64,000 nt of DNA from Dechloromonas sp. HYN0024. Its GTDB lineage: Bacteria > Pseudomonadota > Gammaproteobacteria > Burkholderiales > Rhodocyclaceae. Made by a program: the position numbers and the translations under genes. Shown here piece by piece: positions 1 to 64,000 of this stretch. Location: positions 1,630,501 through 1,694,500 of the forward strand of contig NZ_CP031842.1 in assembly GCF_003441615.1 (NCBI RefSeq), given 5' to 3'. Below the pieces are notes generated by a model, which saw only the letters and a program-made list of their open reading frames with translations, made no database searches and was not told where the DNA came from. Each line of letters starts with the position of its first letter. Positions within the stretch are counted from its first letter, which is position 1.

Positions 1-1024
1 CGGCGCTGACAATGTCGGCCCCCATGCTGGTCAGGAAGCGCACCTGCATGCCGACCAGATCGGGATCGCCGGCCAGGGCGACGCGGGCGAAGCCGATCAT
101 GAAGTGGCTATCGACCATCGCATCCTGCAACTGGGCACGATGACGCTCGATCTTCTCCGGCACTGGCTTGCCGGAAATGTCAGCCAGCGCTTGCGTAAAG
201 GCATCGCAATCATCGAGGCCCATGAGCCCGGCAAAGTGATGATCGGGTACGCCCGTACGCGCTTTCAGAAGTATCGCTGCCTTGTGCAGCGACGGGCCCA
301 CCACCAAGGTGGCGGCCGACTCGCCCATGATCTCGATTTCCGAGCGCGGCGTACCACCGATGGTCAGGGATGAGGTTTCCGCCTCGACCAGATGACCATC
401 CAGTGAATCACCGATATCCGGCACAACCACCGGGCGCAGGCCAAAGGCTTCGATCCACTCCTTGATGGCCTCGATATCACCCGGCGTCAGCATGGCCGAG
501 GCCAGCACATTGACCTGCTTCGGCCGCTTGCCGGCGTTCTGCCCTTCCGGCACGAGGGTCTCGATCAGGGCTTCGATGGCCATCGCGTAACCGCTTTCCA
601 GGCAACCGACGTAATCCGGCGTGTTGACCGGGACGACTGCGACATGGGCGAATTCCGGATGGGCCGCGCGAAAATCGCGGACCGAACGGCGAATATCGCA
701 ACCCTGCGTTTCCGAGAGGCCGGTGGTCACCAGCCCGATGATGTCCGGCTTGCTTTTGTCCGAGAGGGTACGCAGTGCCTCGATCACATTGTCATCGGCC
801 CCCATGATGCTCGACACCTGATCCATCGCCGTCGTTTGTAGGGGAATCGGCTCGCGGAAGTGACGGACAAAGAAAACCTTGCCGAAGGCGGTGCAGCCCT
901 GCGAGCCATGCATCAGCGGCAAGCTGCGGTTGAGCCCGAGAAAGGCCAGCGAGGCGCCAATGGTCTGGCTGACCTTGAGCGGATTGACGGCCAGCGCTTT
1001 TTTGGAGAGGAATATTTCAGCCAT
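1..1024 (-). CDS. nifN: NifN, nitrogenase FeMo-cofactor scaffold subunit (3' end cut by window edge)
   Basis: NifN pairs with NifE to form the cytoplasmic NifE2N2 scaffold on which the FeMo-cofactor precursor is matured. About 341 residues are visible from the ATG at 1024. The N-terminus has the component-1-like nitrogenase fold, with the HGSQGCTAF motif around residues 39-47 (Cys44 a likely cluster ligand) and [13 protein letters not shown] further on. The C-terminal part lies beyond position 1. It follows nifE by 9 bp and is surely cotranscribed with it from the sigma-54 promoter at 2465-2479. The alternative, nifK, is less likely because the N-terminal sequence matches NifN style ([17 protein letters not shown]) and nifE is directly upstream. 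Confidence 0.95.
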
Positions 1025-1033
1025 GATTTTTCC

Positions 1034-2434
1034 TTACGCCGCCAGCACGGTGCCCGGCCCGCTCTGCTTCGCCCACGGCGCAGGTTTGCGGACAGCAGCC
1101 CACACCGGACTTTCCATGGAGAGGGCCAACTGGCGGGCCAGTTCGACCATGCCGTCATAGCCGGCATAGCCGAATTCACGCTCCTGATTGATATCGAGGA
1201 AGGGAATCCGCGCCTTGAGCGCCGTGTAGAGATTTCGGCCGCCGGCGATCAGGATATCGGCCCGGTACTCGTGATACGTCGACAGCAGCGCTTTCGGGCT
1301 GCCATCGTCGATCATCTTGGTGTCCTCGCCCATCAGTTCGCGGATGCGCGCCTTGTCTTCCTCGGTTGATTTTTTGGTGCCGGTGGCCACCACCTTCATG
1401 CCCAGATCCTGCAAGGCTGAAACAATCGACCACGATTTGACGCCGCCGGTATAGAGCAGGACACGCTTGTCCTTGAGGCGGGCACGCCAGGGTTCAAGCG
1501 CGGCATGGGCCTTGGCTTCTTCACGGGCGATGACTGCCTCGGTCCGCGCCGTCAGGTCGGGGTCGCCGATCAGCCGGGCGAAATCGCGCAGGGCGTTGGA
1601 GACATCCTGGACACCGTAGAAACTCCCCTCGAAGAAGGGCTGGCCGTAGGTATCCTGCATCTTGCGCGCCACGTTGAGCAAGGCCTTGGCACACACCACC
1701 ATATTCACCCTGGCCCGGTGCATGGTCTGCACCTCATGGAAGCGTGAGTCGCCGGACAGGGTGCAGAGTATGCGCAGACCAAGCTCGTCGAAGAGCGGTG
1801 CGACATGCCAGAACTCACCGGCGATGTTGTATTCGCCGATCAGGTTCACATCGTAAGTCGGCAGTCCATCGGCGCGCTGTTTGGCCGGTTCCGGCTCGGC
1901 CGTGCCGATGACGTATTTGAACATCGCCTCGCCGGCCAGCCGGTTACCGAGATTCTTGGTCCCGTAAAAACCGGCCGCATCGACCGGCACCGTCGGTACG
2001 CCCCAGCGTTCGGTCGCCGCCTTGCAGACGGCCCCAACATCATCGCCAATCAGCGCGGTGACGCAGGTGTTGTAGATAAAGACGGCTTTGGGCGCATAGC
2101 TGTCGATGGCCTGCTTGATGGCATGAAACAGCCGCTTCTCGCCCCGCCCCATAACCACATCGGTTTCCGACAGGTCGGTCGTCATGCCGATCTTGTACAG
2201 CGTCACGCCGGAAGAACGCGTCCCCCGGTTGTCCCAGGACGACCCGGCACAGGCAATCGGCCCGTGCACAATGTGGGCAACATCGGCTATCGGCAGCAAG
2301 GCAATCTGCGCGCCGTCAAAGGAACATCCACCAGCCGTCGCCCCCGGTTTGGGTTTGGCGCAACCGGACTTTTCCTTCGTATTATGGCTACAGGCGGGCT
2401 CATCGAGCAGGGCCTGGATTTCGCTGGCTTTCAT
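1034..2434 (-). CDS. nifE: NifE, nitrogenase FeMo-cofactor scaffold subunit
   Basis: NifE is the alpha-like partner of the NifEN scaffold in FeMo-cofactor biosynthesis. The 466-residue product has the family's usual length. Visible features are an N-terminal Cys-containing segment, the GGCSFDGAQ motif (Cys37), [15 protein letters not shown] (Cys62) and the [11 protein letters not shown] motif. I chose the ATG at 2434 because a GGAG ribosome-binding site lies 7 bases upstream; an in-frame GTG at 2446 would add four residues but overlaps that site. It is separated from rnfH by 125 bp that carry their own sigma-54 promoter and NifA site, so nifEN can be transcribed independently of rnf. Confidence 0.97.
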
Positions 2435-2464
2435 GCTGTTCTCCACAGGTCTTAACCCTAACCA

Positions 2465-2479
2465 GCAAGATGGATGCCA
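2465..2479 (-). promoter_or_regulatory. sigma-54 (-24/-12) promoter of nifEN
   Basis: Read on the minus strand the sequence is TGGCATCCATCTTGC, with GG and GC at the exact spacing of the TGGCAC-N5-TTGC consensus. The predicted start is near 2453, about 19 bases before the nifE ATG. Confidence 0.85.
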
Positions 2480-2522
2480 CCCCTAACCAACTGTTTTAAC
2501 GCCATTATTTTATTTTTTACTT

Positions 2523-2538
2523 TGTCACAAAGGCGACA
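2523..2538 (-). promoter_or_regulatory. NifA upstream activator sequence for nifEN
   Basis: TGTCACAAAGGCGACA is a perfect TGT-N10-ACA NifA site. It is centred about 77 bp upstream of the predicted nifE transcription start and lies in the gap between rnfH and nifE. Confidence 0.85.
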
Positions 2539-2559
2539 ATCCCGACACCCGCATCGCTT

Positions 2560-2832
2560 TCAATCGTCTTCATTCATGTCCCGACGCGGCACGGTTTCCG
2601 GGTCGGCGATGATGCCGCGATAAATCTCGATGCGGTCGCCCGGCTTGAGACCGGCATCGAGCTTGACCAGGCGGCCGTAAACGCCGACCTTCTGGGCGCT
2701 CAGGTCGATGTGCGGGAACTGCTTGAGGATGCCGGAGCGCTCAATGGCCTGGTGGACCGATGACTCGTCGGGCACTTCGATATTGAGCCAGATCTGCTGA
2801 CCCGGCTCGGAATAGGCAACACCGATCTGCAT
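2560..2832 (-). CDS. rnfH: RnfH family protein
   Basis: A 90-residue ubiquitin-like-fold protein of the RnfH family, which accompanies nif-linked rnf operons; its exact role is unknown. The sequence runs MQIGVAYSE at the start, with KVGVYGRLVKLDAGLKPGDRIEIYRG in the middle (residues about 48-73), typical of the family. AAGGAG lies 10 bases before the ATG. It is the last gene of the rnf run and follows rnfD by 15 bp. Confidence 0.93.
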   Translation of the reverse strand: MQIGVAYSEPGQQIWLNIEVPDESSVHQAIERSGILKQFPHIDLSAQKVGVYGRLVKLDAGLKPGDRIEIYRGIIADPETVPRRDMNEDD

Positions 2833-2847
2833 GGCGTCTTATCTCCT

Positions 2848-3921
2848 TCAGTTGCTCGTCGGCAAAGGTTTACCCTTGCGGTCACGGCCATAAATACGCG
2901 GTTTGAAATAGGTGTCGATGATCGGCGTCATCGAGTTCATGAGCAGCACCGCGAAGGCCACGCCTTCGGGATAGCCGGCCCAGGTCCGGATGATGTAGGT
3001 GAAGACGCCGCAGCCGAAGCCGAAGATCAACTGGCCGCGCGGCGCATTGGGCGAAGTCACATAGTCGGTGGCGATGAAGAAGGAACCGAGCAACGCACCG
3101 CCAGATAGCAGATGCGTGCCCATATCGAGATAACGCGCCGGATCGACGGCGTGCAGGATGGCGGCCGGAATGGCGATGCCGGCCAGCATGGCGAGCGGGA
3201 TATGCCAGGTGATCAGGCGCAGGCCAATCATCGCCACACCACCGGCAGCGATCAGCCAGGCTGCGGTTTCACCAAGGCTGCCGGGGCGGTAGCCGAGCGC
3301 CGAGACGGCGGGCGCATGCAGGCCAGACTCGAGCAGGTCGATGCCCCGCGACAGTTCGGTCTTGGCATAACCGAGCATGGTCGCACTGGTCACCGCGTCG
3401 AAGGCCGGCGGCACGCCGCGCAGCACGATAAGCAGGCCTTCCAGTGGCCCTGGCGCGCCCAGGGTGAACATCGGCAGCGGCGTCACCCAGGCCGTCATCT
3501 GGACCGGGAAGGAAATCAGCACGGCCACCCGGGCGACCATGGCCGGATTGAACAGGTTCTGCCCCAACCCACCGAATGCCTGCTTGCCCAGCATGGTGGC
3601 GAACAGACCGGCAAACACGGCGATCCACCAGGGTGCCCAGGGCGGCAGGGAAACAGCCAGTAGCCAGCCGGTCAGCACGGCAGAGCCGTCCATCAGCACA
3701 GGCCTGGCCGGGCGATTTTGCAGGCGCAGGGAAAATGCCTCGCCGAGCATGGCGGCACCGACGGTAAATAGCCACACATAGACCGACGGCCAGCCATATA
3801 GCCAGAAACCGTAAAGTGTGGCTGGGGCCAGCGCCAGCATGACCAGCTCCATGATGCGGGCCGGACTGTTGGTCGTCGTCGTGTGCGGTGCGGCAACGGG
3901 AGTAACGAACGTTTGGCTCAT
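2848..3921 (-). CDS. rnfD: RnfD, flavinylated membrane subunit of the Rnf complex
   Basis: RnfD is a membrane subunit of the ion-motive ferredoxin:NAD+ oxidoreductase (Rnf). In diazotrophs Rnf is thought to run in reverse and supply reduced ferredoxin or flavodoxin to nitrogenase. The 357-residue product has many hydrophobic helices and the motif DAVTSATM at 175-182, in which Thr181 is the expected covalent FMN site (known of the NqrB/RnfD family). Its ATG overlaps the rnfC stop by 4 bp (ATGA), indicating translational coupling. Confidence 0.96.
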   Translation of the reverse strand: MSQTFVTPVAAPHTTTTNSPARIMELVMLALAPATLYGFWLYGWPSVYVWLFTVGAAMLGEAFSLRLQNRPARPVLMDGSAVLTGWLLAVSLPPWAPWWIAVFAGLFATMLGKQAFGGLGQNLFNPAMVARVAVLISFPVQMTAWVTPLPMFTLGAPGPLEGLLIVLRGVPPAFDAVTSATMLGYAKTELSRGIDLLESGLHAPAVSALGYRPGSLGETAAWLIAAGGVAMIGLRLITWHIPLAMLAGIAIPAAILHAVDPARYLDMGTHLLSGGALLGSFFIATDYVTSPNAPRGQLIFGFGCGVFTYIIRTWAGYPEGVAFAVLLMNSMTPIIDTYFKPRIYGRDRKGKPLPTSN

Positions 3922-5426
3922 GCGGAAGCTCCCTCGGTTTTTTCAGCGACTGGACTGGCTGAGGCAGCCGCCAGCTTGGCCGCCTCGCGCTCGGCCTTGC
4001 GTTTGGCTGCGGCTTCCGCCTTTTCACGGTTCTCGCGTTCGACCCGCGCCGTCTTGGCTTCAGCTAGGCGCTTCGTCGCATCGGTACGCAATTTGGTCCG
4101 TTCGGCCGCCGTCAGTTCACCCTTGGCGTGGCTAAAGTACTGAACGAGCGGAATGTGCGACGGACAGACATAGGCGCAGCAGCCGCAGGAAATGCAGTCA
4201 CCCAGCGCGTAGGCTTCAGCCCCCTCAAGATCACCGACCTTGATACGGGCGGCCATTTCGAGCGGCAGCAGGCCCATCGGACAGGCCTTGGTGCAATTGC
4301 CGCAGCGAATGCACGGTCCGGCATCCGGGACGAAGGCTTCGGCGGCGTCGAAGGCGAGGATGCCGGAAGCCCCCTTGACGATGGGAATGCGGTCATGGAG
4401 AAGCGGCGTGCCCATCATCGGCCCGCCGAGAATCAGGCGCGACGGCGCTTCCTTGAGGCCGACAAAGGCCAGCAGTTCGCCGATCATCGTACCGAGCGGC
4501 GCATAAACATTACCCGGCGTGACGATGGCCCCACCATTGAGCGTGACGATGCGCTCGACCAGTGGCTGGGCCAGACGAATGGCCTTGTGCACCGCGGCGC
4601 AGGTCGACACGTTATGGACCAGCACCCCGACTTCGGCGGCACGGGCATCGGAAGGAACCTCCTTGCCGGTCAGTGTCTGGATCAACTGCTTGTCTGACCC
4701 CATCGGGTAGCGAGCCGGAACCGGGCGGATTTTCACTTCCGGATAGGCAGCCGCCGCGACACGCATGGCGGCAATGGCTTCCGGCTTGTTGTCCTCAATT
4801 CCGACCAGCGCCTCGCTGGCACCAATCGAATGCATGATCAGGCGCGCCCCATCGACCACCATCTCGGGGAAGTCGCGCATGATGCGGTCGTCACTCGACA
4901 GATAAGGCTCGCACTCGCCGCCATTGACGATCAAGGTCGACACTTTCAGGCGCTTGCCCAGGGCGAATTTGACGGCCGACGGGAAGGTCGCCCCACCCAG
5001 GCCGACCACCCCGGCCAGAGCAGCGCGCCGGGCGATTTCCTCGGGCGCGGCAGCAAACGGATCAGCCAGCGGCTCAGCCTCAAGCCAGCGATTCTGACCG
5101 TCCGAATCGATGGTGATTGCCTTGAACGGCAGGCCCGACGGATGCGGCGCGGTGACTTCGCCGACGGCGCTGATCGTCCCGGAAACCGGGGCGTGGATGG
5201 GCGCCGAGATATTGCCCTGCGCCTCGGCGATCAGCTCACCCTTGCGCACTTTCTGGCCGACCAGGACGACCGGCCGGGCAGCCCCGCCAACGTGCTGATG
5301 CAATGGCATGAAGACCCGTTCAGGCGAAGGAAACAGGCGCAGCGGCACATCCGCCGCCGGACGCTTGTGATCCTCCGGATGGACGCCCCAACTGGGCGAC
5401 TTCAGAAAGCGGTCAAGAAATCCCAT
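3918..5426 (-). CDS. rnfC: RnfC, NADH/FMN and 4Fe-4S subunit of the Rnf complex
   Basis: RnfC is the peripheral subunit that contacts NAD(H) and passes electrons through two [4Fe-4S] clusters. The 502-residue product shows a biotinyl/lipoyl-like N-terminal fold (residues about 45-90), the flavin/NADH loop GLGGATFP (142-149), NGGECEPY (168-175), an SLBB-like section, and two ferredoxin motifs with cysteines at 372/375/378/382 and 411/414/417/421. The last 70 residues are a Lys/Ala/Glu-rich tail, shorter than the long repeat tail of E. coli RsxC. Confidence 0.97.
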   Translation of the reverse strand: MGFLDRFLKSPSWGVHPEDHKRPAADVPLRLFPSPERVFMPLHQHVGGAARPVVLVGQKVRKGELIAEAQGNISAPIHAPVSGTISAVGEVTAPHPSGLPFKAITIDSDGQNRWLEAEPLADPFAAAPEEIARRAALAGVVGLGGATFPSAVKFALGKRLKVSTLIVNGGECEPYLSSDDRIMRDFPEMVVDGARLIMHSIGASEALVGIEDNKPEAIAAMRVAAAAYPEVKIRPVPARYPMGSDKQLIQTLTGKEVPSDARAAEVGVLVHNVSTCAAVHKAIRLAQPLVERIVTLNGGAIVTPGNVYAPLGTMIGELLAFVGLKEAPSRLILGGPMMGTPLLHDRIPIVKGASGILAFDAAEAFVPDAGPCIRCGNCTKACPMGLLPLEMAARIKVGDLEGAEAYALGDCISCGCCAYVCPSHIPLVQYFSHAKGELTAAERTKLRTDATKRLAEAKTARVERENREKAEAAAKRKAEREAAKLAAASASPVAEKTEGASA

Positions 5427-5436
5427 CGTTGTATCC

Positions 5437-5970
5437 TCAGCTATGGGCGGACGCCGGCTTCGGCCAGGTCCAGTGTTGCAGCGTGACGGGAATCGGCATC
5501 ATGCCGAGCGCTTCGGTCGGGCAGACATCAACGCAGGATGAGCAGCCGGTGCAGGCTTCGCGGATGACGTTATGGATCTGCTTGGCAGCACCGATGATGG
5601 CATCAGTCGGGCAGACCTTCATGCAGCGGCAGCAGCCGATGCAGATTTCCTCGGTGACCTCGGCGATCTGCGGGCCGCTGTCGGAGACTTGAGACAGATC
5701 GACCTTGATCCCCAGCTTGGCGGCGAGCGCTTCGGCCGTCGCTTTGCCCCCCGGCGGACACAGGGTCACCGGGGCTTCCCCCTTGGCCAGCGCCACCGCC
5801 GCCTGGGCGCAACCGACGTAGCCGCACTGCCCGCACTGAGAACCGGGCAGCATGGCCTGCAGTTCGGCCTCGATCGGGTTCTCCTCGACGGCCAGATAGC
5901 GTGATGCAACCCCGAGCACGCTGCCGAGGGTCAGGCCCATCGCGGCAAGACTTCCTACTGACATCAACAT
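5437..5970 (-). CDS. rnfB: RnfB, ferredoxin-like electron entry subunit of the Rnf complex
   Basis: The 177-residue protein has an N-terminal membrane anchor (about residues 5-25), a 4Fe-4S domain with Cys46, Cys49, Cys54 and Cys71, and two ferredoxin motifs with cysteines at 110/113/116/120 and 140/143/146/150. RnfB is taken to be the site where soluble ferredoxin exchanges electrons with the complex. It ends 10 bp before rnfC and starts 34 bp after rnfA. Confidence 0.97.
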   Translation of the reverse strand: MLMSVGSLAAMGLTLGSVLGVASRYLAVEENPIEAELQAMLPGSQCGQCGYVGCAQAAVALAKGEAPVTLCPPGGKATAEALAAKLGIKVDLSQVSDSGPQIAEVTEEICIGCCRCMKVCPTDAIIGAAKQIHNVIREACTGCSSCVDVCPTEALGMMPIPVTLQHWTWPKPASAHS

Positions 5971-6004
5971 GCTGACTCTCCTTCCGGCGTGTTTTTTTGC
6001 ATGA

Positions 6005-6586
6005 TTAGCCCGTCGCTATCCCCGAAAAACCCATGAATGCCATGGCCAGCATGCCGGCCACGATGAAGGCAATCGGGGGCCCGGCGAACAGTCGGGGCAC
6101 GTGGGCCAGCACGAGACGCTCACGCAGGCCGGCGAAAATGATCATGACCAGGCTGTAACCAACCGACGAGGCAAAGGCGAACATGGTCGAACTCAGAAAG
6201 CCCATCTTGCCTTCGACCAGCAGTAGCGCCACACCCAGTACGGCACAGTTGGTGGTGATCAGGGGCAGGTAAATGCCGAGCATCTGGAACAGGCTGGGCG
6301 ACACCTTCTTGATGGTCATTTCGGTAAATTGGACGGCGCTGGCGATGACCAGAATGAAGGTCACGGTACGCAGGAAGCCAAGCCCGTAGGCATCGAGCAG
6401 ATAGGTCTGGACGGCCCAGTCAGCCATTGACGAGACGGTAATCACGAAGGTGGTGGCCAACCCCATGCCGGCCGCCGTATCGACCCTCGTCGTCACCCCC
6501 ATGAAGGAGCACAGACCAAGGAAGCGGGCGAGGATCACGTTGTTCACCAGAGCCGCGCCAATCATCATCAGGGCAAATTCTTTCAT
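6005..6586 (-). CDS. rnfA: RnfA, integral membrane subunit of the Rnf complex
   Basis: A 193-residue protein of about six membrane helices, of the RnfA/NqrE family, which forms with RnfE the membrane core holding an iron-sulfur centre. The conserved LGLCSFMGVTTR segment (residues 24-35) and ITTNCAVLGVALL (about 110-122) carry the two family cysteines. It starts 9 bp after the rseC-like gene. Confidence 0.96.
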   Translation of the reverse strand: MKEFALMMIGAALVNNVILARFLGLCSFMGVTTRVDTAAGMGLATTFVITVSSMADWAVQTYLLDAYGLGFLRTVTFILVIASAVQFTEMTIKKVSPSLFQMLGIYLPLITTNCAVLGVALLLVEGKMGFLSSTMFAFASSVGYSLVMIIFAGLRERLVLAHVPRLFAGPPIAFIVAGMLAMAFMGFSGIATG

Positions 6587-6595
6587 CGCTTTTTC

Positions 6596-7132
6596 CTAAA
6601 CAGTGCCGCAGGTTTCGTCAGGTCGCGCCCGCCGCAGGAAATGCGGGGCCAGATCGCCTTTCGCCGCCAGACGACGCGCCTTGAAGCGCCCCACGAGCAG
6701 GCCGAGCGCCAGGCCGCCAGCCATGCTGAACAGGGTGGTCAGATCATCACCAAGCAGTGACTGGGCGACCGAGGCGGCAGTCAGGGCAAAGAGCAAGGGA
6801 ACGCCGTAGGCGGTCATGGCGGCGTTGAGCAAGGCGCTTTCGCTGATACCGACGACAAGCCTGTCACCCTCACGAAAGCCCAACGCCCCATCCGGGTTAT
6901 CAAGATAGAAGCGGCGTGCCTGCAGGCGACTGGTCACCGTGCCGATACCCACCTCCTCGCGCGAACTGACGCCGCAACTGGCACTTGACGCACAGTGGCC
7001 GCAACTGGTCGTCTGCTCCGGTTCCAGCCAGGCCAGATCGCCATCGACGCGGACGACGCGGGCGATCCCTTCAACCGAGCGCACGGCGGCGGTTGAATCA
7101 GTTGGCGAGGGTTTCAGGTGAATGGTGGGCAT
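6596..7132 (-). CDS. RseC/MucC family membrane protein inside the rnf operon
   Basis: A 178-residue protein with the RseC/MucC layout: an N-terminal beta domain with a Cys cluster (CGHCASSASCG), then two membrane helices and a short basic tail. In E. coli RseC is linked to SigE control and to reduction of SoxR together with Rsx/Rnf, so its place between rnfE and rnfA suggests an Rnf accessory or assembly role (inference). I chose the ATG at 7132, two bases after the rnfE stop, over an upstream TTG. Confidence 0.85.
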   Translation of the reverse strand: MPTIHLKPSPTDSTAAVRSVEGIARVVRVDGDLAWLEPEQTTSCGHCASSASCGVSSREEVGIGTVTSRLQARRFYLDNPDGALGFREGDRLVVGISESALLNAAMTAYGVPLLFALTAASVAQSLLGDDLTTLFSMAGGLALGLLVGRFKARRLAAKGDLAPHFLRRARPDETCGTV

Positions 7133-7134
7133 GA

Positions 7135-7809
7135 TCAAACGGCGTGGGCGCCGGCCATCTGGATTTCCTTGCCGGCGCGCAGGTCGAGCAGGCGCTTGCC
7201 GACGACGAGAAGGCCGGTGACGATGAAACCACCGGGGGGCAGAATCATCATCAGGACGCCCATGTCAGCCGGCAGCAGGCGCAATTCAATCGCCTTGAAG
7301 CTCGGCCCGAGGAGCAGTGAGGCATCGGCAAACAGAGTGCCGGAGCCAATGATTTCGCGCACCGCGCCAATCACCGTCAAGGCGATGGTGAAGCCGAGGC
7401 CCATGAACAGGCCATCGAGAAACGCCGGGAACGGCGGCTGCTTGGCGGCAAAGGCTTCAAGCCGGGCAAGCGGCAGGCAGTTCGACACAATCAGCGGAAT
7501 GAACAGGCCGAGCACCTTGTACAACTCGTGCATCCAGGCATTCATGCCGAGGTCGACCACCGTTACCATCGCCGCCACGATGAGGATATAGACGGGAATC
7601 CGCACCTCCGTCGTGATCCGGTTGCGGAAGACGGCAACCAGATAACTCGAGGCCGCCATCACCACGGCGGTGGCGAGTCCCATGCCGAAGCCGTTGGTGG
7701 CGCTGGTCGTCATCGCCATCGACGGACACATGCCGAGGAGCATGCTGAAGACGCCATTGTTGTCCCACAGGCCATCCTTCATGATTGTCTTGTAGTTGCC
7801 GTTTGCCAT
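7135..7809 (-). CDS. rnfE: RnfE, integral membrane subunit of the Rnf complex
   Basis: The 224-residue product matches RnfE/NqrD: an N-terminal NGVFSMLLGMCPSMAMTTSA segment and IVSNCLPLARLEAFA near residue 111, each with a conserved Cys, in a six-helix membrane protein. The ATG comes 1 bp after the rnfG stop, so the two are translationally coupled. Confidence 0.96.
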   Translation of the reverse strand: MANGNYKTIMKDGLWDNNGVFSMLLGMCPSMAMTTSATNGFGMGLATAVVMAASSYLVAVFRNRITTEVRIPVYILIVAAMVTVVDLGMNAWMHELYKVLGLFIPLIVSNCLPLARLEAFAAKQPPFPAFLDGLFMGLGFTIALTVIGAVREIIGSGTLFADASLLLGPSFKAIELRLLPADMGVLMMILPPGGFIVTGLLVVGKRLLDLRAGKEIQMAGAHAV

Positions 7810-7810
7810 G

Positions 7811-8455
7811 TCAGTCGCCCTTCGTCAAAACTGCCTGGTTCTCTGCGAAAAATTCCAGCCCGCTGCGAATTGCCTTGAGCACGGCACGGGGCGTGATGGT
7901 GGCACCCGCGAACTGATCGAAATCACCGCCATCCTTCTTCACCTTCCAGCGCTCCAGCGGCGGGTTGCCCAGCGACAGGCCGGTGAAGCGCTCGATCCAC
8001 GGCCCTTTCTTGGCTTCGATCTTGTCGCCCAGACCCGGTGTTTCCTTGTGGGCCAGGACGCGCACGCCGAGCAATTTGCCGTCAGCAGCGATGCCCATCA
8101 TCAATTTCATTTCACCGGCATAGCCGCTGCCAAAAATTTCGTAGGCCACCCCGGTCACCTGCCCGTTCTTGCGGGCGCGAAAGACAATCAGCTCCTTGCC
8201 TTCGGCATTGACCATGTTCAAGGTATCGGTCACCGGGTTGTTGTCGTGCAACTCATCCGGCAGCACCTGGCTCAGCGAGTTCTGTTTGTCCTCGATGGCC
8301 CGCGCCCCGATGTCGTCAAAGGTGATCGCATCAGTGACCGCCAGCAACAAGCCGAAACCCAGACAGAACAGGCCGAGGATCAGGCCGTGCCTGAACATTC
8401 TGGCTTGGCTGGCAGCAGCAACAGTTGAATCGGGCGCGGTTTGAGAAGTGGTCAT
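7811..8455 (-). CDS. rnfG: RnfG, covalently flavinylated subunit of the Rnf complex
   Basis: A 214-residue protein with one N-terminal membrane anchor (about 21-43) and a periplasmic FMN-binding domain. The flavinylation motif DQFAGATIT (180-188) is present, with Thr186 as the likely FMN acceptor for ApbE (family knowledge). It is the first gene of the rnf operon and is preceded by a sigma-54 promoter at 8489-8503. Confidence 0.96.
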   Translation of the reverse strand: MTTSQTAPDSTVAAASQARMFRHGLILGLFCLGFGLLLAVTDAITFDDIGARAIEDKQNSLSQVLPDELHDNNPVTDTLNMVNAEGKELIVFRARKNGQVTGVAYEIFGSGYAGEMKLMMGIAADGKLLGVRVLAHKETPGLGDKIEAKKGPWIERFTGLSLGNPPLERWKVKKDGGDFDQFAGATITPRAVLKAIRSGLEFFAENQAVLTKGD

Positions 8456-8488
8456 GGTCTGCTGGCGGATTGGTTTGATACCGGTTTA

Positions 8489-8503
8489 GCAGCTTCCATG
8501 CCA
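8489..8503 (-). promoter_or_regulatory. sigma-54 promoter of the rnf operon
   Basis: On the minus strand TGGCATGGAAGCTGC has the GG and GC doublets at the required spacing. Predicted start near 8477, 22 bases before the rnfG ATG. Confidence 0.75.
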
Positions 8504-8639
8504 ATCGCAGCCAGCACCCTGATGCACCATAAAAGACCGATATTCCCGGCCCTTTTGCCCTTATGCCTCGAAAAATAGCCCGCGTTCCTCGCGACAGACC
8601 CCTGGCGCACAAATCCGGTGCCTTTTTCACCCCGCCGAA

Positions 8640-8655
8640 TGTCGCAAACGCAACA
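8640..8655. promoter_or_regulatory. NifA upstream activator sequence shared by rnf and nifLA
   Basis: TGTCGCAAACGCAACA is a perfect TGT-N10-ACA site. It lies between two divergent sigma-54 elements, about 170 bp from the predicted rnfG start and about 98 bp from the predicted nifL start. It is the only such site I found in the 315-bp intergenic region. Confidence 0.8.
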
Positions 8656-8719
8656 TTAAATTCGTCGCATTTGCTCCGAATCCTTGCTACAAGCGACGCG
8701 CAGGCCAATTGCTGCACCG

Positions 8720-8734
8720 CGGCATGAATCGTGC
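8720..8734 (+). promoter_or_regulatory. candidate sigma-54 promoter of nifLA
   Basis: CGGCATGAATCGTGC matches the -24/-12 spacing with the GG and GC invariant doublets, but the first T and one T of TTGC are changed. Predicted start near 8746, 25 bases before the nifL ATG. Weaker than the other elements. Confidence 0.55.
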
Positions 8735-8770
8735 TATCACCACTAAAACGATTGTCAGAGGAGCTCGTTC

Positions 8771-10303
8771 ATGTCGGCTACACCGCTTGCCAAAGCACGC
8801 GCCAAGAAAGCGCAGGAGACCGCACTGCCCCCGGAGGCTTATCGACAGGCAGTCGACCAGGCCGACCTGGCGATTTCGATCACCGACACCAAGGCCAACA
8901 TCCTGTTTGCCAACGAGGCTTTTACCCGAGTTACCGGCTATGGCAAGGACGAGATTGTCGGCAAGAACGAGGCCGAACTGTCCAATCACACCACACCACC
9001 CGAGCTATACAAGACCATGTGGACTGAACTTTCAGCCCAGAAACCATGGACCGGGAAACTGCTCAACAAGCGCAAGGATGGCAGTCTTTATCTGGCCGAA
9101 CTGGATATTTCACCGGTCATCGACCGCAGCGGCAAGACCACCCATTTTGTCGGCATGCATCGTGACATTACCGAGATGCATCGCCTCGAACGCCTGGTCC
9201 GCAACCAGAAACATCTGATCGAATCGGTGGTCGATGCCGCGCCGATGGCGTTCGCCCTGCTCGATCCGACCGGCCGGGTGGTTCTCGACAACCAGGAATA
9301 CAAGAAACTGGTCACCGACCTGCGGCTCAAGGAGCCTGCCCACACCGTCCTCGACAACCTGTTGCCGACCTGGCGTGAAATCCTCGCCGAGCACCCTCAG
9401 GATTGCCTGCTCAACCAGCGCGAGGCCCGTATTGACCGGGCGGCTGGCCGGCCGCGCTGGCTGTCGGTCACTTCCTCGATCATCGACATGCACAGCGATT
9501 GCGCCGACAGCTATTTCTGCGCCGCCGGACAGCCCGGCCTGCTCGTCGTCATGACCGACATCACCAATCTGCGCGACGAGCAGGAACGGGCCCGCGCCTC
9601 GGCATTACAGGCGGTGCTGGCCGAGGAGGAGCGTACGGCAGCGATTCGCGAAGGTCTGTCGGCGGCGATCTTCCGCCTCGAAGAGCCGATGAACGTCATG
9701 CTGTCAGCCATTTCCGTCCTCCAGCGCCGCGACCCGGCCAGTGCGGCGATGCTCCAGGAAGCACTGAGCGGCAGCCGCGAGCATCTCGAAACATTGCGCC
9801 AGGTGATCCCGCAAAGTCCGCAGGAGATCATCGTCAGCGTCAACATCAATGAAATCCTGCGCGATGTGCTCGAAGTCAGCACTCCTCGCCTGCTCTCCGC
9901 CGGCATCGTCGTCGACTGGCAACCGGCATCGACCCTGCCGCCCCTGCTCGGCCGTCCGCTGCAACTGCGCATGCTGTTCAAGGCCCTGGTGGACAACGCT
10001 ATCGAGGCGATGAACATCAAGGGCTGGAAGCGCCGCGAACTGTCGCTGACCAGTGCCCTGAAAGACGACTGCATCGTCATCGCCGTACTCGATAGTGGCC
10101 CCGGCATCCCGCACGAATGGCGACACAAGGCCTTCGAGCCGTTCTTCACGGTCAAGGGCGGCTGTGGCAAACATATTGGTACCGGCCTCTCGCGCGTCCA
10201 GCAGGTGGTGGCCGACCATGGCGGCATCATCGATCTCGACGAAAGCCCGGGCGGTGGTTGTGCCGCCATTGTCGAATTCCGCGTCGACGGCGACCCGATC
10301 TGA
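8771..10303 (+). CDS. nifL: NifL, redox- and nitrogen-responsive anti-activator of NifA
   Basis: NifL binds and inhibits NifA when oxygen or fixed nitrogen is present. The 510-residue product has a first PAS domain (about 25-140, with GYGKDEIVGKNEAEL, expected to hold FAD), a second PAS-like domain (about 150-275), a helical linker, and a C-terminal GHKL ATPase-like domain (DNAIEAM, DSGPGIP, GTGLSRVQQVV). The H-box position reads IFRLEEP, so there is no phosphoacceptor His, in keeping with NifL acting by protein contact and not by phosphotransfer. AGGAG precedes the ATG by 8 bases. Confidence 0.95.
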   Translation: MSATPLAKARAKKAQETALPPEAYRQAVDQADLAISITDTKANILFANEAFTRVTGYGKDEIVGKNEAELSNHTTPPELYKTMWTELSAQKPWTGKLLNKRKDGSLYLAELDISPVIDRSGKTTHFVGMHRDITEMHRLERLVRNQKHLIESVVDAAPMAFALLDPTGRVVLDNQEYKKLVTDLRLKEPAHTVLDNLLPTWREILAEHPQDCLLNQREARIDRAAGRPRWLSVTSSIIDMHSDCADSYFCAAGQPGLLVVMTDITNLRDEQERARASALQAVLAEEERTAAIREGLSAAIFRLEEPMNVMLSAISVLQRRDPASAAMLQEALSGSREHLETLRQVIPQSPQEIIVSVNINEILRDVLEVSTPRLLSAGIVVDWQPASTLPPLLGRPLQLRMLFKALVDNAIEAMNIKGWKRRELSLTSALKDDCIVIAVLDSGPGIPHEWRHKAFEPFFTVKGGCGKHIGTGLSRVQQVVADHGGIIDLDESPGGGCAAIVEFRVDGDPI

Positions 10304-10317
10304 GAATAACGAACAGC

Positions 10318-11934
10318 ATGCACGAACACACCATTCACCCCCTTAACGACGAGTGCCTGCCGGCAGGCGGATTCTGCCGAACGCACGAGTTGAACATCCA
10401 GCTACTGGCGGCACTCTATGCCGTCAGCCGGGTGCTCAGCCGTTCGCTCGACTTCAATGAAACCCTGCGCGATGTCCTGCGCGTCCTGCACGACGAGGCT
10501 GGTCTGTCCCGTGGCCTGATCAGTGTGCTCGACCCGGACAGCGGCAAACTCAACATCCACACCATCTACACCCCGGAAGGCCCGATTCTCGACGACAACC
10601 AGTACGGTCCGGGCGAAGGCATCATCGGGCTGGTGCTGGAAAGACCACGCACCATCAAGCTGGCACATGGCAGCGACGAACCTCATTTCCTCAACCGCAA
10701 CGGGGTCTATCAGGCTGACCTGCCCTTCATTGCCGTGCCGATCAAGGTCGGCGGCGACCTCAAGGGCGTTCTCGCCGTCCAGCCGGAAGCCCCTGAGGAT
10801 GGCCTGCTCGATGAGCGTGCCCAGTTTGTCGAAATGGTCGCCAACCTGATCGGCCAGAGCCTCAACCTGGCCATGTCAATCGCTCAGGAAAAATCATCCC
10901 TGCTCGAAGAGCGCGACCTCTTGCGCCGCACCGTCCGCCACCAGTTCGGCTTTGACAGCATGGTCGGCCGTTCGGCGGTGATGCGTCGGGTTTTCGATCA
11001 GGCACGCATGGTCGCCAAATGGAACACCACCGTGCTGATCCGCGGCGAAACCGGGACCGGCAAGGAACTGATCGCCAATGCCATCCATTACAACTCGCCA
11101 CGCGCCCGCAACGCGCTGGTCAAACTCAATTGCGCCGCGTTGCCGGAAAACCTCCTCGAATCCGAACTATTCGGCCATGAGCGCGGCGCCTTCACCGGCG
11201 CTGTCGAATCGCGCAAGGGCCGCTTCGAGCAGGCGCACGGGGGCACGCTCTTCCTCGATGAAATCGGCGAAGTGTCGCCCGCCTTCCAGGCCAAGATGCT
11301 GCGCATCCTGCAGGAAGGGGAATTCGAGCGGGTCGGCGGCAGCAAGACCATCAAGGTCGATGTCCGCATCATCGCAGCGACCCATCGCGACCTCGAAACC
11401 GCTGTCGAAATGGGCGATTTCCGCGAAGACCTTTTCTACCGGCTCAACGTCATGCCGCTCTTCCTGCCGCCGCTGCGCGAACGTATCGAGGACATCCCGG
11501 AAATAGCCCGCCACCTGCTGACCAAGATTGGCAACGATCAGAAGCGCCGGCTCAAGCTGACCGACATGGCCAATCGCCGGCTGGCCAGCCACGAATGGCC
11601 GGGCAATGTACGCGAACTGGAAAACTGCCTGGAACGTGCGGCGGTACTTTCCGAAGACGGCAATATCGACGTCGATCTGATCCGCTTCCCGAGTGCCCGC
11701 GAACGCAGCAGCCCGCGCCCCTTGCGCACCGTGTCACCGATGGCCAGCCCAAGCGCCGGCGGGGGATCCGAGATCGATATCGACGATCCCAACCTGTCGG
11801 AAAAGGAGCGCGTCATTGCCGCCCTGGAGCATGCCGGCTGGGTGCAGGCCAAGGCTGCCCGCATTCTCGGCATGACACCTCGCCAGATTGCCTACCGTAT
11901 CCAGACACTGAATATCGAGGTCAAGCAATTCTAG
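10318..11934 (+). CDS. nifA: NifA, sigma-54-dependent activator of nif genes
   Basis: The 538-residue product has an N-terminal GAF domain (about 30-180), an AAA+ domain with Walker A GETGTGKE (243-250), the sigma-54 contact loop GAFTGA (290-295) and Walker B LFLDEIGE (311-318), and a C-terminal Fis-type helix-turn-helix (about 495-530). The linker before the HTH lacks the C-X4-C pair of oxygen-sensitive NifA proteins, as expected when NifL does the sensing. I chose the ATG at 10318, 14 bp after nifL; a longer in-frame reading overlaps nifL and is out of character. Confidence 0.97.
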   Translation: MHEHTIHPLNDECLPAGGFCRTHELNIQLLAALYAVSRVLSRSLDFNETLRDVLRVLHDEAGLSRGLISVLDPDSGKLNIHTIYTPEGPILDDNQYGPGEGIIGLVLERPRTIKLAHGSDEPHFLNRNGVYQADLPFIAVPIKVGGDLKGVLAVQPEAPEDGLLDERAQFVEMVANLIGQSLNLAMSIAQEKSSLLEERDLLRRTVRHQFGFDSMVGRSAVMRRVFDQARMVAKWNTTVLIRGETGTGKELIANAIHYNSPRARNALVKLNCAALPENLLESELFGHERGAFTGAVESRKGRFEQAHGGTLFLDEIGEVSPAFQAKMLRILQEGEFERVGGSKTIKVDVRIIAATHRDLETAVEMGDFREDLFYRLNVMPLFLPPLRERIEDIPEIARHLLTKIGNDQKRRLKLTDMANRRLASHEWPGNVRELENCLERAAVLSEDGNIDVDLIRFPSARERSSPRPLRTVSPMASPSAGGGSEIDIDDPNLSEKERVIAALEHAGWVQAKAARILGMTPRQIAYRIQTLNIEVKQF

Positions 11935-12088
11935 TGTGGTGCGGCACACTGGCATCCGCTACCAAAATGCGCTTCAGGGTCGCATTCCTTGTCGCAGAGG
12001 TGTAAGTTTGATGGATTGAACCGACCCGACCGCAGTACGCTGAACGGCAACCTCGACCACAGGCCCCATGGCGTGCGAAAGATGATCC

Positions 12089-12826
12089 ATGAAACAATCC
12101 GCTGAACGTATCGCGCCGCCCTTTCCTCTTGGCAGCTCGGCGCACTTTGCCGGCCATCCGGAACTACCCGACTACCTCGAAAAGAACTACTGGTGGGCCT
12201 ACCTGCATCCGGCCGCCGTGCGCTTCTTTGATCGCCCGTGGATGGTTAATCTGATTCTCTGGGGCAACTTCAAGCGGCTGCGCGACCTCGCCCTGGCTGA
12301 ACTGGACACCCCGATTGACCAGAATGTTCTCCAGATTGCCTGCGTCTACGGCGATTTCACGCCGCGCCTGCTCACCGCCCTCGCTCCCGGCGGCACACTT
12401 GATGTCGTCGACGTGGCCCCCATCCAGATCGACAACCTGCGCGCCAAGTTGCAGCCCGACGCGCCGGTTCGCCTGCACCGCCAGGATGCCAGTTGCCTGC
12501 ATTTTCCCGATGAATCGTTCGAGGCCGTGGTGCTCTTTTTCCTTCTCCACGAGCAGCCCGAGGCGGTGCGCCGCGCCACACTGGCGGAAGCCCTGCGGGT
12601 CACCAGACCGGGCGGTCGCGTGATCATTGTCGACTATCACCAACCTCGCCGCCGCAACCCGCTGCGCTACGTGATGGCGCCGATTCTCAAACATCTGGAG
12701 CCATTCGCCATGGATCTCTGGCACAACGAGATCGGCAGCTACCTGCCAGCCAGCCGACCCCTTTCATCCTTGACCAAGGAAACCTGCTTTGGCAGTCTCT
12801 ATCAAAAGGTCGTGATAAGCCGCTAG
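12089..12826 (+). CDS. rquA: SAM-dependent methyltransferase-fold protein, probably RquA (rhodoquinone synthesis)
   Basis: The 245-residue product has a class I methyltransferase fold with an atypical motif I, LQIACVYGDFTPRL (about 86-99), and upstream YWWAYLHPAAVRFFDRPW (about 35-52). These features, with FFLLHEQPEAVRRATLAEALR and PGGRVIIVDYH, fit my knowledge of RquA, which converts ubiquinone to rhodoquinone for low-potential anaerobic respiration. A generic UbiE-like methyltransferase is the alternative. It stands alone 154 bp after nifA; I see no convincing nif promoter or FNR site before it. Confidence 0.7.
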   Translation: MKQSAERIAPPFPLGSSAHFAGHPELPDYLEKNYWWAYLHPAAVRFFDRPWMVNLILWGNFKRLRDLALAELDTPIDQNVLQIACVYGDFTPRLLTALAPGGTLDVVDVAPIQIDNLRAKLQPDAPVRLHRQDASCLHFPDESFEAVVLFFLLHEQPEAVRRATLAEALRVTRPGGRVIIVDYHQPRRRNPLRYVMAPILKHLEPFAMDLWHNEIGSYLPASRPLSSLTKETCFGSLYQKVVISR

Positions 12827-13091
12827 GCCGGGATATTGGCCGCCCCGGAGCGAGTTGACGGCCTTACCTTGGGCACCGGGCAACAGATGGCTGGATGGAT
12901 CGGATTGACTGGGAAACACGCCTGGAAATGTGGACTCAGGTGGTATTGACCATCGGTTGCGGGACACGCGCCATCGCTAGAATGGCTGTCGGGGTGAGCC
13001 GTCTAACGCATCTGGCGCTTCGCGACGAGCCGGGGTCTCAGGCCGAAGGCAGCTGGCGGCTCGGTGGTTGAACCCTCCGCACCCCCGAACT

Positions 13092-13107
13092 TGTCGCAAA
13101 CACGACA
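13092..13107 (+). promoter_or_regulatory. NifA upstream activator sequence for the fdx-nifZ-nifF operon
   Basis: TGTCGCAAACACGACA is a perfect TGT-N10-ACA site, centred about 77 bp before the predicted start at 13176. The remaining intergenic DNA from 12827 shows no gene. Confidence 0.88.
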
Positions 13108-13149
13108 ATACAAGACATCCCAAGTCATTGATTTAACTGGCTTGAACGC

Positions 13150-13164
13150 TGGCACTCCCCTTGC
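13150..13164 (+). promoter_or_regulatory. sigma-54 promoter of the fdx-nifZ-nifF operon
   Basis: TGGCACTCCCCTTGC is a near-perfect consensus -24/-12 element. Predicted start near 13176, 19 bases before the ferredoxin ATG. Confidence 0.92.
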
Positions 13165-13194
13165 AATAGCAAAGCTATCTACAAGGAGAGCCCG

Positions 13195-13524
13195 ATGCCT
13201 AAACCGAAAAAACACGTCCTCGTCTGTGTACAGGGCCGCCCCGCCGGACACCCCCGCGGCTCCTGCCAGGAAAAAGCCTGCGGCCAGACCTGGCAGGCCT
13301 TTTCGGATGAGTTCACCGCCCGCAACCTGTGGGCCTCGGGCTTCCAGCTGACCAATACCGGCTGCCTCGGCCCCTGCCACCTTGGCCCGAGTGTGCTGGT
13401 GTACCCGGAAGGCATCATGTACACCGGCGTCAAGCCGGAAGACGTCGGCGCCATCATCGATGAGCACCTGCTGTTCGATCAACCGGTGGCCCGCCTGCTG
13501 GCACCTGCCGATGTCTGGGCCTGA
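13195..13524 (+). CDS. thioredoxin-like [2Fe-2S] ferredoxin, nif-associated
   Basis: A 109-residue protein of the thioredoxin-like [2Fe-2S] ferredoxin family, with likely ligands in HVLVCVQG (Cys11), SCQEKACG and NTGCLGPCHLGP. In several diazotrophs such ferredoxins sit in nif clusters; a protective or electron-carrier role is possible, but it is not established here. It has a strong AAGGAG site and heads the NifA/sigma-54 operon. Confidence 0.88.
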   Translation: MPKPKKHVLVCVQGRPAGHPRGSCQEKACGQTWQAFSDEFTARNLWASGFQLTNTGCLGPCHLGPSVLVYPEGIMYTGVKPEDVGAIIDEHLLFDQPVARLLAPADVWA

Positions 13525-13528
13525 CATC

Positions 13529-13798
13529 ATGGAAAAAATTCAATACCAGATCGGCGACATGGTCTTCGCCACCGAAGATATCTTCAACGATGGCGGCATG
13601 CCCGGCATCGACGACGAGGACGGCCTGATCGTCCCAACCGGCATGCGCGGCGTGGTGATCCATTTTGGTGTGGCTGAGCTCGACGAAACACGGGAAATTT
13701 ACCTGGTTCAGTTCGAAAACGGTCCGGACGGCAGCCTGGGAGCCCCGGTTGGCTGCCTGCCGGAAGAGCTGACGCAGGAAGAATCCGTCATCGCCTGA
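13529..13798 (+). CDS. nifZ: NifZ domain protein
   Basis: An 89-residue protein with the NifZ-type pattern GDMVFATEDIFNDGGMPG near the start, LIVPTGMRGVVIHFG in the middle and IYLVQFENG after it. NifZ helps mature the MoFe protein P-clusters in Azotobacter and Klebsiella. The ATG is 4 bp after the ferredoxin stop. It is shorter than the ~150-residue A. vinelandii NifZ but contains the core domain. Confidence 0.82.
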   Translation: MEKIQYQIGDMVFATEDIFNDGGMPGIDDEDGLIVPTGMRGVVIHFGVAELDETREIYLVQFENGPDGSLGAPVGCLPEELTQEESVIA

Positions 13799-13807
13799 GG
13801 AACAGTC

Positions 13808-14337
13808 ATGGCTAAAATCGGAATCTTCTTCGGCACAGATACCGGACGCACCCGGCTGATCGCCAAGCAGATCGCCAAAAAACTCGGCGACGCTGCCGAT
13901 CCACCGGTCAATATCGGGCGGACGACGCTCTCCGGCTTTCTTGCCTACGATGCGCTGATCCTCGGCAGCCCGACGCTCGGTGATGGCGAATTGCCCGGAC
14001 AGTCGGTCGGCCTCAGTCAGCCCAGCTGGGAGGAGTTCCTGCCGCAATTGGCAGAGTCCGATCTGTCCGGCAAGGTCATCGCCATTTTTGGTCTTGGCGA
14101 CCAGAAGAAATATCCGGATGAATTCGTCGATGCCATCGGCCTCATCCACGATGCGCTGGTCAGTCGCGGCGCCCGTGTGGTCGGCCGCTGGCCAATAGCC
14201 GGTTATGAATTCGCCGGCTCGCAGGCGGTCGATGGCGACGAATTTCTCGGCCTGCCCATCGACCAGATCAACCAGCCGGTCCTCACCGAAGCGCGCATCG
14301 ACGGCTGGCTGGCACAAATCGAAGCGGAGCTAATGCC

Positions 14338-14341
<4 letters not shown>
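13808..14341 (+). CDS. nifF: NifF, nitrogenase-linked flavodoxin
   Basis: A 177-residue long-chain flavodoxin that carries electrons to the nitrogenase Fe protein. The FMN phosphate loop is GTDTGRTRLIA (residues 9-19), followed by LILGSPTLGDGELPG and FGLGDQKKYPDEFVDAIG. Context in the NifA-controlled operon supports nifF over a housekeeping flavodoxin. Confidence 0.92.
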
Positions 14342-15796
<1,455 letters not shown>

Positions 15797-15968
15797 GCCG
15801 GGAACCATGACAGCTTGAGCAACAAGGGTTGAATGGCGGCTGGGTGCCATTCACAGTCAGCAGTGACAAAGCCAACGCCATGGCGCTAATCCAAGCCAAA
15901 GCGGCCTTTCGGTTTACCATACCCCCATCAAGTTTAAAGAAAGGTGCAGGGCACCGTGTGTCCGCTAT

Positions 15969-17276
15969 ATGGGCAGTAGTTTAATGTTGGTCATAGTCGC
16001 TCTTGTACTAGTTGTCCTGAACGGCTTTTTTGTTGCCGCAGAATTCGGTCTTGTAAAACTCCGACAAAGTCGAGTGAAGGCCATTGCAAAGACATACGGC
16101 TGGCGCGGCCGCATTCTGGCCAAGGTTCATCAGGACCTTGAAGCCTACCTCTCTGCCTGTCAGCTTGGAATTACGCTTGCATCACTTGGTTTGGGCTGGG
16201 TAGGCGAACCGGCGTTCGCAGATTTGCTGCGCCCCTTCCTCACTGCGATAGGTGTCGCAGGAGAGGAATTGGTTCACGGCATTGCCTTTGCCATTGCCTT
16301 CTTCATTATTTCCTACCTGCACATCGTCGTCGGTGAACTTGCACCGAAATCCATGGCCATCCGCATTACCGAGAAAGTTGGACTTTGGACGGCGCCCGGA
16401 CTCTATGCCTTTTACTGGGCTATGTATCCAGCAATCTGGGTGCTGAACCACAGCGCCAACTGGGTTCTGCGCAAGGTCAATCTGGATGTTCATACCGGCC
16501 ACGACAGCCACTACTCGGCCGAGGAGTTAAAGGTCATTCTCCGCTCATCAAGGGCAGACGCTGACTTCACTGGGGATGAGTGGAGAGTCTTGGCACAGGC
16601 GCTCGATTTCCGAGACCTGGAGGTAGCCGATTTAATGCGGCCATTCAATGAAGCCGTTCCGCTATCGGAAATGGATGACATTGAGACAAGTCTGGAGAGG
16701 ATTGTTCAGCATCGCTTCAGCCGCTATCCATACCTGGCAGAAGACGGTCACGCCAAAGGTGTTGTCCATCTGAAAGACATTTTCATCGCGCTGCGAAAGA
16801 ACCCTGAACTCGATACGCTTGAGAATTTGGTTCGGCCGGTTGTCGTTGTCACACCGAGTCTTTCTGCCACAGAGCTTTTCCGCCGATTTCGTCTGGGCGC
16901 ACCACATTTCGCCGTGGTTGCGTACAACGATGGTCAGCCGATTGGCTTCATCACGCTAGATAACTTGCTTGGGGCTTTGGTTGGTGAGATTCGTGACGAG
17001 TTTCGCCAGTCACATAATGAGTGGTCAAAGCTGGATGATGGCTCGCTAATTGGAAAGGGTAGTCTGCCTATCTTCACTTTGGAACGTGCATTAGGCATTG
17101 ATATTGATGAGGCCGGAGTGGACTCGGTGGGAGGACTGATCTTGCAGCAGCTAGGCGATCTACCCGAAGAGGGGCAACGCATATCGTTTCCGCAGTTCGA
17201 CGCAGTGGTAAAGAAAATGACTGGCCCACGGATTGTACTGGTGCGAATTATTCCAAAGACTGAGATGGCTCTTTAG
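15969..17276 (+). CDS. CNNM/CBS-type membrane protein (hemolysin C-like, CorC family)
   Basis: A 435-residue protein with an N-terminal CNNM/DUF21 membrane domain (about 1-190; four hydrophobic helices, LNGFFVAAEFGLVKLRQSR), two CBS domains (about 215-330, LMRPFNEAVPLSEM and PIGFITLDNLLGALVGEI) and a C-terminal CorC_HlyC domain. Such proteins are tied to Mg2+/Co2+ export or homeostasis. The codons are visibly richer in A/T than those of its neighbours, which may mean later acquisition. The start could also be the ATG at 15984; no clear ribosome site separates them. Confidence 0.88.
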   Translation: MGSSLMLVIVALVLVVLNGFFVAAEFGLVKLRQSRVKAIAKTYGWRGRILAKVHQDLEAYLSACQLGITLASLGLGWVGEPAFADLLRPFLTAIGVAGEELVHGIAFAIAFFIISYLHIVVGELAPKSMAIRITEKVGLWTAPGLYAFYWAMYPAIWVLNHSANWVLRKVNLDVHTGHDSHYSAEELKVILRSSRADADFTGDEWRVLAQALDFRDLEVADLMRPFNEAVPLSEMDDIETSLERIVQHRFSRYPYLAEDGHAKGVVHLKDIFIALRKNPELDTLENLVRPVVVVTPSLSATELFRRFRLGAPHFAVVAYNDGQPIGFITLDNLLGALVGEIRDEFRQSHNEWSKLDDGSLIGKGSLPIFTLERALGIDIDEAGVDSVGGLILQQLGDLPEEGQRISFPQFDAVVKKMTGPRIVLVRIIPKTEMAL

Positions 17277-17384
17277 CTCTCTGGATGTCCGCAACCTGAG
17301 CATGTCCGGACACAATATAAGTCGCGATTTGGATGAGACGACTGGCAGTTGATGCCCGATGTCTGCTTGACGGTCCGCGACGAT

Positions 17385-17474
17385 TTATTTACCCAGAATA
17401 TCCCTGAGCAGCACGATGAATGCGGCGAAAATCGCCAATCCGGCAGGTATGAACGCAATAAGAAGTTCCAGCAT
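17385..17474 (-). CDS. possible 29-residue hydrophobic membrane peptide
   Basis: An ATG at 17474 opens a 29-codon frame reading MLELLIAFIPAG then LAIFAAFIVLLRDILGK: one membrane span with a charged C-terminus. AAGG lies 10 bases upstream. It sits in an otherwise empty 294-bp gap between the CNNM gene and a radical-SAM gene. It resembles no small protein I can name; a type I toxin or a subunit-like small membrane protein are options. Confidence 0.4.
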   Translation of the reverse strand: MLELLIAFIPAGLAIFAAFIVLLRDILGK

Positions 17475-17570
17475 TAGACGGATACCTTGTCGGGATTCCA
17501 AGGTAATCAGCATATGCCAATGCCACATTTTTTGTAAATATGGCAAACGTAATAGTCCCTGTCGCCCGGC

Positions 17571-18461
17571 TTAAAGCCCCCTCGCCCATGCCGGACGTAA
17601 ATGTGCAGCCTCGGGCGATGCAATGGCCGAGCGAACCTGCTGCAGCAGTCGCGCCTTATCAGCCCCGAGCGTGCCCTTGAGGACCAGCCAGTTCGACGCG
17701 TGATCACTACGAAAGACCGTCCGTTTTAATTCCAGCGCCGAGAGAAATTGCTCCATCTCGACGAACAATTCATGCTGATTCAACGGCTCCCAACCAGGAA
17801 ATCCGGCGCGAAAGCGTGCTTCGCCCTGGGGAAAGCTGACCACCAGGGTGGCCAGGTACTCAGGCTGCGTTGCATTGGCCAGCCGTGCGGAGTTTTGTGC
17901 ATGCTGCGACGACAGAATCTTGCCGCCCAGACCGTTCAATATCATGACCGAGCGGGTTATACCCGCCGCGCCGAGTTTGCCCAGCGCCTCGCAGGTGGTG
18001 TCAAATGTTTCGCCCTTGTCGACGGAAGTCAGCACCTGATCGTCCCCCGACTCGGCACCGACATAGACCATTTTCAGGCCGGCGGCAGCCAGTTCATTGA
18101 TTTCCGCTTGTGACTTTTTACGCAAATTTCGCGGCAGGCAGTAACTCGAAATCCGCCGAACAGCCGGCATGTAGGTGTGGATGGCTTCAAGGATGCTGAT
18201 CAGGCGACGGGTCGGCAGGACCAGCGCGTCACCGTCAGCCAGAAAGACGCGGCGGATGTCACCGCCATATCGCTGACCGGTCAGGCGAATGCTTTCGAGA
18301 ATCTCATCCTCGCCGCGCGCCAAAAATTTCTTCTGCGGCGCTGTGTACATTTCACAAAATGTGCATTTGTTCCACGAACAGCCGTCGGTAACCGGCAATA
18401 TAAGCGACTCCGCTTCGCTCGGCGGGCGAAAAACCGGCTCGACGTAGCGGATCGGAATCAT
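17571..18461 (-). CDS. radical SAM protein
   Basis: A 296-residue radical SAM enzyme with the 4Fe-4S motif CSWNKCTFC (C-X4-C-X2-C, residues about 28-36) and the glycine-rich VFLADGDALVLP strand. Arg-rich spacing and VGAESGDDQVL follow the classic TIM-barrel pattern. The substrate is unknown. It is related in motif style to the larger B12-binding radical SAM protein at 27986. Its ATG shares one base with the end of the upstream thioesterase gene. Confidence 0.85.
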   Translation of the reverse strand: MIPIRYVEPVFRPPSEAESLILPVTDGCSWNKCTFCEMYTAPQKKFLARGEDEILESIRLTGQRYGGDIRRVFLADGDALVLPTRRLISILEAIHTYMPAVRRISSYCLPRNLRKKSQAEINELAAAGLKMVYVGAESGDDQVLTSVDKGETFDTTCEALGKLGAAGITRSVMILNGLGGKILSSQHAQNSARLANATQPEYLATLVVSFPQGEARFRAGFPGWEPLNQHELFVEMEQFLSALELKRTVFRSDHASNWLVLKGTLGADKARLLQQVRSAIASPEAAHLRPAWARGL

Positions 18462-18886
18462 CAGGCGGCCGCCCTGGCGACAAAGGCTCCCGGCACCGAG
18501 GTCGCCTTGCGGACGCTGTAGTCGAAGAACATGATGCCGTGCTTGCCGCGCGCCACTTCACGGCCACTCGCCTTGTCGCTGAGGCGCCAGACGAGGTCGC
18601 AGCCATATTTGTTGAAATCATTGGCCGCCATTTCGATGACCAGCGTCTCACCATGGAAAGCTTCGGAGCGATACTGCGCCGCGACATCGGCAACCACGAT
18701 ACCCACACCTTCGACATTGAGTTCGGTATAGCCGAGCGATTTGAAGTAGCGAACCCGCGCCTCGGAAACCAGCGAGATCAGTTGGGCATTATCGAGATGA
18801 TTCCCGTAGTTGATATGGCCGATATAGATCGGAATTTCGGTGGAAAACGAAAAGGATTCGGGCAGGTCGATTTTGATGCGCGGCAT
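18461..18886 (-). CDS. 4HBT-type acyl-CoA thioesterase-like protein
   Basis: A 141-residue hotdog-fold protein. The HINYGNHLDNAQLISLVSEAR segment (about 22-42) is the 4-hydroxybenzoyl-CoA thioesterase-type helix, with Asn and His where an Asp catalytic residue is common. I chose the ATG at 18886 because the family starts near MPRIKIDLP; the longer frame upstream lacks similarity. It is followed directly by the radical SAM gene. Confidence 0.8.
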   Translation of the reverse strand: MPRIKIDLPESFSFSTEIPIYIGHINYGNHLDNAQLISLVSEARVRYFKSLGYTELNVEGVGIVVADVAAQYRSEAFHGETLVIEMAANDFNKYGCDLVWRLSDKASGREVARGKHGIMFFDYSVRKATSVPGAFVARAAA

Positions 18887-18961
18887 GGTGCGTATGGATT
18901 CGTTGGCAAAGACACATTTTAGGGGTTGCGACGTAAAATCGGGAAAACACGGGAGTCTTTC

Positions 18962-19324
18962 ATGAAAACCATCAATCACAACCGCCTCGACCAGGTCGTT
19001 CTCGATGCCCGCAAGGCCGCTGACACCCGCGCCGAAGGCTACCGCGAACGCGCCCTGAAGATTTATCCGTGGATTTGCGGCCGTTGCGCCCGCGAATTTA
19101 CCACCGCCAACCTGCGCGAACTGACCGTGCACCACCGCGACCATAATCACGACAACAACCCCAACGACGGCAGCAACTGGGAATTGCTCTGTCTCTATTG
19201 CCATGACAACGAGCACCAGAAGCAGATCGAAGCCGACCGTGGCTACACCGACAGCAGCAAGCGCGGCGGAAGTGCCACGCACAATCCCTTTGCCGCGCTG
19301 CAATCCTTGCTCAAGAAGGATTGA
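18962..19324 (+). CDS. YajD-like HNH nuclease family protein
   Basis: A 120-residue protein with an HNH zinc fold: CGRCAREF, TVHHRDHNHDNNPNDGSNWELLC and LYCHDNEH form the Cys4 and His-Asn-His core. E. coli YajD is the best-known relative; its substrate is unknown. It is transcribed divergently from the thioesterase. Confidence 0.87.
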   Translation: MKTINHNRLDQVVLDARKAADTRAEGYRERALKIYPWICGRCAREFTTANLRELTVHHRDHNHDNNPNDGSNWELLCLYCHDNEHQKQIEADRGYTDSSKRGGSATHNPFAALQSLLKKD

Positions 19325-19332
19325 GCTGTCCC

Positions 19333-19746
19333 ATGGCCGAACAGCACCATCTTGTCGTCACCACCCGTGGCCGCGGCTCGGTCGACATCACCGATGACAT
19401 TGCTGCATTGGTCAGGCATGCGGTGGCCAATACCGGTGTCGCCCATGTTTTCGTGCGCCATACCAGTTGCGGCCTGGCCATCACGGAAAATGCCGATACC
19501 ACCGTTCGTCGCGACCTCGAAACACTGATGCAACGCTGGGCCCCTGATGGTGACCCGGCCTATCGCCACGACCTCGAAGGCGACGACGACATGGCCGCCC
19601 ACGCTCGCGCCCTGCTCACCGGGGTCTGCCTGACCATCCCGTTTTCCAATGGCCGCCTGCTGCTCGGCACCTGGCAAGGGATATATCTGTTCGAACATCG
19701 GGCGCAGGGACATCAGCGCGAAATCATCGTTACCCTGACGGCCTGA
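19333..19746 (+). CDS. YjbQ family protein (UPF0047)
   Basis: A 137-residue protein of the YjbQ family, with the conserved HTSCGLAITENADTTVRRDLE segment (about 43-63) and GTWQGIYLFEHR. Some members complement thiamine phosphate synthase loss, but their physiological role is unsettled. It starts 8 bp after the HNH gene. Confidence 0.88.
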   Translation: MAEQHHLVVTTRGRGSVDITDDIAALVRHAVANTGVAHVFVRHTSCGLAITENADTTVRRDLETLMQRWAPDGDPAYRHDLEGDDDMAAHARALLTGVCLTIPFSNGRLLLGTWQGIYLFEHRAQGHQREIIVTLTA

Positions 19747-19785
19747 TTAGAGAAAATTTCGCTAGGGAATTGCCCAGGCGAATTC

Positions 19786-19803
19786 TGTCGCTATTTAGTG
19801 ACA
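19786..19803 (+). promoter_or_regulatory. GlrR-type site 1 (TGTC-N10-GACA)
   Basis: TGTCGCTATTTAGTGACA fits the E. coli GlrR operator pattern. It is 154 bp before the predicted start at 19949 and 67 bp, centre to centre, from site 2. Confidence 0.7.
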
Positions 19804-19852
19804 GTGTAAAACAGCGGAAATACCGTGAATTTTCCGGATAGCGGCAAATGCT

Positions 19853-19870
19853 TGTCGCTATAGAGCGACA
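19853..19870 (+). promoter_or_regulatory. GlrR-type site 2 (TGTC-N10-GACA)
   Basis: TGTCGCTATAGAGCGACA is a nearly perfect palindrome with TGTCGC and GCGACA arms, centred about 87 bp before the predicted start. Confidence 0.75.
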
Positions 19871-19922
19871 GCGATCAGCCGCGTAAAAATATAAATCCGT
19901 TAAATATCAATAACTTAATAAC

Positions 19923-19937
19923 TGGCCCGCTACTTGC
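19923..19937 (+). promoter_or_regulatory. sigma-54 promoter upstream of the small FimV-like gene
   Basis: TGGCCCGCTACTTGC has exact -24/-12 spacing and doublets. The predicted start near 19949 leaves a 184-base leader before the next good start codon at 20133. Confidence 0.82.
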
Positions 19938-19948
19938 AATAGCTATGG

Positions 19949-20086
19949 GGACAACATCGTCGATGAGACCGATCCCATGCCCAGCCAATCAGACACCGCA
20001 GCGAATAGCCTTACAACTGTAAAACCGCCGCTTCGGTCAGCCGGTGGCTTCGGCGGTACGGGCTGAGCACATTTTCAGCCTTTGAT
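19949..20086 (+). ncRNA. candidate sigma-54/GlrR-dependent leader RNA or small RNA
   Basis: The predicted transcript contains a hairpin with ACCGCCG (20024-20030) and CGGCGGT (20051-20057) arms, then GGCTGA/TCAGCC (20061-20066, 20075-20080) followed by TTTGAT, a weak terminator-like end. It also contains a 29-codon frame (19977-20066, beginning MPSQSDTAANS and ending GGFGGTG) with no clear ribosome site. In E. coli the GlrR target is the GlmY small RNA, so a non-coding role is possible, but no sequence likeness to GlmY was established. Confidence 0.3.
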
Positions 20087-20132
20087 CGCCATCACGACAG
20101 CAAAACCCGAGTAAACACCGGAGCACAGACAC

Positions 20133-20459
20133 ATGACAGACAAAGCGGCAAGCCTCTTCCCGGCCACCAGTCTGATACGCCATATCAGCCTGGCCAAGTT
20201 GCTTCCATTTTTCAGAAAAGGAAACATCCAGGATTCACTGTCGCCACAACTCGGTTCGTCAGTGTTTTCACTGCCTGATTATTCAGCACACTTCGTCGCT
20301 GAAGACGACATTTGCCCCCTGGTCGAAGCGGAAGTTTTCATGCTCTTTGGCCGGAAGAGTGATGCTGAGAAAGCGCTGGCCTCTGGTTTGAAATCAGGTC
20401 GCATCACCGCCAGGGCATACTTGCGCTTCTGGTCAGAACAGGCCGCCAAGCGGGCCTAA
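20133..20459 (+). CDS. small protein with FimV C-terminal-like motif
   Basis: A 108-residue soluble protein with no membrane helix. The C-terminal half, PLVEAEVFMLFGRKSDAEKALASGL, matches the C-terminal motif of FimV-type proteins and of the small protein at 35431. GGAG lies 9 bases before the ATG. It is downstream of a sigma-54 promoter with two GlrR-type sites, so it is probably part of an envelope or polar regulon (inference). Function is unknown. Confidence 0.72.
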   Translation: MTDKAASLFPATSLIRHISLAKLLPFFRKGNIQDSLSPQLGSSVFSLPDYSAHFVAEDDICPLVEAEVFMLFGRKSDAEKALASGLKSGRITARAYLRFWSEQAAKRA

Positions 20460-20479
20460 GCATGTCAATCGGTATGCCC

Positions 20480-21403
20480 TTACGCTGCCCTGCCCGCCAA
20501 CCGCTTGCGTACCGCGGTCGTCGCCAGCATGCCGCACAAGGCCAGGACGCCCGCCAGCACACCAACTGCCGCGTCAAGCAGCAGCGATATCGGCGCACCC
20601 ATCACACCAGCCATCCCGGCAACCTGCTCGATACCATGATGAACGGGCGGCATGCCGTGCGACAAAATCCCCCCGCCGACCAGGAACATTGCCGCCGTAC
20701 CGACGATGGTCAGAGTCTTCATCAGTTTCGGCGCGGCCAGCAGCAGCCCTTTGCCGACAGTTTTCATGACGCCACGTCCCTTGAGCAGCAACCAGGCCCC
20801 GACGTCATCCATCTTGACGATGCCGCCGACCAGCCCATAAACGCCGAAAGTCATGAGCAACGCAATGCCGGCCAGAACCGTCAATTGCGTGGTAAAGGGC
20901 TGGCTGGCGACAGTGCCGAGGGCAATGACAATGATTTCGGCCGACAGGACGAAATCAGTGCGAATCGCGCCCTTGATCTTTTCTGCCTCGAATACTTCCA
21001 GATCAACCGCCTCATCGGCCACCGCAGCCAGTTCAACGGCATGCTCGGCAGTATCTTCGCTGGCGCTGTGCAACCAGGGATGGGCCAGTTTCTCGACGCC
21101 TTCGAGGCACAGATAAATGCCACCAAGCATCAACAGGGGCGTCACCGCCCAGGGAATGACCGCGCTGATCACCAGGGCGGCGGGAACCAGAATCAGCTTG
21201 TTTTTCAGGGAACCAACACAGACCGCCCAGACCACGGGCAATTCGCGTTCGGCGGCAACGCCGGCCACCTGCTGTGCGTTCAGCGCCAGGTCGTCGCCGA
21301 GTACCCCGGCCGTCTTCTGGGCTGCAACCTTGGTCAATACCGCGACATCATCGAGGATCGCGGCAATATCGTCGATCAGGACGAGCAGGCTGGCGCCTGC
21401 CAC
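20480..21403 (-). CDS. DUF808 family membrane protein (YedI-like)
   Basis: A 307-residue multi-span membrane protein of the DUF808 family, starting (V/M)AGASLLVLIDDIAAILDD and continuing DVAVLTKVAAQKTAGVLGDD, LALNAQQVAGV. I chose the GTG at 21403 because the family begins at this point and an AGGA lies 8 bases before it; it comes one base after the stop of the upstream small gene. The function is unknown. Confidence 0.82.
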   Translation of the reverse strand: MAGASLLVLIDDIAAILDDVAVLTKVAAQKTAGVLGDDLALNAQQVAGVAAERELPVVWAVCVGSLKNKLILVPAALVISAVIPWAVTPLLMLGGIYLCLEGVEKLAHPWLHSASEDTAEHAVELAAVADEAVDLEVFEAEKIKGAIRTDFVLSAEIIVIALGTVASQPFTTQLTVLAGIALLMTFGVYGLVGGIVKMDDVGAWLLLKGRGVMKTVGKGLLLAAPKLMKTLTIVGTAAMFLVGGGILSHGMPPVHHGIEQVAGMAGVMGAPISLLLDAAVGVLAGVLALCGMLATTAVRKRLAGRAA

Positions 21404-21404
21404 C

Positions 21405-21596
21405 TCAGGATTCCTGACCGGAAGAAGTCTCCAGTGAGAACTCGCGTATCCATGTCGCCCGGCGATCAAACGTTGACCGGCGGTCAGTCTGCATTTCCCC
21501 GTCGCAGGTCTCGTAGGGCGGCGGCTCGATATGGGTCCTGACCCGACGCTCGGCCTGACGTTGCTGCTTTTTTCCGTCTGACATTTTGTTATCCAT
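21405..21596 (-). CDS. small Arg-rich hypothetical protein
   Basis: A 63-residue polar protein with DGKKQQRQAERRVR and TDRRSTFDRRATW, a DRR-type repeat seen in small bacterial proteins of unknown role. GAGGAG lies 6 bases before the ATG at 21596. It is coupled to the DUF808 gene. Confidence 0.6.
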   Translation of the reverse strand: MDNKMSDGKKQQRQAERRVRTHIEPPPYETCDGEMQTDRRSTFDRRATWIREFSLETSSGQES

Positions 21597-21742
21597 AAAC
21601 TGCTCCTCGACTAACCTGGAGGGTAGCTGCATTATGCCACGCCAGCGCAATGGCGCGAAATCGGGAAAAACTTCGGGGCCGATTCAACACCATCAAGACC
21701 CCTTGCCGGAAATCAGCAAATAGGCAGGCAAGCAGCCTACAT

Positions 21743-22258
21743 TCAGCAACCTGAGATATCCGTGCTGACGATTGCGCCGGCACCGCCGTTTAAATAGTTG
21801 ACCCTGCAGGTGGCGGGTGTTGGCGCTGCCGTATATTCCCATCGTAGATTGTTGGCCGACCAGCGCACGGTGAAATCTCCATATCTGACTGTCACACTTG
21901 CATTATTGCGACCATAGCCAAACCCGATATTGGCACCGCTCAAGGCATTTCCGATGCCATCCAGCTGCGAATCGGGATGCCCACCATAGACGCGGATCGC
22001 TGTCGTGTCACCGGCAATCGCTGTGCCATTGGGATAGACGGTAGCAGTCCCAGATTGGGAACTCAGTCCTTTGACGACGACACCGGCAGCAATCAGCGCA
22101 TCGGCCGAACGAACGGCGGCTTCCAGGGCCCTGACCGATCCGATACGGGCATCCCGGTGAATATTCGCATATCGGGGAATGGCGACCGCAGCCAGTATGC
22201 CAAGAATGACAATGACGATGACCAATTCGATGAGGGTAAAGCCATGGTTGCGGCGCAT
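21743..22258 (-). CDS. type IV pilin-like (prepilin) protein
   Basis: A 171-residue protein with the prepilin leader MRRNHG and processing site G|FTLIELVIVIVILGILAAVAIP, then a C-terminal pair of cysteines (CRVNYLNGG and DISGC) able to form a disulfide-bonded loop. It is a lone gene, not in a pil cluster, so it may be a major or minor pilin or a pseudopilin of a secretion system. Confidence 0.9.
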   Translation of the reverse strand: MRRNHGFTLIELVIVIVILGILAAVAIPRYANIHRDARIGSVRALEAAVRSADALIAAGVVVKGLSSQSGTATVYPNGTAIAGDTTAIRVYGGHPDSQLDGIGNALSGANIGFGYGRNNASVTVRYGDFTVRWSANNLRWEYTAAPTPATCRVNYLNGGAGAIVSTDISGC

Positions 22259-22418
22259 GCTTCTCAGGATATGACATTTGAATGTCGGATTGTAATTCTA
22301 CCGTCGAAAAAAACACCTTGTGAACCGATCATGAAGGAGCGGTCGCGGCAAGGTAGAATCCACCGGTTTTGACTGTCGGTCGTGACAGCCTGTGAAACTC
22401 ATCCGTTTTTGAAAAGCC

Positions 22419-24368
22419 ATGTCTGAATACTCCGCCTCATCCATCCGCGTCCTGAAAGATCTCGAACCCGTCAAGGAACGTCCCGGCATGTACACCCGGA
22501 CAACCTGCCCGACCCATATCATTCAGGAAGTCATCGACAACGCGGCCGACGAGGCGCTGGCCGGCTACGCCAAAAAGATTGCCGTTAGCGTTCGGGCCGA
22601 CGGCATCATCGAGGTGTCCGACAATGGGCGCGGCATCCCCGTTGAAATCCACCCGGACGAAGGCCGGCCGGCGGTCGAACTGGTTTTTTGCAAGCTGCAC
22701 GCCGGCGGCAAGTTCAACAAGACCGAATCAGGCAACGCTTATCGCTTCTCCGGCGGCCTGCACGGTGTCGGCGTCTCGGTAACCAATGCCCTGTCGATCC
22801 GCCTTGAAGTCGAGATCAAGCGTGGCGGGGGCGTGCATCACATCGCCTTCGGCGCCGGCTTCGTGACCGAACCGCTGTCGCGCATTGGCGATTGCGGCCA
22901 GCGCAATACCGGGACGACAGTACGCATCCAGCCCGACCCCAAATACTTCGACTCTCCGAAGATCAATCTGCCGCAACTCGAGCACCTGCTGCGCTCGAAG
23001 GCCGTGCTGATGCCCAATGTCACGGTCGAACTCGACATCGAAGGCCAGGACAAGAAGGTCTGGTGCTACCAGAACGGCATGGCCGATTACCTCAACGAAA
23101 TGATGGTCGGTACGCCGGTCGCGCCGATTTTTGTTGGCGAAAAGTATGTCGACACGGCCAACGGCTTCTCCATCGGCGAAGGTGCCACCTGGGCCCTCGC
23201 CTGGTTCGAGGAAGGCGGCGGCAAGCCGGAAAGTTACGTCAACCTGATCCCGACGCTGGACGGCGGCACCCACGAAGCCGGGCTCAAGGCCGGTGTCTTC
23301 GAGGCGATCAAGACCTTCGCCGAGCATCACGCCATTCTCCCGGCCAAGGTCAAGCTGGCCCAGGAAGACGTCTGCGGCCGGATGACCTACCTGCTCTCGG
23401 CCAAGGTGCTCGACCCGCAGTTCCAGGGCCAGACCAAGGAAAAGCTGACCAGCCGCGACGCGTACAAGCTAGTGTCGCAGATGGTGCGCGACCCCTTCGA
23501 ATTGTGGCTCAACAGCCATGCCGATTTCGGCAAGAAGATCGCCGAACTGGCGGTCAAGGCGGCGCAGAACCGCATGAAATCGACGCAGAAGGTCGAGAAG
23601 AAGAAGTCCTCGGGGATCGCCACCCTGCCCGGCAAGCTGACCGATTGCGAATCCGACGATATTTCCCGCAACGAGGTCTTCCTGGTCGAAGGCGACTCGG
23701 CCGGCGGCTCGGCCAAGCAGGGCCGTGACAAGGAAACCCAGGCCGTGCTTCCTCTACGGGGCAAGGTGCTCAACACCTGGGAAGTCGACCGCGACCAGTT
23801 GTTCAAAAATAACGAAGTCCATGACATTTCCGTCGCCATCGGCGTGGACCCGCACGGCATCGACCAGATTGACAGTGTCGATGTCTCCGGACTGCGCTAT
23901 GGCCGCATCATCGTCATGTCCGATGCCGACGTCGACGGCAGCCATATCCAGGTGTTGCTGTTCACGCTCTTCCTCAAGCACTTCCCGGCACTGGTCGAGC
24001 GCGGCCACATCCACGTCGCCCAGCCGCCGCTCTTTCGCGTCGATGTCGAGGCGCGCGGCCATACGCGCAAGGTGTATTGCCTTGATGAAGCCGAGAAGGA
24101 ACAAACCCTCACCAAGCTGCGCGACGAAGGCGTTTCGGAAAACAAGATCACCGTCTCCCGCTTCAAGGGCCTCGGCGAAATGAACCCCGACCAGCTCTGG
24201 GAAACCACGCTTTGCCCCGATACTCGTCGCCTCGTGCCGTTCCAGGCCAGCCGCGAAACAATCAAGGAAATGACCACCACCTTCACCCTGCTCATGGGCA
24301 AGGGCGAAGCTGCCGGTCGCCGGGCGTGGATGGAAAAGGATGGCGGCCTGGTCGAGGCCGACGTCTGA
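22419..24368 (+). CDS. parE: ParE, topoisomerase IV subunit B
   Basis: A 649-residue ATPase subunit that decatenates chromosomes together with ParC. It has the GHKL ATP site (DNAADEAL, NGRGIPVE), the transducer region and the TOPRIM domain (VEGDSAGGSAKQGRDK at about 425-440, SDADVDGSHI at about 506-515). Length and order match E. coli ParE. ParC is encoded 8.5 kb downstream. Confidence 0.97.
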   Translation: MSEYSASSIRVLKDLEPVKERPGMYTRTTCPTHIIQEVIDNAADEALAGYAKKIAVSVRADGIIEVSDNGRGIPVEIHPDEGRPAVELVFCKLHAGGKFNKTESGNAYRFSGGLHGVGVSVTNALSIRLEVEIKRGGGVHHIAFGAGFVTEPLSRIGDCGQRNTGTTVRIQPDPKYFDSPKINLPQLEHLLRSKAVLMPNVTVELDIEGQDKKVWCYQNGMADYLNEMMVGTPVAPIFVGEKYVDTANGFSIGEGATWALAWFEEGGGKPESYVNLIPTLDGGTHEAGLKAGVFEAIKTFAEHHAILPAKVKLAQEDVCGRMTYLLSAKVLDPQFQGQTKEKLTSRDAYKLVSQMVRDPFELWLNSHADFGKKIAELAVKAAQNRMKSTQKVEKKKSSGIATLPGKLTDCESDDISRNEVFLVEGDSAGGSAKQGRDKETQAVLPLRGKVLNTWEVDRDQLFKNNEVHDISVAIGVDPHGIDQIDSVDVSGLRYGRIIVMSDADVDGSHIQVLLFTLFLKHFPALVERGHIHVAQPPLFRVDVEARGHTRKVYCLDEAEKEQTLTKLRDEGVSENKITVSRFKGLGEMNPDQLWETTLCPDTRRLVPFQASRETIKEMTTTFTLLMGKGEAAGRRAWMEKDGGLVEADV

Positions 24369-24405
24369 CGACAAAACCACAGGCCAATCTGTTACAAAAG
24401 ATCAC

Positions 24406-24450
24406 TCCCGGGTAGCCGTAAACCCGGGAAAATCCTGTCGGAGGATTTCC
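24406..24450 (+). terminator. tandem hairpins after parE
   Basis: TCCCGGGT/AACCCGGGA (24406-24429) is followed directly by AATCCT/AGGATT (24431-24447) arms. The run of T after them is short, so termination strength is unclear. Confidence 0.4.
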
Positions 24451-24487
24451 CGTCACGCCGGAATCAAAATTTCAGCAGGATCACGAC

Positions 24488-24751
24488 ATGAGCAAATCAA
24501 TCGCCTTACCCGTCATCGTCACCGCCGCCTTGCTAGCTCTGGCCTTCACGCTCAACCCATCGCCCGAAAAGCACCGGGAAAAAATCAAACAGGTGATTGG
24601 CGAACGCAGCCAGATCGAGCGCGTACTCGGCATTGGCCACCTGACCTCATTTGTATCGAAATACCACTCTCTGGGTGTCGCCTCTTACACCACCGTCGAC
24701 GACAAAATCACGTCAACCGGCCTCTTTGGCCTGGTCTTCGTACATGATTGA
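24488..24751 (+). CDS. small membrane-anchored protein (DUF4359-like)
   Basis: An 87-residue protein with an N-terminal hydrophobic segment (about 5-20) and an NPSPEKHREKIKQVI helix, a style similar to DUF4359. The ATG of the downstream patatin gene overlaps its end by 8 bp. Function unknown. Confidence 0.6.
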   Translation: MSKSIALPVIVTAALLALAFTLNPSPEKHREKIKQVIGERSQIERVLGIGHLTSFVSKYHSLGVASYTTVDDKITSTGLFGLVFVHD

Positions 24752-25655
24752 TTCAAGCCGCCCCGCCACCAACATGCCCGATCAGATGCCACCTCTCCAC
24801 ATGGTCAGCCGGCGCCGCCTGCTCGGGGCCAGCCTGCTGCTACTGGGTGGCTGTGCCAGCCTGATGCCTGGCAAGCCGACCGTACCGGCCCGGCCCAAGA
24901 TCGGCCTGGCGCTCGGCGGCGGCGCAGCACGCGGCTTCGCCCATATTGGCGTGATCAAGATGCTCGAGTCACACGGCATTGTCCCCGACTACGTGGTTGG
25001 CACCAGCGCCGGCGCAGTCGTCGGTTCGCTTTACGCCGCCGGCTACGACGCCTTCGTCATGCAGAAAATTGCCCAGCAGCTTGACGAGAAAATATTTGCC
25101 GACTGGACGCTCGGCGGGCGTGGCCTGCTCAAGGGTGAGGCCCTGCAGGAATTCATCAATCAGCATCTGAAAAACCGCCCGCTGGAAAAGCTCAACAAAC
25201 CGTTTGCCACTGTTGCCACCGATCTCAATACGGGGGAACGCGTCGTCTTCCGGACCGGCGACTCGGGCATGGCTGTCCGTGCCTCAGCCGCCGTGCCGGG
25301 CGTATTTCAGCCCACCCAGTTTCGCGGCAAGAGCTATGTCGATGGCGGGCTGACCAGCCCGATCCCGGTTCAGGCTGCGCGTGAAATGGGCGCCGACATG
25401 GTTATCGCCGTGGACATCTCGGCCCGGGCCGAAGGCCAGCCGGTGGACAGCCTGACAGCCATCATCTGGCAAACGACAACGATCATGGGCAGCGTGATCG
25501 GAGCCAGCGAACTGCGCAGCGCCGACATCGTGATCCGGCCGACGCTGCCCTACGTCAAATCCTGGGATTTCGCCGCCCGCAACGACGCCATGCTCGAAGG
25601 CGAGCGCGCCGCCCAGGCCGCCCTGCCTGCGATCAAACAGAAACTCGGGCGTTGA
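24744..25655 (+). CDS. patatin-like phospholipase, lipoprotein
   Basis: A patatin-family lipase with the oxyanion loop LALGGGAARGFAHIG, the nucleophile box GTSAGA (Ser) and the catalytic Asp in VDGGL (DGG dyad). The N-terminus holds basic residues, a hydrophobic run and the lipobox LLGGCASL, which predicts lipid anchoring. I chose the ATG at 24744, overlapping the preceding gene; ATGs at 24774 and 24804 would keep the signal too and cannot be excluded. It resembles RssA-like bacterial patatins. Confidence 0.88.
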   Translation: MIDSSRPATNMPDQMPPLHMVSRRRLLGASLLLLGGCASLMPGKPTVPARPKIGLALGGGAARGFAHIGVIKMLESHGIVPDYVVGTSAGAVVGSLYAAGYDAFVMQKIAQQLDEKIFADWTLGGRGLLKGEALQEFINQHLKNRPLEKLNKPFATVATDLNTGERVVFRTGDSGMAVRASAAVPGVFQPTQFRGKSYVDGGLTSPIPVQAAREMGADMVIAVDISARAEGQPVDSLTAIIWQTTTIMGSVIGASELRSADIVIRPTLPYVKSWDFAARNDAMLEGERAAQAALPAIKQKLGR

Positions 25656-25727
25656 GTCGACGGTATCGCCAAAGCATCACAAATTTCTGCCAAAATTCAA
25701 TTTTTGAAACACTCCAGCGGATTCACC

Positions 25728-26666
25728 ATGACCTACAAAGTCTTTGTCGACGGCCAGGAAGGCACCACCGGCCTGCAGATCAACGAATATCTCGCCAAAC
25801 GCAGCGATGTCAGGCTGCTCAAGATCGACGCCGACAAGCGCAAGGATCTGGGCGAACGCAAACGGCTGATCAACGAATCCGACGTCACCTTCCTGTGCCT
25901 GCCGGACGAGGCTGCCAAGGAGTCGGTAACCCTCGTCGACAACCCGAACACCTGCATCATCGATGCCTCGACGGCACATCGCGTCAATCCAGACTGGACC
26001 TTCGGCCTGCCCGAACTGGCCCCCGGCCAGCGTGCCCGGATCCGCGCCAGCAAGCGCATCGCCAACCCCGGATGCCATGCCAGCGCCTTCATCCTGGCCT
26101 TGCGCCCCCTCGTCGTCGCCGGCCTGCTGCCGTCGGCCACGCAGATCGCTGCCAATTCGATCACGGGCTACTCGGGCGGCGGCAAGTCGATGATCGCCCA
26201 CTACGAAAGCCCGGAACGCATCAATGCGCCGCGTCCGTACGCCCTCAGCCTGGCCCACAAGCACCTGCCGGAAATGCAGGCTTATACCGGCCTCACTGTC
26301 GCACCCATCTTCCAGCCCATCGTCGGGCCGTTCTACAAGGGTCTGGCCGTTACCGCCTATCTGCATCCGCAGCAGTTCACCCGTGCCGTGACCCCGGTCG
26401 ACGTCCAGAAGATCATTGCCGACTACTACGCCAAGGAAGCCTTCATCCGCGTCCTGCCGGTCGATCTCGACGCCACCACGGCTGGCGGTTTTTATGATGT
26501 CGAGGCCAACAACGACACCAACCGCGTTGATATCGCCGTCTTCGGCAATGTCGAGCGCATGCTGGTGGTGGCCCGCCTCGACAATCTCGGCAAGGGCGCC
26601 TCGGGCGCTGCTGTTCAGGCCATGAACGTCCATCTGGGCGTAGAAGAAAGCCTCGGTCTGGTCTGA
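25728..26666 (+). CDS. argC: ArgC, N-acetyl-gamma-glutamyl-phosphate reductase (type 2)
   Basis: A 312-residue enzyme of arginine synthesis, reducing N-acetylglutamyl phosphate to the semialdehyde with NADPH. The N-terminus [18 protein letters not shown] is the NADP loop; the catalytic Cys is in [10 protein letters not shown] (about residue 117). It lacks the longer N-terminus of type 1 ArgC, so it is the short type. A terminator follows at 26686. Confidence 0.93.
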
Positions 26667-26685
26667 TCCAAGACCTACCCCCATC

Positions 26686-26723
26686 AACCTGCCAACGGCG
26701 CTACCGCCTCGGCAGGTTTTTCT
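26686..26723 (+). terminator. rho-independent terminator after argC
   Basis: AACCTGCC pairs with GGCAGGTT across a 17-base loop, followed by TTTTCTTT. It precedes the next gene on the same strand by 28 bp. Confidence 0.8.
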
Positions 26724-26750
26724 TTATCCATCGCACAGAAAGCCCATTCG

Positions 26751-27056
26751 ATGAGCGATAGCATCACCACCTATGTCATCGGTCACATCACCATCAAGGA
26801 TGCCGACCAATGGGCCAGCTACCGCAGCCAGGTGCCGGCAACGCTGGCCCCGTGGCAGGCCGAACTGGTCTTTCGCGGTGAAAAGCTGGCGGTGCTGGGC
26901 GGCGAACATCGCCACAGCGACACCGTCGTCATCCGTTTTCCCAATGCCGCGTCAGCCAATGGCTGGTTCAACTCGGCGGCCTATCAGGCCCTGATCCCGC
27001 TTCGCATGGCGGCAGCCGAGGTTGACCTGATCAGTTTCAGCGCGCCTGACGCATAG
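26751..27056 (+). CDS. DUF1330 family protein
   Basis: A 101-residue ferredoxin-like-fold protein of the DUF1330 family, with YVIGHITIKDADQWASYRSQVPATL near the start split by KDAD, and VVIRFPNAASANGWFNSAAYQAL near the end. It ends 20 bp inside the end of the convergent PilJ-like gene. Function unknown. Confidence 0.85.
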   Translation: MSDSITTYVIGHITIKDADQWASYRSQVPATLAPWQAELVFRGEKLAVLGGEHRHSDTVVIRFPNAASANGWFNSAAYQALIPLRMAAAEVDLISFSAPDA

Positions 27057-27888
27057 TTTCGAGGTAGTCGCGCGCGTATTGCGCACTGGCCAGGTCGAGT
27101 ACCTGGGCAATCCGCTCGCTGCTCGTCACGACATTCTGCACGGCCTTGCCATTGCCTTTTCCATCGGCCGCCAGCCGGCCAATGGCACTATCGAAGAATA
27201 TCCACTGATTTTTGGCCAGGCCGACCGCATCGCGACTGGCTGAGGAATTTTCGCGGGCACTGTCGAGTTCATTCAGACCCGTCGAAAACTCCTTGCGAGC
27301 CTGCTCGATGTCGACCAGCACGCCCTGGGCGCGACTGCCATCCAGAGCCACCAGATAGAGTCGGGCCAGGCGCTGGGAAAGCATGTTCAGGCGCGACGAA
27401 AGATCGATCAGGCGGCCCACCGAGGTTTCGCTCTCGGCTTCAATCAAGAGGCTCAGCTTGCCGGCATGAATCATCAACTCATCAGCCAGTTGGTTGACCC
27501 GTTCGCTGCTGGCAGGCCCCGGTGACTGTTTCAGGGCGGTGCGAATTTCCTGCCAAAGCTCGTCGCATCGGGCCAGTTCGCGCTGAACGCTGGCTTTTCT
27601 GGCGAAGCTGCCGAGACGGCTCAATTCGGCATTGATGTCAGCCACTGATACGTCAATCTGCTGTTGGGCCACCGCTGCGTTCAATCCCATGCCGGCCTGC
27701 TGGTAGAGTTTCGACAGGCGCTGAGCCTGCATGCGCAGACGCCCGGCACTGACGATATCGCTGGCAACCTGCCCGGCCCCGCCATCTTTTCCCGCCGCCC
27801 ATGCGCCTTGTGGCAGGAATGTGGCCAAACTGGCGACCATCAGGAAGAGAACAGAAATGGTCTGGCGAACAAGGTGAAATTGCAGCAT
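27037..27888 (-). CDS. periplasmic PilJ-type sensor domain protein
   Basis: A 283-residue protein: a signal peptide (about 1-31, ending GAWA|AG) then two repeats of the type IV pili chemotaxis sensor domain seen in PilJ, marked by SAGRLRMQAQRLSKLYQQ and LSSRLNMLSQRLARLY. It lacks a membrane exit, so it is a free periplasmic sensor or binding protein. The ATG at 27888 keeps the signal peptide; a longer frame to 27930 has no better start. Confidence 0.78.
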   Translation of the reverse strand: MLQFHLVRQTISVLFLMVASLATFLPQGAWAAGKDGGAGQVASDIVSAGRLRMQAQRLSKLYQQAGMGLNAAVAQQQIDVSVADINAELSRLGSFARKASVQRELARCDELWQEIRTALKQSPGPASSERVNQLADELMIHAGKLSLLIEAESETSVGRLIDLSSRLNMLSQRLARLYLVALDGSRAQGVLVDIEQARKEFSTGLNELDSARENSSASRDAVGLAKNQWIFFDSAIGRLAADGKGNGKAVQNVVTSSERIAQVLDLASAQYARDYLETMRQAR

Positions 27889-27985
27889 CGGGGAGCGGTA
27901 TGGGTGATAAAAGGGCGTGCATTGGACCACGCCAACATTGCAGTCCCTTTACAAGCGCGCCGCTTGACCTATCATTCGCCCCACC

Positions 27986-29899
27986 ATGTCCGACGCCTGC
28001 CCCCGCATCCTCGCCGTCATCCCGCCGATGACGCAGCTCAACACCCCCTACCCGGCGACCGCCTACCTAACCGGCTTTCTGCGCTCGCGCGGCTTTCACG
28101 CCGAGCAGACCGATCTGGCGCTGGCGCTGGTGCTCGAATTGCTTTCGCCAGAGGGCCTGCCCAAGATCAAGGCTGCTGCCGAAGCCATTCCTGGCAAGAA
28201 GCGTTCGAATACGCTGAAAATTTTTCTCAACGAATTCGACCGTTACCAGGCCAGCATCGGCCCGGCAGTTGCCTTGCTGCAGGGCCGCGATGGCTCGATT
28301 GCCCACCGCATCTGCAGCCGCGCCTTTCTCCCCGAAGGACCGCGCTTTGCCTCGCTCGACAACTATCTCGACGACGACGGCGGCGACCCGCTGGCCTGGG
28401 CCTTCGGTTCGCTCGGCGTACAGGACCGGGCGCGACATCTGGCGACGCTCTACCTCAACGATCTCGCCGATGTTCTGCGGGAAGCCGTCGATACCCGTTT
28501 CGAATTCGTCCGTTACGCCGAATCGCTGGCCCAGAGCCAGGCCAGTTTCAACCCACTGGCCACAGCACTGGCCGCGCCGCCAACATTGGTCGATACCACC
28601 CTGCAGCAGTTGACCCGAACCGCCATTGACCAGAGCCACCCGAGCATCGTGCTGATTTCCGTGCCCTTCCCTGGCTCGGTCTATGCCGCTTTCCGCATCG
28701 CCCAGACCATCAAGGCGGCAAATCCGAAGATCATTACCGTCCTCGGCGGTGGCTACGTCAATACCGAGTTGCGTGAACTCGCCGAGCCACGCGTTTTCGA
28801 CTATTTCGATTACGTCATGCTCGACGATGGCGAAAAGCCGCTTCTCGCATTGTTCGAGCACCTTGCCGGCGAGCGGCCGCGCCTCAATCTGGTTCGCACC
28901 TTCACCCGCGTCGACGGCAACGTGCGTTATTTCAATGCCAGCGAGCCGGATATTCCTTTCGAGGAAGTCGGCACGCCAACCTGGGATGGTCTGCCGCTCG
29001 ACCGCTATCTGTCCCTGCTCGACATGCTCAACCCGATGCACCGGTTGTGGTCGGATGGGCACTGGAACAAACTCACCGTCGCCCACGGCTGTTACTGGAA
29101 GAAATGCAGTTTCTGCGATGTCAGCCTCGACTACATTGGCCGCTACGATGCCGCCAGCGCCAAGGTTTTGGTCGACCGCATCGAGCAAATCATCGCCGAA
29201 ACCGGCCATACCGGCTTTCACCTCGTGGACGAAGCCGCCCCGCCCAAAGCATTGCGCGCGCTGGCCGAAGAATTGCAACGACGCAATCTGGCCATTTCGT
29301 GGTGGGGCAATATCCGTTTCGAAAAATCCTTCACCCCGGAACTCTGCCTGCAACTCGCTGACAGCGGCTGCATCGCCATTTCCGGTGGTCTGGAAGTCGC
29401 CTCCGACCGCCTGCTGCAACTGATGAAGAAGGGCGTCTCGGTCGATCAGGTGGCGCGTGTCACCCGCGCCTTCACCGACGCCGGCGTGCTCGTTCACGCC
29501 TACCTGATGTATGGATTCCCGACGCAGACCGTGCAGGACACCGTCGATGCCCTCGAATATGTCCGCCAGTTGTTTGCCGAAGGCTGCATCCAGTCCGGTT
29601 ACTTCCACCGCTTCGCGTGCACGGTGCATTCGCCGGTCGGCATCAATCCGGCGGAATATGGCATCAAGCTGCAGCCGCTGCCCCCCGGCAAGTTCGCCAG
29701 AAACGATGTCCAGTTCATCGACCCTACCGGGGTCGACCACCACAGCCTCGGCAAGGGGCTGAACAAGGCGCTCTACAACTACATGCACGGCATCGGCCTG
29801 GATAGCGACGTGCGCAGCTGGTTCAGCGAAAAAGTGCCGCGCCCGACGGTGGCCCGCCACAAGATTTCGCGGGCGCTGTCGGCGCCGCATACGGTCTGA
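27986..29899 (+). CDS. B12-binding domain radical SAM protein
   Basis: A 637-residue enzyme with an N-terminal cobalamin-binding-like domain (about 1-260; LITVLGGGYVNTELREL part of the Rossmann fold) and a radical SAM domain with CYWKKCSFCD (C-X4-C-X2-C, about residues 369-378) and GLEVASDRLLQLMKKGVS. Typical of B12-dependent radical SAM methylases or sulfur/carbon chemistry; the substrate is unknown. The neighbour at 29901 follows after 1 bp and may be its partner. Confidence 0.88.
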   Translation: MSDACPRILAVIPPMTQLNTPYPATAYLTGFLRSRGFHAEQTDLALALVLELLSPEGLPKIKAAAEAIPGKKRSNTLKIFLNEFDRYQASIGPAVALLQGRDGSIAHRICSRAFLPEGPRFASLDNYLDDDGGDPLAWAFGSLGVQDRARHLATLYLNDLADVLREAVDTRFEFVRYAESLAQSQASFNPLATALAAPPTLVDTTLQQLTRTAIDQSHPSIVLISVPFPGSVYAAFRIAQTIKAANPKIITVLGGGYVNTELRELAEPRVFDYFDYVMLDDGEKPLLALFEHLAGERPRLNLVRTFTRVDGNVRYFNASEPDIPFEEVGTPTWDGLPLDRYLSLLDMLNPMHRLWSDGHWNKLTVAHGCYWKKCSFCDVSLDYIGRYDAASAKVLVDRIEQIIAETGHTGFHLVDEAAPPKALRALAEELQRRNLAISWWGNIRFEKSFTPELCLQLADSGCIAISGGLEVASDRLLQLMKKGVSVDQVARVTRAFTDAGVLVHAYLMYGFPTQTVQDTVDALEYVRQLFAEGCIQSGYFHRFACTVHSPVGINPAEYGIKLQPLPPGKFARNDVQFIDPTGVDHHSLGKGLNKALYNYMHGIGLDSDVRSWFSEKVPRPTVARHKISRALSAPHTV

Positions 29900-29900
29900 G

Positions 29901-30275
29901 ATGAACTGGGAAAAGCCAACCCCGGCGGCGATCTCCGAGCGCGGCATGCGCGTCGCCCTGATCTTTGCCCTCGCCGCCGAGCGACTGACCGCTTTTTATG
30001 AATATGGCCAATGGCTGACCGAAGCCCAGGGCGCCAGCCTGGCAGCCGACTGGCTCAGTCGCTCGAAAAACAAGCTGCCGCTCAACGAACGCCGGCAACT
30101 TTCTGCCCTCAGCGACCACTTGGCCCGCCACATCGAAAGCAGCCTGTCACGCGAGGCCGGGATGTACACCGCCCACGAAATGATGGAGTCGCTCGACCCC
30201 AACCACCACTCGGAAATCGCCGAATCGCTGATGGTCGAATGCGAACGCCTGCTTGACGAAGAGCAGGCCGACTAG
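29901..30275 (+). CDS. hypothetical protein paired with the B12 radical SAM gene
   Basis: A 124-residue helical, soluble protein that I do not recognise. Marks are ALIFALAAERLTAFYEYGQWL and SLMVECERLLDEEQAD. The one-base gap behind the B12 radical SAM gene suggests cotranslation and shared function. Confidence 0.6.
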   Translation: MNWEKPTPAAISERGMRVALIFALAAERLTAFYEYGQWLTEAQGASLAADWLSRSKNKLPLNERRQLSALSDHLARHIESSLSREAGMYTAHEMMESLDPNHHSEIAESLMVECERLLDEEQAD

Positions 30276-30283
30276 GCGGCAAA

Positions 30284-30313
30284 AACAAAAAGGCCCGTGC
30301 GAGAAAGGCCTTG
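30284..30313 (-). terminator. terminator of the DUF3597 gene
   Basis: On the minus strand AAGGCC pairs with GGCCTT in a hairpin followed by TTTTTGTTTTTG, 20 bp after the stop of the gene ending at 30334. Confidence 0.6.
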
Positions 30314-30333
30314 GCGACGATTTCAACCGACGT

Positions 30334-30714
30334 TCAGAGCAGTTCCTTCGGGATGTTGCCCTCGTTGTCAGCCAGCTTCTGTAACACGGTCTTGTGCAGC
30401 CACATGTTCATCTGCGCCGAATCGGCCATCCTGTCGGCCGGGCAAGCCAGTTCAGTCGCCAGTTCCTTGCGGGCGGCCAGACTACTGTCCAGCCCGAGCA
30501 GCTTCATCAGATCGACGATCGATGTCTTCCAGTTGAGCTTTTCGGCATGCTGCGCGGCCATTCCTTCAAGTTTCGCCACGACATCGACCACACCCATAGC
30601 CATCGGGGCGACCACGGTAGCGGCAGCGGCGCTGACCGGAGCCGACTCAGCCATTACGGCCTGCGGCGCATCGCCAAAACCGAGTTTGGACAGAATATTG
30701 CTGAAAATTCCCAT
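30334..30714 (-). CDS. DUF3597 domain protein
   Basis: A 126-residue protein: MGIFSNILSKLGFG at the start, an Ala-rich middle, then the DUF3597 domain (KLNWKTSIVDLMKLLGLDSS, LAARKELATEL, MNMWLHKTVLQKLADN). The role is unknown; relatives occur near LysM and stress genes. AAGGAG lies 5 bases before the ATG. Confidence 0.85.
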   Translation of the reverse strand: MGIFSNILSKLGFGDAPQAVMAESAPVSAAAATVVAPMAMGVVDVVAKLEGMAAQHAEKLNWKTSIVDLMKLLGLDSSLAARKELATELACPADRMADSAQMNMWLHKTVLQKLADNEGNIPKELL

Positions 30715-30730
30715 ATCAACTCCTTGTTGT

Positions 30731-30765
30731 CGCCTGGTGCTCCGGCCAATCCGGAGCACCAGGCG
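30731..30765. repeat. perfect 15-bp inverted repeat
   Basis: CGCCTGGTGCTCCGG at 30731-30745 and CCGGAGCACCAGGCG at 30751-30765 form a flawless stem with a 5-base loop, just upstream of the DUF3597 start and downstream of the isochorismatase gene. Too little T follows for a simple terminator. Confidence 0.75.
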
Positions 30766-30839
30766 ATACTAAGGAGAATCAATGACCGGCTTGGTAAAGA
30801 ATTATTAAAGCTTGACTCGCCACACCTGCCAAGCTGCCG

Positions 30840-31463
30840 TCAGGCGACATTCAGCGTTGCCAGCAAGGTGGTATCGACAATTTCAGCAATGCGGTCACCA
30901 AGACCCGCCAGTACGGCCGCGTTCACCTGCGCCGCCGGTATCGCTTTGCCATCCGGCCCCGGCAGATCTCGGGTGGCGCTGGCATCGGCCACGACGGCAA
31001 CCCGACTGCCACGATGAAAGGCGTCACGGGTCGTCGAGTCGACACAGTTATGGGTCATGTAGCCGGCAATCAGGAGGGTTTCAATACCCCGCGCCTGCAG
31101 TTCGTCGGCCAGGCCGGTGCCCGAGAAGGCCGACGGCAAATGTTTGTGGATGACAAGTTCACCAGCGGCCGGGACCAGCCCATCGATGGGGGCGGCGCCG
31201 ACTGAATCCGGGGCGAAGATCGGCGCACCGGCCGGGGCGCGGTGCAACACGTGGATGACGGCAACGCCGGCTTGATCGGCCCAGGCACGCAACTGGCGGG
31301 CTGTGGCACTGGCTGCGGCCTCATCAGGCAAGGCCAGCGGGCCCTGGCGATATTCGTTCTGATAATCGATCAGCACCACGGCAGTTTTGGCGGCGATCAG
31401 GGTGGCCCCGCTGTGCAGGCTGAGTGGCGCGCCGACAATCTGGCGCAGGGTGCGGGAATTCAT
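30840..31463 (-). CDS. isochorismatase-family cysteine hydrolase
   Basis: A 207-residue hydrolase with the Asp-Lys-Cys triad pattern: VVLIDYQNEY (Asp), IHKHLPSAFSGTGL (Lys) and GYMTHNCVDSTTRDAF (Cys). Members act on amides such as isochorismate or nicotinamide; the substrate is unknown. It overlaps the tautomerase gene by 4 bp and likely shares its promoter facing the LysR gene. Confidence 0.88.
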   Translation of the reverse strand: MNSRTLRQIVGAPLSLHSGATLIAAKTAVVLIDYQNEYRQGPLALPDEAAASATARQLRAWADQAGVAVIHVLHRAPAGAPIFAPDSVGAAPIDGLVPAAGELVIHKHLPSAFSGTGLADELQARGIETLLIAGYMTHNCVDSTTRDAFHRGSRVAVVADASATRDLPGPDGKAIPAAQVNAAVLAGLGDRIAEIVDTTLLATLNVA

Positions 31464-31861
31464 AGGACATCTCCAATCAGGATATTGGCTTTACGGGCGG
31501 CTTGCGTTTCGCCATCGTACCCCCAGCTGTCGGCAGGTAGCTCGTGCAGCATGACGTACATTGGCGCATCACTCGGCCCGATGGCACCGGTCAGCATGGC
31601 TTTGGCGGCCGCAACGAATGCAGCCTTCTCCACCGTGCTGTTGGTGCCGGCAGTGATCATCGCCTGCAGACTGGCGGCGGCACTGACCGATAGCCCGTTG
31701 GCCGCACAGGCCCCCGCCGGCAACTGGCTGATGCAGACCACCGTCAATGCAGCTTCCTTGCGCAGAATGGTCTGCATCAGCCGCGTTGTTTCCTGCTGCA
31801 AGCGTTCAATCGTCACTGGCGGCACACTGGGGCCGGCCAGCATAATGTGGATCAGGGGCAT
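31460..31861 (-). CDS. 4-oxalocrotonate tautomerase-like protein
   Basis: A 133-residue protein with Pro directly after Met (MPLIHIMLAG), the catalytic N-terminal Pro of the tautomerase superfamily. The body looks like a domain-doubled member, longer than 62-residue 4-OT. Its end overlaps the isochorismatase start, and it is divergent from a LysR gene 87 bp away, so LysR control is likely. Confidence 0.8.
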   Translation of the reverse strand: MPLIHIMLAGPSVPPVTIERLQQETTRLMQTILRKEAALTVVCISQLPAGACAANGLSVSAAASLQAMITAGTNSTVEKAAFVAAAKAMLTGAIGPSDAPMYVMLHELPADSWGYDGETQAARKANILIGDVL

Positions 31862-31948
31862 GATTTTCTCCGTTTGAAGTGGTGGCTGCATCATTTCACC
31901 GGAGACTATTCGATACAATCCGTCTTACCGATAACAGTTTGTTGCCCT

Positions 31949-32878
31949 ATGGAAACAATAAATCCGCTCGACCACCTCTCCGACCTTGCCGTATTTGTCC
32001 AGGTCGTCGATAGCCAAGGCTTTTCATCAGCGGCGCGGGCCATGGGACTGAGCAAGTCCGCCATCAGCAAGCGCATCAACCGCCTTGAGCAACAGCTTGG
32101 GCTGCGTCTGTTGCAGCGCACGACACGCGCCATGTCGCTGACTGAAGCCGGCCGCGTGCTTTACGAACGGGCGGCGCAGGGCGTCGCCCTACTCGACCAA
32201 AGCGCCCGTCTGGCCGCCGGCCTGATCGATGCGCCACGCGGCACCTTGCGGGTAACCGCCTCAGTCACCTTCGGCAAGCTCTGTCTGGCGTCGCTGATCC
32301 CGGAATTCCTTGCCCGCTACCCGGAGATCGAACTGCAACTGACCCTGCTCGACCGCTTTGTCGATCTGGTCGATGAAGGCTACGACGTCGCCTTGCGCCT
32401 GACCCGCACGCCACCCGAGCAGGTCGTCGCCAAGGCCCTGATGCCGGTTCGCTACCGCCTGTGTTCAACAGCCGAGGCGCTCAATGGCCGAAAAATCGAA
32501 CACCCCACCGACCTGGCCGGCCACAACTGCCTGCATTACGGCCTGCGGGAATTCGGCAACGAATGGCGATTTCAGCGGGGCGACGAAGAAGCGCGGGTGA
32601 GCGTGACGAGTAACGTCGTGGTCAACAACAGCGAAGTCGTGCGCGACCTGCTGCTCGCTGGCCTGGGTATCGGCCTGGTCTGGAACTACGCCGTCGACCG
32701 GGAAATCGCCGATGGCCGACTCCTACCGCTCCTCCCGGAATGGACGCCGGTCGGCCCCTTCGGCCAGATCGCCTACGCCCTGTGGCTACCGCAGACGCAC
32801 TTGCCACCAAAGATCCGGGTCTTCGTGGACTTCCTCGCGGAACACCTGCACGACACGCCGACCACCGACTTGAAGTAA
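31949..32878 (+). CDS. LysR-type transcriptional regulator
   Basis: A 309-residue regulator with an N-terminal winged HTH (FSSAARAMGLSKSAISKRIN, LEQQLGLRLLQRTTRAM) and a periplasmic-binding-like effector domain. The divergent tautomerase-isochorismatase pair is its probable target (inference). The effector is unknown; it most resembles the large DhcR/QseA-like group of beta- and gammaproteobacteria. Confidence 0.92.
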   Translation: METINPLDHLSDLAVFVQVVDSQGFSSAARAMGLSKSAISKRINRLEQQLGLRLLQRTTRAMSLTEAGRVLYERAAQGVALLDQSARLAAGLIDAPRGTLRVTASVTFGKLCLASLIPEFLARYPEIELQLTLLDRFVDLVDEGYDVALRLTRTPPEQVVAKALMPVRYRLCSTAEALNGRKIEHPTDLAGHNCLHYGLREFGNEWRFQRGDEEARVSVTSNVVVNNSEVVRDLLLAGLGIGLVWNYAVDREIADGRLLPLLPEWTPVGPFGQIAYALWLPQTHLPPKIRVFVDFLAEHLHDTPTTDLK

Positions 32879-32911
32879 CATCGCGCCTGCCCGTCATTTT
32901 AGCGCCCCACC

Positions 32912-35311
32912 ATGAGTGACCAATTGAATCTTTTCGACCCGAACGCTCCGCAAGCCGAGAGCAGCGAACCCACGCCCCCCTTGCCCAACGAAGCCGCTAC
33001 GGAACTGCCTTTCGCTCTGATGGATATGCCTGCCGAGGCGTCTGCTGCCGAGCCCCCCGAGTTGCCGCCAGCAGCCAGCGGCCCAGCCTCGGACATCCCG
33101 TCGCCGGCCGATTACGCGGCCCGCCGCTATCTCGAATACGCAATGAGTGTTGTCACCGGCCGCGCCCTGCCCTCGGCCGCCGACGGCCAGAAGCCGGTGC
33201 AGCGCCGGATTCTCTACGCCATGCACCGGATGGGGCTGTACAAGAGCCCGCGCCATGTCAAATCGGCCCGCGTCGTCGGTGACGTGATCGGTAAATACCA
33301 CCCGCACGGTGATTCCTCGGTCTATGACGCGATGGTACGCATGGCTCAGGACTGGAGCCTGCGTTACCCGATTGTCGACGGCCAAGGGAATTTCGGCTCA
33401 CGCGACGGCGACAACGCCGCCGCCATGCGCTATACCGAAGCCCGCCTCACCCCCATCGCCGAACTGTTACTGGCTGAACTCGACGAAGGCACGGTGGACT
33501 GGAAGCCCAACTACGACGGGGCCAACGATGAACCGGCCCTGCTCCCGGCCCGCCTGCCCTTCTGCCTGCTCAACGGGGCATCGGGCATCGCCGTCGGCAT
33601 GGCGACCGAGATTCCCGCCCACAACCTGCGCGAAGTGGCCAATGCCGCGGTCAATCTGATCCGCGACCCCGCTTTTAGCGAAGACCAGGTACTGGCCATG
33701 ATTCCCGGCCCCGATTACCCGGGCGGCGCACAGATCATCTCGACCCCGGAAGAAATTGCCGCGACTTACCGCAGCGGTCGCGGCAGCCTGCGTGTGCGCG
33801 CCAAGTGGAAAATTGAAAACCTGGCCCGTGGGCAGTGGAAGCTGGTCATCACCGAACTGCCACCGGGCGTCTCCACCGCCACGGTACTCGCTGAAATCGA
33901 GGCCTGTTCCAACCCGGTGGCCAAGGAAAAAGCCGGCAAGAAGGTGTTCACACCGGAACAGCTCAATCTGAAAGCGGCTTTTCTGTCATCGATTTCTGAA
34001 AGCGGCGTGCGCGACGAATCGGGCAAGGAACATGCCGTTCGCCTCGTCATTGAGCCAGCCTCATCGCGTCAGGGTCAGGACGATCTGGTGCGCATGCTGC
34101 TCGCCCACACCAGCCTCGAAACCAACGCCTCGATCAACCTGACCGTTCTCGGCGTCAATGGCACGCCGCGCCAGGCCTCGCTCTACAGCATGATCGCCGA
34201 ATGGTGCCGCTTCCGCCTTGCCACGGTCGAGCGGCGCACCCGCCATCGCCTGACCGCCGCTGAAAAACGCATCCATATCCTCGAAGGCCGGCTGGCGGTA
34301 CTGCTTGATATCGACAAGGTGATCAAGGTCATCCGCGAGTCGGATGACCCCAAGGCCGACCTGATCAGTCATTTCAAGCTATCCGAGATTCAGGCCGAAG
34401 ACATTCTCGAAATCCGCCTGCGCCAACTGGCCAGGCTGGAAGGCATCAAGATTGGCGAAGAACTGGCCAAGCTGCGTGAAGAAGCAGCCGGTCTCAACAA
34501 GCTTCTCGACTCCGAGGAGGCCTTGCGCGGCTGCGTGGCGGCTGAAATCGAAGCCGATGCAAAGAAATACGGCGACGACCGCCGCACCTTCATTGAAGCC
34601 GATGCCAAGGTCACCATGTCGGATGCCAAGACCGTCTCCATCGTTGACGAGCCGACCACCCTGATCGTCTCCAAACACGGCTGGCTGCGCTCGCGTCAGG
34701 GCCACAATATCGACCCGACGCAGCTGAGCTTCCGCTCCGGTGACAGCCTGCTCGCCTGCCTGCCCTGCCGGACAGTCGACAACCTGATCCTGCTCGATAC
34801 CAATGGTCGTGCCTATTCGATCCCCGCCTCAGACATCCCCGGCGGCAAGGGCGACGGTATTCCGGCCACCTCGCTGGCTGACTTCCAGGATGGCGGCAAG
34901 CCCTGCCTGGCTGTCGCCATCAAGAACGAGGCGCTTTATCTGGTGGCTGCCAGCGGTGGTTACGGCTTCCGTTGCAAGGGCGAAGACATGCTCTCGCGGG
35001 GCAAGGCGGGCAAGGCCTTCATGACCCTGGCGGAAGGTGAATTGCCAGTCGTCTTCGCACCGGCGCCGGAAGGTGAAATTGCCTGCCTGACCAAAGACGG
35101 CCGAGGGCTGGTCTTCAATGTCGATGAAATCCGCCTGCTGCCGAAAGGCCGTGGCCTCAAGCTGATCGATGCAGACCCGGGCAAGACGGCCCTAGAAGAA
35201 ATCATTCCGGTCGTTGATGGTATCGCCGGCAAGCTCAAGGGCGAACGGCTGGTGCTGTGTCGCGGCAATCGCGGTGGCAAGGGCAAGCCGCTCAAGGCAC
35301 CGCGAAAATAA
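32912..35311 (+). CDS. parC: ParC, topoisomerase IV subunit A
   Basis: A 799-residue breakage-reunion subunit. Catalytic Tyr174 lies in [30 protein letters not shown] upstream is the quinolone-region helix. The C-terminal beta-propeller starts near residue 560. It has a Pro/Ala/Glu-rich N-terminal extension of about 60 residues before the conserved [15 protein letters not shown], which E. coli ParC lacks. Confidence 0.97.
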
Positions 35312-35430
35312 TTCGACCGAACCTCCGGGCTGGCAGCAACTCTAAAATGACGGATAATATGCGCCGGAAGCTGCCTGCCTCGCCCGACGGGTGCACTCAG
35401 CAGCCCGACGCCTTTACACATGGAGTTTAG

Positions 35431-35763
35431 ATGTCTCGTACCCTGATCCTGGTCATCGAATTTTTAGTCGTCACGGGCTTATGCTTCAGCATCGGGATGT
35501 ATCTTGCGACCCGCTTTGAGCAGAAAAAGAAAACCAGGCGTCGTAACCTGAATCCGCACTCGCTACCGATGTCCGCCTTTTCGGTGTTCGATCATCCGGC
35601 TGCCCGCAAAACAGCCAACGACGACCCGCTGGAAGAAGCCGAATTGTTCATGATCTACGGCAAGAAGGTAAAAGCGCTGGAAGTACTGAGGGATGCGATG
35701 CTCAAAAAGCGGGTCACCCGGGCCCAATACGAAGCCTTCAAAGCCAATCACGGAATCGATTAA
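35431..35763 (+). CDS. small membrane protein with FimV C-terminal-like motif
   Basis: A 110-residue protein with one N-terminal membrane helix (about 4-26), a basic stretch (EQKKKTRRRN) and a C-terminal motif EEAELFMIYGKKVKALEVLRDA. The last segment resembles the FimV C-terminal motif and the protein at 20133. FimV acts at the cell pole in pili and chemotaxis control; a small relative might bind the same partners (inference). Confidence 0.72.
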   Translation: MSRTLILVIEFLVVTGLCFSIGMYLATRFEQKKKTRRRNLNPHSLPMSAFSVFDHPAARKTANDDPLEEAELFMIYGKKVKALEVLRDAMLKKRVTRAQYEAFKANHGID

Positions 35764-35781
35764 ACTACTTTAACAAAAAAC

Positions 35782-35811
35782 AAAAAGCCCCTGAATTCAG
35801 GGGCTTTTTTA
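35782..35811. terminator. bidirectional rho-independent terminator
   Basis: AAAAAGCCCCTGAA and TTCAGGGGCTTTTTT form a perfect stem with flanking A and T runs, between the convergent genes ending at 35763 and 35849. Confidence 0.92.
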
Positions 35812-35848
35812 TTCAACCGGAGATTAACCCAGGAGATTGGCGCTTAAC

Positions 35849-36400
35849 TTAGGCAGCCTTCTTGGCCTTCGGTGCGGCGACGACGTTGGCAGCCTTCATC
35901 GTGGCGGTGGTGGCGGCAGCAACGCTGGCTTCAGCAACTTCAGCAGCCTGCTTGGCAGCCTTGTTGAGGCCTTCGTAGGCTTCGTTGGCGGTCTTGATTG
36001 CAGTCTTGACAGCAGCAACGGCAACTTCGGAACCAGCCGGAGCGGATTCGAGGGCCTTTTCAACCAGACCGGAAACCTTGGCGGTGTTTTCAGCAACCTT
36101 GGTTTCGACTTCCTTGGCCAGCTTGTCCTTGGTTTCGGCAGCGATGGCGATCACGTTGCGCGAATATTCCATGCCCTTTTCGATGGACGGGGAAGCCATA
36201 CCCTTTTGCAGGCTGACCAGCGACTGAACATCCTTGGCACCCAGAAGGGCGTTGATGTTAGCCATGGCGCCTTCGAAAACGGAACGGGCAGCGGCCAGGT
36301 TCAACAGGGCCAGACGCTCGATACCATCAAAGGTGGTGTTGGCGAAGAACAGGGCGGAATTGATACCGGACTTGGCGAAATCTTCGGGCTTGGTAAACAT
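35849..36400 (-). CDS. phasin family protein
   Basis: A 183-residue helical, Ala-rich protein of the phasin family, which coats polyhydroxyalkanoate granules. Features are FANTTFDGIERLALLNLAAAR near the start, an amphipathic middle and a Lys/Ala tail (APKAKKAA). AGGAG precedes the ATG. The family is common in betaproteobacteria. Confidence 0.9.
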   Translation of the reverse strand: MFTKPEDFAKSGINSALFFANTTFDGIERLALLNLAAARSVFEGAMANINALLGAKDVQSLVSLQKGMASPSIEKGMEYSRNVIAIAAETKDKLAKEVETKVAENTAKVSGLVEKALESAPAGSEVAVAAVKTAIKTANEAYEGLNKAAKQAAEVAEASVAAATTATMKAANVVAAPKAKKAA

Positions 36401-36446
36401 GGTTGATTCTCCTGGAGTTGGGGTAATTTTTTACCGCAGCCTTTTA

Positions 36447-36463
36447 TGTTGCACTGCAGCATG
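36447..36463 (-). promoter_or_regulatory. possible PhaR operator before the phasin gene
   Basis: TGTTGCACTGCAGCATG is a TGC-rich near-palindrome 47-63 bp before the phasin ATG. PHA repressor PhaR binds TGC-rich sites upstream of phasin genes in several proteobacteria; the match here is by pattern only. Confidence 0.35.
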
Positions 36464-36553
36464 ACTCCATTCTAGCCAACCGAAACCGCTTGTCAACAGC
36501 TTTTTGTGCACCGCACCAATTCACGAAAACAAGTGTTGGATATTCCCGACATT

Positions 36554-37348
36554 TCAGTCGGGGCGCGGCCCCAGGCCCAGTCTGTGGAGTATTGCCGTCA
36601 TCGCTTCGGCGGCACCGAGAGGCAGGTTGTAATCGACAATATCGGACAGCATGGTACGGGCCGGATTGATTTCCACCGTCGGTATGCCACTGTCGGCAGC
36701 CAGAACGACCGGCTGCGTGATATAGGGAAAGATGCTGGATGTCCCAATGGTAAAAACCATGTCGAAACCATCCTGAAAGGCATCGATAAAGCGATCCAGC
36801 GGCTCCTCCGGCAACGCTTCGCCAAAAAGCACCACTTTCGGCCGCAGAACTGCGCCGCATTGGGGACACAGCGGCGGCACCTCGCGGCCACTGAGGTCGG
36901 CGGCAGCCTCCTCATGGCTGCATTCGGTACATTCGAGTTCCTGCAGATTGCCGTGAATTTCAATGATTTCCAGGCTTCCCGCCTGACGGTGCAAACCATC
37001 GACGTTCTGGGTAAACACCATGACCCGATCAAGGTATTGATCGAGCAGAGCAATGGCCAGGTGGGCCGCATTCGGCCTCGCACCGCGACAGTTCTCCTCG
37101 ATCTGGATCAGGTACTTCCACGTAATGTCAGGCCGTACAGCAAAGACATCGCCGGACAATGCATCCTCGATGCGCAAGCCCTCTTCCGTGGTTTCGCTGT
37201 CATAGAGACCACCGACGCCACGATAGGTTGGCAATCCGGAATCGGCAGAGATGCCGGCCCCAGTGATGAAAAGGACTCTGCGCGCATGACGAAGATGCTC
37301 GGCCACGCCATCAAGCGCTGCCTCAATGGCCGGCGAATACGACTGCAT
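36554..37348 (-). CDS. Sir2-family NAD-dependent protein deacylase
   Basis: A 264-residue sirtuin: GAGISADSGLPTYRG (NAD loop, about 33-47), FTQNVDGLHRQAG (catalytic His), a zinc site of four Cys (CTECSHE and CPQCGAVL) and GTSSIFPY. Substrates are unknown; class U or III is likely. Confidence 0.92.
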   Translation of the reverse strand: MQSYSPAIEAALDGVAEHLRHARRVLFITGAGISADSGLPTYRGVGGLYDSETTEEGLRIEDALSGDVFAVRPDITWKYLIQIEENCRGARPNAAHLAIALLDQYLDRVMVFTQNVDGLHRQAGSLEIIEIHGNLQELECTECSHEEAAADLSGREVPPLCPQCGAVLRPKVVLFGEALPEEPLDRFIDAFQDGFDMVFTIGTSSIFPYITQPVVLAADSGIPTVEINPARTMLSDIVDYNLPLGAAEAMTAILHRLGLGPRPD

Positions 37349-37366
37349 CGATAAGGCCGAAGCCGC

Positions 37367-37768
37367 TTACTGGATCAGGAAACGGGTAAACAAGGCTTCC
37401 TTGACCCCGGTCTTTTCGTCTTCGTGAATGGCATGGTTGGCCAGTTCGACCAATTCCTCGATCAGTTCCTTCTTGCCAGCCAGGGTGCGCAGCTTGGTGG
37501 CATCCTTGCCTGACAGCAAAAGGATGATCTCGTGCTGGATCTGCGGCTTGTGGGCAGCGATCAAACCGGCAGCTTCCGGTGTAGCCGGCTCAAGAATCAA
37601 CCCGAACTGCAAAAAGTTTTCTTTCCCGAGATTGACCGTGAATACCAGAGGCTCGGGCGCGCCACCACCGCCGTGATCGCTAGCCATTGCCGGTAAGGGC
37701 AGGAACAGCGCCAGGACGAGCAGGATGGGCGCTAAGCAAAATCTGGCAAACCGGGGAGCGACGTTCAT
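37367..37768 (-). CDS. FliL-like periplasmic/membrane protein
   Basis: A 133-residue protein with an N-terminal hydrophobic signal or anchor (about 12-30) and the FliL-type domain: LVFTVNLGKENFLQFGL, IQHEIILLLSGKDATKLRTLAGKKEL and a C-terminal KEALFTRFLIQ. FliL supports flagellar motor function, but this gene is not in a flagellar cluster, so it is a stand-alone paralogue. Confidence 0.82.
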   Translation of the reverse strand: MNVAPRFARFCLAPILLVLALFLPLPAMASDHGGGGAPEPLVFTVNLGKENFLQFGLILEPATPEAAGLIAAHKPQIQHEIILLLSGKDATKLRTLAGKKELIEELVELANHAIHEDEKTGVKEALFTRFLIQ

Positions 37769-37990
37769 GACAATCCTAAAAATGATAGTTATCTCATCAG
37801 CAGACCCGGACTTTATACCGCCACGACATTAAAAAAGCCACCCTGACTGCGACGCCTAACGGCTGAAAGCCATTTCGACGTATAAAAACCGCAAAATTCC
37901 CCCTCCCCGGCATACCGGCGTATATTTCGCCCTTCGTCTTCGGCCGCCCCTCGAAATTCGGCCTTGTACCGCCAAAACTCCCGCAAAATC

Positions 37991-39078
37991 ATGCCCCTTC
38001 CCAGCTTCGACCCAGCCCTCTATCCAACCCAGCTCGCCAGCAAACTCGCCCATTTCGAGCAAACCTTCGCCTCGCTTGGCGTCAACAACACTGTCGCCCA
38101 TGCCTCGACGCCGCTGCACTACCGCCTGCGCGCCGAATTCCGGATCTGGCACGAAGGCGACCGCCTTGATTACGCCATGTTCGATCCGGAAGACCCGAAG
38201 GTGCCGATCACCCTCGATACCTTCCCCCCGCCGCTGAGTCCATCTGCACCCTGATGCCGCGCCTGCGTGAGCGCCTGGCCACCAGCGAAACCCTGCGCCG
38301 CCGACTGTTCCAGGCTGATTTCCTGGCCACCCTGAGCGGTGACATGCTGGTCACCCTGATTTATCACCGCAAGCTCGATACCGACTGGGAAGCCGCCGCC
38401 GGCGAACTGGCCGCCGAACTCGGCATCCAGCTCATCGGCCGCAGCCGTGGCCAGAAGATTGTGCTGGGCCGCGACTGGGTCCTCGAAGAATTTGAACTGA
38501 ATGGTCGCCAGCTGCGCTACAAGCAGGTTGAAGGAAGCTTTACCCAGCCCAATGGCGGCGTCAATCGCCAGATGCTGGGCTGGGCCTGCCAGCAGGCGGC
38601 CGGTATCGGCGGCAATCTGGTCGAACTGTATTGCGGAAACGGAAACTTCACCATTGCCCTGTCGCCCCTGTTCGATCAGGTACTGGCCACCGAAGTCAGC
38701 AAGTCGTCCGTTCATGCCGCCCAGTACAACCTGGCCGCCAATCAGGTCGAAAACGTCGCCATTGCACGCATGTCGAGCGAGGAATTCAGCAATGCCCTGG
38801 CAGGCCGCGAAGAATTCACGCGACTCAAGGATATCGACCTGGCTCCGTTCCGCCACGCCACGCTTTTTGTCGACCCGCCGCGCAGTGGTCTGGATGCTGT
38901 CACCCTCGAACTGGCCCGCGGCTTCGACCGTATCCTGTACATTTCCTGCAACCAGCAAACCTTGCACGACAATGTCACCGCCCTGCATGACACGCACAGC
39001 ATCAGCGCCTCAGCAGTTTTTGACCAGTTTCCCTACACGCACCATCTGGAGTGCGGCCTGCTGCTGACGCGGCGCTGA
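37991..39078 (+). pseudogene. trmA: TrmA, tRNA (uracil-54-C5) methyltransferase, frameshifted
   Basis: Two adjacent frames together make one TrmA, which forms ribothymidine at tRNA position 54. The first (37991-38254) covers the N-terminus to VPITLDTFPP; the second (from 38254) has QVEGSFTQPNGGVN, LVELYCGNGNFT, FVDPPRSGLD and the catalytic Cys in ISCNQQTL. Aligned from memory with E. coli TrmA, the break lies in the six-C run at 38224-38229; one more C restores a single frame with matching length. It is either a sequencing error or a real frameshift. Confidence 0.85.
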
Positions 39079-39162
39079 TTTCTTTCTCTGCACGTCAGTC
39101 GGCCGCCGGCCGACTGCAACCCAGTGATGCTCAACAAGATCACCACGCCCCCGGGATTTCCC

Positions 39163-39432
39163 ATGAAAAAGACTGATCTCTACAAAAACCTTGCCAGCAA
39201 GATCGACCGCAACATGAAACAGGCCGGCACGCCGGACCGTTTCAGCCAGGGCGCGCTCCTCGACCGCAAGGAACAGCGCAAGCTCGACCAGGCCAAGGGC
39301 CTCATCCCCTTTGCCGTCAAGCTCGATGCCCAACTCGCCGAACAACTGCGCAGCCTGGCCGAAAGCCACGAAGGCGGCCTCAATGCAGTGGTTGAAAGTC
39401 TGCTGCGCAAGGGCCTCGCCGCCAGCGTTTAA
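39163..39432 (+). CDS. hypothetical protein
   Basis: An 89-residue, basic helical protein starting MKKTDLYKNLASKID, with ending NAVVESLLRKGLAASV that looks like a ribbon-helix-helix or Arc-like tail. Not recognised. The ATG at 39163 was chosen over 39124 because similar short proteins start with MKKTDLYKN. Confidence 0.55.
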   Translation: MKKTDLYKNLASKIDRNMKQAGTPDRFSQGALLDRKEQRKLDQAKGLIPFAVKLDAQLAEQLRSLAESHEGGLNAVVESLLRKGLAASV

Positions 39433-39489
39433 AGTTGTTCACCCTGCGCGCGGGTTAAACTCGCCCCACTGACATTACCTGCCCCGCTC

Positions 39490-40830
39490 ATGACTTTTTC
39501 TACCCTCGGCCTTGCCGACACCCTGCTCCAGTCGCTCGAAGCACTTGGCTACACGACACCGACACCGATCCAGACGCAAGCCATCCCGGCCATTCTCGAA
39601 GGCCGCGACCTCATGGCGGCTGCCCAGACCGGCACCGGCAAGACGGCCGGCTTTGCCCTGCCCATCCTGCACAGCCTCGCGGCCGATGGCGTCAAGGTCG
39701 GCAGCAACTCGGTCCGCGCCCTCGTCCTCGTGCCGACGCGCGAACTGGCCGAACAGGTCCATGCCAGCTTCCGCCAATATGGCGAACACACCGGCGTCAG
39801 TACCTATGCCGCCTACGGTGGCGTCAGCATCAATCCGCAGATGATGCGCCTGCGTCGCGGCGTTGATGTCCTGGTCGCCACGCCCGGCCGTCTGCTCGAC
39901 CTCTACAGCCAGAACGCCCTCAAGCTCAACAAGGTCCAGGTCCTCGTCCTCGATGAAGCCGACCGCATGCTCGATCTCGGCTTTGCCACCGAACTCGATG
40001 CGGTTTTTGCCGCCCTTCCCAAAAAGCGGCAGACCCTGCTCTTCTCGGCTACCTTCTCCGACAACATCCGCAGCCTCGCCAAGGCCCGCCTGCGCAACCC
40101 GCTGAGCATCGAGGTCAGTCCGCGCAACAGCACGGTCAAGGCAGTCAAGCAGTGGATGGTGCCGGTCGACAAGAAGCGCAAGACAGAGCTTTTCCTGTTC
40201 ATGCGCAAGGACCGGCGCTGGGGCCAGGTGCTGGTCTTCGTCAAGACCAAGCGCGGCGCCGATGAACTGGTCGGCATCCTGCACGCCAAGCGCATCAAGG
40301 CCGACGCCATCCACGGCGACAAGCCCCAACCGGCCCGCCTGCGCGCCCTCGAAAGCTTCAAGGCTGGCGAAGTGCAGATTCTCGTCGCCACCGACGTCGC
40401 TGCCCGCGGTCTGGATATCGACGACCTGCCCCAAGTCGTCAATTTCGACTTGCCCATCGTCGCCGAAGACTACATCCACCGCATCGGCCGTACCGGCCGC
40501 GCCGGTGCCACCGGTGAAGCCATTTCGTTGGTTTGCGCCGACGAAGCTCCGCTCCTCGCGGCCATCGAAACGCTACTCAAGCAAACCCTCAGCCGCGAAG
40601 AAGAACCGGGATTCGAACCCGATCACCGCATTCCACTGACCGGCGCTGCCGCCATCGCGGCCAAGAAGCCCAAAAAACCGAAGGTCGCCGGTGGCCGGGG
40701 CGGCAAAGGCACCCCGAGCAATTGGGTCGGCTTTGATGACGCGCCCAAGCGCCCGTCTGCCCGCCCCGGAAAAAGTCCCCGGCCAGCAGGAAAAACCGGC
40801 CAGAAGCCGAACCGGTCGGGTGGTCGCTAA
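39490..40830 (+). CDS. rhlE: RhlE-type DEAD-box RNA helicase
   Basis: A 446-residue ATP-dependent RNA helicase: AQTGTGKTAGFALP (Walker A, about 42-55), VLDEADRMLD (motif II), SATFSD (motif III), and HRIGRTGRAG (motif VI, around 331-340), with a basic C-terminal tail (KKPKKPKV, KSPRPAGKTGQKPN). Such enzymes aid ribosome assembly and mRNA decay. Confidence 0.93.
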   Translation: MTFSTLGLADTLLQSLEALGYTTPTPIQTQAIPAILEGRDLMAAAQTGTGKTAGFALPILHSLAADGVKVGSNSVRALVLVPTRELAEQVHASFRQYGEHTGVSTYAAYGGVSINPQMMRLRRGVDVLVATPGRLLDLYSQNALKLNKVQVLVLDEADRMLDLGFATELDAVFAALPKKRQTLLFSATFSDNIRSLAKARLRNPLSIEVSPRNSTVKAVKQWMVPVDKKRKTELFLFMRKDRRWGQVLVFVKTKRGADELVGILHAKRIKADAIHGDKPQPARLRALESFKAGEVQILVATDVAARGLDIDDLPQVVNFDLPIVAEDYIHRIGRTGRAGATGEAISLVCADEAPLLAAIETLLKQTLSREEEPGFEPDHRIPLTGAAAIAAKKPKKPKVAGGRGGKGTPSNWVGFDDAPKRPSARPGKSPRPAGKTGQKPNRSGGR

Positions 40831-40855
40831 AGAAAATCGTGGCCAGCAATTAATC

Positions 40856-40882
40856 AAGGCACTTCACGCGAAGTGCCTTTTT
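40856..40882 (+). terminator. rho-independent terminator after rhlE
   Basis: AAGGCACTTC pairs with GAAGTGCCTT over a 4-base loop, then TTT. Confidence 0.9.
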
Positions 40883-40931
40883 CATGTGCCTCGCCCCCGG
40901 TGTGGGCATTTTTTCGGCAGCGGCCAGGCGT

Positions 40932-42140
40932 TTACGCCAGTGCTAACGCCTCATTCGCCCCGGAAACAACGCGATTGCGTCCTGTCGCCTTGGCCAGATA
41001 AAGCGCCTCATCGGCGCAATGCAGCAAATGGTCGAGATCGTAACCATCGCTCGCCACACCGATACTGACCGTATTGCTCACCCCGACGCCCGCGCCGAGG
41101 ACCGGGGTTGCTGCATAGGATTTGCAGAAACGCTCGGCCAGCGCCTGCGCTTCGGCCAGGGTCGTATCCGGCAGAAGCATGGCGAACTCCTCGCCGCCCA
41201 TCCGCCCACACACATCGGATTTGCGCAGGCTTCCCTTCAGTTGATCTGCCAACGCGCGCAAAACCGCGTCACCGACTGAATGACCAAACTGGTCATTGAT
41301 CTGCTTGAAATGGTCGGCATCGATCATCGCAACGCTCAAAGGAAGCTGGTTACGTTCACAATAGGCCGCCAGGGTCTGACCATGCTCGAAAAATGCCCGG
41401 CGGTTTTCCAGTCCGGTCAATTCATCCGTATGCGCCATCATCTCCGCCCTCTGCTTGGCGGCCGACAGGCGGTAGGTCAATTTGAAATTCTCGCTTTGCG
41501 CGGCCGATAACGCCGCACTGGCTCGGACCAGTACGATCATGTAAAACAATGCGGCGACGCCCAGCCCCGTCTCCACGGGCAGACCGCCAAAAAGGAACCA
41601 GACTGTGGTTGGCAGCAGAACGCTGGCCATTGACCCGGCCACCATGTAGGGCCGCGCCGAGTAATGCAAGAAGGCACCGGCCGACATTCCCAACAGAATG
41701 GTGAATTCAATCAACCGATAGACCAGCGAGCTTTCCCGGACAATCAGCAGCACGCCAAGCCCCCAGGCCAGCGTCGTGAACATCAGCGTCACGGCATAGC
41801 GGGTTTCCCAATCGAGTATCTCCAGGCCTGCCGGCCTGCGTCGCCGATGCAACCAGAACAGCCCAAAGCGCATGATGGTGCCAAGGCAGATAGTGGCCAG
41901 CCACCCGACCAGCAAGTCATGCCTGACTTCGCTCCAGATCAGCTGACACAGCAGCAAGGCCACGATGAGACTGATGAAGACGGCCGGATATGACTGCTCG
42001 TACAGCAGATGGAGCTGGTCTGCCCGGACGCGGGCAGCCAAACCCGGCTCATCATCTTGCGGAGGGGGAAAATCCATATTTTTCATGGGAGGCTGACTAT
42101 GCGATGACACCTGACTCAAGTCAAGCGATGGCACCGTCAT
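40932..42140 (-). CDS. membrane diguanylate cyclase (GGDEF)
   Basis: A protein with five or six membrane helices in the N-terminal half and a C-terminal GGDEF domain with the active-site GRMGGEEFAMLLPD, so it should make cyclic di-GMP. The start is uncertain: ATGs at 42194, 42140, 42086 and 42077 are in frame, with no clear ribosome site; I list 42140. The sequence from ADQLHLLYEQSYPAV onward is the firm part. Confidence 0.85.
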   Translation of the reverse strand: MTVPSLDLSQVSSHSQPPMKNMDFPPPQDDEPGLAARVRADQLHLLYEQSYPAVFISLIVALLLCQLIWSEVRHDLLVGWLATICLGTIMRFGLFWLHRRRRPAGLEILDWETRYAVTLMFTTLAWGLGVLLIVRESSLVYRLIEFTILLGMSAGAFLHYSARPYMVAGSMASVLLPTTVWFLFGGLPVETGLGVAALFYMIVLVRASAALSAAQSENFKLTYRLSAAKQRAEMMAHTDELTGLENRRAFFEHGQTLAAYCERNQLPLSVAMIDADHFKQINDQFGHSVGDAVLRALADQLKGSLRKSDVCGRMGGEEFAMLLPDTTLAEAQALAERFCKSYAATPVLGAGVGVSNTVSIGVASDGYDLDHLLHCADEALYLAKATGRNRVVSGANEALALA

Positions 42141-42434
42141 TCTCGATATTTCAGCCAATAGACTGAGCTTGCGACATAGCCAGCCCAAATTCATGAACCT
42201 GCGTGGTGACCGCACAACAAGTTCCAGTGCCCGACAAACCAATGCCCAGCCAGCATCGTCGTCAGAATTATCCGGATGTGAAACGCCTCAAACGACACAA
42301 TCGTTTTCATAATTTTCGGAATAATGATAATTTCCCCACAGTAGAGAATTATTTAATCAACCTAAAATAGGTCAATAGACTCTCGGAACACCCGCCATCG
42401 CTGAACCTCAGGCGGGCTGACGCTGGACGCAAAC

Positions 42435-43934
42435 ATGACGCTAACCGATTCCAGTCACAATTCCCGAGCGGCCATGGCGGCCGTCGTCCTGTTTCTGGTA
42501 TTCGATTTTTCAGCCCTGGCGCTGAATTTCTGGCTGACCTCGAAAATCGAGCGGCAAGCGATTGGCATCAATCTGGCGGGACGGCAACGCATGCTCTCCC
42601 AACGTATGGCCAAGGTACTCCTGCAACTCGAGGATGCGCGGCAAGACGGCACCGACCCGAGTACGCCATTGGCCGAACTGAAAGTCACCCACGATCTATT
42701 CGACCTGACGCTGCAGGGATTTTCCCAAGGGCACCAGACATTCGGTGGTGCCAATGAAGAGATTTTTCTCGAAGCAGTCAATGGCGAAGAGGCCAGGAAT
42801 GTCCTTGTTCAGGCCAACGCAGTCTGGCTACCGTACCGTGAGATGGTTCTGGCGGTCATACAGGGGGGAGCGGGCAATCTGGGTACGACGCTGCCACCCG
42901 CAGCCACCTACGCAAAGCAGCACAACCTTGAAATTCTGGGTCTGATGAATCGATTGACTACAGAACTCGAACGGCTAACCAAGGCCGAAGCAGTGCAGGT
43001 ACGTATCTATCAGGGTGCGGCTTTCATATTGGCGCTGATTAACTTCATCGGGGCTTTTTTTCTGTATTCCCGGCGCATCGGAGAAGCCACCAAGAACCTG
43101 GGCCTGCTAGATGAAATTCTCAACAAGGTCTCGGCCAGTGTCATGGTGCTCGGTGAAGACGGGGCGACCATCATCATGGCAAACCGTACGGCTAGAGCCT
43201 TGTTCTGCTATCAGGACGACATGGTGGGACGGCGGCTCGATACGCTGGTCTCCGGCAAGGAGGGGAACATGATAGGCCTCCGCAAGGATGGCACCAGTTT
43301 TCTCGCCATTACGGAACGCACTGAGGCCCACCTCGGCAGCAGAAAGCTATATATCGAGACCATTCTTGATATCACGCAGCAACGCATGACCGAAGAACAT
43401 CTGAGCAGCCTGGCCTACCACGACCTCCTGACCAAACTGCCCAACCGGCTGCATTTCGATGACCGGCTGAACGTCGAAGTCGACCATGCCCAACGTAAGG
43501 GGCAGACCCTTTGCGTGCTGTTTATTGACCTGGACGGCTTTAAGTCGGTTAACGACACCTATGGTCACGAAGTCGGCGATCTTCTCCTGCAGGATGTCGC
43601 CGTGCGGCTCATGCGATGTTTGCGCGAAAGCGATACGATTTCCCGCCGTGGCGGCGATGAGTTCACCGCCATCATCAACGATGTCGGCTCCCGCGAAAAC
43701 TGCGCCAAGGTAGCTCAGGTCATCGTTTCGCAACTGGCCAAGCCATTCTCCATCAAAACGCATGAATTACGGGTCGGTGCCAGCGTCGGCATCAGCGTCT
43801 ACCCGACCGATGGGGTGGATGGCCAGTTGCTGCTCAGCCGGGCCGACGAGGCCATGTACAAAGCCAAACAGGAAGGCCGGGGCCGTTATTGCTTCTATTC
43901 GATGCCCTCGAATGAGGAAGCCACGCCAGTCTAA
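42435..43934 (+). CDS. PilJ-sensor/PAS diguanylate cyclase
   Basis: A 499-residue protein: a membrane helix (about 11-35), a periplasmic PilJ-type sensor domain (NLAGRQRMLSQRMAKVLLQLE), a second membrane helix (about 194-215), a PAS domain (LDEILNKVSASVMVLGEDGA) and a C-terminal GGDEF domain with SRRGGDEFTAII. The signature suggests active cyclic di-GMP synthesis in response to a signal sensed outside. It is divergent from the other cyclase across 294 bp of AT-rich DNA, which holds their promoters. Confidence 0.9.
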   Translation: MTLTDSSHNSRAAMAAVVLFLVFDFSALALNFWLTSKIERQAIGINLAGRQRMLSQRMAKVLLQLEDARQDGTDPSTPLAELKVTHDLFDLTLQGFSQGHQTFGGANEEIFLEAVNGEEARNVLVQANAVWLPYREMVLAVIQGGAGNLGTTLPPAATYAKQHNLEILGLMNRLTTELERLTKAEAVQVRIYQGAAFILALINFIGAFFLYSRRIGEATKNLGLLDEILNKVSASVMVLGEDGATIIMANRTARALFCYQDDMVGRRLDTLVSGKEGNMIGLRKDGTSFLAITERTEAHLGSRKLYIETILDITQQRMTEEHLSSLAYHDLLTKLPNRLHFDDRLNVEVDHAQRKGQTLCVLFIDLDGFKSVNDTYGHEVGDLLLQDVAVRLMRCLRESDTISRRGGDEFTAIINDVGSRENCAKVAQVIVSQLAKPFSIKTHELRVGASVGISVYPTDGVDGQLLLSRADEAMYKAKQEGRGRYCFYSMPSNEEATPV

Positions 43935-44002
43935 TAAGCGGTCACTAGGGCGAAAACGAGCAAAACCTGACAACCAGCCGCCAAAGACGCGCGCTGGAAA
44001 CG

Positions 44003-44028
44003 AAAAAGCCACCCGAAGGTGGCTTTTT
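44003..44028. terminator. bidirectional terminator between cyclase and tRNA genes
   Basis: AAAAAGCCACC and GGTGGCTTTTT form a perfect stem over a CGAA tetraloop. Confidence 0.9.
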
Positions 44029-44038
44029 CATGAATTTT

Positions 44039-44115
44039 TGGTGCGCCCGGAGCGATTCGAACGCCCGACCCCTTGGTTCGTAGCCAAGTACTCTATCCAG
44101 CTGAGCTACGGGCGC
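44039..44115 (-). tRNA. tRNA-Arg (ACG), copy 1
   Basis: Minus-strand cloverleaf with GCGCCCG/CGGGCGC acceptor arms, anticodon loop CTACGAA (anticodon ACG), TTCGAATC T-loop and an encoded CCA end. It is identical to the copy 140 bp away. A tandem array of two. Confidence 0.96.
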
Positions 44116-44178
44116 ACACCTAAACTGCTTTTACCTCTACTGCCTGTCGCTAGCCAAAACTATCGACATTTGTCCTGA

Positions 44179-44255
44179 TGGTGCGCCCGGAGCGATTCGA
44201 ACGCCCGACCCCTTGGTTCGTAGCCAAGTACTCTATCCAGCTGAGCTACGGGCGC
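44179..44255 (-). tRNA. tRNA-Arg (ACG), copy 2
   Basis: Same sequence as the copy at 44039-44115, including the CCA end, separated by a 63-base spacer. Confidence 0.96.
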
Positions 44256-44320
44256 ACTGTCAGAGCGGCGCATTATACGGAGGTTGGCGTAGAATGCAAG
44301 GTTTCCGCCGAAAAAAGCTG

Positions 44321-44587
44321 ATGTCTTTTTCCTTCGTTCGCATGCCGAAGTACCCCGAGTGCTGGTCGAGTTGCGGCTCGTGCGCGAGTGGCGACATCTT
44401 CATTCTGGAATTGCTGGTGACAGTTGGCGAGATGGTGCAGCGGGACGACAACATCCTGACGCTGGAAACCGGCAAGGTAGCGCTGGACATTCCCAGCCCG
44501 CACGCCGGCCGGGTGGTGCAGATTCATGTCACAGAGGGCGATACGGTCGATGAAGGCGGGCTACTGGTAACCCTGGAAACAGTCTGA
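44321..44587 (+). CDS. free-standing lipoyl/biotinyl-domain protein
   Basis: An 88-residue protein that is almost only a biotinyl/lipoyl attachment domain. Lys52 in TLETGKVALDIPSPHAG sits where the lipoyl or biotin Lys is, though the preceding residue is Gly and not Asp or Met, which favours lipoyl. A Cys-rich start (Cys14, Cys18, Cys21, within CWSSCGSC) is unlike ordinary E2 domains. No dehydrogenase or carboxylase gene is near. The ATG at 44321 is chosen because the longer frame overlaps the tRNA. Confidence 0.7.
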   Translation: MSFSFVRMPKYPECWSSCGSCASGDIFILELLVTVGEMVQRDDNILTLETGKVALDIPSPHAGRVVQIHVTEGDTVDEGGLLVTLETV

Positions 44588-44623
44588 GAAACGCCTTGAA
44601 GCCGCCGGACTCGCCCTCTGCCA

Positions 44624-44965
44624 TCACTTTGGGAGATCGACCTCCATGGCATTGCGCACTTCACGTACGCCATGCACATTGCTGGCAAGATCCAGGGCAC
44701 GACGCAAGGCGTGCTCATCGGGCACCGAGCCGCCGACCGTAACGACCGACGACTTGGTGACGACGCGCAAGTGCGAACCGGCCAGACCAATGTCGGTGCG
44801 CAGCAGGGTTTCCACTCTGTCATTGAGCGCCATGTCCTTGGCCTTGGTGTTGGCGATCATCGCAGCCAGCACTTGCGGGTCGTCAGTGGCGAAGGCCGAG
44901 AGGCCGAGGCCGGCCAAGGTGGCTGCCGCGGTAATGCAGACGATCATGAGTTTTCGTTTGAGCAT
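44624..44965 (-). CDS. BON-domain periplasmic protein
   Basis: A 113-residue exported protein: signal peptide (about 1-25), helix DPQVLAAMIANTKAKDMAL, then a BON domain (LRVVTKSSVVTVGGSVPDEHALRRA). BON domains bind membranes or phospholipids and accompany envelope stress. The ATG at 44965 keeps the signal peptide. It has a sigma-54 promoter with a GlrR-type site upstream, beside glrR itself. Confidence 0.85.
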   Translation of the reverse strand: MLKRKLMIVCITAAATLAGLGLSAFATDDPQVLAAMIANTKAKDMALNDRVETLLRTDIGLAGSHLRVVTKSSVVTVGGSVPDEHALRRALDLASNVHGVREVRNAMEVDLPK

Positions 44966-45003
44966 GAAGATTCCCTTCTTGTGTGATCTGTCACCCACAC
45001 TAT

Positions 45004-45018
45004 GCAAAGGCCATGCCA
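45004..45018 (-). promoter_or_regulatory. sigma-54 promoter of the BON-domain gene
   Basis: On the minus strand TGGCATGGCCTTTGC has exact spacing. Predicted start near 44992, 27 bases before the ATG. Confidence 0.88.
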
Positions 45019-45082
45019 AAAAACAATTTATATTTAGTATCAAATAGTTAAACAACGACCAACGGACCTGGAAGGCATCTTC

Positions 45083-45100
45083 TGTCGCCCTGCGGCGACA
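45083..45100 (-). promoter_or_regulatory. GlrR-type site upstream of the BON-domain gene
   Basis: TGTCGCCCTGCGGCGACA is a TGTC-N10-GACA palindrome with TGTCGC and GCGACA arms, centred about 100 bp before the predicted start. Confidence 0.8.
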
Positions 45101-45123
45101 GATATTGACGGTATGGATCGGCC

Positions 45124-46539
45124 TTAGGCCGGACCGGGCCTGTCGCCAGCTGCTGGCGGGCTTTCGGTTTCACTGCGGAACATGGCAGGTGTCAGGTCAT
45201 GTTTCTGCAACAGGCGGTAAAACTCGGTCCGATTACGATCAGCCAGGCGGGCGGCATCGGCGACGCTACCATCGGTCAGCTTGAGCAACTGGACGAGATA
45301 ATTGCGCTCAAACCGCTGTTTGGCCTCGGCATAGTTCAGGGTATCCATCGACGGCACGCGCAGGGCGCGCTGGACGAGGGTCAGGGGAATGAGCGGCGTC
45401 GAGGTCAGTGCACAGCTTTGCTCGACGACGTTGAACAGTTGCCGGACATTGCCTGGCCAGGCCGCCGTGGCAAGCGCCTCAAGGGCCTCAGGGGCGAAGC
45501 CGTTGACCGGCTTGCCGTATTTTCCGGCGAGGAGTTGGACAAAATGCATGGCGAGCAGCGCAATGTCCTCGCGTCGCTCGTCAAGGCGGGGCAAGGTCAG
45601 CGAAACAACGTCAAGGCGGTAATAGAGGTCTTCGCGGAACTGTCCCTCCGCCATCGCGGCATCGAGGTCGCGGTGGGTTGCCGAGAGCAGACGGACATCA
45701 ACCGGCTCGGCCTTGGTCGTGCCGACCGGGCGCACGACGCGTTCCTGCAGGACACGCAGGAGCTTGACCTGGAGAGCCAGCGGCATGTCACCGATTTCAT
45801 CGAGGAAGAGCGTGCCACCGTTGGCCGCCTGGAACAGACCGACACGGCTGGCTCCGGCCCCGGTGAAAGCCCCCTTGGCATGACCAAAGAGTTCGGACTC
45901 GAGCAATTGTTCCGGAATCGCGCCGCAGTTAATAGCCACGAAAGGCCCCTTGGCACGCGGACTGGCCCGGTGGATGGCGCGAGCCAGAACTTCCTTGCCG
46001 GAGCCGCTTTCGCCACGGATCAGGACGCTGGCATCGGAAGCAGCAACCATGCGCGCTTCGGCCATCAGCTCGGCCATCTTGCTGCTGCGGAAGATGACGC
46101 CGCTCATCCAGCTGTCGTCGCCCTTCCCGGCCTCGCCGGGCCGCTCACCGGATTCGGAATTTGGTGCCGAGAGTTGCAGGGCACGGTCGATTTTTTCGAG
46201 CAGGATCTGGCTGTCGAAGGGTTTGGTCAGGTAGCCAAAGACACCCCGCGATGTCGCATCGACTGCATCGGGAATATTGCCGTGGGCGGTCAGCAGGATG
46301 ACCGGCAGCGTTGGCCGGGTGCGGCGGATTTCCTCAAACAAGGCCAGACCATCAAGTCCGGGCAGGCGGACGTCGCTGACGACAACGCGCGGCGGATCGA
46401 CAGCAATCTGCGCCAGCGCCTGTTCAGCCGAACCAACGGCGGTGACCCGGAAGCCCCTGGCACGCAGACGCATGGTCAGCAGCTTGAGGATATCCTCGTC
46501 ATCGTCCACGACCAATACATGTGCGCCGCCGGCCGTCAT
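45124..46539 (-). CDS. glrR: GlrR (QseF)-type sigma-54-dependent response regulator
   Basis: A 471-residue activator: receiver domain with phosphoacceptor Asp56 (VVVSDVRLPG), AAA+ domain with GESGSGKE, the sigma-54 loop GAFTGA and LFLDEIGDMP, and a C-terminal DNA-binding helix with RNRTEFYRLLQKH. Phrases such as IPDAVDATSRGVFGYLTKP and RQLFNVVEQSCALTS match E. coli GlrR closely. GlrR is phosphorylated by GlrK and binds TGTC-N10-GACA. It overlaps the lipoprotein gene by 4 bp. Confidence 0.92.
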   Translation of the reverse strand: MTAGGAHVLVVDDDEDILKLLTMRLRARGFRVTAVGSAEQALAQIAVDPPRVVVSDVRLPGLDGLALFEEIRRTRPTLPVILLTAHGNIPDAVDATSRGVFGYLTKPFDSQILLEKIDRALQLSAPNSESGERPGEAGKGDDSWMSGVIFRSSKMAELMAEARMVAASDASVLIRGESGSGKEVLARAIHRASPRAKGPFVAINCGAIPEQLLESELFGHAKGAFTGAGASRVGLFQAANGGTLFLDEIGDMPLALQVKLLRVLQERVVRPVGTTKAEPVDVRLLSATHRDLDAAMAEGQFREDLYYRLDVVSLTLPRLDERREDIALLAMHFVQLLAGKYGKPVNGFAPEALEALATAAWPGNVRQLFNVVEQSCALTSTPLIPLTLVQRALRVPSMDTLNYAEAKQRFERNYLVQLLKLTDGSVADAARLADRNRTEFYRLLQKHDLTPAMFRSETESPPAAGDRPGPA

Positions 46540-47084
46540 CGTCTTGCTCCTTCGGGTTTGCCGGGCCGCGGTCGCGGAATCAGCGATTTTTCAATGTTGG
46601 CCAGGCTGTCGAGCTTGTCCTGCAACTCGGCACTCTTGCGCTGGCTCTCTTTCAGTTGCTGACCCTGTCTTTCCAGCTGAATTTCAAGCTTGATGCGCTC
46701 GCCATAGTTGTCGGCAAGCTGTCGGGCGAGCGGGTGAAATGTCTGCGCCGCCGGTTCCGTCGACTTCAGGACACCCTCGAGTATTCCATGCCCCCTGGCG
46801 AGATCCTGCTGGACACGCGGATGGCCGAGCAGCATGGCGATCCTGACCTGGTTAAAGGGGGTCTGCGGCAATGCACCGAGCACCGTACGCTCCCGGGTAA
46901 GCTCGGCAGGTGTCAGGCGCGACAGCCCCTGAGAATAGGCCAGGGCCGCATCGGGGCTGGTGTCCTCCAGATGCAGTTTCCTGGCTAGCGGGCCGGACGA
47001 GCAGGCCGTCATGGTCACCCCGAGGGCGAGCGCCCAAAGGAGGATGGCAACTTGGCGAAATGACGTACTAAGGCTACTGCTCAT
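46536..47084 (-). CDS. QseG-like lipoprotein between glrK and glrR
   Basis: A 182-residue lipoprotein with the lipobox TMTACSS (Cys about 28) and a helical, coiled-coil-like C-terminus (LEIQLERQGQQLKESQRKSAE). QseG/YfhG, the lipoprotein partner of the Glr system in E. coli, occupies the same place. The ATG at 47084 was chosen because it opens directly on the signal peptide; it overlaps the end of the kinase gene by 11 bp. Confidence 0.8.
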   Translation of the reverse strand: MSSSLSTSFRQVAILLWALALGVTMTACSSGPLARKLHLEDTSPDAALAYSQGLSRLTPAELTRERTVLGALPQTPFNQVRIAMLLGHPRVQQDLARGHGILEGVLKSTEPAAQTFHPLARQLADNYGERIKLEIQLERQGQQLKESQRKSAELQDKLDSLANIEKSLIPRPRPGKPEGARR

Positions 47085-48477
47085 CGGGTATTTCCACACA
47101 AAAATGGGCACCCACGGCTTGCGGAATGAGGTGCACAGTCCCACCCATCGCCCGCACCAGCTCACGCACGATGGACAAGCCGACACCGCTGCCTTGTCGG
47201 GGGGCCGGGGCCATGCGCTGGCCCTGAACAAAAGGATCGAAAATACGCTGCCTGTCCTCTTCGGCTACACCCGGTCCCTGATCAACGCAGTCAAAGCGCC
47301 AGAGGCCTTCGCCATGGCTGACAGCGAGGCGGACTTCACCGCCTTCCGGGCTGAAGTCGATAGCGTTCGACAACAGGTTATCGAGCACCACGGTCATTTT
47401 GTCGCCATCGAGCATGGCCGACTCCTCGGGGCTATCGATAATCACCTTCAGATGCCGCGACTGGCTGTGCAACTCACGGCGCTGCGCCACCGCATCAAGC
47501 AGCTTGTGCAGCCGGGTCGGCGCAATTTGCAGGCGGCGCGCCTCGAAGGCGGCAGCGTTGAGCGTCAGCAGGCTTTCGATCTGCACCTGCAAACTGGCGA
47601 CATTGTGCTGAAGAATATCGACCACTTCGCGCTGTCCGGCGGCCAGCGTACCGGGAACCTCCTCGCGCAGCAGGGAGACTCCTTCCTTGAGCGCGGTCAG
47701 CGGTGTTTTGAGTTCGTGCGAGACGTGCCGCAAGGCACGTTCGCGATCAGCCTCCAGTTCGGCCAGGCGTTGCCGCAACCAGTCGAGGCGCTTACCCAGC
47801 TGGCGCAGGTCGGCCGGGCCGCCGACCGTGACCGCTTCATCGAAACGGCTGGCACCGAGCCGGATGATCGCCTGTTCAAGATGGCGAACCGGCCGGACCA
47901 GCCACCAGCCCATAGCCAGGGCGACCAGCAGCGCGCCGACCAGAGCGAGACCGATGCGTACACCCAAACGCATCCGGTTGGCCTCCAGCTCATCGAGCGC
48001 CGCCCGATTTTGCGCTTCGATCCAGCGCTGCCCGGCCTGCTTCAGCAGGCCATCGAGCTCGGCCATGCGGGCCAGCAGGGGAATAATTTCGGCCTGCGGG
48101 ATATTTTGATCAAGGCCACTGCGCAACGCCTCGGCCACCATGCGCCAACCGCCGAGCAAAGGAATAAGCGGCTCGGCAACCTGCGTATCGAGTCGATCAA
48201 TGACGGCCAGCGACTGACTGAGATGCTCGTCAAAGCGCTGGCGGAAAACCGGGCTGTCGAGCACCAGGTATTGCCGTGCGCTGCGCTCAATATCGACGGT
48301 GCGCTCACCGAGTTCCTGGATAGATGCCGTCAGCTGAACCGCCAGTTCGCTGCTGCGCCGGTTCTGATCGACCAGGCGCTCGACAACCAGCCAGCTTTGC
48401 ACCGCCGCCCCGCCGAGGAGCAGGACGATCAGGGCAAAGCCAAGCAACATCCCCTGGCGAAAGGAAATTCGATTCAT
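47074..48477 (-). CDS. glrK: GlrK (QseE)-type sensor histidine kinase
   Basis: A 467-residue membrane kinase: two membrane helices (about 10-30 and 172-194) with a periplasmic helical domain between, a HAMP-like linker, HisKA box HVSHELKTPL with phosphoacceptor His254, and a GHKL ATPase domain (DNLLSNAIDFSP, DQGPGVAEED, GSGVGLSIVRELV). Order kinase-lipoprotein-regulator matches the E. coli glrK-qseG-glrR operon. The ATG at 48477 is chosen over a GTG six bases upstream. Confidence 0.9.
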   Translation of the reverse strand: MNRISFRQGMLLGFALIVLLLGGAAVQSWLVVERLVDQNRRSSELAVQLTASIQELGERTVDIERSARQYLVLDSPVFRQRFDEHLSQSLAVIDRLDTQVAEPLIPLLGGWRMVAEALRSGLDQNIPQAEIIPLLARMAELDGLLKQAGQRWIEAQNRAALDELEANRMRLGVRIGLALVGALLVALAMGWWLVRPVRHLEQAIIRLGASRFDEAVTVGGPADLRQLGKRLDWLRQRLAELEADRERALRHVSHELKTPLTALKEGVSLLREEVPGTLAAGQREVVDILQHNVASLQVQIESLLTLNAAAFEARRLQIAPTRLHKLLDAVAQRRELHSQSRHLKVIIDSPEESAMLDGDKMTVVLDNLLSNAIDFSPEGGEVRLAVSHGEGLWRFDCVDQGPGVAEEDRQRIFDPFVQGQRMAPAPRQGSGVGLSIVRELVRAMGGTVHLIPQAVGAHFCVEIPDEQ

Positions 48478-48610
48478 CGGCACTCAAGTGTCCAAAACTG
48501 AAGTTTATACGGCCCGCGCCACAGAGGGCGCTGAAAACGGCTCGACAGGAGCCCCCGTCGGGCACCATTTGTTCATCCGTTATTACTTTCAAATCAATAG
48601 ATTAGAAACA

Positions 48611-48628
48611 TGTCCTGATTTTACGACA
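48611..48628 (+). promoter_or_regulatory. GlrR-type site 1 before the bactofilin gene
   Basis: TGTCCTGATTTTACGACA fits TGTC-N10-GACA, centred about 175 bp upstream of the predicted bactofilin start. It is 66 bp from the second site, almost the same distance as between the two sites near 19.8 kb. Confidence 0.6.
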
Positions 48629-48676
48629 AGGCCATGGCCCTGATCAGCCCACTTTCCCGGAAAAGCCAAAAATAGA

Positions 48677-48694
48677 TGTCGCAAATTCACGACA
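48677..48694 (+). promoter_or_regulatory. GlrR-type site 2 before the bactofilin gene
   Basis: TGTCGCAAATTCACGACA fits TGTC-N10-GACA, centred about 109 bp before the predicted start. It is not a NifA site, since TGT and ACA are 12 bases apart. Confidence 0.72.
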
Positions 48695-48768
48695 GATAGG
48701 CCTCGAAATTCTACAAACAGCTTTCAAATAAATATCTAATCAACTGAATAAATTGATTATTTAAATCA

Positions 48769-48783
48769 TGGCACGCTTATCGC
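48769..48783 (+). promoter_or_regulatory. sigma-54 promoter of the bactofilin gene
   Basis: TGGCACGCTTATCGC has the consensus -24 half and a GC doublet at -12 (TCGC for TTGC). Predicted start near 48795, 38 bases before the ATG. Confidence 0.8.
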
Positions 48784-48832
48784 GTTAAGGATCTGGTCAG
48801 CTATCGACAAAAACCACAAGACGGGAGTCCCC

Positions 48833-49393
48833 ATGTTCAACAAACCCACCATCACCAACCGCAATGACCTCATCACCCGCCGCGAGGTCAACAACATTCT
48901 CGGCAATACAACCACGCCTGCTGCTGCATCAGCCACCCCGGCCAATGCGCCAGCTGCAGCAAGCGTTACATCAGACAAAGCAGAGACCGCCAATCCGACC
49001 GAAAACGTCATGGGTGCCCGCCTCATCGTCGGCCCCGATGTCAAACTCAAGGGCGCCGAAATTCTCGACTGCGATACGCTGGTGGTCGAGGGACGCGTCG
49101 AGGCCACCATGGACAGCCGGGTCATCCGCATTGCCGACAATGGCTCGTTCTCCGGCAAGGTCAGCATCGACATCGCCGAAATACACGGCACCTTCGAAGG
49201 CGAACTGACGGCACGCTCGCAACTGATCATTCACGCCACCGGCAAGGTGCATGGCAAGATCCGCTACGGCAAGCTGGTCATTGATGAAGGGGGCGAGCTG
49301 TGTGGTGATATCAACGCCCTTTCGGCCGAAAAGTCGCCCTCTTTTCACCGCCGCGACGAAGCGGCAACGACGCTGACCGCTGTCGTCGGCTGA
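48833..49393 (+). CDS. bactofilin (polymer-forming cytoskeletal protein)
   Basis: A 186-residue protein: a disordered Ala/Pro/Thr-rich N-terminus (about 1-60) and a central beta-helical bactofilin domain (GARLIVGPDVKLKGAEILDC through GGELCGDINALSA). Bactofilins form filaments at the membrane and affect cell shape, stalks or polar organisation. It is divergent from glrK and under a sigma-54 promoter with two GlrR-type sites. Confidence 0.93.
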   Translation: MFNKPTITNRNDLITRREVNNILGNTTTPAAASATPANAPAAASVTSDKAETANPTENVMGARLIVGPDVKLKGAEILDCDTLVVEGRVEATMDSRVIRIADNGSFSGKVSIDIAEIHGTFEGELTARSQLIIHATGKVHGKIRYGKLVIDEGGELCGDINALSAEKSPSFHRRDEAATTLTAVVG

Positions 49394-49460
49394 ATCCCCC
49401 TCAACCACGCATCGTTGAGGGCAATAAGGCCGGCCACCGGTCTTTTTCCCCCTTAAGCCC

Positions 49461-49505
49461 GGCAAATGACCAGCCCCCCGCCACTCGGGAGGCTGGTCAT
49501 TTGCC
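49461..49505. repeat. perfect 15-bp inverted repeat between bactofilin and ettA genes
   Basis: GGCAAATGACCAGCC at 49461-49475 pairs exactly with GGCTGGTCATTTGCC at 49491-49505, and the stem continues with CCC/GGG. It may terminate transcription or be a repeat element; no T run follows. Confidence 0.8.
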
Positions 49506-49560
49506 TTGAAGCCTCGTAGACTCCGCGCATCATTAATATTTACGACGACAGGTAGGCTCA

Positions 49561-51225
<1,665 letters not shown>

Positions 51226-51227
51226 AC

Positions 51228-51263
51228 AAAAATGGCCGGAATTTTACTTCCGGCCATTTTTTT
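51228..51263 (+). terminator. rho-independent terminator after ettA
   Basis: AAAATGGCCGGA pairs with CCGGCCATTTT, then TTTG. Confidence 0.92.
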
Positions 51264-51301
51264 GTCCCGGACTATCAGCCGAAGGCAACGGTAAACGCAA
51301 A

Positions 51302-51329
51302 ACGGGCGCCATCAGGCGCCCGTCTTTTC
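51302..51329. terminator. second terminator hairpin
   Basis: ACGGGCGCC pairs with GGCGCCCGT over ATCA, followed by CTTTTC. It lies between the converging ettA and the small gene ending at 51369. Confidence 0.75.
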
Positions 51330-51368
51330 TTCTTCCCCCGCCAATGCGGAAGGCTGAAACCAGAAATC

Positions 51369-51647
51369 TTAGTGCTTGAGATTAGCCGAAAAAACCGCTT
51401 TCGACTTCTCGGAAAAATGGAATTCGTTGAAAGCACGGGTAATTTCGGCTTCGTTGCGGCCTTCGGAATGATCTTCGAAGCTGATACCGATCAGCTTGCC
51501 GTTGGCAGCCAGGGTCTGGAATGCAAAACGCCAGCGCTGTGCTTCAGCCAGGCGCTCACGCAGTTCGACTTCGTTGGAAATGGTAATACCGGCTTTCTTC
51601 AGGGAATCCAGGAATTGCTCGAAGGATTCGTTGCTCAGACTGCCCAT
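51369..51647 (-). CDS. hypothetical protein
   Basis: A 92-residue acidic soluble protein that I do not recognise, starting MGSLSNESFEQFLDSLKKAG. It is convergent to ettA and divergent from the methyltransferase gene at 51760, and has a GAGAGA site before the ATG. Confidence 0.65.
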   Translation of the reverse strand: MGSLSNESFEQFLDSLKKAGITISNEVELRERLAEAQRWRFAFQTLAANGKLIGISFEDHSEGRNEAEITRAFNEFHFSEKSKAVFSANLKH

Positions 51648-51759
51648 TTATCTCTCTCCGTTTATATGCGGTGTTTGAACACCATGTGCCTAATAACGAT
51701 GCAGTTTTGATTCGGTTGACACGAAAGTGATAGAAGTTTGAATGCGATAATGTCGCCCC

Positions 51760-52581
51760 ATGAAGAAGCCAAACACCTCCGCCGAGATTCCTGAAATCCG
51801 CCCCGGGCAGTCCATCGAACTGCTCAAGGAACTCCACATCCTGACCCGCGACGGCAAGCTCAACCAGGACACCCGGCGCAAGCTCAAGCAGGTCTATCAC
51901 CTCTACCAGTTCATCGAACCCCTGCTGGAAGGTGCCGAGACGCTGGTCGACCATGGTGCCGGCAAGTCATACCTTGGTTTCATCCTCTACGACCTCTACC
52001 TCAAGGGACGCGACAGCGGCGAGATCATCGGTATCGAAACGCGGGCCGAACTCGTCGATAAATCACAGGTTCTGGCCGCCCGGCTTGGTTTCGAGCGCAT
52101 GCGCTTCCTCGCCTGCACGGTCGAGGACTCGCTGACCGCCCCGGAATTGCCGACCAGCATCGATGTCGTCACCGCCCTGCACGCCTGCAACACGGCAACC
52201 GACGACGCCATCCGTTTCGCCCTGAGCAAGAACGCCAAACACATGGTCCTCGTCCCCTGCTGTCAGGCTGAGGTCGCCGCCACCATGCGGGCGCGCAAAA
52301 ATGAATCACTGTCGCAAAAGCCGCTCGCCGAGTTATGGCGTCACCCCATCCACACTCGCGAACTCGGCAGCCACCTGACCAACGTCCTGCGCTGCCTGCT
52401 CCTTGAGTCGCACGGCTACGATGTCACCGTCACCGAACTGGTGGGCTGGGAACATTCCATGAAAAATGAACTGATCATCGCCAGCAAACGTGGCCAGCCT
52501 CGCAAAAATGCCCGCGAACGGGCCGAAGCCATCCTGCGCGAGTTCAATCTCGAAGAACTTGCCCCGCGTTTCACGTACTAA
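51760..52581 (+). CDS. class I SAM-dependent methyltransferase, Methyltransf_32-like
   Basis: A 273-residue protein with motif I LVDHGAGKSYLGFIL (about 62-76), GIETRAELVDKSQ and VVTALHACNTATDDAI, and a VPCCQ motif that recalls the family that includes GSTCD. The substrate is unknown. It starts upstream of rlhA by 6 bp, so an RNA target is possible. Confidence 0.75.
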   Translation: MKKPNTSAEIPEIRPGQSIELLKELHILTRDGKLNQDTRRKLKQVYHLYQFIEPLLEGAETLVDHGAGKSYLGFILYDLYLKGRDSGEIIGIETRAELVDKSQVLAARLGFERMRFLACTVEDSLTAPELPTSIDVVTALHACNTATDDAIRFALSKNAKHMVLVPCCQAEVAATMRARKNESLSQKPLAELWRHPIHTRELGSHLTNVLRCLLLESHGYDVTVTELVGWEHSMKNELIIASKRGQPRKNARERAEAILREFNLEELAPRFTY

Positions 52582-52587
52582 GGCGCC

Positions 52588-54477
52588 ATGACCCGCATTC
52601 AACACCCTCTCGAACTCCTCGCCCCGGCCAAGAACGCCGATTTCGGCATTGAAGCCATCAAGCATGGTGCCGACGCCGTCTATATCGGCGGCCCGGCCTT
52701 TGGCGCGCGCTACGGTGCGGGCAACGATGTCGCCGAGATCAAGCGCCTGTGCGATTTTGCCCATCGCTACCGCGCCAAGGTATTTGTCGCGCTCAACACC
52801 ATCCTGCGCGATGACGAACTCGAAGACAGCCGCCTGCTCGCCTGGCAGCTTTACGAAGCCGGCGCCGACGCGCTGATCATTCAGGACATGGGCCTGCTCG
52901 AACTCGACTTGCCGCCCATCCAGCTGCACGCCAGCACCCAGACCGACAACCGCAACCCCGACAAGGTGAAATTTCTCGAAGATGTCGGCTTCTCACAGGT
53001 CGTTCTGGCGCGCGAATGCAGCTTAAACGAAATTATTAAGATATCTTCTCAAACCAATGTTTCATTGGAGTATTTTGTTCACGGCGCTCTCTGCGTTGCG
53101 TTCAGCGGCCAGTGCTACATCAGCCAGGCCCACACCGGGCGCAGCGCCAATCGCGGCGAGTGTTCACAGGCCTGCCGCCTGCCTTACACCCTGGTCGACG
53201 ACAAGGGCAAGACGATCACCGAGAACCAGCACCTGCTGTCGATGAAGGATAACAACCAGAGCGACAATCTGATCGACCTGATCCGCGCCGGAGTGTGCTC
53301 CTTCAAGATCGAGGGCCGGCTGAAAGACCTCAGTTACGTCAAAAACATCACGGCTCACTATCGCCGGCTGCTCGACGACATCATCGCCAAACACCCCGAA
53401 TACACCCGCGCCTCCAGCGGGCGCAGCACTTACACCTTCACGCCGCAGCCGGACAAGACCTTCAATCGGGGCTATACCGACTATTTCGCCAACGACCGCC
53501 AGGACGATATCGGTGCTTTCGATTCGCCAGCCTTTGTCGGTGAACTGATCGGCGAAGTCGTCGACATTGGCGACGGCTGCTTCACCGTCAATGCCGAAAA
53601 GCCCTTCCACAATGGCGATGGCGTCTGTTTCTATAATGGCCACGGCGAAGTCGTCGGCATGCGCATCAATCGGGCCGACGGCACAACCCTCTTCCCAGCC
53701 GAAATGCCGGAGGAGCTGACCGCCGGCGCCACCCTCTTCCGCAACCGCGACCAGGCGTTCGAGCGGGCTTTGGAGAAGGAATCGGCCGACCGCCGCATTT
53801 CAGTGAAGCCGGTTTTTACCGAGACCAACACCGGCCTGAGCTTGACCCTGACCGACGAAGATGGCGTGACCGCCACAACCAGCCACGACATCGGGCCAAA
53901 ATCCGACTGGCAACTGGCCCAGAACCCCGAGCCGGCGATGGCCAAACTGAGCGAAAACCTCGGCAAGTTCGGCAACACCATGTTTATCGCCGAGCCGGTC
54001 GAACTGAAACTGTCGCAACCATGGTTCCTGCCCGTCAGCGCCATCAACGCCCTGCGCCGCGAGGCCACCGAAAAGCTTGAAGCAGCCCGCCTGGCCAGTC
54101 ACCCACGCCCACCCCGCGCCACCCCGGCAGCCAACCCCGCACCCTATCCGCAGGAAGAACTGACCTATCTCGGCAACGTCTTCAACGCCAAGGCCCGCCA
54201 CTTCTACGAGAAGCATGGCGTCAAGCTGATCGAGGAAGCCTACGAGGCCGGCAACGAAAAGGGCATGGTGTCGCTGATGATCACCCGCCACTGCCTGCGC
54301 TACAGCTTCAATCTCTGCCCGAAAGAGGTCAAACACCTCAAGCCGGACCCGATGACGCTGATCAACGGCAGTGAAAAGCTGATCCTCAAGTTCGACTGCA
54401 AAGCCTGTGAAATGCATGTCGTTGGCAAAATGAAGAAAGGCGTGAAGCTCAACCTCGGCACCATCCGGCCCACATGA
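52588..54477 (+). CDS. rlhA: RlhA, 23S rRNA C2501 hydroxylase (U32 peptidase family)
   Basis: A 629-residue U32-family protein: ELLAPAKNADFGIEAIKHG start, FVHGALCVAFSGQCYISQAH and GRSANRGECSQACRLPY Cys-rich motif, and a C-terminal Cys group (CLRYSFNLCP, CKACEMH). The length fits E. coli RlhA (YdcP), which makes 5-hydroxycytidine in 23S rRNA. The codons at 53018-53090 (residues about 145-168) are far more A/T-rich than the rest of the gene. Confidence 0.88.
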   Translation: MTRIQHPLELLAPAKNADFGIEAIKHGADAVYIGGPAFGARYGAGNDVAEIKRLCDFAHRYRAKVFVALNTILRDDELEDSRLLAWQLYEAGADALIIQDMGLLELDLPPIQLHASTQTDNRNPDKVKFLEDVGFSQVVLARECSLNEIIKISSQTNVSLEYFVHGALCVAFSGQCYISQAHTGRSANRGECSQACRLPYTLVDDKGKTITENQHLLSMKDNNQSDNLIDLIRAGVCSFKIEGRLKDLSYVKNITAHYRRLLDDIIAKHPEYTRASSGRSTYTFTPQPDKTFNRGYTDYFANDRQDDIGAFDSPAFVGELIGEVVDIGDGCFTVNAEKPFHNGDGVCFYNGHGEVVGMRINRADGTTLFPAEMPEELTAGATLFRNRDQAFERALEKESADRRISVKPVFTETNTGLSLTLTDEDGVTATTSHDIGPKSDWQLAQNPEPAMAKLSENLGKFGNTMFIAEPVELKLSQPWFLPVSAINALRREATEKLEAARLASHPRPPRATPAANPAPYPQEELTYLGNVFNAKARHFYEKHGVKLIEEAYEAGNEKGMVSLMITRHCLRYSFNLCPKEVKHLKPDPMTLINGSEKLILKFDCKACEMHVVGKMKKGVKLNLGTIRPT

Positions 54478-55196
54478 AAGACCCGACCCACTGCCCTTCC
54501 TGCCGCCAGACGATGGTCCGCCAGACCTTCGAGCGCCAGACTCACGGCAGTGTCGAACTCGATCTGTGCTTCAACTGCCAGGGCATCTGGTTCGATGAAT
54601 TTGAGAGCATCCAGATCACACCGGGCGGCATTGTCGAGTTGTTCAAACTGCTCCATGAGCACCAGGATGACCCGCGTACGGCGCTGAGCGAGCCGCTCAA
54701 ATGTCCGCGCTGCGCTGAACGACTGTTGCAGGGCCTTGATCTCGCCAAGCATGGCGGCAAATTCAACTACCACCGCTGCCTGCAAAAACACGGACGTTTC
54801 ACGACCTTTGCCCAGTTCATGATTGAAAAGGGCTTCGTCCGCCAGCTTAACCCGGCCGAAATCGAGGCCCTCTCGGCCAGGATCGGCATCATTCGCTGCA
54901 TGGGTTGCGGTGCCCCGGTCGATATCCGCAAGGACCACGCCTGCAGCCATTGCCGGGCCCCCATCACCATTCTTGACCCAAGCGCTGTCGAACAGGCGCT
55001 CAGCCGGTTTCAACAGGCTGAAGTGCGCCGCACGACACGCGATGTCGAGTTGCTCGGCGACGCCATCGTGACGCGCGAACGCGAGCTGTCCCGCCAGAAG
55101 CGCCTGAAGCGCGAACCCGAGAACGCCGGCATCATCGACACGATCGATCTGCTTTCGGCTGGCGCTGAGTTCATCTGGCAATTGCTCCGCCGGTAA
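54474..55196 (+). CDS. zinc-ribbon (TFIIB-type) protein
   Basis: A 240-residue protein with four Cys pairs: CPSCRQTM and CFNCQGIWFDEFE (zf-TFIIB type), CPRCAERL, and CMGCGAPVD/CSHCRAPI. The ATGA overlap with rlhA suggests coupling. Its role is unknown, but it could be linked to metal handling or rRNA modification. Confidence 0.7.
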   Translation: MKDPTHCPSCRQTMVRQTFERQTHGSVELDLCFNCQGIWFDEFESIQITPGGIVELFKLLHEHQDDPRTALSEPLKCPRCAERLLQGLDLAKHGGKFNYHRCLQKHGRFTTFAQFMIEKGFVRQLNPAEIEALSARIGIIRCMGCGAPVDIRKDHACSHCRAPITILDPSAVEQALSRFQQAEVRRTTRDVELLGDAIVTRERELSRQKRLKREPENAGIIDTIDLLSAGAEFIWQLLRR

Positions 55197-55229
55197 CTGA
55201 TCGTTTTTTCAAAATTGTTCATCGCCCCC

Positions 55230-55261
55230 TTGACGATACAAATGCGAATCACTATCATTTG
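55230..55261 (+). promoter_or_regulatory. sigma-70 promoter overlapping a Fur box
   Basis: TTGACG (55230-55235) and TATCAT (55253-55258) are 17 bases apart. A Fur-box-like stretch, AATGCGAATCACTATCATT (55241-55259), covers the -10 element, so iron would shut off the operon below. Confidence 0.8.
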
Positions 55262-55277
55262 CATCAAAGGAGCCGTC

Positions 55278-55595
55278 ATGAAAAAACTTATCGTTCTACT
55301 TTCCCTGTGTTCACTGTCCGCCATCGCTGCCGACAAGGAATTTGCGCTGGTCATTCGCGAGCACCGTTTCGAACCAACCGAGGTCCGTGTCCCGGCCGGC
55401 CAGAAGGTCAAGCTCGTGGTGCACAACCAGGATGCCACCCCCGAGGAGTTCGAAAGCCATGAACTCAACCGCGAAAAAGTCATCGCCCCGGGTGCCAAGG
55501 TCAATATTTTCATTGGCCCTCTCAAGCCGGGCCGCTACCCGTTCTTTGGTGAATTCAACGAAAAGACGGCGCGCGGCACCGTCATCGCGGAGTAA
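55278..55595 (+). CDS. periplasmic cupredoxin-like protein of an iron-uptake operon
   Basis: A 105-residue exported protein (signal peptide about 1-19, AIAA|DK) with a cupredoxin fold (HRFEPTEVRVPAGQKVKLVVH). It lacks the blue-copper Cys but keeps a region FESHELN and PGRYPFFGEFNE. Such proteins accompany FTR1 iron permeases (EfeO-type domain). The ATG at 55278 has AGGAG upstream. Confidence 0.85.
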   Translation: MKKLIVLLSLCSLSAIAADKEFALVIREHRFEPTEVRVPAGQKVKLVVHNQDATPEEFESHELNREKVIAPGAKVNIFIGPLKPGRYPFFGEFNEKTARGTVIAE

Positions 55596-55601
55596 AACGA
55601 C

Positions 55602-56426
55602 ATGCTCGGGTCGGCCATCATCGTATTCCGGGAAGCCCTTGAGGCGGCCCTGATCATCGGCATCATCGCTGCCGCAACGCGTGACCTGCCGACCCGCAAT
55701 CGCTGGCTGCTGACCGGCATTCTGGCTGGCACCACGGGTTCCCTGATCGTCGCCTCGCTGACCGGCCAGATCGCCGACATGGCCGAAGGCATGGGTCAGG
55801 AACTCTTCAACGCAGGCGTTCTGACCGTTGCCGCCCTGATGCTCGCCTGGCACAACATCTGGATGGCCCGCCACGGCATTGAACTGGCCCGCAACGCCAA
55901 AAAACTGGGGGCCGATGTCGCCGCCGGCGGCCGGGAAATGTCGGCACTGGCACTGGTGGTCGCCCTCGCCATCCTGCGTGAAGGCTCGGAAACCGCACTC
56001 TTCCTCTATGGCATGCTGGCCAGCGGTAACGAAACCCTGCTCAGCGTCATCGGTGGCGGTGCCCTTGGCCTGCTCGTCGGCGCACTGGCCGGATTCGGCC
56101 TCTACGCAGGTTTTCTCAACATCCCGCCCCGCCTCTTCTTTACCGCAACCAGCGGCTTGATTCTGCTGCTGGCTGCCGCCATGGCCAGCCAGGTCGCCCG
56201 CTTTCTGGTTCAAGCCGACCTCCTGCCGACGCTGGCCGATCCGCTGTGGAATACCTCCTGGCTGCTCGACAATGGCTCCCTCGCCGGCCGCTTCCTGCAC
56301 ACCCTGATTGGCTATGACGCCATGCCCACCGGCATCCAGGTCGTCTTCTACGCCACCACCCTGATCCTGATCCTGGCTGGCATGCGCCACTTCCGGCCAC
56401 GCCCTGCACCACTTTCCATCTCCTGA
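55602..56426 (+). CDS. FTR1-family iron permease
   Basis: A 274-residue membrane protein with seven predicted helices and two REXXE motifs, REALEA (about 9-14) and REGSE (about 127-131), that mark the FTR1/EfeU iron channel. It starts 6 bp after the cupredoxin gene and is controlled by the same Fur-box promoter. Confidence 0.94.
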   Translation: MLGSAIIVFREALEAALIIGIIAAATRDLPTRNRWLLTGILAGTTGSLIVASLTGQIADMAEGMGQELFNAGVLTVAALMLAWHNIWMARHGIELARNAKKLGADVAAGGREMSALALVVALAILREGSETALFLYGMLASGNETLLSVIGGGALGLLVGALAGFGLYAGFLNIPPRLFFTATSGLILLLAAAMASQVARFLVQADLLPTLADPLWNTSWLLDNGSLAGRFLHTLIGYDAMPTGIQVVFYATTLILILAGMRHFRPRPAPLSIS

Positions 56427-56438
56427 AAGGTTTTCCCC

Positions 56439-57173
56439 TTGAAAAACTATGCAACGATTCTGCTTGCAGGGGCCCTGCTGAGCCCACTGTTCGCCCACGC
56501 CGGTCCATCCGACTACATTTACACCCCGACCGTCGAATATGGCGAGAAGGAAATCGACTTCAAATACGGTGACGCCCGCAAGAAAGGCGATCCGCGTGTA
56601 GCGGCATCAAGCATTGGTTTTGGCTACGGCGCGACCGAATGGTGGTTTACCGAGCTGTACATCAAATATAAGGGGCAGAACGGCGAGCACATGAGCTACG
56701 ACGCCATCGAATGGGAAAACAAATTCCAGCTGACCGAAACCGGGAAATATCCGGTCGATATCGGCTTCCTGCTCGAAATCGAACGCCCGAAAGACCGGAC
56801 CGAAGGCTGGGAAGTCAAATGGGGGCCACTGTTCCAGACCGAATTCGGCAAGGTTCAGCTCAACGCCAACCTGCTCTTCCAGCGCAGCTACCGTTCGGAA
56901 GCCCCCAGCCAGCTTGAATTCAAGTACCAGTGGCAAGCCAAGTACCGCTGGCTGAAGCAGTTTGAATTCGGTCTTCAGGGCCTCGGCGAAATGGGCAAGT
57001 GGGATCACTGGTCGAAAAGCGACGAGCGCATCCACAAAGTCGGTCCGGCTATTTTCGGCAAGGTCCAGCTCGGCGACAAACAGGCCATCAAGTACAACGC
57101 CGCCTGGCTGTTCGCCGCCTCGAGCGCAACCCCGGATAACACCTTCCGGATGCAGGCTGAATACGAGTTCTGA
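56439..57173 (+). CDS. outer-membrane-like protein in the FTR1 operon
   Basis: A 244-residue exported protein (signal peptide about 1-21, FAHA|GP), with alternating hydrophobic and charged strands (VKWGPLFQTEFGKVQLNANL, RMQAEYEF ending in Phe), a pattern of a small beta-barrel. The start is a TTG, with AAAGG eight bases upstream. It is likely an outer-membrane component of the iron-uptake system (inference). Confidence 0.75.
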   Translation: MKNYATILLAGALLSPLFAHAGPSDYIYTPTVEYGEKEIDFKYGDARKKGDPRVAASSIGFGYGATEWWFTELYIKYKGQNGEHMSYDAIEWENKFQLTETGKYPVDIGFLLEIERPKDRTEGWEVKWGPLFQTEFGKVQLNANLLFQRSYRSEAPSQLEFKYQWQAKYRWLKQFEFGLQGLGEMGKWDHWSKSDERIHKVGPAIFGKVQLGDKQAIKYNAAWLFAASSATPDNTFRMQAEYEF

Positions 57174-57341
57174 TCGACGATTGGCGCCGATGCCAGAACC
57201 GGATCGGCACCAGACTTATGCAGAGGCCTCGACGAGGGGCCTCTTTCATTTCTGGTCAGGCACCGGGCCTGAACTTCGAGACACATGCCGTGTCCGACAA
57301 ACTTCACGCAACGCACTCAACCTGAAGCGAAAGGACCGCAA

Positions 57342-57776
57342 ATGCCAAACCGCCTGATCAGTGAAGTTATTCAAGGAAGGCCGTTCCCGACAACCGTAAC
57401 CGGGACCACCGTGCGCGAAGCGGCGATCATCATGAAAGAATGGCATTCGTCGGCCATTCTGGTGGTCAATAAAAACAAACTCGTCGGCATCTGTACCGAA
57501 CGTGACATCGTGTTTCGGGCGGTAGCCAACCACTGCGACCCGGCCAATACCGCAGTCAGCACCATCATGACCCGCAATGTTCAGAGCATCGGCCCGGACA
57601 AACCCTTCGGACACGCCCTGCACCTGATGTTCGAAGGCGGCTTCCGGCACATCCCGGTCATTGATGAGAACGGCCATCCAGTCGGCCTTCTGGCGGCGCA
57701 TGATGCGCTCGACAGCGACGGCCTGGACATGGAACATGATCTGGTCCGGCGCGAGGAAATCACCGTCATCCTGTAA
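57342..57776 (+). CDS. CBS-domain protein
   Basis: A 144-residue protein with two CBS domains (TVREAAIIMKEWHSSAILVV, and NVQSIGPDKPFGHALHLMFEG with HIPVIDENGHPVGLL). Such pairs sense adenine nucleotides or regulate a partner. No obvious partner is adjacent. The ATG at 57342 follows AAAGGA. Confidence 0.87.
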   Translation: MPNRLISEVIQGRPFPTTVTGTTVREAAIIMKEWHSSAILVVNKNKLVGICTERDIVFRAVANHCDPANTAVSTIMTRNVQSIGPDKPFGHALHLMFEGGFRHIPVIDENGHPVGLLAAHDALDSDGLDMEHDLVRREEITVIL

Positions 57777-57785
57777 TTCGACGCA

Positions 57786-58340
57786 CTAGGGGGCGTCACC
57801 GCCAAACAGCACCCTTGGTGCGATTTCGACGTGCCCCTGATCACCGCCCAGCCAGATCAGGCCATCCTGGATCGTGCATTGCAGGCGCATGCCACGCTCG
57901 GCCAGGCCAGCCAGCGCCTTGCCCTCCTCGACGCTGAGCGACAGCACCCGCAGGTTCTTCTGCCCCGACACCTTGCCCTGCGTCTGCTGCCACCAGATTT
58001 CCGCCGAGCGCCCGCCATAGCTGAGCACCATGACCTGCCGAGAACGGTTGCAGGCCCGGCGAATGGCCTTTTCATCGGGCAGGCCGACATCAACCCAGCG
58101 TTCGATACTGCCCGTCGGGTCGAGGTCCTGCAGATCGGCCTCGTCTTCGGTCGCCGACAGGCCACGCCCGAACGTCAGGGTTTCCGAGGCATTCAGGGCA
58201 AAAGCCAGCAAACGCACCATCATCCGCTCATCGGTTTCCGACGGGTGGCGGGCAATGGTCAGCGTGTAGTCGCCAAAATGCGAACGATCAAGGTCGGCCA
58301 GCTGTAACTCTGCCTTGAAGATGGTTGATTTGAGCGCCAT
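57786..58340 (-). CDS. yaeQ: YaeQ family protein
   Basis: A 184-residue protein of the YaeQ family: MALKSTIFKAELQLADLDR, HPSETDERMMVRLLAFAL, and DVGLPDEKAIRRAC. The fold is PD-(D/E)XK-like, of unknown function; early links to RfaH are not generally accepted. It is convergent with the CBS gene. Confidence 0.92.
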   Translation of the reverse strand: MALKSTIFKAELQLADLDRSHFGDYTLTIARHPSETDERMMVRLLAFALNASETLTFGRGLSATEDEADLQDLDPTGSIERWVDVGLPDEKAIRRACNRSRQVMVLSYGGRSAEIWWQQTQGKVSGQKNLRVLSLSVEEGKALAGLAERGMRLQCTIQDGLIWLGGDQGHVEIAPRVLFGGDAP

Positions 58341-58462
58341 GACTGCCCCGGAAAAAGGCTGGATTATCCCACGAGGACGGGAACCTGGCTGTCGGCGAAG
58401 CGGTCAATTGCCATACATCCCATCGCGTCTATAATCAGCGTTTTCTGATAAACGGAACTCCC

Positions 58463-58903
58463 ATGCGCCAACTGCTTCTTGCCTGCCTGATAGCCGCCAC
58501 CAGCCTGGCCCGCGCCGAAGTCATCGACATCGATAATGCCCAACTGGAGAAGCTGACCAGGAGCGGAGTCCCGGTCGTCGACATTCGCCTGCAATCAGAA
58601 TGGGAAGAAACCGGCATCGTTGCCGGCAGCAAGCTGCTCACCTTCTTCGACGAAAGAGGTCGCGCCGATGCCCCCGGCTGGCTCGAGAAGGTCAAACCGA
58701 TCGCCAAGCCGAACGAACCAGTCATCGTCATCTGCCGCACCGGTAACCGAACCAAGGCGGTCAGCCAGTTTCTCTCGCAACAGGCCGGCTATGCCACGGT
58801 TTATAACGTGAAGAGCGGCATCAAGGGCTGGATCGGCGCCGGCGGCCCGGTCGTCCCGGCGACCCCGGTCATCGCTTCCTGCAAGGCCGCGAAGACTTGC
58901 TAA
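58463..58903 (+). CDS. exported rhodanese-like protein
   Basis: A 146-residue protein with a signal peptide (about 1-18, ARA|EV) and a rhodanese domain. The active-site loop CRTGNRTK (Cys about 92) is intact, so it could transfer sulfur or act as a persulfide carrier in the periplasm. The neighbour at 58897 overlaps its end. Confidence 0.87.
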   Translation: MRQLLLACLIAATSLARAEVIDIDNAQLEKLTRSGVPVVDIRLQSEWEETGIVAGSKLLTFFDERGRADAPGWLEKVKPIAKPNEPVIVICRTGNRTKAVSQFLSQQAGYATVYNVKSGIKGWIGAGGPVVPATPVIASCKAAKTC

Positions 58904-59115
58904 GCCAGGCCGTCGACCGCAAACGCTGCGCCAGTTGCGAACATTGGTGTGGCTGGCGGCAAGCCGGCGAACCAGGAACCGTCATCATCGAATCGGAAAC
59001 CTCGGAAGGACTCTGCCAGGGCGGTGGCTGGGACAACTCCGAACGCCGCGCCCGCTCGGCCTGCGGGCATTGGCTGTGCTGGCACGAACTGGGGCTGGCC
59101 CCGTCCAAGGCCTAG
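58897..59115 (+). CDS. small Cys-rich hypothetical protein
   Basis: A 72-residue protein with CASCEHWCGWR and GLCQGGGWDNSERRARSACGHWLCW-like Cys/Trp-rich motifs, looking like a metal-binding or iron-sulfur ribbon. A TTG start overlaps the rhodanese stop (TTGCTAA). Its end overlaps the FIST gene by 4 bp on the other strand. Function unknown. Confidence 0.55.
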   Translation: MLSQAVDRKRCASCEHWCGWRQAGEPGTVIIESETSEGLCQGGGWDNSERRARSACGHWLCWHELGLAPSKA

Positions 59116-60230
59116 CGGATACAGACCAGTGCAGCGTTATGAAAAGCCGGAATACCGAGATCGCTGTAGGTGCCAATTTCACCAAGAGACAGCGCCCCGC
59201 AGATCGCGGTCGAACCTGAGCTGAGCCGCAGGTCTTCAAGCTCGTCGCTGGCCTCCTGCCCGAAATGCATGCGCCGACCAGCGCAATAGAAAGCAATCAG
59301 TGATGATTTTTGCGGCCCGCCCAGATGGTCAACCACGGTATTGACGCAGTGGCTAGCGGATAGGGAGGGTGCCTTGAGCAAACGGAGCATCGAACTCGGC
59401 GGGATTTCGCCGACACAATAGATCGATCCGTCATCCGTGAAGCCGACCGGAATACGGACCAGCACCTCAAGCGAACTGATCAATCCGAACGGATAATGCA
59501 CCGCATAGTCGTAAAAATTTTCCGGCGTCAGGGCTATACCAAACTCATCGGCAATCATCCGCTGATACACCGACATGGCCGGTTGCCCGTCGAGCTTGTC
59601 GATCCGGTTAAGCACGGTCGAACTGGCACGCATCAATGACTTGGATACCGGGTAGCCATGGTGGACGGCAATATGCGTCGCCGGGTTGATGACGATCCCG
59701 AGCGCCCCGTTGGCAAGCAAACGGTGGTTATCGAACAGGCACGGCATCGGCTGAAAGCTTTCGCTACCGGCACAGACACCGGCGTAACTGAAACGACGCC
59801 CGAGATGTTGAAATAACTGGATCAACAGCGAACCGGTATTCGGCAGCATGCTGTCAAAAATAAGAAACAGCTGCTGTCCGGGCAAGTCCGGGGTCGCCTC
59901 ACCCTCGCTCAGCCCATCCGCAATCTCACTGACGGCACTTTCAGGACGTGTATCGAGCGCATCAACCAGGAAATGCCGGGTTCCCTCAGGGAAGCACATC
60001 AGGGTGATGCCATCAGTCGCAAACCCGGCATCCGTCACCAAAGCCGGGAAAATCGCCCCGAGCAAAGGCAGGTCGATGTCGTTAAACAGCCCTTGAATAA
60101 CGGGAACCCGCTCTTTCGCGCTTTCCGGCAGAAGCACAAAAACGACCGGATTGGTTTTCGTCAGCCTGATTTCAGCCAGCCACAAGGAAATCAACGGCAA
60201 GTCGATTTTTGGAAAATAGCGCGAGAGCAT
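59112..60230 (-). CDS. FIST-domain sensory protein
   Basis: A 372-residue protein with FIST_N (VVFVLLPESAKERVPVIQG, GVCAGSESFQPMPC) and FIST_C (SSLIAFYCAGRRMHFGQEAS) domains, thought to bind small ligands such as amino acids and to pass the signal on. There is no output domain, so a partner is needed. It ends close to a Cys-rich gene and starts 216 bp from a terminator. Confidence 0.85.
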   Translation of the reverse strand: MLSRYFPKIDLPLISLWLAEIRLTKTNPVVFVLLPESAKERVPVIQGLFNDIDLPLLGAIFPALVTDAGFATDGITLMCFPEGTRHFLVDALDTRPESAVSEIADGLSEGEATPDLPGQQLFLIFDSMLPNTGSLLIQLFQHLGRRFSYAGVCAGSESFQPMPCLFDNHRLLANGALGIVINPATHIAVHHGYPVSKSLMRASSTVLNRIDKLDGQPAMSVYQRMIADEFGIALTPENFYDYAVHYPFGLISSLEVLVRIPVGFTDDGSIYCVGEIPPSSMLRLLKAPSLSASHCVNTVVDHLGGPQKSSLIAFYCAGRRMHFGQEASDELEDLRLSSGSTAICGALSLGEIGTYSDLGIPAFHNAALVCIR

Positions 60231-60445
60231 TACATGTGGCTCAATGGATTATGTGGGCTACCAACACTTGACCTGTGACAACTTTAGCCGAGTTCTGGGG
60301 GGAAAGTGACAAAAATATCTACTTTTTAAAACCACCTCGAACAAACCATTCCTTCGTCATTAAAGCGAAAAAACAGGCTCAGATTCGGTCACAGCCTCAA
60401 GATCCCCGCTCGTTGGCTACGATCCAGCTACGCAAACCCAGAAAA

Positions 60446-60480
60446 GCAAAAAGCCCAGTCTTTTGAACTGGGCTTTTTGC
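60446..60480. terminator. bidirectional terminator
   Basis: GCAAAAAGCCCAGT and ACTGGGCTTTTTGC form a perfect stem with A and T runs, beside the tRNA-Asn gene. From the minus side it ends the tRNA transcript. The rest of 60231-60445 shows no gene. Confidence 0.9.
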
Positions 60481-60489
60481 TTGAATTTT

Positions 60490-60565
60490 TGGCTCCCCGA
60501 CCTGGGCTCGAACCAGGGACCTACGGATTAACAGTCCGGCGCTCTACCGACTGAGCTATCGAGGA
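60490..60565 (-). tRNA. tRNA-Asn (GTT)
   Basis: Minus-strand cloverleaf with TCCTCGA/TCGGGGA acceptor arms, anticodon loop CTGTTAA (GTT), TTCGAGCC T-loop and an encoded CCA end. Confidence 0.96.
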
Positions 60566-60665
60566 ACGGTACTGTCGGCCTTACGACTGACAGGGCGCGG
60601 ATTATATACAAGAGGGTTGCGTGGCTGCAATAGCCAGCCACTTTGTGCCGCAAAAAAATTGAAAA

Positions 60666-61589
60666 TCAGTTGTCGCCGTCGTCGGTTGCCAGATCGGGAT
60701 TAACCGGCAGGCGCCCCGCCGCTTTCAGTTCGGCCTGACGGGTGGCACGGAGTACCGGGGTTTCCAGGCTGATGCGGCCAAGCGCGCCGGAGCGGTAATC
60801 GACGAGCAGGATGGCCGAGGCTCTTTCCATATCGAGTTCGCCGCCGCGGCCCTTGATGATGCAGCCGCGCTTTTTGGCGATGGCTTCGATGACGCCGACG
60901 GCGTCCATGCCTTCGGTGGCGAAGCCGTAGCGGGCCATGAGCAGCTTGGGATAGACCTCAAGGAGGTAGTTGGCGAGCCAGGTGCCGACTTCTTCGTCGA
61001 TGTAGGCATTGACGCCGACGGCGTGGCTGGCGGCGAGCATGAGGCCGTCGATGGGGTGGTCGATCTTGGGCCAGAGCATGCCGGGGGTATCGTACAGGGT
61101 CAGGCGGTTGCTGATGTCGATGCGCTGCTGGCTCTTGGTGACGGCGGGCTGATCGCCGACGGCGGCGACTTTTTTCTTGACGAGGGCGTTCATCAGCGTC
61201 GATTTGCCGACGTTGGGGATGCCCATGATCATGAGGCGCAGCGGCTTGACCGCGTCGTTGCGGTGCGGCGCGAGCTTTTGCGCCAGACCGGGGATGCGCG
61301 CCACGTCGCTGGCTTTCTTGCAGGAGATGGCAACGGCCTTGACGCCTGGCTGGGCGTCAAAATAGGCAAGCCACGCCTTGGTTGATTCTGGGTCGGCCAG
61401 ATCGGCCTTGTTGAGCAGCTTGAGGCACGGGCGCTGCCGAAAGACGCGCAGTTCGTGAATCATCGGATTGCTGCTGGCCTGCGGCAGGCGGGCGTCAAGG
61501 ACTTCAACGACGACATCGGCCACAGCCAGCGTCTCGCCGGCCTTTTTGCGGGCCGAGGTCATGTGCCCCGGGAACCATTGGATGGACAT
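60666..61589 (-). CDS. YlqF/RbgA-type ribosome biogenesis GTPase
   Basis: A 307-residue circularly permuted GTPase: G4 LLNKADL comes before G1 GIPNVGKST and G3 DTPGM. It starts MSIQWFPGHMTSARK, the conserved family N-terminus. RbgA acts in 50S assembly in Bacillus; the role in betaproteobacteria is less studied. It lies downstream of the mobB-moeA-moaD run by 17 bp. Confidence 0.93.
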   Translation of the reverse strand: MSIQWFPGHMTSARKKAGETLAVADVVVEVLDARLPQASSNPMIHELRVFRQRPCLKLLNKADLADPESTKAWLAYFDAQPGVKAVAISCKKASDVARIPGLAQKLAPHRNDAVKPLRLMIMGIPNVGKSTLMNALVKKKVAAVGDQPAVTKSQQRIDISNRLTLYDTPGMLWPKIDHPIDGLMLAASHAVGVNAYIDEEVGTWLANYLLEVYPKLLMARYGFATEGMDAVGVIEAIAKKRGCIIKGRGGELDMERASAILLVDYRSGALGRISLETPVLRATRQAELKAAGRLPVNPDLATDDGDN

Positions 61590-61606
61590 TATTGTTCTTT
61601 CTATTG

Positions 61607-61855
61607 TCAGCCGCCGGTGACGGGCGGGAAGAAGGCGACCTCATCGCCATCCTGGATTGCAGCATCAAGCTTCGCCATATCCTGATTGACGGCGCAGCGA
61701 AGGTTTTTGGCGGTGGCCAGCTGATCGCGCCCCTGGCTGACCAGCCAGTCGCGCAGCCCGCCAACGGTAACGATACCGGCTGGCAGATCGACGCTTTCGC
61801 CGGACAGGCCGAGCGCTTCCTTGAGACCGGCGAAGTAGAGAATGTTGACGCTCAC
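61607..61855 (-). CDS. moaD: MoaD, molybdopterin synthase sulfur carrier subunit
   Basis: An 82-residue ubiquitin-like protein with the GG C-terminus (AFFPPVTGG) that becomes a thiocarboxylate to form molybdopterin. The start is a GTG (codon for SVNILYFAG) sharing bases with the moeA stop (GTGA). Confidence 0.9.
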   Translation of the reverse strand: MSVNILYFAGLKEALGLSGESVDLPAGIVTVGGLRDWLVSQGRDQLATAKNLRCAVNQDMAKLDAAIQDGDEVAFFPPVTGG

Positions 61856-63060
61856 GCCAGCAACTCCCCAAAGGAGATGAAGCGCAGCGTGTCGCCGACG
61901 GCAATGGCGTTGCCGGGCGGATTGAGAACCAGCCCGTCGCTCCAGCACAGCGAGGTAACCACCGCCGAGCCCTGGTTTTTGTATAACTCGACGGCGCCTT
62001 GTTCGTTGAGCGAGGCGCGCAGAAATTCCAGACGGGCCCCGTCGGCCTTGGTCCAAACCGATGCGGACGGCAGGTTGAGGATGCGCGGCGTAACGCTGGC
62101 CGCCCCCTGCAGGCGCAGGATGAAGGGGCGCACCATGATCAGGAAGGTGACGAAAGCAGCAACCGGGTTGCCGGGCAGGCCAATAAACCAGGCCTTGCCC
62201 TCGGGCTTGCGGATTTCGCCGAAGGCCAGCGGCTTGCCGGGCTTGATGGCGATCTTCCACATGTTGAGGCTGCCTTCGGCTTCGACCGCCGGTTTGACGT
62301 GATCTTCCTCACCCACCGAAACGCCGCCGCTGGTCAGTACCAGATCGTTGTCGGCGGCGGCGCGGCGCAGAGCGTCGCGGGTGGCCTCCAGCGTATCGGC
62401 AACGGCACCGAGGTCACGGACTTCACAGCCCATGCCTTCGAGCAGGGCGCGCAGGGCGTAGCGGTTGGAATTGTAGATGGCGCCGGGGGGCAGCGGCTCA
62501 CCGGGCTGGACCAGTTCGTCGCCGGTAAAGAAGACACCAACCCGGATGCGGCGATAGACCGGCAGTTCGGGCAAGCCGGCGGCGGCAGCCAGGGCGATTT
62601 CCTGCGGGCGCAGCTTGATCCCGGCCTTGAGGATTTCGGCACCGACGGAAATATCTTCGCCAGCCCGACGAATGTTTTCGCCATCACGCGGCACGTGGTT
62701 GATGACCACCCCGCCCTCGCCATGCTCGCAACGCTCCTGCATGACCACGGCGTTCGCACCGGCCGGGATGGGTGCCCCGGTAAAGATGCGGGCGGCGGTA
62801 CCGGGCTGCAGGGTCGTGCCGACCGTGCCGGCCGGAATGCGCTGGCTGACCGGCAGGCAGACGCCGGCAGTGGTGATGTCAGCAACACGCACGGCGTAGC
62901 CATCCATCGCCGAATTGTCGAGCGGCGGCACGGCGACGGTGGATTGCTGTGAAACGGCGAGAATGCGGCCGGCAGCAGCAGTGATCGGCAGCGAACGGAT
63001 TTCTTCGACTGGCCGGGCAGCAGCCAGCAGATTGTCCAGGGCTTGTTCAAAACTCAGCAT
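61852..63060 (-). CDS. moeA: MoeA, molybdopterin molybdenumtransferase
   Basis: A 402-residue enzyme that inserts Mo into adenylylated molybdopterin. Markers are PPLDNSAMDGYAV, IFTGAPIPAGANAVVMQE, LTSGGVSVGEEDHV and IGLPGNPVAAFVTF. It overlaps mobB by 7 bp and moaD by 4 bp. Confidence 0.95.
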   Translation of the reverse strand: MLSFEQALDNLLAAARPVEEIRSLPITAAAGRILAVSQQSTVAVPPLDNSAMDGYAVRVADITTAGVCLPVSQRIPAGTVGTTLQPGTAARIFTGAPIPAGANAVVMQERCEHGEGGVVINHVPRDGENIRRAGEDISVGAEILKAGIKLRPQEIALAAAAGLPELPVYRRIRVGVFFTGDELVQPGEPLPPGAIYNSNRYALRALLEGMGCEVRDLGAVADTLEATRDALRRAAADNDLVLTSGGVSVGEEDHVKPAVEAEGSLNMWKIAIKPGKPLAFGEIRKPEGKAWFIGLPGNPVAAFVTFLIMVRPFILRLQGAASVTPRILNLPSASVWTKADGARLEFLRASLNEQGAVELYKNQGSAVVTSLCWSDGLVLNPPGNAIAVGDTLRFISFGELLA

Positions 63061-63560
63061 GGGCGGGCCTGCAAATTCAGGTGGTTCATGACGAAATCGG
63101 CCATTGCGGCGTAGTCGTTGAGCGGCAGTGTCGGCAAGGTGGTATCAATGGCGGCGTCAGTAGCCACGGCGACGACGTCGTGGCGCTCGGGGAAGAGCGG
63201 CGGCTTGCCGTTCTCCGGGCGATAGACTTCGAGCTTGGGCACCGGCTCCTGCTTGAAACCTTCGATCAGCACAAGGTCGCACGGCGAGAGGTGGCCGATC
63301 AGCTCGTTGAGGGTCGGCTCCGCCTCGGCGCGGCGCTCGTGCATGAGCGCCCAGCGATCGCCACAGGAGAGCAGCACCTCGGTCGCCCCGGCTTCGCGGT
63401 GACGGTACGAGTCCTTGCCCGGACGGTCAATATCGAAACCATGGTGGGCGTGCTTGATCACCGACACCTTGAGGCCACGGGCGGTCAGCTGGGGAATAAG
63501 CTTCTCCAGCAGGGTTGTTTTGCCGGAACCGGAGTAACCGGCGATACCAAAAACTTTCAT
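63054..63560 (-). CDS. mobB: MobB, molybdopterin-guanine dinucleotide biosynthesis adaptor
   Basis: A 168-residue P-loop GTPase with GYSGSGKTTLLEKLI (Walker A, about 8-22) and VLIEGFKQEPVPKLEVYR. MobB assists MobA in MGD cofactor synthesis. It heads a mobB-moeA-moaD-ylqF run. Confidence 0.93.
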   Translation of the reverse strand: MKVFGIAGYSGSGKTTLLEKLIPQLTARGLKVSVIKHAHHGFDIDRPGKDSYRHREAGATEVLLSCGDRWALMHERRAEAEPTLNELIGHLSPCDLVLIEGFKQEPVPKLEVYRPENGKPPLFPERHDVVAVATDAAIDTTLPTLPLNDYAAMADFVMNHLNLQARPC

Positions 63561-63577
63561 GGCGGGATTTTAACCGT

Positions 63578-64000
63578 TCAGGCGACGAAAACCGGGGCAA
63601 AACCGCCGCCTGGCGTCCGGAAATTGGTCGTTTGCCCCTGATAAAGGCGAGCGGCGACCAGTTGGATATGGCCGTTATAGACGTAACAGCGGATATCGGC
63701 CTTCATCGTCGTATCAAGTCCATCGACCGAGACGACATGCTCGGAAGGCGGTGCGATTTCCTGCGCAATATAGCCGCCATGCACAATCTCTTCGAAGACT
63801 CGCTTGGTCAGCTTGTCGCCGCGATAGGCGGCGCGGCTGCCAAAACCGGCCGGCGGTTTGAAGAACCAGCGTTTGCGCCCTGCCCAGAAAGCGTCGGCCT
63901 GTTCGGGCGTCACCGCGACGGTGTGCGGGATGCCGGCGAGAAGGATTTTCCGGATGGCGGCATCGACCCCAAGCGCCTGCAGAGCGGTATCGTCGGAAAG
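63578..64000 (-). CDS. ATP-grasp-like protein, 5' end cut by window edge
   Basis: At least 141 residues are visible; the start lies beyond position 64000. It has an ATP-grasp look: KRWFFKPPAGFGSRAAYRG, GGYIAQEIAPPSEH, DIRCYVYNGHIQLVAARLYQGQT. The frame reads open to the edge, so a GTG at 63913 is probably internal. The substrate is unknown. Confidence 0.65.
   Translation of the reverse strand, partial: LSDDTALQALGVDAAIRKILLAGIPHTVAVTPEQADAFWAGRKRWFFKPPAGFGSRAAYRGDKLTKRVFEEIVHGGYIAQEIAPPSEHVVSVDGLDTTMKADIRCYVYNGHIQLVAARLYQGQTTNFRTPGGGFAPVFVA

Follow-up and report, generated by a model that had tools for sequence, protein, structure and literature searches.

A putative, mostly local GlrR/QseF-like sigma-54 regulon of bactofilin, BON-domain and FimV-like genes in Dechloromonas sp. 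HYN0024

The GlrR/QseF-like regulator of Dechloromonas sp. HYN0024 (Burkholderiales; Rhodocyclaceae in GTDB) probably controls a small, mostly local sigma-54 regulon, as judged from the sequence; its three genes encode a bactofilin, a protein with a BON domain and a small protein resembling FimV. The window, i.e., the whole stretch of DNA analysed, comprised 64,000 nt of NZ_CP031842.1 (1,630,501-1,694,500, forward strand; GCF_003441615.1). No earlier description of these GlrR/QseF-like targets was found, and the new elements were the pairs of sites mostly 65-69 bp apart, the IHF-like sites, bactofilin and BON as recurrent targets, and the use of other envelope genes in the BON position in other lineages. 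The putative operon was as follows:

45124..46539, minus strand: GlrR/QseF-like response regulator (Pfam Response_reg and Sigma54_activat; best NCBIfam model GlrR)
46536..47084, minus strand: QseG-like lipoprotein gene (predicted start; open frame 46536-47231)
47074..48483, minus strand: GlrK-like sensor histidine kinase (Pfam HAMP, HisKA, HATPase_c)

The order kinase-lipoprotein-regulator was present, with the kinase domains recognized by Pfam and the lipoprotein having no family match. The protein at 45124 had been described as looking like GlrR at first pass, and the GlrR model indeed gave by far the highest score: 598.9 bits versus 413.6 for ntrC, the next. This score (NF011695, the GlrR equivalog model of E. 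coli type) lies under the curated cut-off of 763, which E. coli passes and which was reached by none of the 40 family genomes searched with the model. As a GlrR-like regulator in the wider sense, the protein had both the receiver and the sigma-54 activator (AAA+) domain by Pfam, and TGT-N12-ACA sites were found upstream of sigma-54 promoters. Its C-terminal DNA-reading helix (RNRTEFYRLL) was common to enterobacterial relatives; this helix was recognized by alignment only, with no Pfam HTH match in the protein. The QseG-like protein matched nothing in Pfam, NCBIfam or PDB sequences, while its lipobox was recognized by eye and its C-terminal KLDSL..IE stretch resembled the same-position proteins of Enterobacteriaceae.

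Sites and promoters were arranged as follows:

19786..19803, unstranded: distal GlrR-type site, FimV-like promoter (exact palindrome)
19853..19870, unstranded: proximal GlrR-type site, FimV-like promoter (67 bp from distal, 52 bp before promoter)
19905..19917, plus strand: IHF-like site, FimV-like promoter (perfect consensus)
19923..19937, plus strand: -24/-12 promoter, FimV-like gene, TGGCCCGCTACTTGC
45004..45018, minus strand: -24/-12 promoter, BON gene, TGGCATGGCCTTTGC
45038..45050, minus strand in promoter orientation (motif reads on plus): IHF-like site, BON promoter (perfect consensus)
45083..45100, unstranded: single GlrR-type site, BON promoter (64 bp before promoter)
48611..48628, unstranded: distal GlrR-type site, bactofilin promoter (exact palindrome)
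48677..48694, unstranded: proximal GlrR-type site, bactofilin promoter (66 bp from distal, 74 bp before promoter)
48738..48750, plus strand: IHF-like site, bactofilin promoter (one mismatch)
48769..48783, plus strand: -24/-12 promoter, bactofilin, TGGCACGCTTATCGC

The first-pass annotation had proposed five TGTC-N10-GACA palindromes, each upstream of a -24/-12 element, and all five (19786, 19853, 45083, 48611 and 48677) and all three elements (19923, 45004 and 48769) were recovered exactly where proposed. Its statement that most sites carry TGTCGC/GCGACA arms was fair: two sites (19853 and 45083) had perfect arms, two (19786 and 48677) deviated by a single base, and 48611 retained the TGTC/GACA core alone. 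The proposed pair spacing of 66-67 bp agreed with our measurements (67 bp for 19786/19853 and 66 bp for 48611/48677), the palindrome at 45083 being unpaired. A sixth TGTC-N10-GACA, outside the earlier claim, was detected at 5679, giving 6 in the window versus 0.90 expected (at least 6 in 0 of 100 shuffles). Each of the three promoters had one mismatch to TGGCAC-N5-TTGC, and that of the bactofilin was identical in sequence in two other loci (L187 and L188). By themselves, -24/-12 elements were unremarkable in the window: 107 matches with up to two mismatches versus 87.5 expected, with two perfect matches elsewhere (13150 and 22014). Further IHF-like sites at 48746-48759 overlapped that at 48738..48750. 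The IHF consensus was found in 23 of 37 site-promoter spacers versus a shuffle mean of 4.5, in a set limited to sites with a strict promoter and containing one probably spurious row (L237); no IHF-like site was located mid-pair in either pair of the window. The helical phasing of the site-promoter distances looked strong; the rows are related promoters, and no weight was given to it.

Genome-wide, single sites were near background (TGTCGC-N8-GACA: 8 forward and 7 reverse, versus 5 and 7 for the reversed pattern), and this would suit the reading that the palindromes are GC-rich chance matches, or else hairpins or terminators, as would the location of 45083, a perfect stem directly after the glrR stop codon. 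On the other hand, 45083 was followed by a T-run on neither strand of the sequence shown, and the rarity resides in the combination of site and promoter, not in single elements. A site followed after 45-75 bp by a promoter occurred four times in the 3.26-Mb genome versus 0 for the reversed pattern; three of these were the window promoters, and the fourth (C1:55772) sits within a 765-aa reading frame. A looser pattern gave eight matches (control, 0): the three window promoters and five others, among which 55772 falls in the reading frame. Paired sites occurred twice in the genome, both in the window. Furthermore, in 61 glrR loci of the family, the count of TGTC-N10-GACA was 73 upstream of glrK and 29 downstream of glrR, versus 0-6 and 0-2, respectively, for other spacings (60 of 96 GlrR places were sampled, and ten later additions stand outside the 61-locus counts). 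In three same-genus loci, the BON site was kept with one mismatch at a fixed distance to the -24/-12 element, and 57 of 64 pairs in the family were spaced by 65-69 bp, in spite of a searched range of 56-76. Given this sharp preference for spacing 10 and these fixed distances, we consider hairpins, terminators or chance matches very improbable, and GlrR-type sites remain the preferred reading.

The genes downstream of the three promoters were as follows:

20133..20459, plus strand: small FimV-like protein, 108 aa (similarity to FimV/HubP of a relative)
44624..44965, minus strand: BON-domain protein, 113 aa (Pfam PF04972, 45.2 bits)
48833..49393, plus strand: bactofilin, 186 aa (Pfam PF04519, 65.8 bits)

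As members of the proposed GlrR regulon, the bactofilin held across the family (its sites recurring also where it is unlinked from glrR) and the BON gene within the genus, where its site recurs, while the FimV-like gene was not found in four same-genus genomes (no orthologue at E 0.001). The FimV-like protein had no match in Pfam or NCBIfam and showed 32% over 53 residues to the FimV/HubP protein of a relative. Its best relative outside the genus (L158, 31%) had no exact site within 3.3 kb, and this target looks lineage-specific. A rather unlikely alternative is confined to this promoter: GlrR would control bactofilin and BON, and the 19923 promoter would make an RNA or nothing conserved. The negative search in the four genomes and the long predicted leader before 20133 (~180 nt) favour it, as does the RNA target of the E. 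coli regulator (available text of PMC6075780), whereas the leader had no Rfam match at gathering thresholds, its folding was not unusual (z -1.17), and GGAG lies shortly upstream of the start codon. A structured RNA leader thus found no support, and the FimV-like protein is retained as the probable product.

The threshold for scoring GlrR as present was E 1e-150, and diverged or split copies were thus counted as absent. The linked set comprised the 48 of 63 loci with a bactofilin match and 300 bp upstream. An exact site was found upstream of 43/48 linked bactofilins (5/48 had none), 15/23 unlinked ones in GlrR genomes, and 9/20 in genomes scored as lacking GlrR; the last two proportions were not significantly different (p 0.23). 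Pairs were found in 20/48 linked and 8/23 unlinked upstreams, and a site plus promoter in 24/48 and 7/23, versus 0/20 for either in genomes scored as lacking GlrR. Seven control half-sites gave 0-1 upstreams per group, with one exception (3/23). The GlrR-negative set of 20 genomes included four with a receiver-less relative (G067, G115, G150 and G180), one with a relative at 51% (G108), one with a fragment (G163), and one in which glrK and a QseG-like gene lay where a contig ended (G161); five of the nine site-bearing upstreams were unaccounted for.

Paired sites occurred in 54 of 199 family genomes versus 2 with the reversed pattern, counts (54 genomes, 64 pairs) that include coding-looking DNA (G086, G130, G161 and G198) and TGTCTG/TGTCCG-type pairs (L266, L280, G065 and G121), which look like those of another regulator. 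With relatedness among genomes left in, as in all counts here, pairs were present in 51/92 GlrR genomes versus 3/107 others; 41/92 GlrR genomes had no exact pair. Unlinked pairs lay upstream of bactofilin (L269-L271) and BON lipoproteins (L268 and L283). Targets varied by lineage, with other envelope genes occupying the BON position elsewhere. A family-wide site-plus-promoter scan matched 105/199 genomes, many in coding-looking DNA, and serves as a pointer only, its control not being totalled. A strict order-wide pattern matched 5/399 genomes and missed this one, and is therefore uninformative on absence.

Ownership of the sites by another sigma-54 activator (NifA, PrsR-type or other) is improbable. 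Such activators exist, since the PrsR model matched 14 stretches of the genome, GlrR included, with E 1e-60 as the limit; the window also contains the NifA gene (10117-11934, ~8 kb from the first promoter), and five genomes scored as lacking GlrR still have a single site before bactofilin. However, none of the 14 reached the PrsR cut-off (TIGR02915, 502.6 bits), the best (388.2) being the GlrR-like protein itself, and a PrsR paralogue, the owner that the first-pass annotation had named as counting against its claim, was not favoured. NifA sites are TGT-N10-ACA, and TGTC-N8-GACA occurred 0 times in the 61 glrR loci; NifA was rejected on this difference in spacing. Moreover, the pairs track GlrR presence and cluster around glrR itself, and the GlrR helix matches enterobacterial relatives.

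With GlrR as the preferred owner, the following mechanism may be proposed. As in E. coli, from which these steps are taken over, the GlrK-like kinase would phosphorylate GlrR, probably with assistance from the QseG-like lipoprotein. GlrR would bind the 18-bp palindromes (TGTCGC-N6-GCGACA), using a pair of sites with a spacing of 66-67 bp at two promoters and one site at the third. IHF would bend the DNA that separates GlrR from the promoter (and probably, in many relatives, that between the paired sites too), and GlrR would thereby reach sigma-54 polymerase at the -24/-12 promoter 52-74 bp further on, activating the bactofilin, BON-domain and small FimV-like genes in this genome.

These results provide a testable GlrR target list for a free-living bacterial family, in which a switch known from gut bacteria appears to act on cell-shape and envelope genes (this would reveal its function outside such bacteria), and they name bactofilin, a cytoskeletal protein, as a putative sigma-54 target. 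If true, the signal of a GlrK-like kinase would be tied to cell-wall architecture, beyond precursor supply; the compact promoters would also suit studies on the cooperation of two activator sites and IHF. A tentative extension, to which we give slightly less than an even chance, is that structural envelope genes were the older and general job of GlrK-QseG-GlrR, through fixed two-site promoters with an IHF bend between the sites, GlmY being a later occupant upstream of glrK. Such genes may include bactofilin, BON, glycine-zipper lipoprotein and EF-hand proteins, and the tie to bactofilin would be so tight that a receiver-less GlrR-like activator persists directly beside it in one genus.

NifA systems likewise combine a palindrome, an IHF bend and a -24/-12 promoter, and differ in TGT-ACA spacing (10 for NifA versus 12 here). 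In PrsK-PrsR with the PEP-CTERM box, too, the regulator is a sigma-54 response regulator, and genes for surface proteins carry a motif upstream (available text of PMC1569441), whereas no protein here reaches the PrsR cut-off and the target genes are others. A 2011 survey lists 117 QseF-like activators, and no target list outside enterics was seen in its available text (PMC3162934). QseE/QseF is described as an Enterobacteriaceae-conserved system controlling an RNA and a sigma factor, with QseF of E. coli using TGTN12ACA sites, IHF and sigma-54 (available text of PMC6075780). In contrast to that system (GlrK-QseG-GlrR, or QseE/QseG/QseF; targets glmY and rpoE), the targets here are bactofilin, BON and FimV-like genes, and GlmY was not detected in the window at the gathering thresholds of Rfam; the regulator falls under the GlrR model cut-off; and the sites are mostly paired 65-69 bp apart, unlike the three reported for glmY in the same text. 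The order of kinase, putative QseG-like lipoprotein and regulator, the best model match to GlrR, the DNA-reading helix of enterobacterial relatives, the TGT-N12-ACA and IHF-like sites, and the sigma-54 promoters are alike in both.

The regulator that the first-pass annotation had named GlrR was encoded beside a kinase and a lipoprotein gene, and three further genes in the window were candidate targets:

45124-46539: GlrR-like regulator, receiver and sigma-54 activator; best NCBIfam model, GlrR
upstream of glrR, same direction: lipoprotein gene, QseG-like C-terminal stretch
upstream of glrR, same direction: kinase gene, HAMP/HisKA/HATPase
48833-49393: bactofilin, divergent from the kinase gene; candidate target
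44624-44965: BON-domain protein, directly after glrR; candidate target
20133-20459: FimV-like protein of 108 amino acids, no family match; candidate target

The FimV-like protein matched a FimV/HubP protein of a relative (32% over 53 residues), and a second small FimV-like protein at 35431-35763 shared 34% identity with the one at 20133 over 77 residues. NifA was encoded at 10117-11934 (658 bits, above the model cut-off); before it came a PAS/HATPase protein (8771-10303), possibly NifL to judge from its location and domain content. Two equal-scoring tRNA matches on the minus strand (44042-44115 and 44182-44255) lay close together a short way downstream of the BON gene.

Exact TGTC-N10-GACA matches numbered six in the window versus 0.90 expected, and none of 100 shuffles reached six; the five palindromes originally reported (19786, 19853, 45083, 48611, and 48677) were all among them. 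The TGTCGC/GCGACA arms were perfect at 19853 and 45083 and one base off at 19786 and 48677; the site at 48611 kept only the TGTC/GACA core. Each of the three -24/-12 elements proposed with them (19923, plus strand; 45004-45018, minus; 48769, plus) was present with one mismatch to TGGCAC-N5-TTGC; taken alone, such elements were unremarkable in the window. Perfect copies were found at 13150-13164 (plus) and 22014-22028 (minus), away from all five sites. Single sites were near the control genome-wide (TGTCGC-N8-GACA on both strands: 15, versus 12 for the backwards pattern). A site followed after 45-75 bp by a promoter occurred four times in the 3.26-Mb genome, versus 0 for the reversed pattern; three of these were the promoters of the first-pass annotation, and the fourth lay inside a 765-amino-acid reading frame. 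Pairs of sites 56-76 bp apart were found exactly twice in the whole genome, both inside the window.

Over 61 glrR loci (60 from family genomes and the window), TGTC-N10-GACA occurred 73 times upstream of glrK and 29 times directly after glrR, compared with 0-6 and 0-2 times, respectively, for other spacers (4-9 and 11-16), and 0-4 and 0-1 times for eleven control half-sites at a spacing of 10. At any spacing, the control half-sites reached a maximum of 25, except for CTGT-N12-ACAG (14 and 16), which is TGTC-N10-GACA read one base out. The BON site and promoter aligned in three same-genus loci, 63-65 bp apart and with one site mismatch each (GACA to GACT in two, to GACG in one); in another genus (L190), the site had two mismatches. 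Neither GlrR (E 1e-150), a bactofilin (E 1e-20), nor an exact pair was found in the same-genus genome G147.

Exact pairs were present in 54 of 199 family genomes (reversed control: two genomes), namely, 51 of the 92 with GlrR (E 1e-150 or better) versus 3 of the 107 others (Fisher p 3e-18, kinship of genomes ignored). Exact sites were also sought in the 900 bp before bactofilin genes, and genes beside glrR (linked), elsewhere in GlrR genomes (unlinked), and in genomes scored as lacking GlrR were compared. An exact site preceded 43 of 48 linked bactofilins (20 paired, 24 with a promoter), 15 of 23 unlinked ones (8 and 7), and 9 of 20 in genomes scored without GlrR (0 and 0). Between GlrR genomes and those scored without it, p was 0.0003 for pairs; for single sites, with unlinked bactofilins representing the GlrR genomes, it was 0.23. 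These 9 of 20 sites are the main result against the simple picture. Among the 20, G067, G115, G150, and G180 encoded a receiver-less GlrR-like activator divergent from the bactofilin, G108 a 51% relative at this position, and G163 a fragment elsewhere; in G161, a contig end carried glrK plus a QseG-like gene. The receiver-less activators (L393-L396, from G180, G115, G067, and G150, respectively) matched GlrR only from approximately residue 142 onward, and TGTC-N10-GACA lay between activator and bactofilin in three of the four loci. Four of the nine site-bearing genomes (G067, G115, G150, and G161) were among those just listed; for the site before the bactofilin in G066, G080, G090, G114, and G149, no GlrR-related explanation was found. 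The recurrence of sites with bactofilin and BON genes, together with the tracking of GlrR genomes by pairs, suggested that the original assignment of GlrR as the regulator is very probably right.

Pair spacing was 65-69 bp in 57 of 64 pairs (search range, 56-76). The IHF consensus (up to one mismatch) lay between the proximal site and promoter in 23 of 37 spacers (the same spacers shuffled 200 times: mean 4.5, maximum 10), and an IHF-like site was present at each of the window's three promoters, two being perfect. The consensus also occurred in 23 of the 65 spacers separating paired sites (shuffled: mean 3.8, maximum 9), and 19 of these 23 started 15-21 bases into the spacer; neither of the window's two pairs contained one between its sites. 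A DNA bend between the paired sites would explain why their spacing, though constant, does not correspond to an integral number of helical turns. All 21 aligned proteins, including the window GlrR, enterobacterial relatives, and receiver-less relatives, had the DNA-reading segment RNRT(E/D/N)FY(R/K)LL.

Judging from sequence, a GlrR/QseF-like regulator very probably has bactofilin and BON genes as recurrent targets throughout the family, whether these genes are linked to glrR or not. Unlinked pairs with a promoter preceded bactofilins (L269, L270, and L271; Pfam check for L270), BON lipoproteins (L268 and L283), small proteins without a Pfam match (L254 and L286), an EF-hand protein (L287), and likewise other genes; in L284 (G064), the gene starting 143 bp after such a promoter encodes a GNAT-type acyltransferase that weakly resembles autoinducer synthases. 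In G002, G031, G077, G116, and G181, additional pairs were located upstream of unlinked bactofilins, within 900 bp. The gene directly after glrR varied: among 22 hand-chosen, Pfam-scanned proteins (two unlinked, some from loci without an exact site), a BON domain was recognized in 13 and a glycine zipper in 9; other loci had an EF-hand protein (L029), a bactofilin (L293), or an MdoG-type glucan protein (L026, Rubrivivax albus) at this position. The remaining targets, including the FimV-like gene of the window, come and go between genomes. Two same-genus genomes each carried an additional paired-site promoter of their own: in G062 (L110/L254) it preceded a small His-rich protein and in G112 (L111/L255) a protein of at least 444 amino acids, both without a Pfam match. 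At L266 and L280, palindromes of the TGTCTG/TGTCCG type, paired at a distance of 68 bp and accompanied by a -24/-12 element, preceded genes whose products, by eye, resemble ABC-transporter binding proteins; these are perhaps sites of a sister regulator.

In the open-access literature searched (subscription papers lay mostly outside the search), no paper was found combining bactofilin with QseF or GlrR, or the BON domain with bactofilin or sigma-54. Earlier reports describe PrsR and a motif upstream of PEP-CTERM genes (PMC1569441), QseF-like activators as a group, and a tie between the cell exterior and sigma-54 (PMC3162934). According to PMC6075780, QseF drives glmY and rpoE via sigma-54 promoters and binds three TGTN12ACA sites at glmY; activation is assisted by IHF and requires QseG. 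The window GlrR scored 598.9 bits against the NCBIfam GlrR model (second-best model, 413.6) and, since this was below the cut-off of 763, falls outside the curated E. coli-type equivalog. As far as can be told from sequence, the window system would work like the QseF/GlrR system of E. coli.
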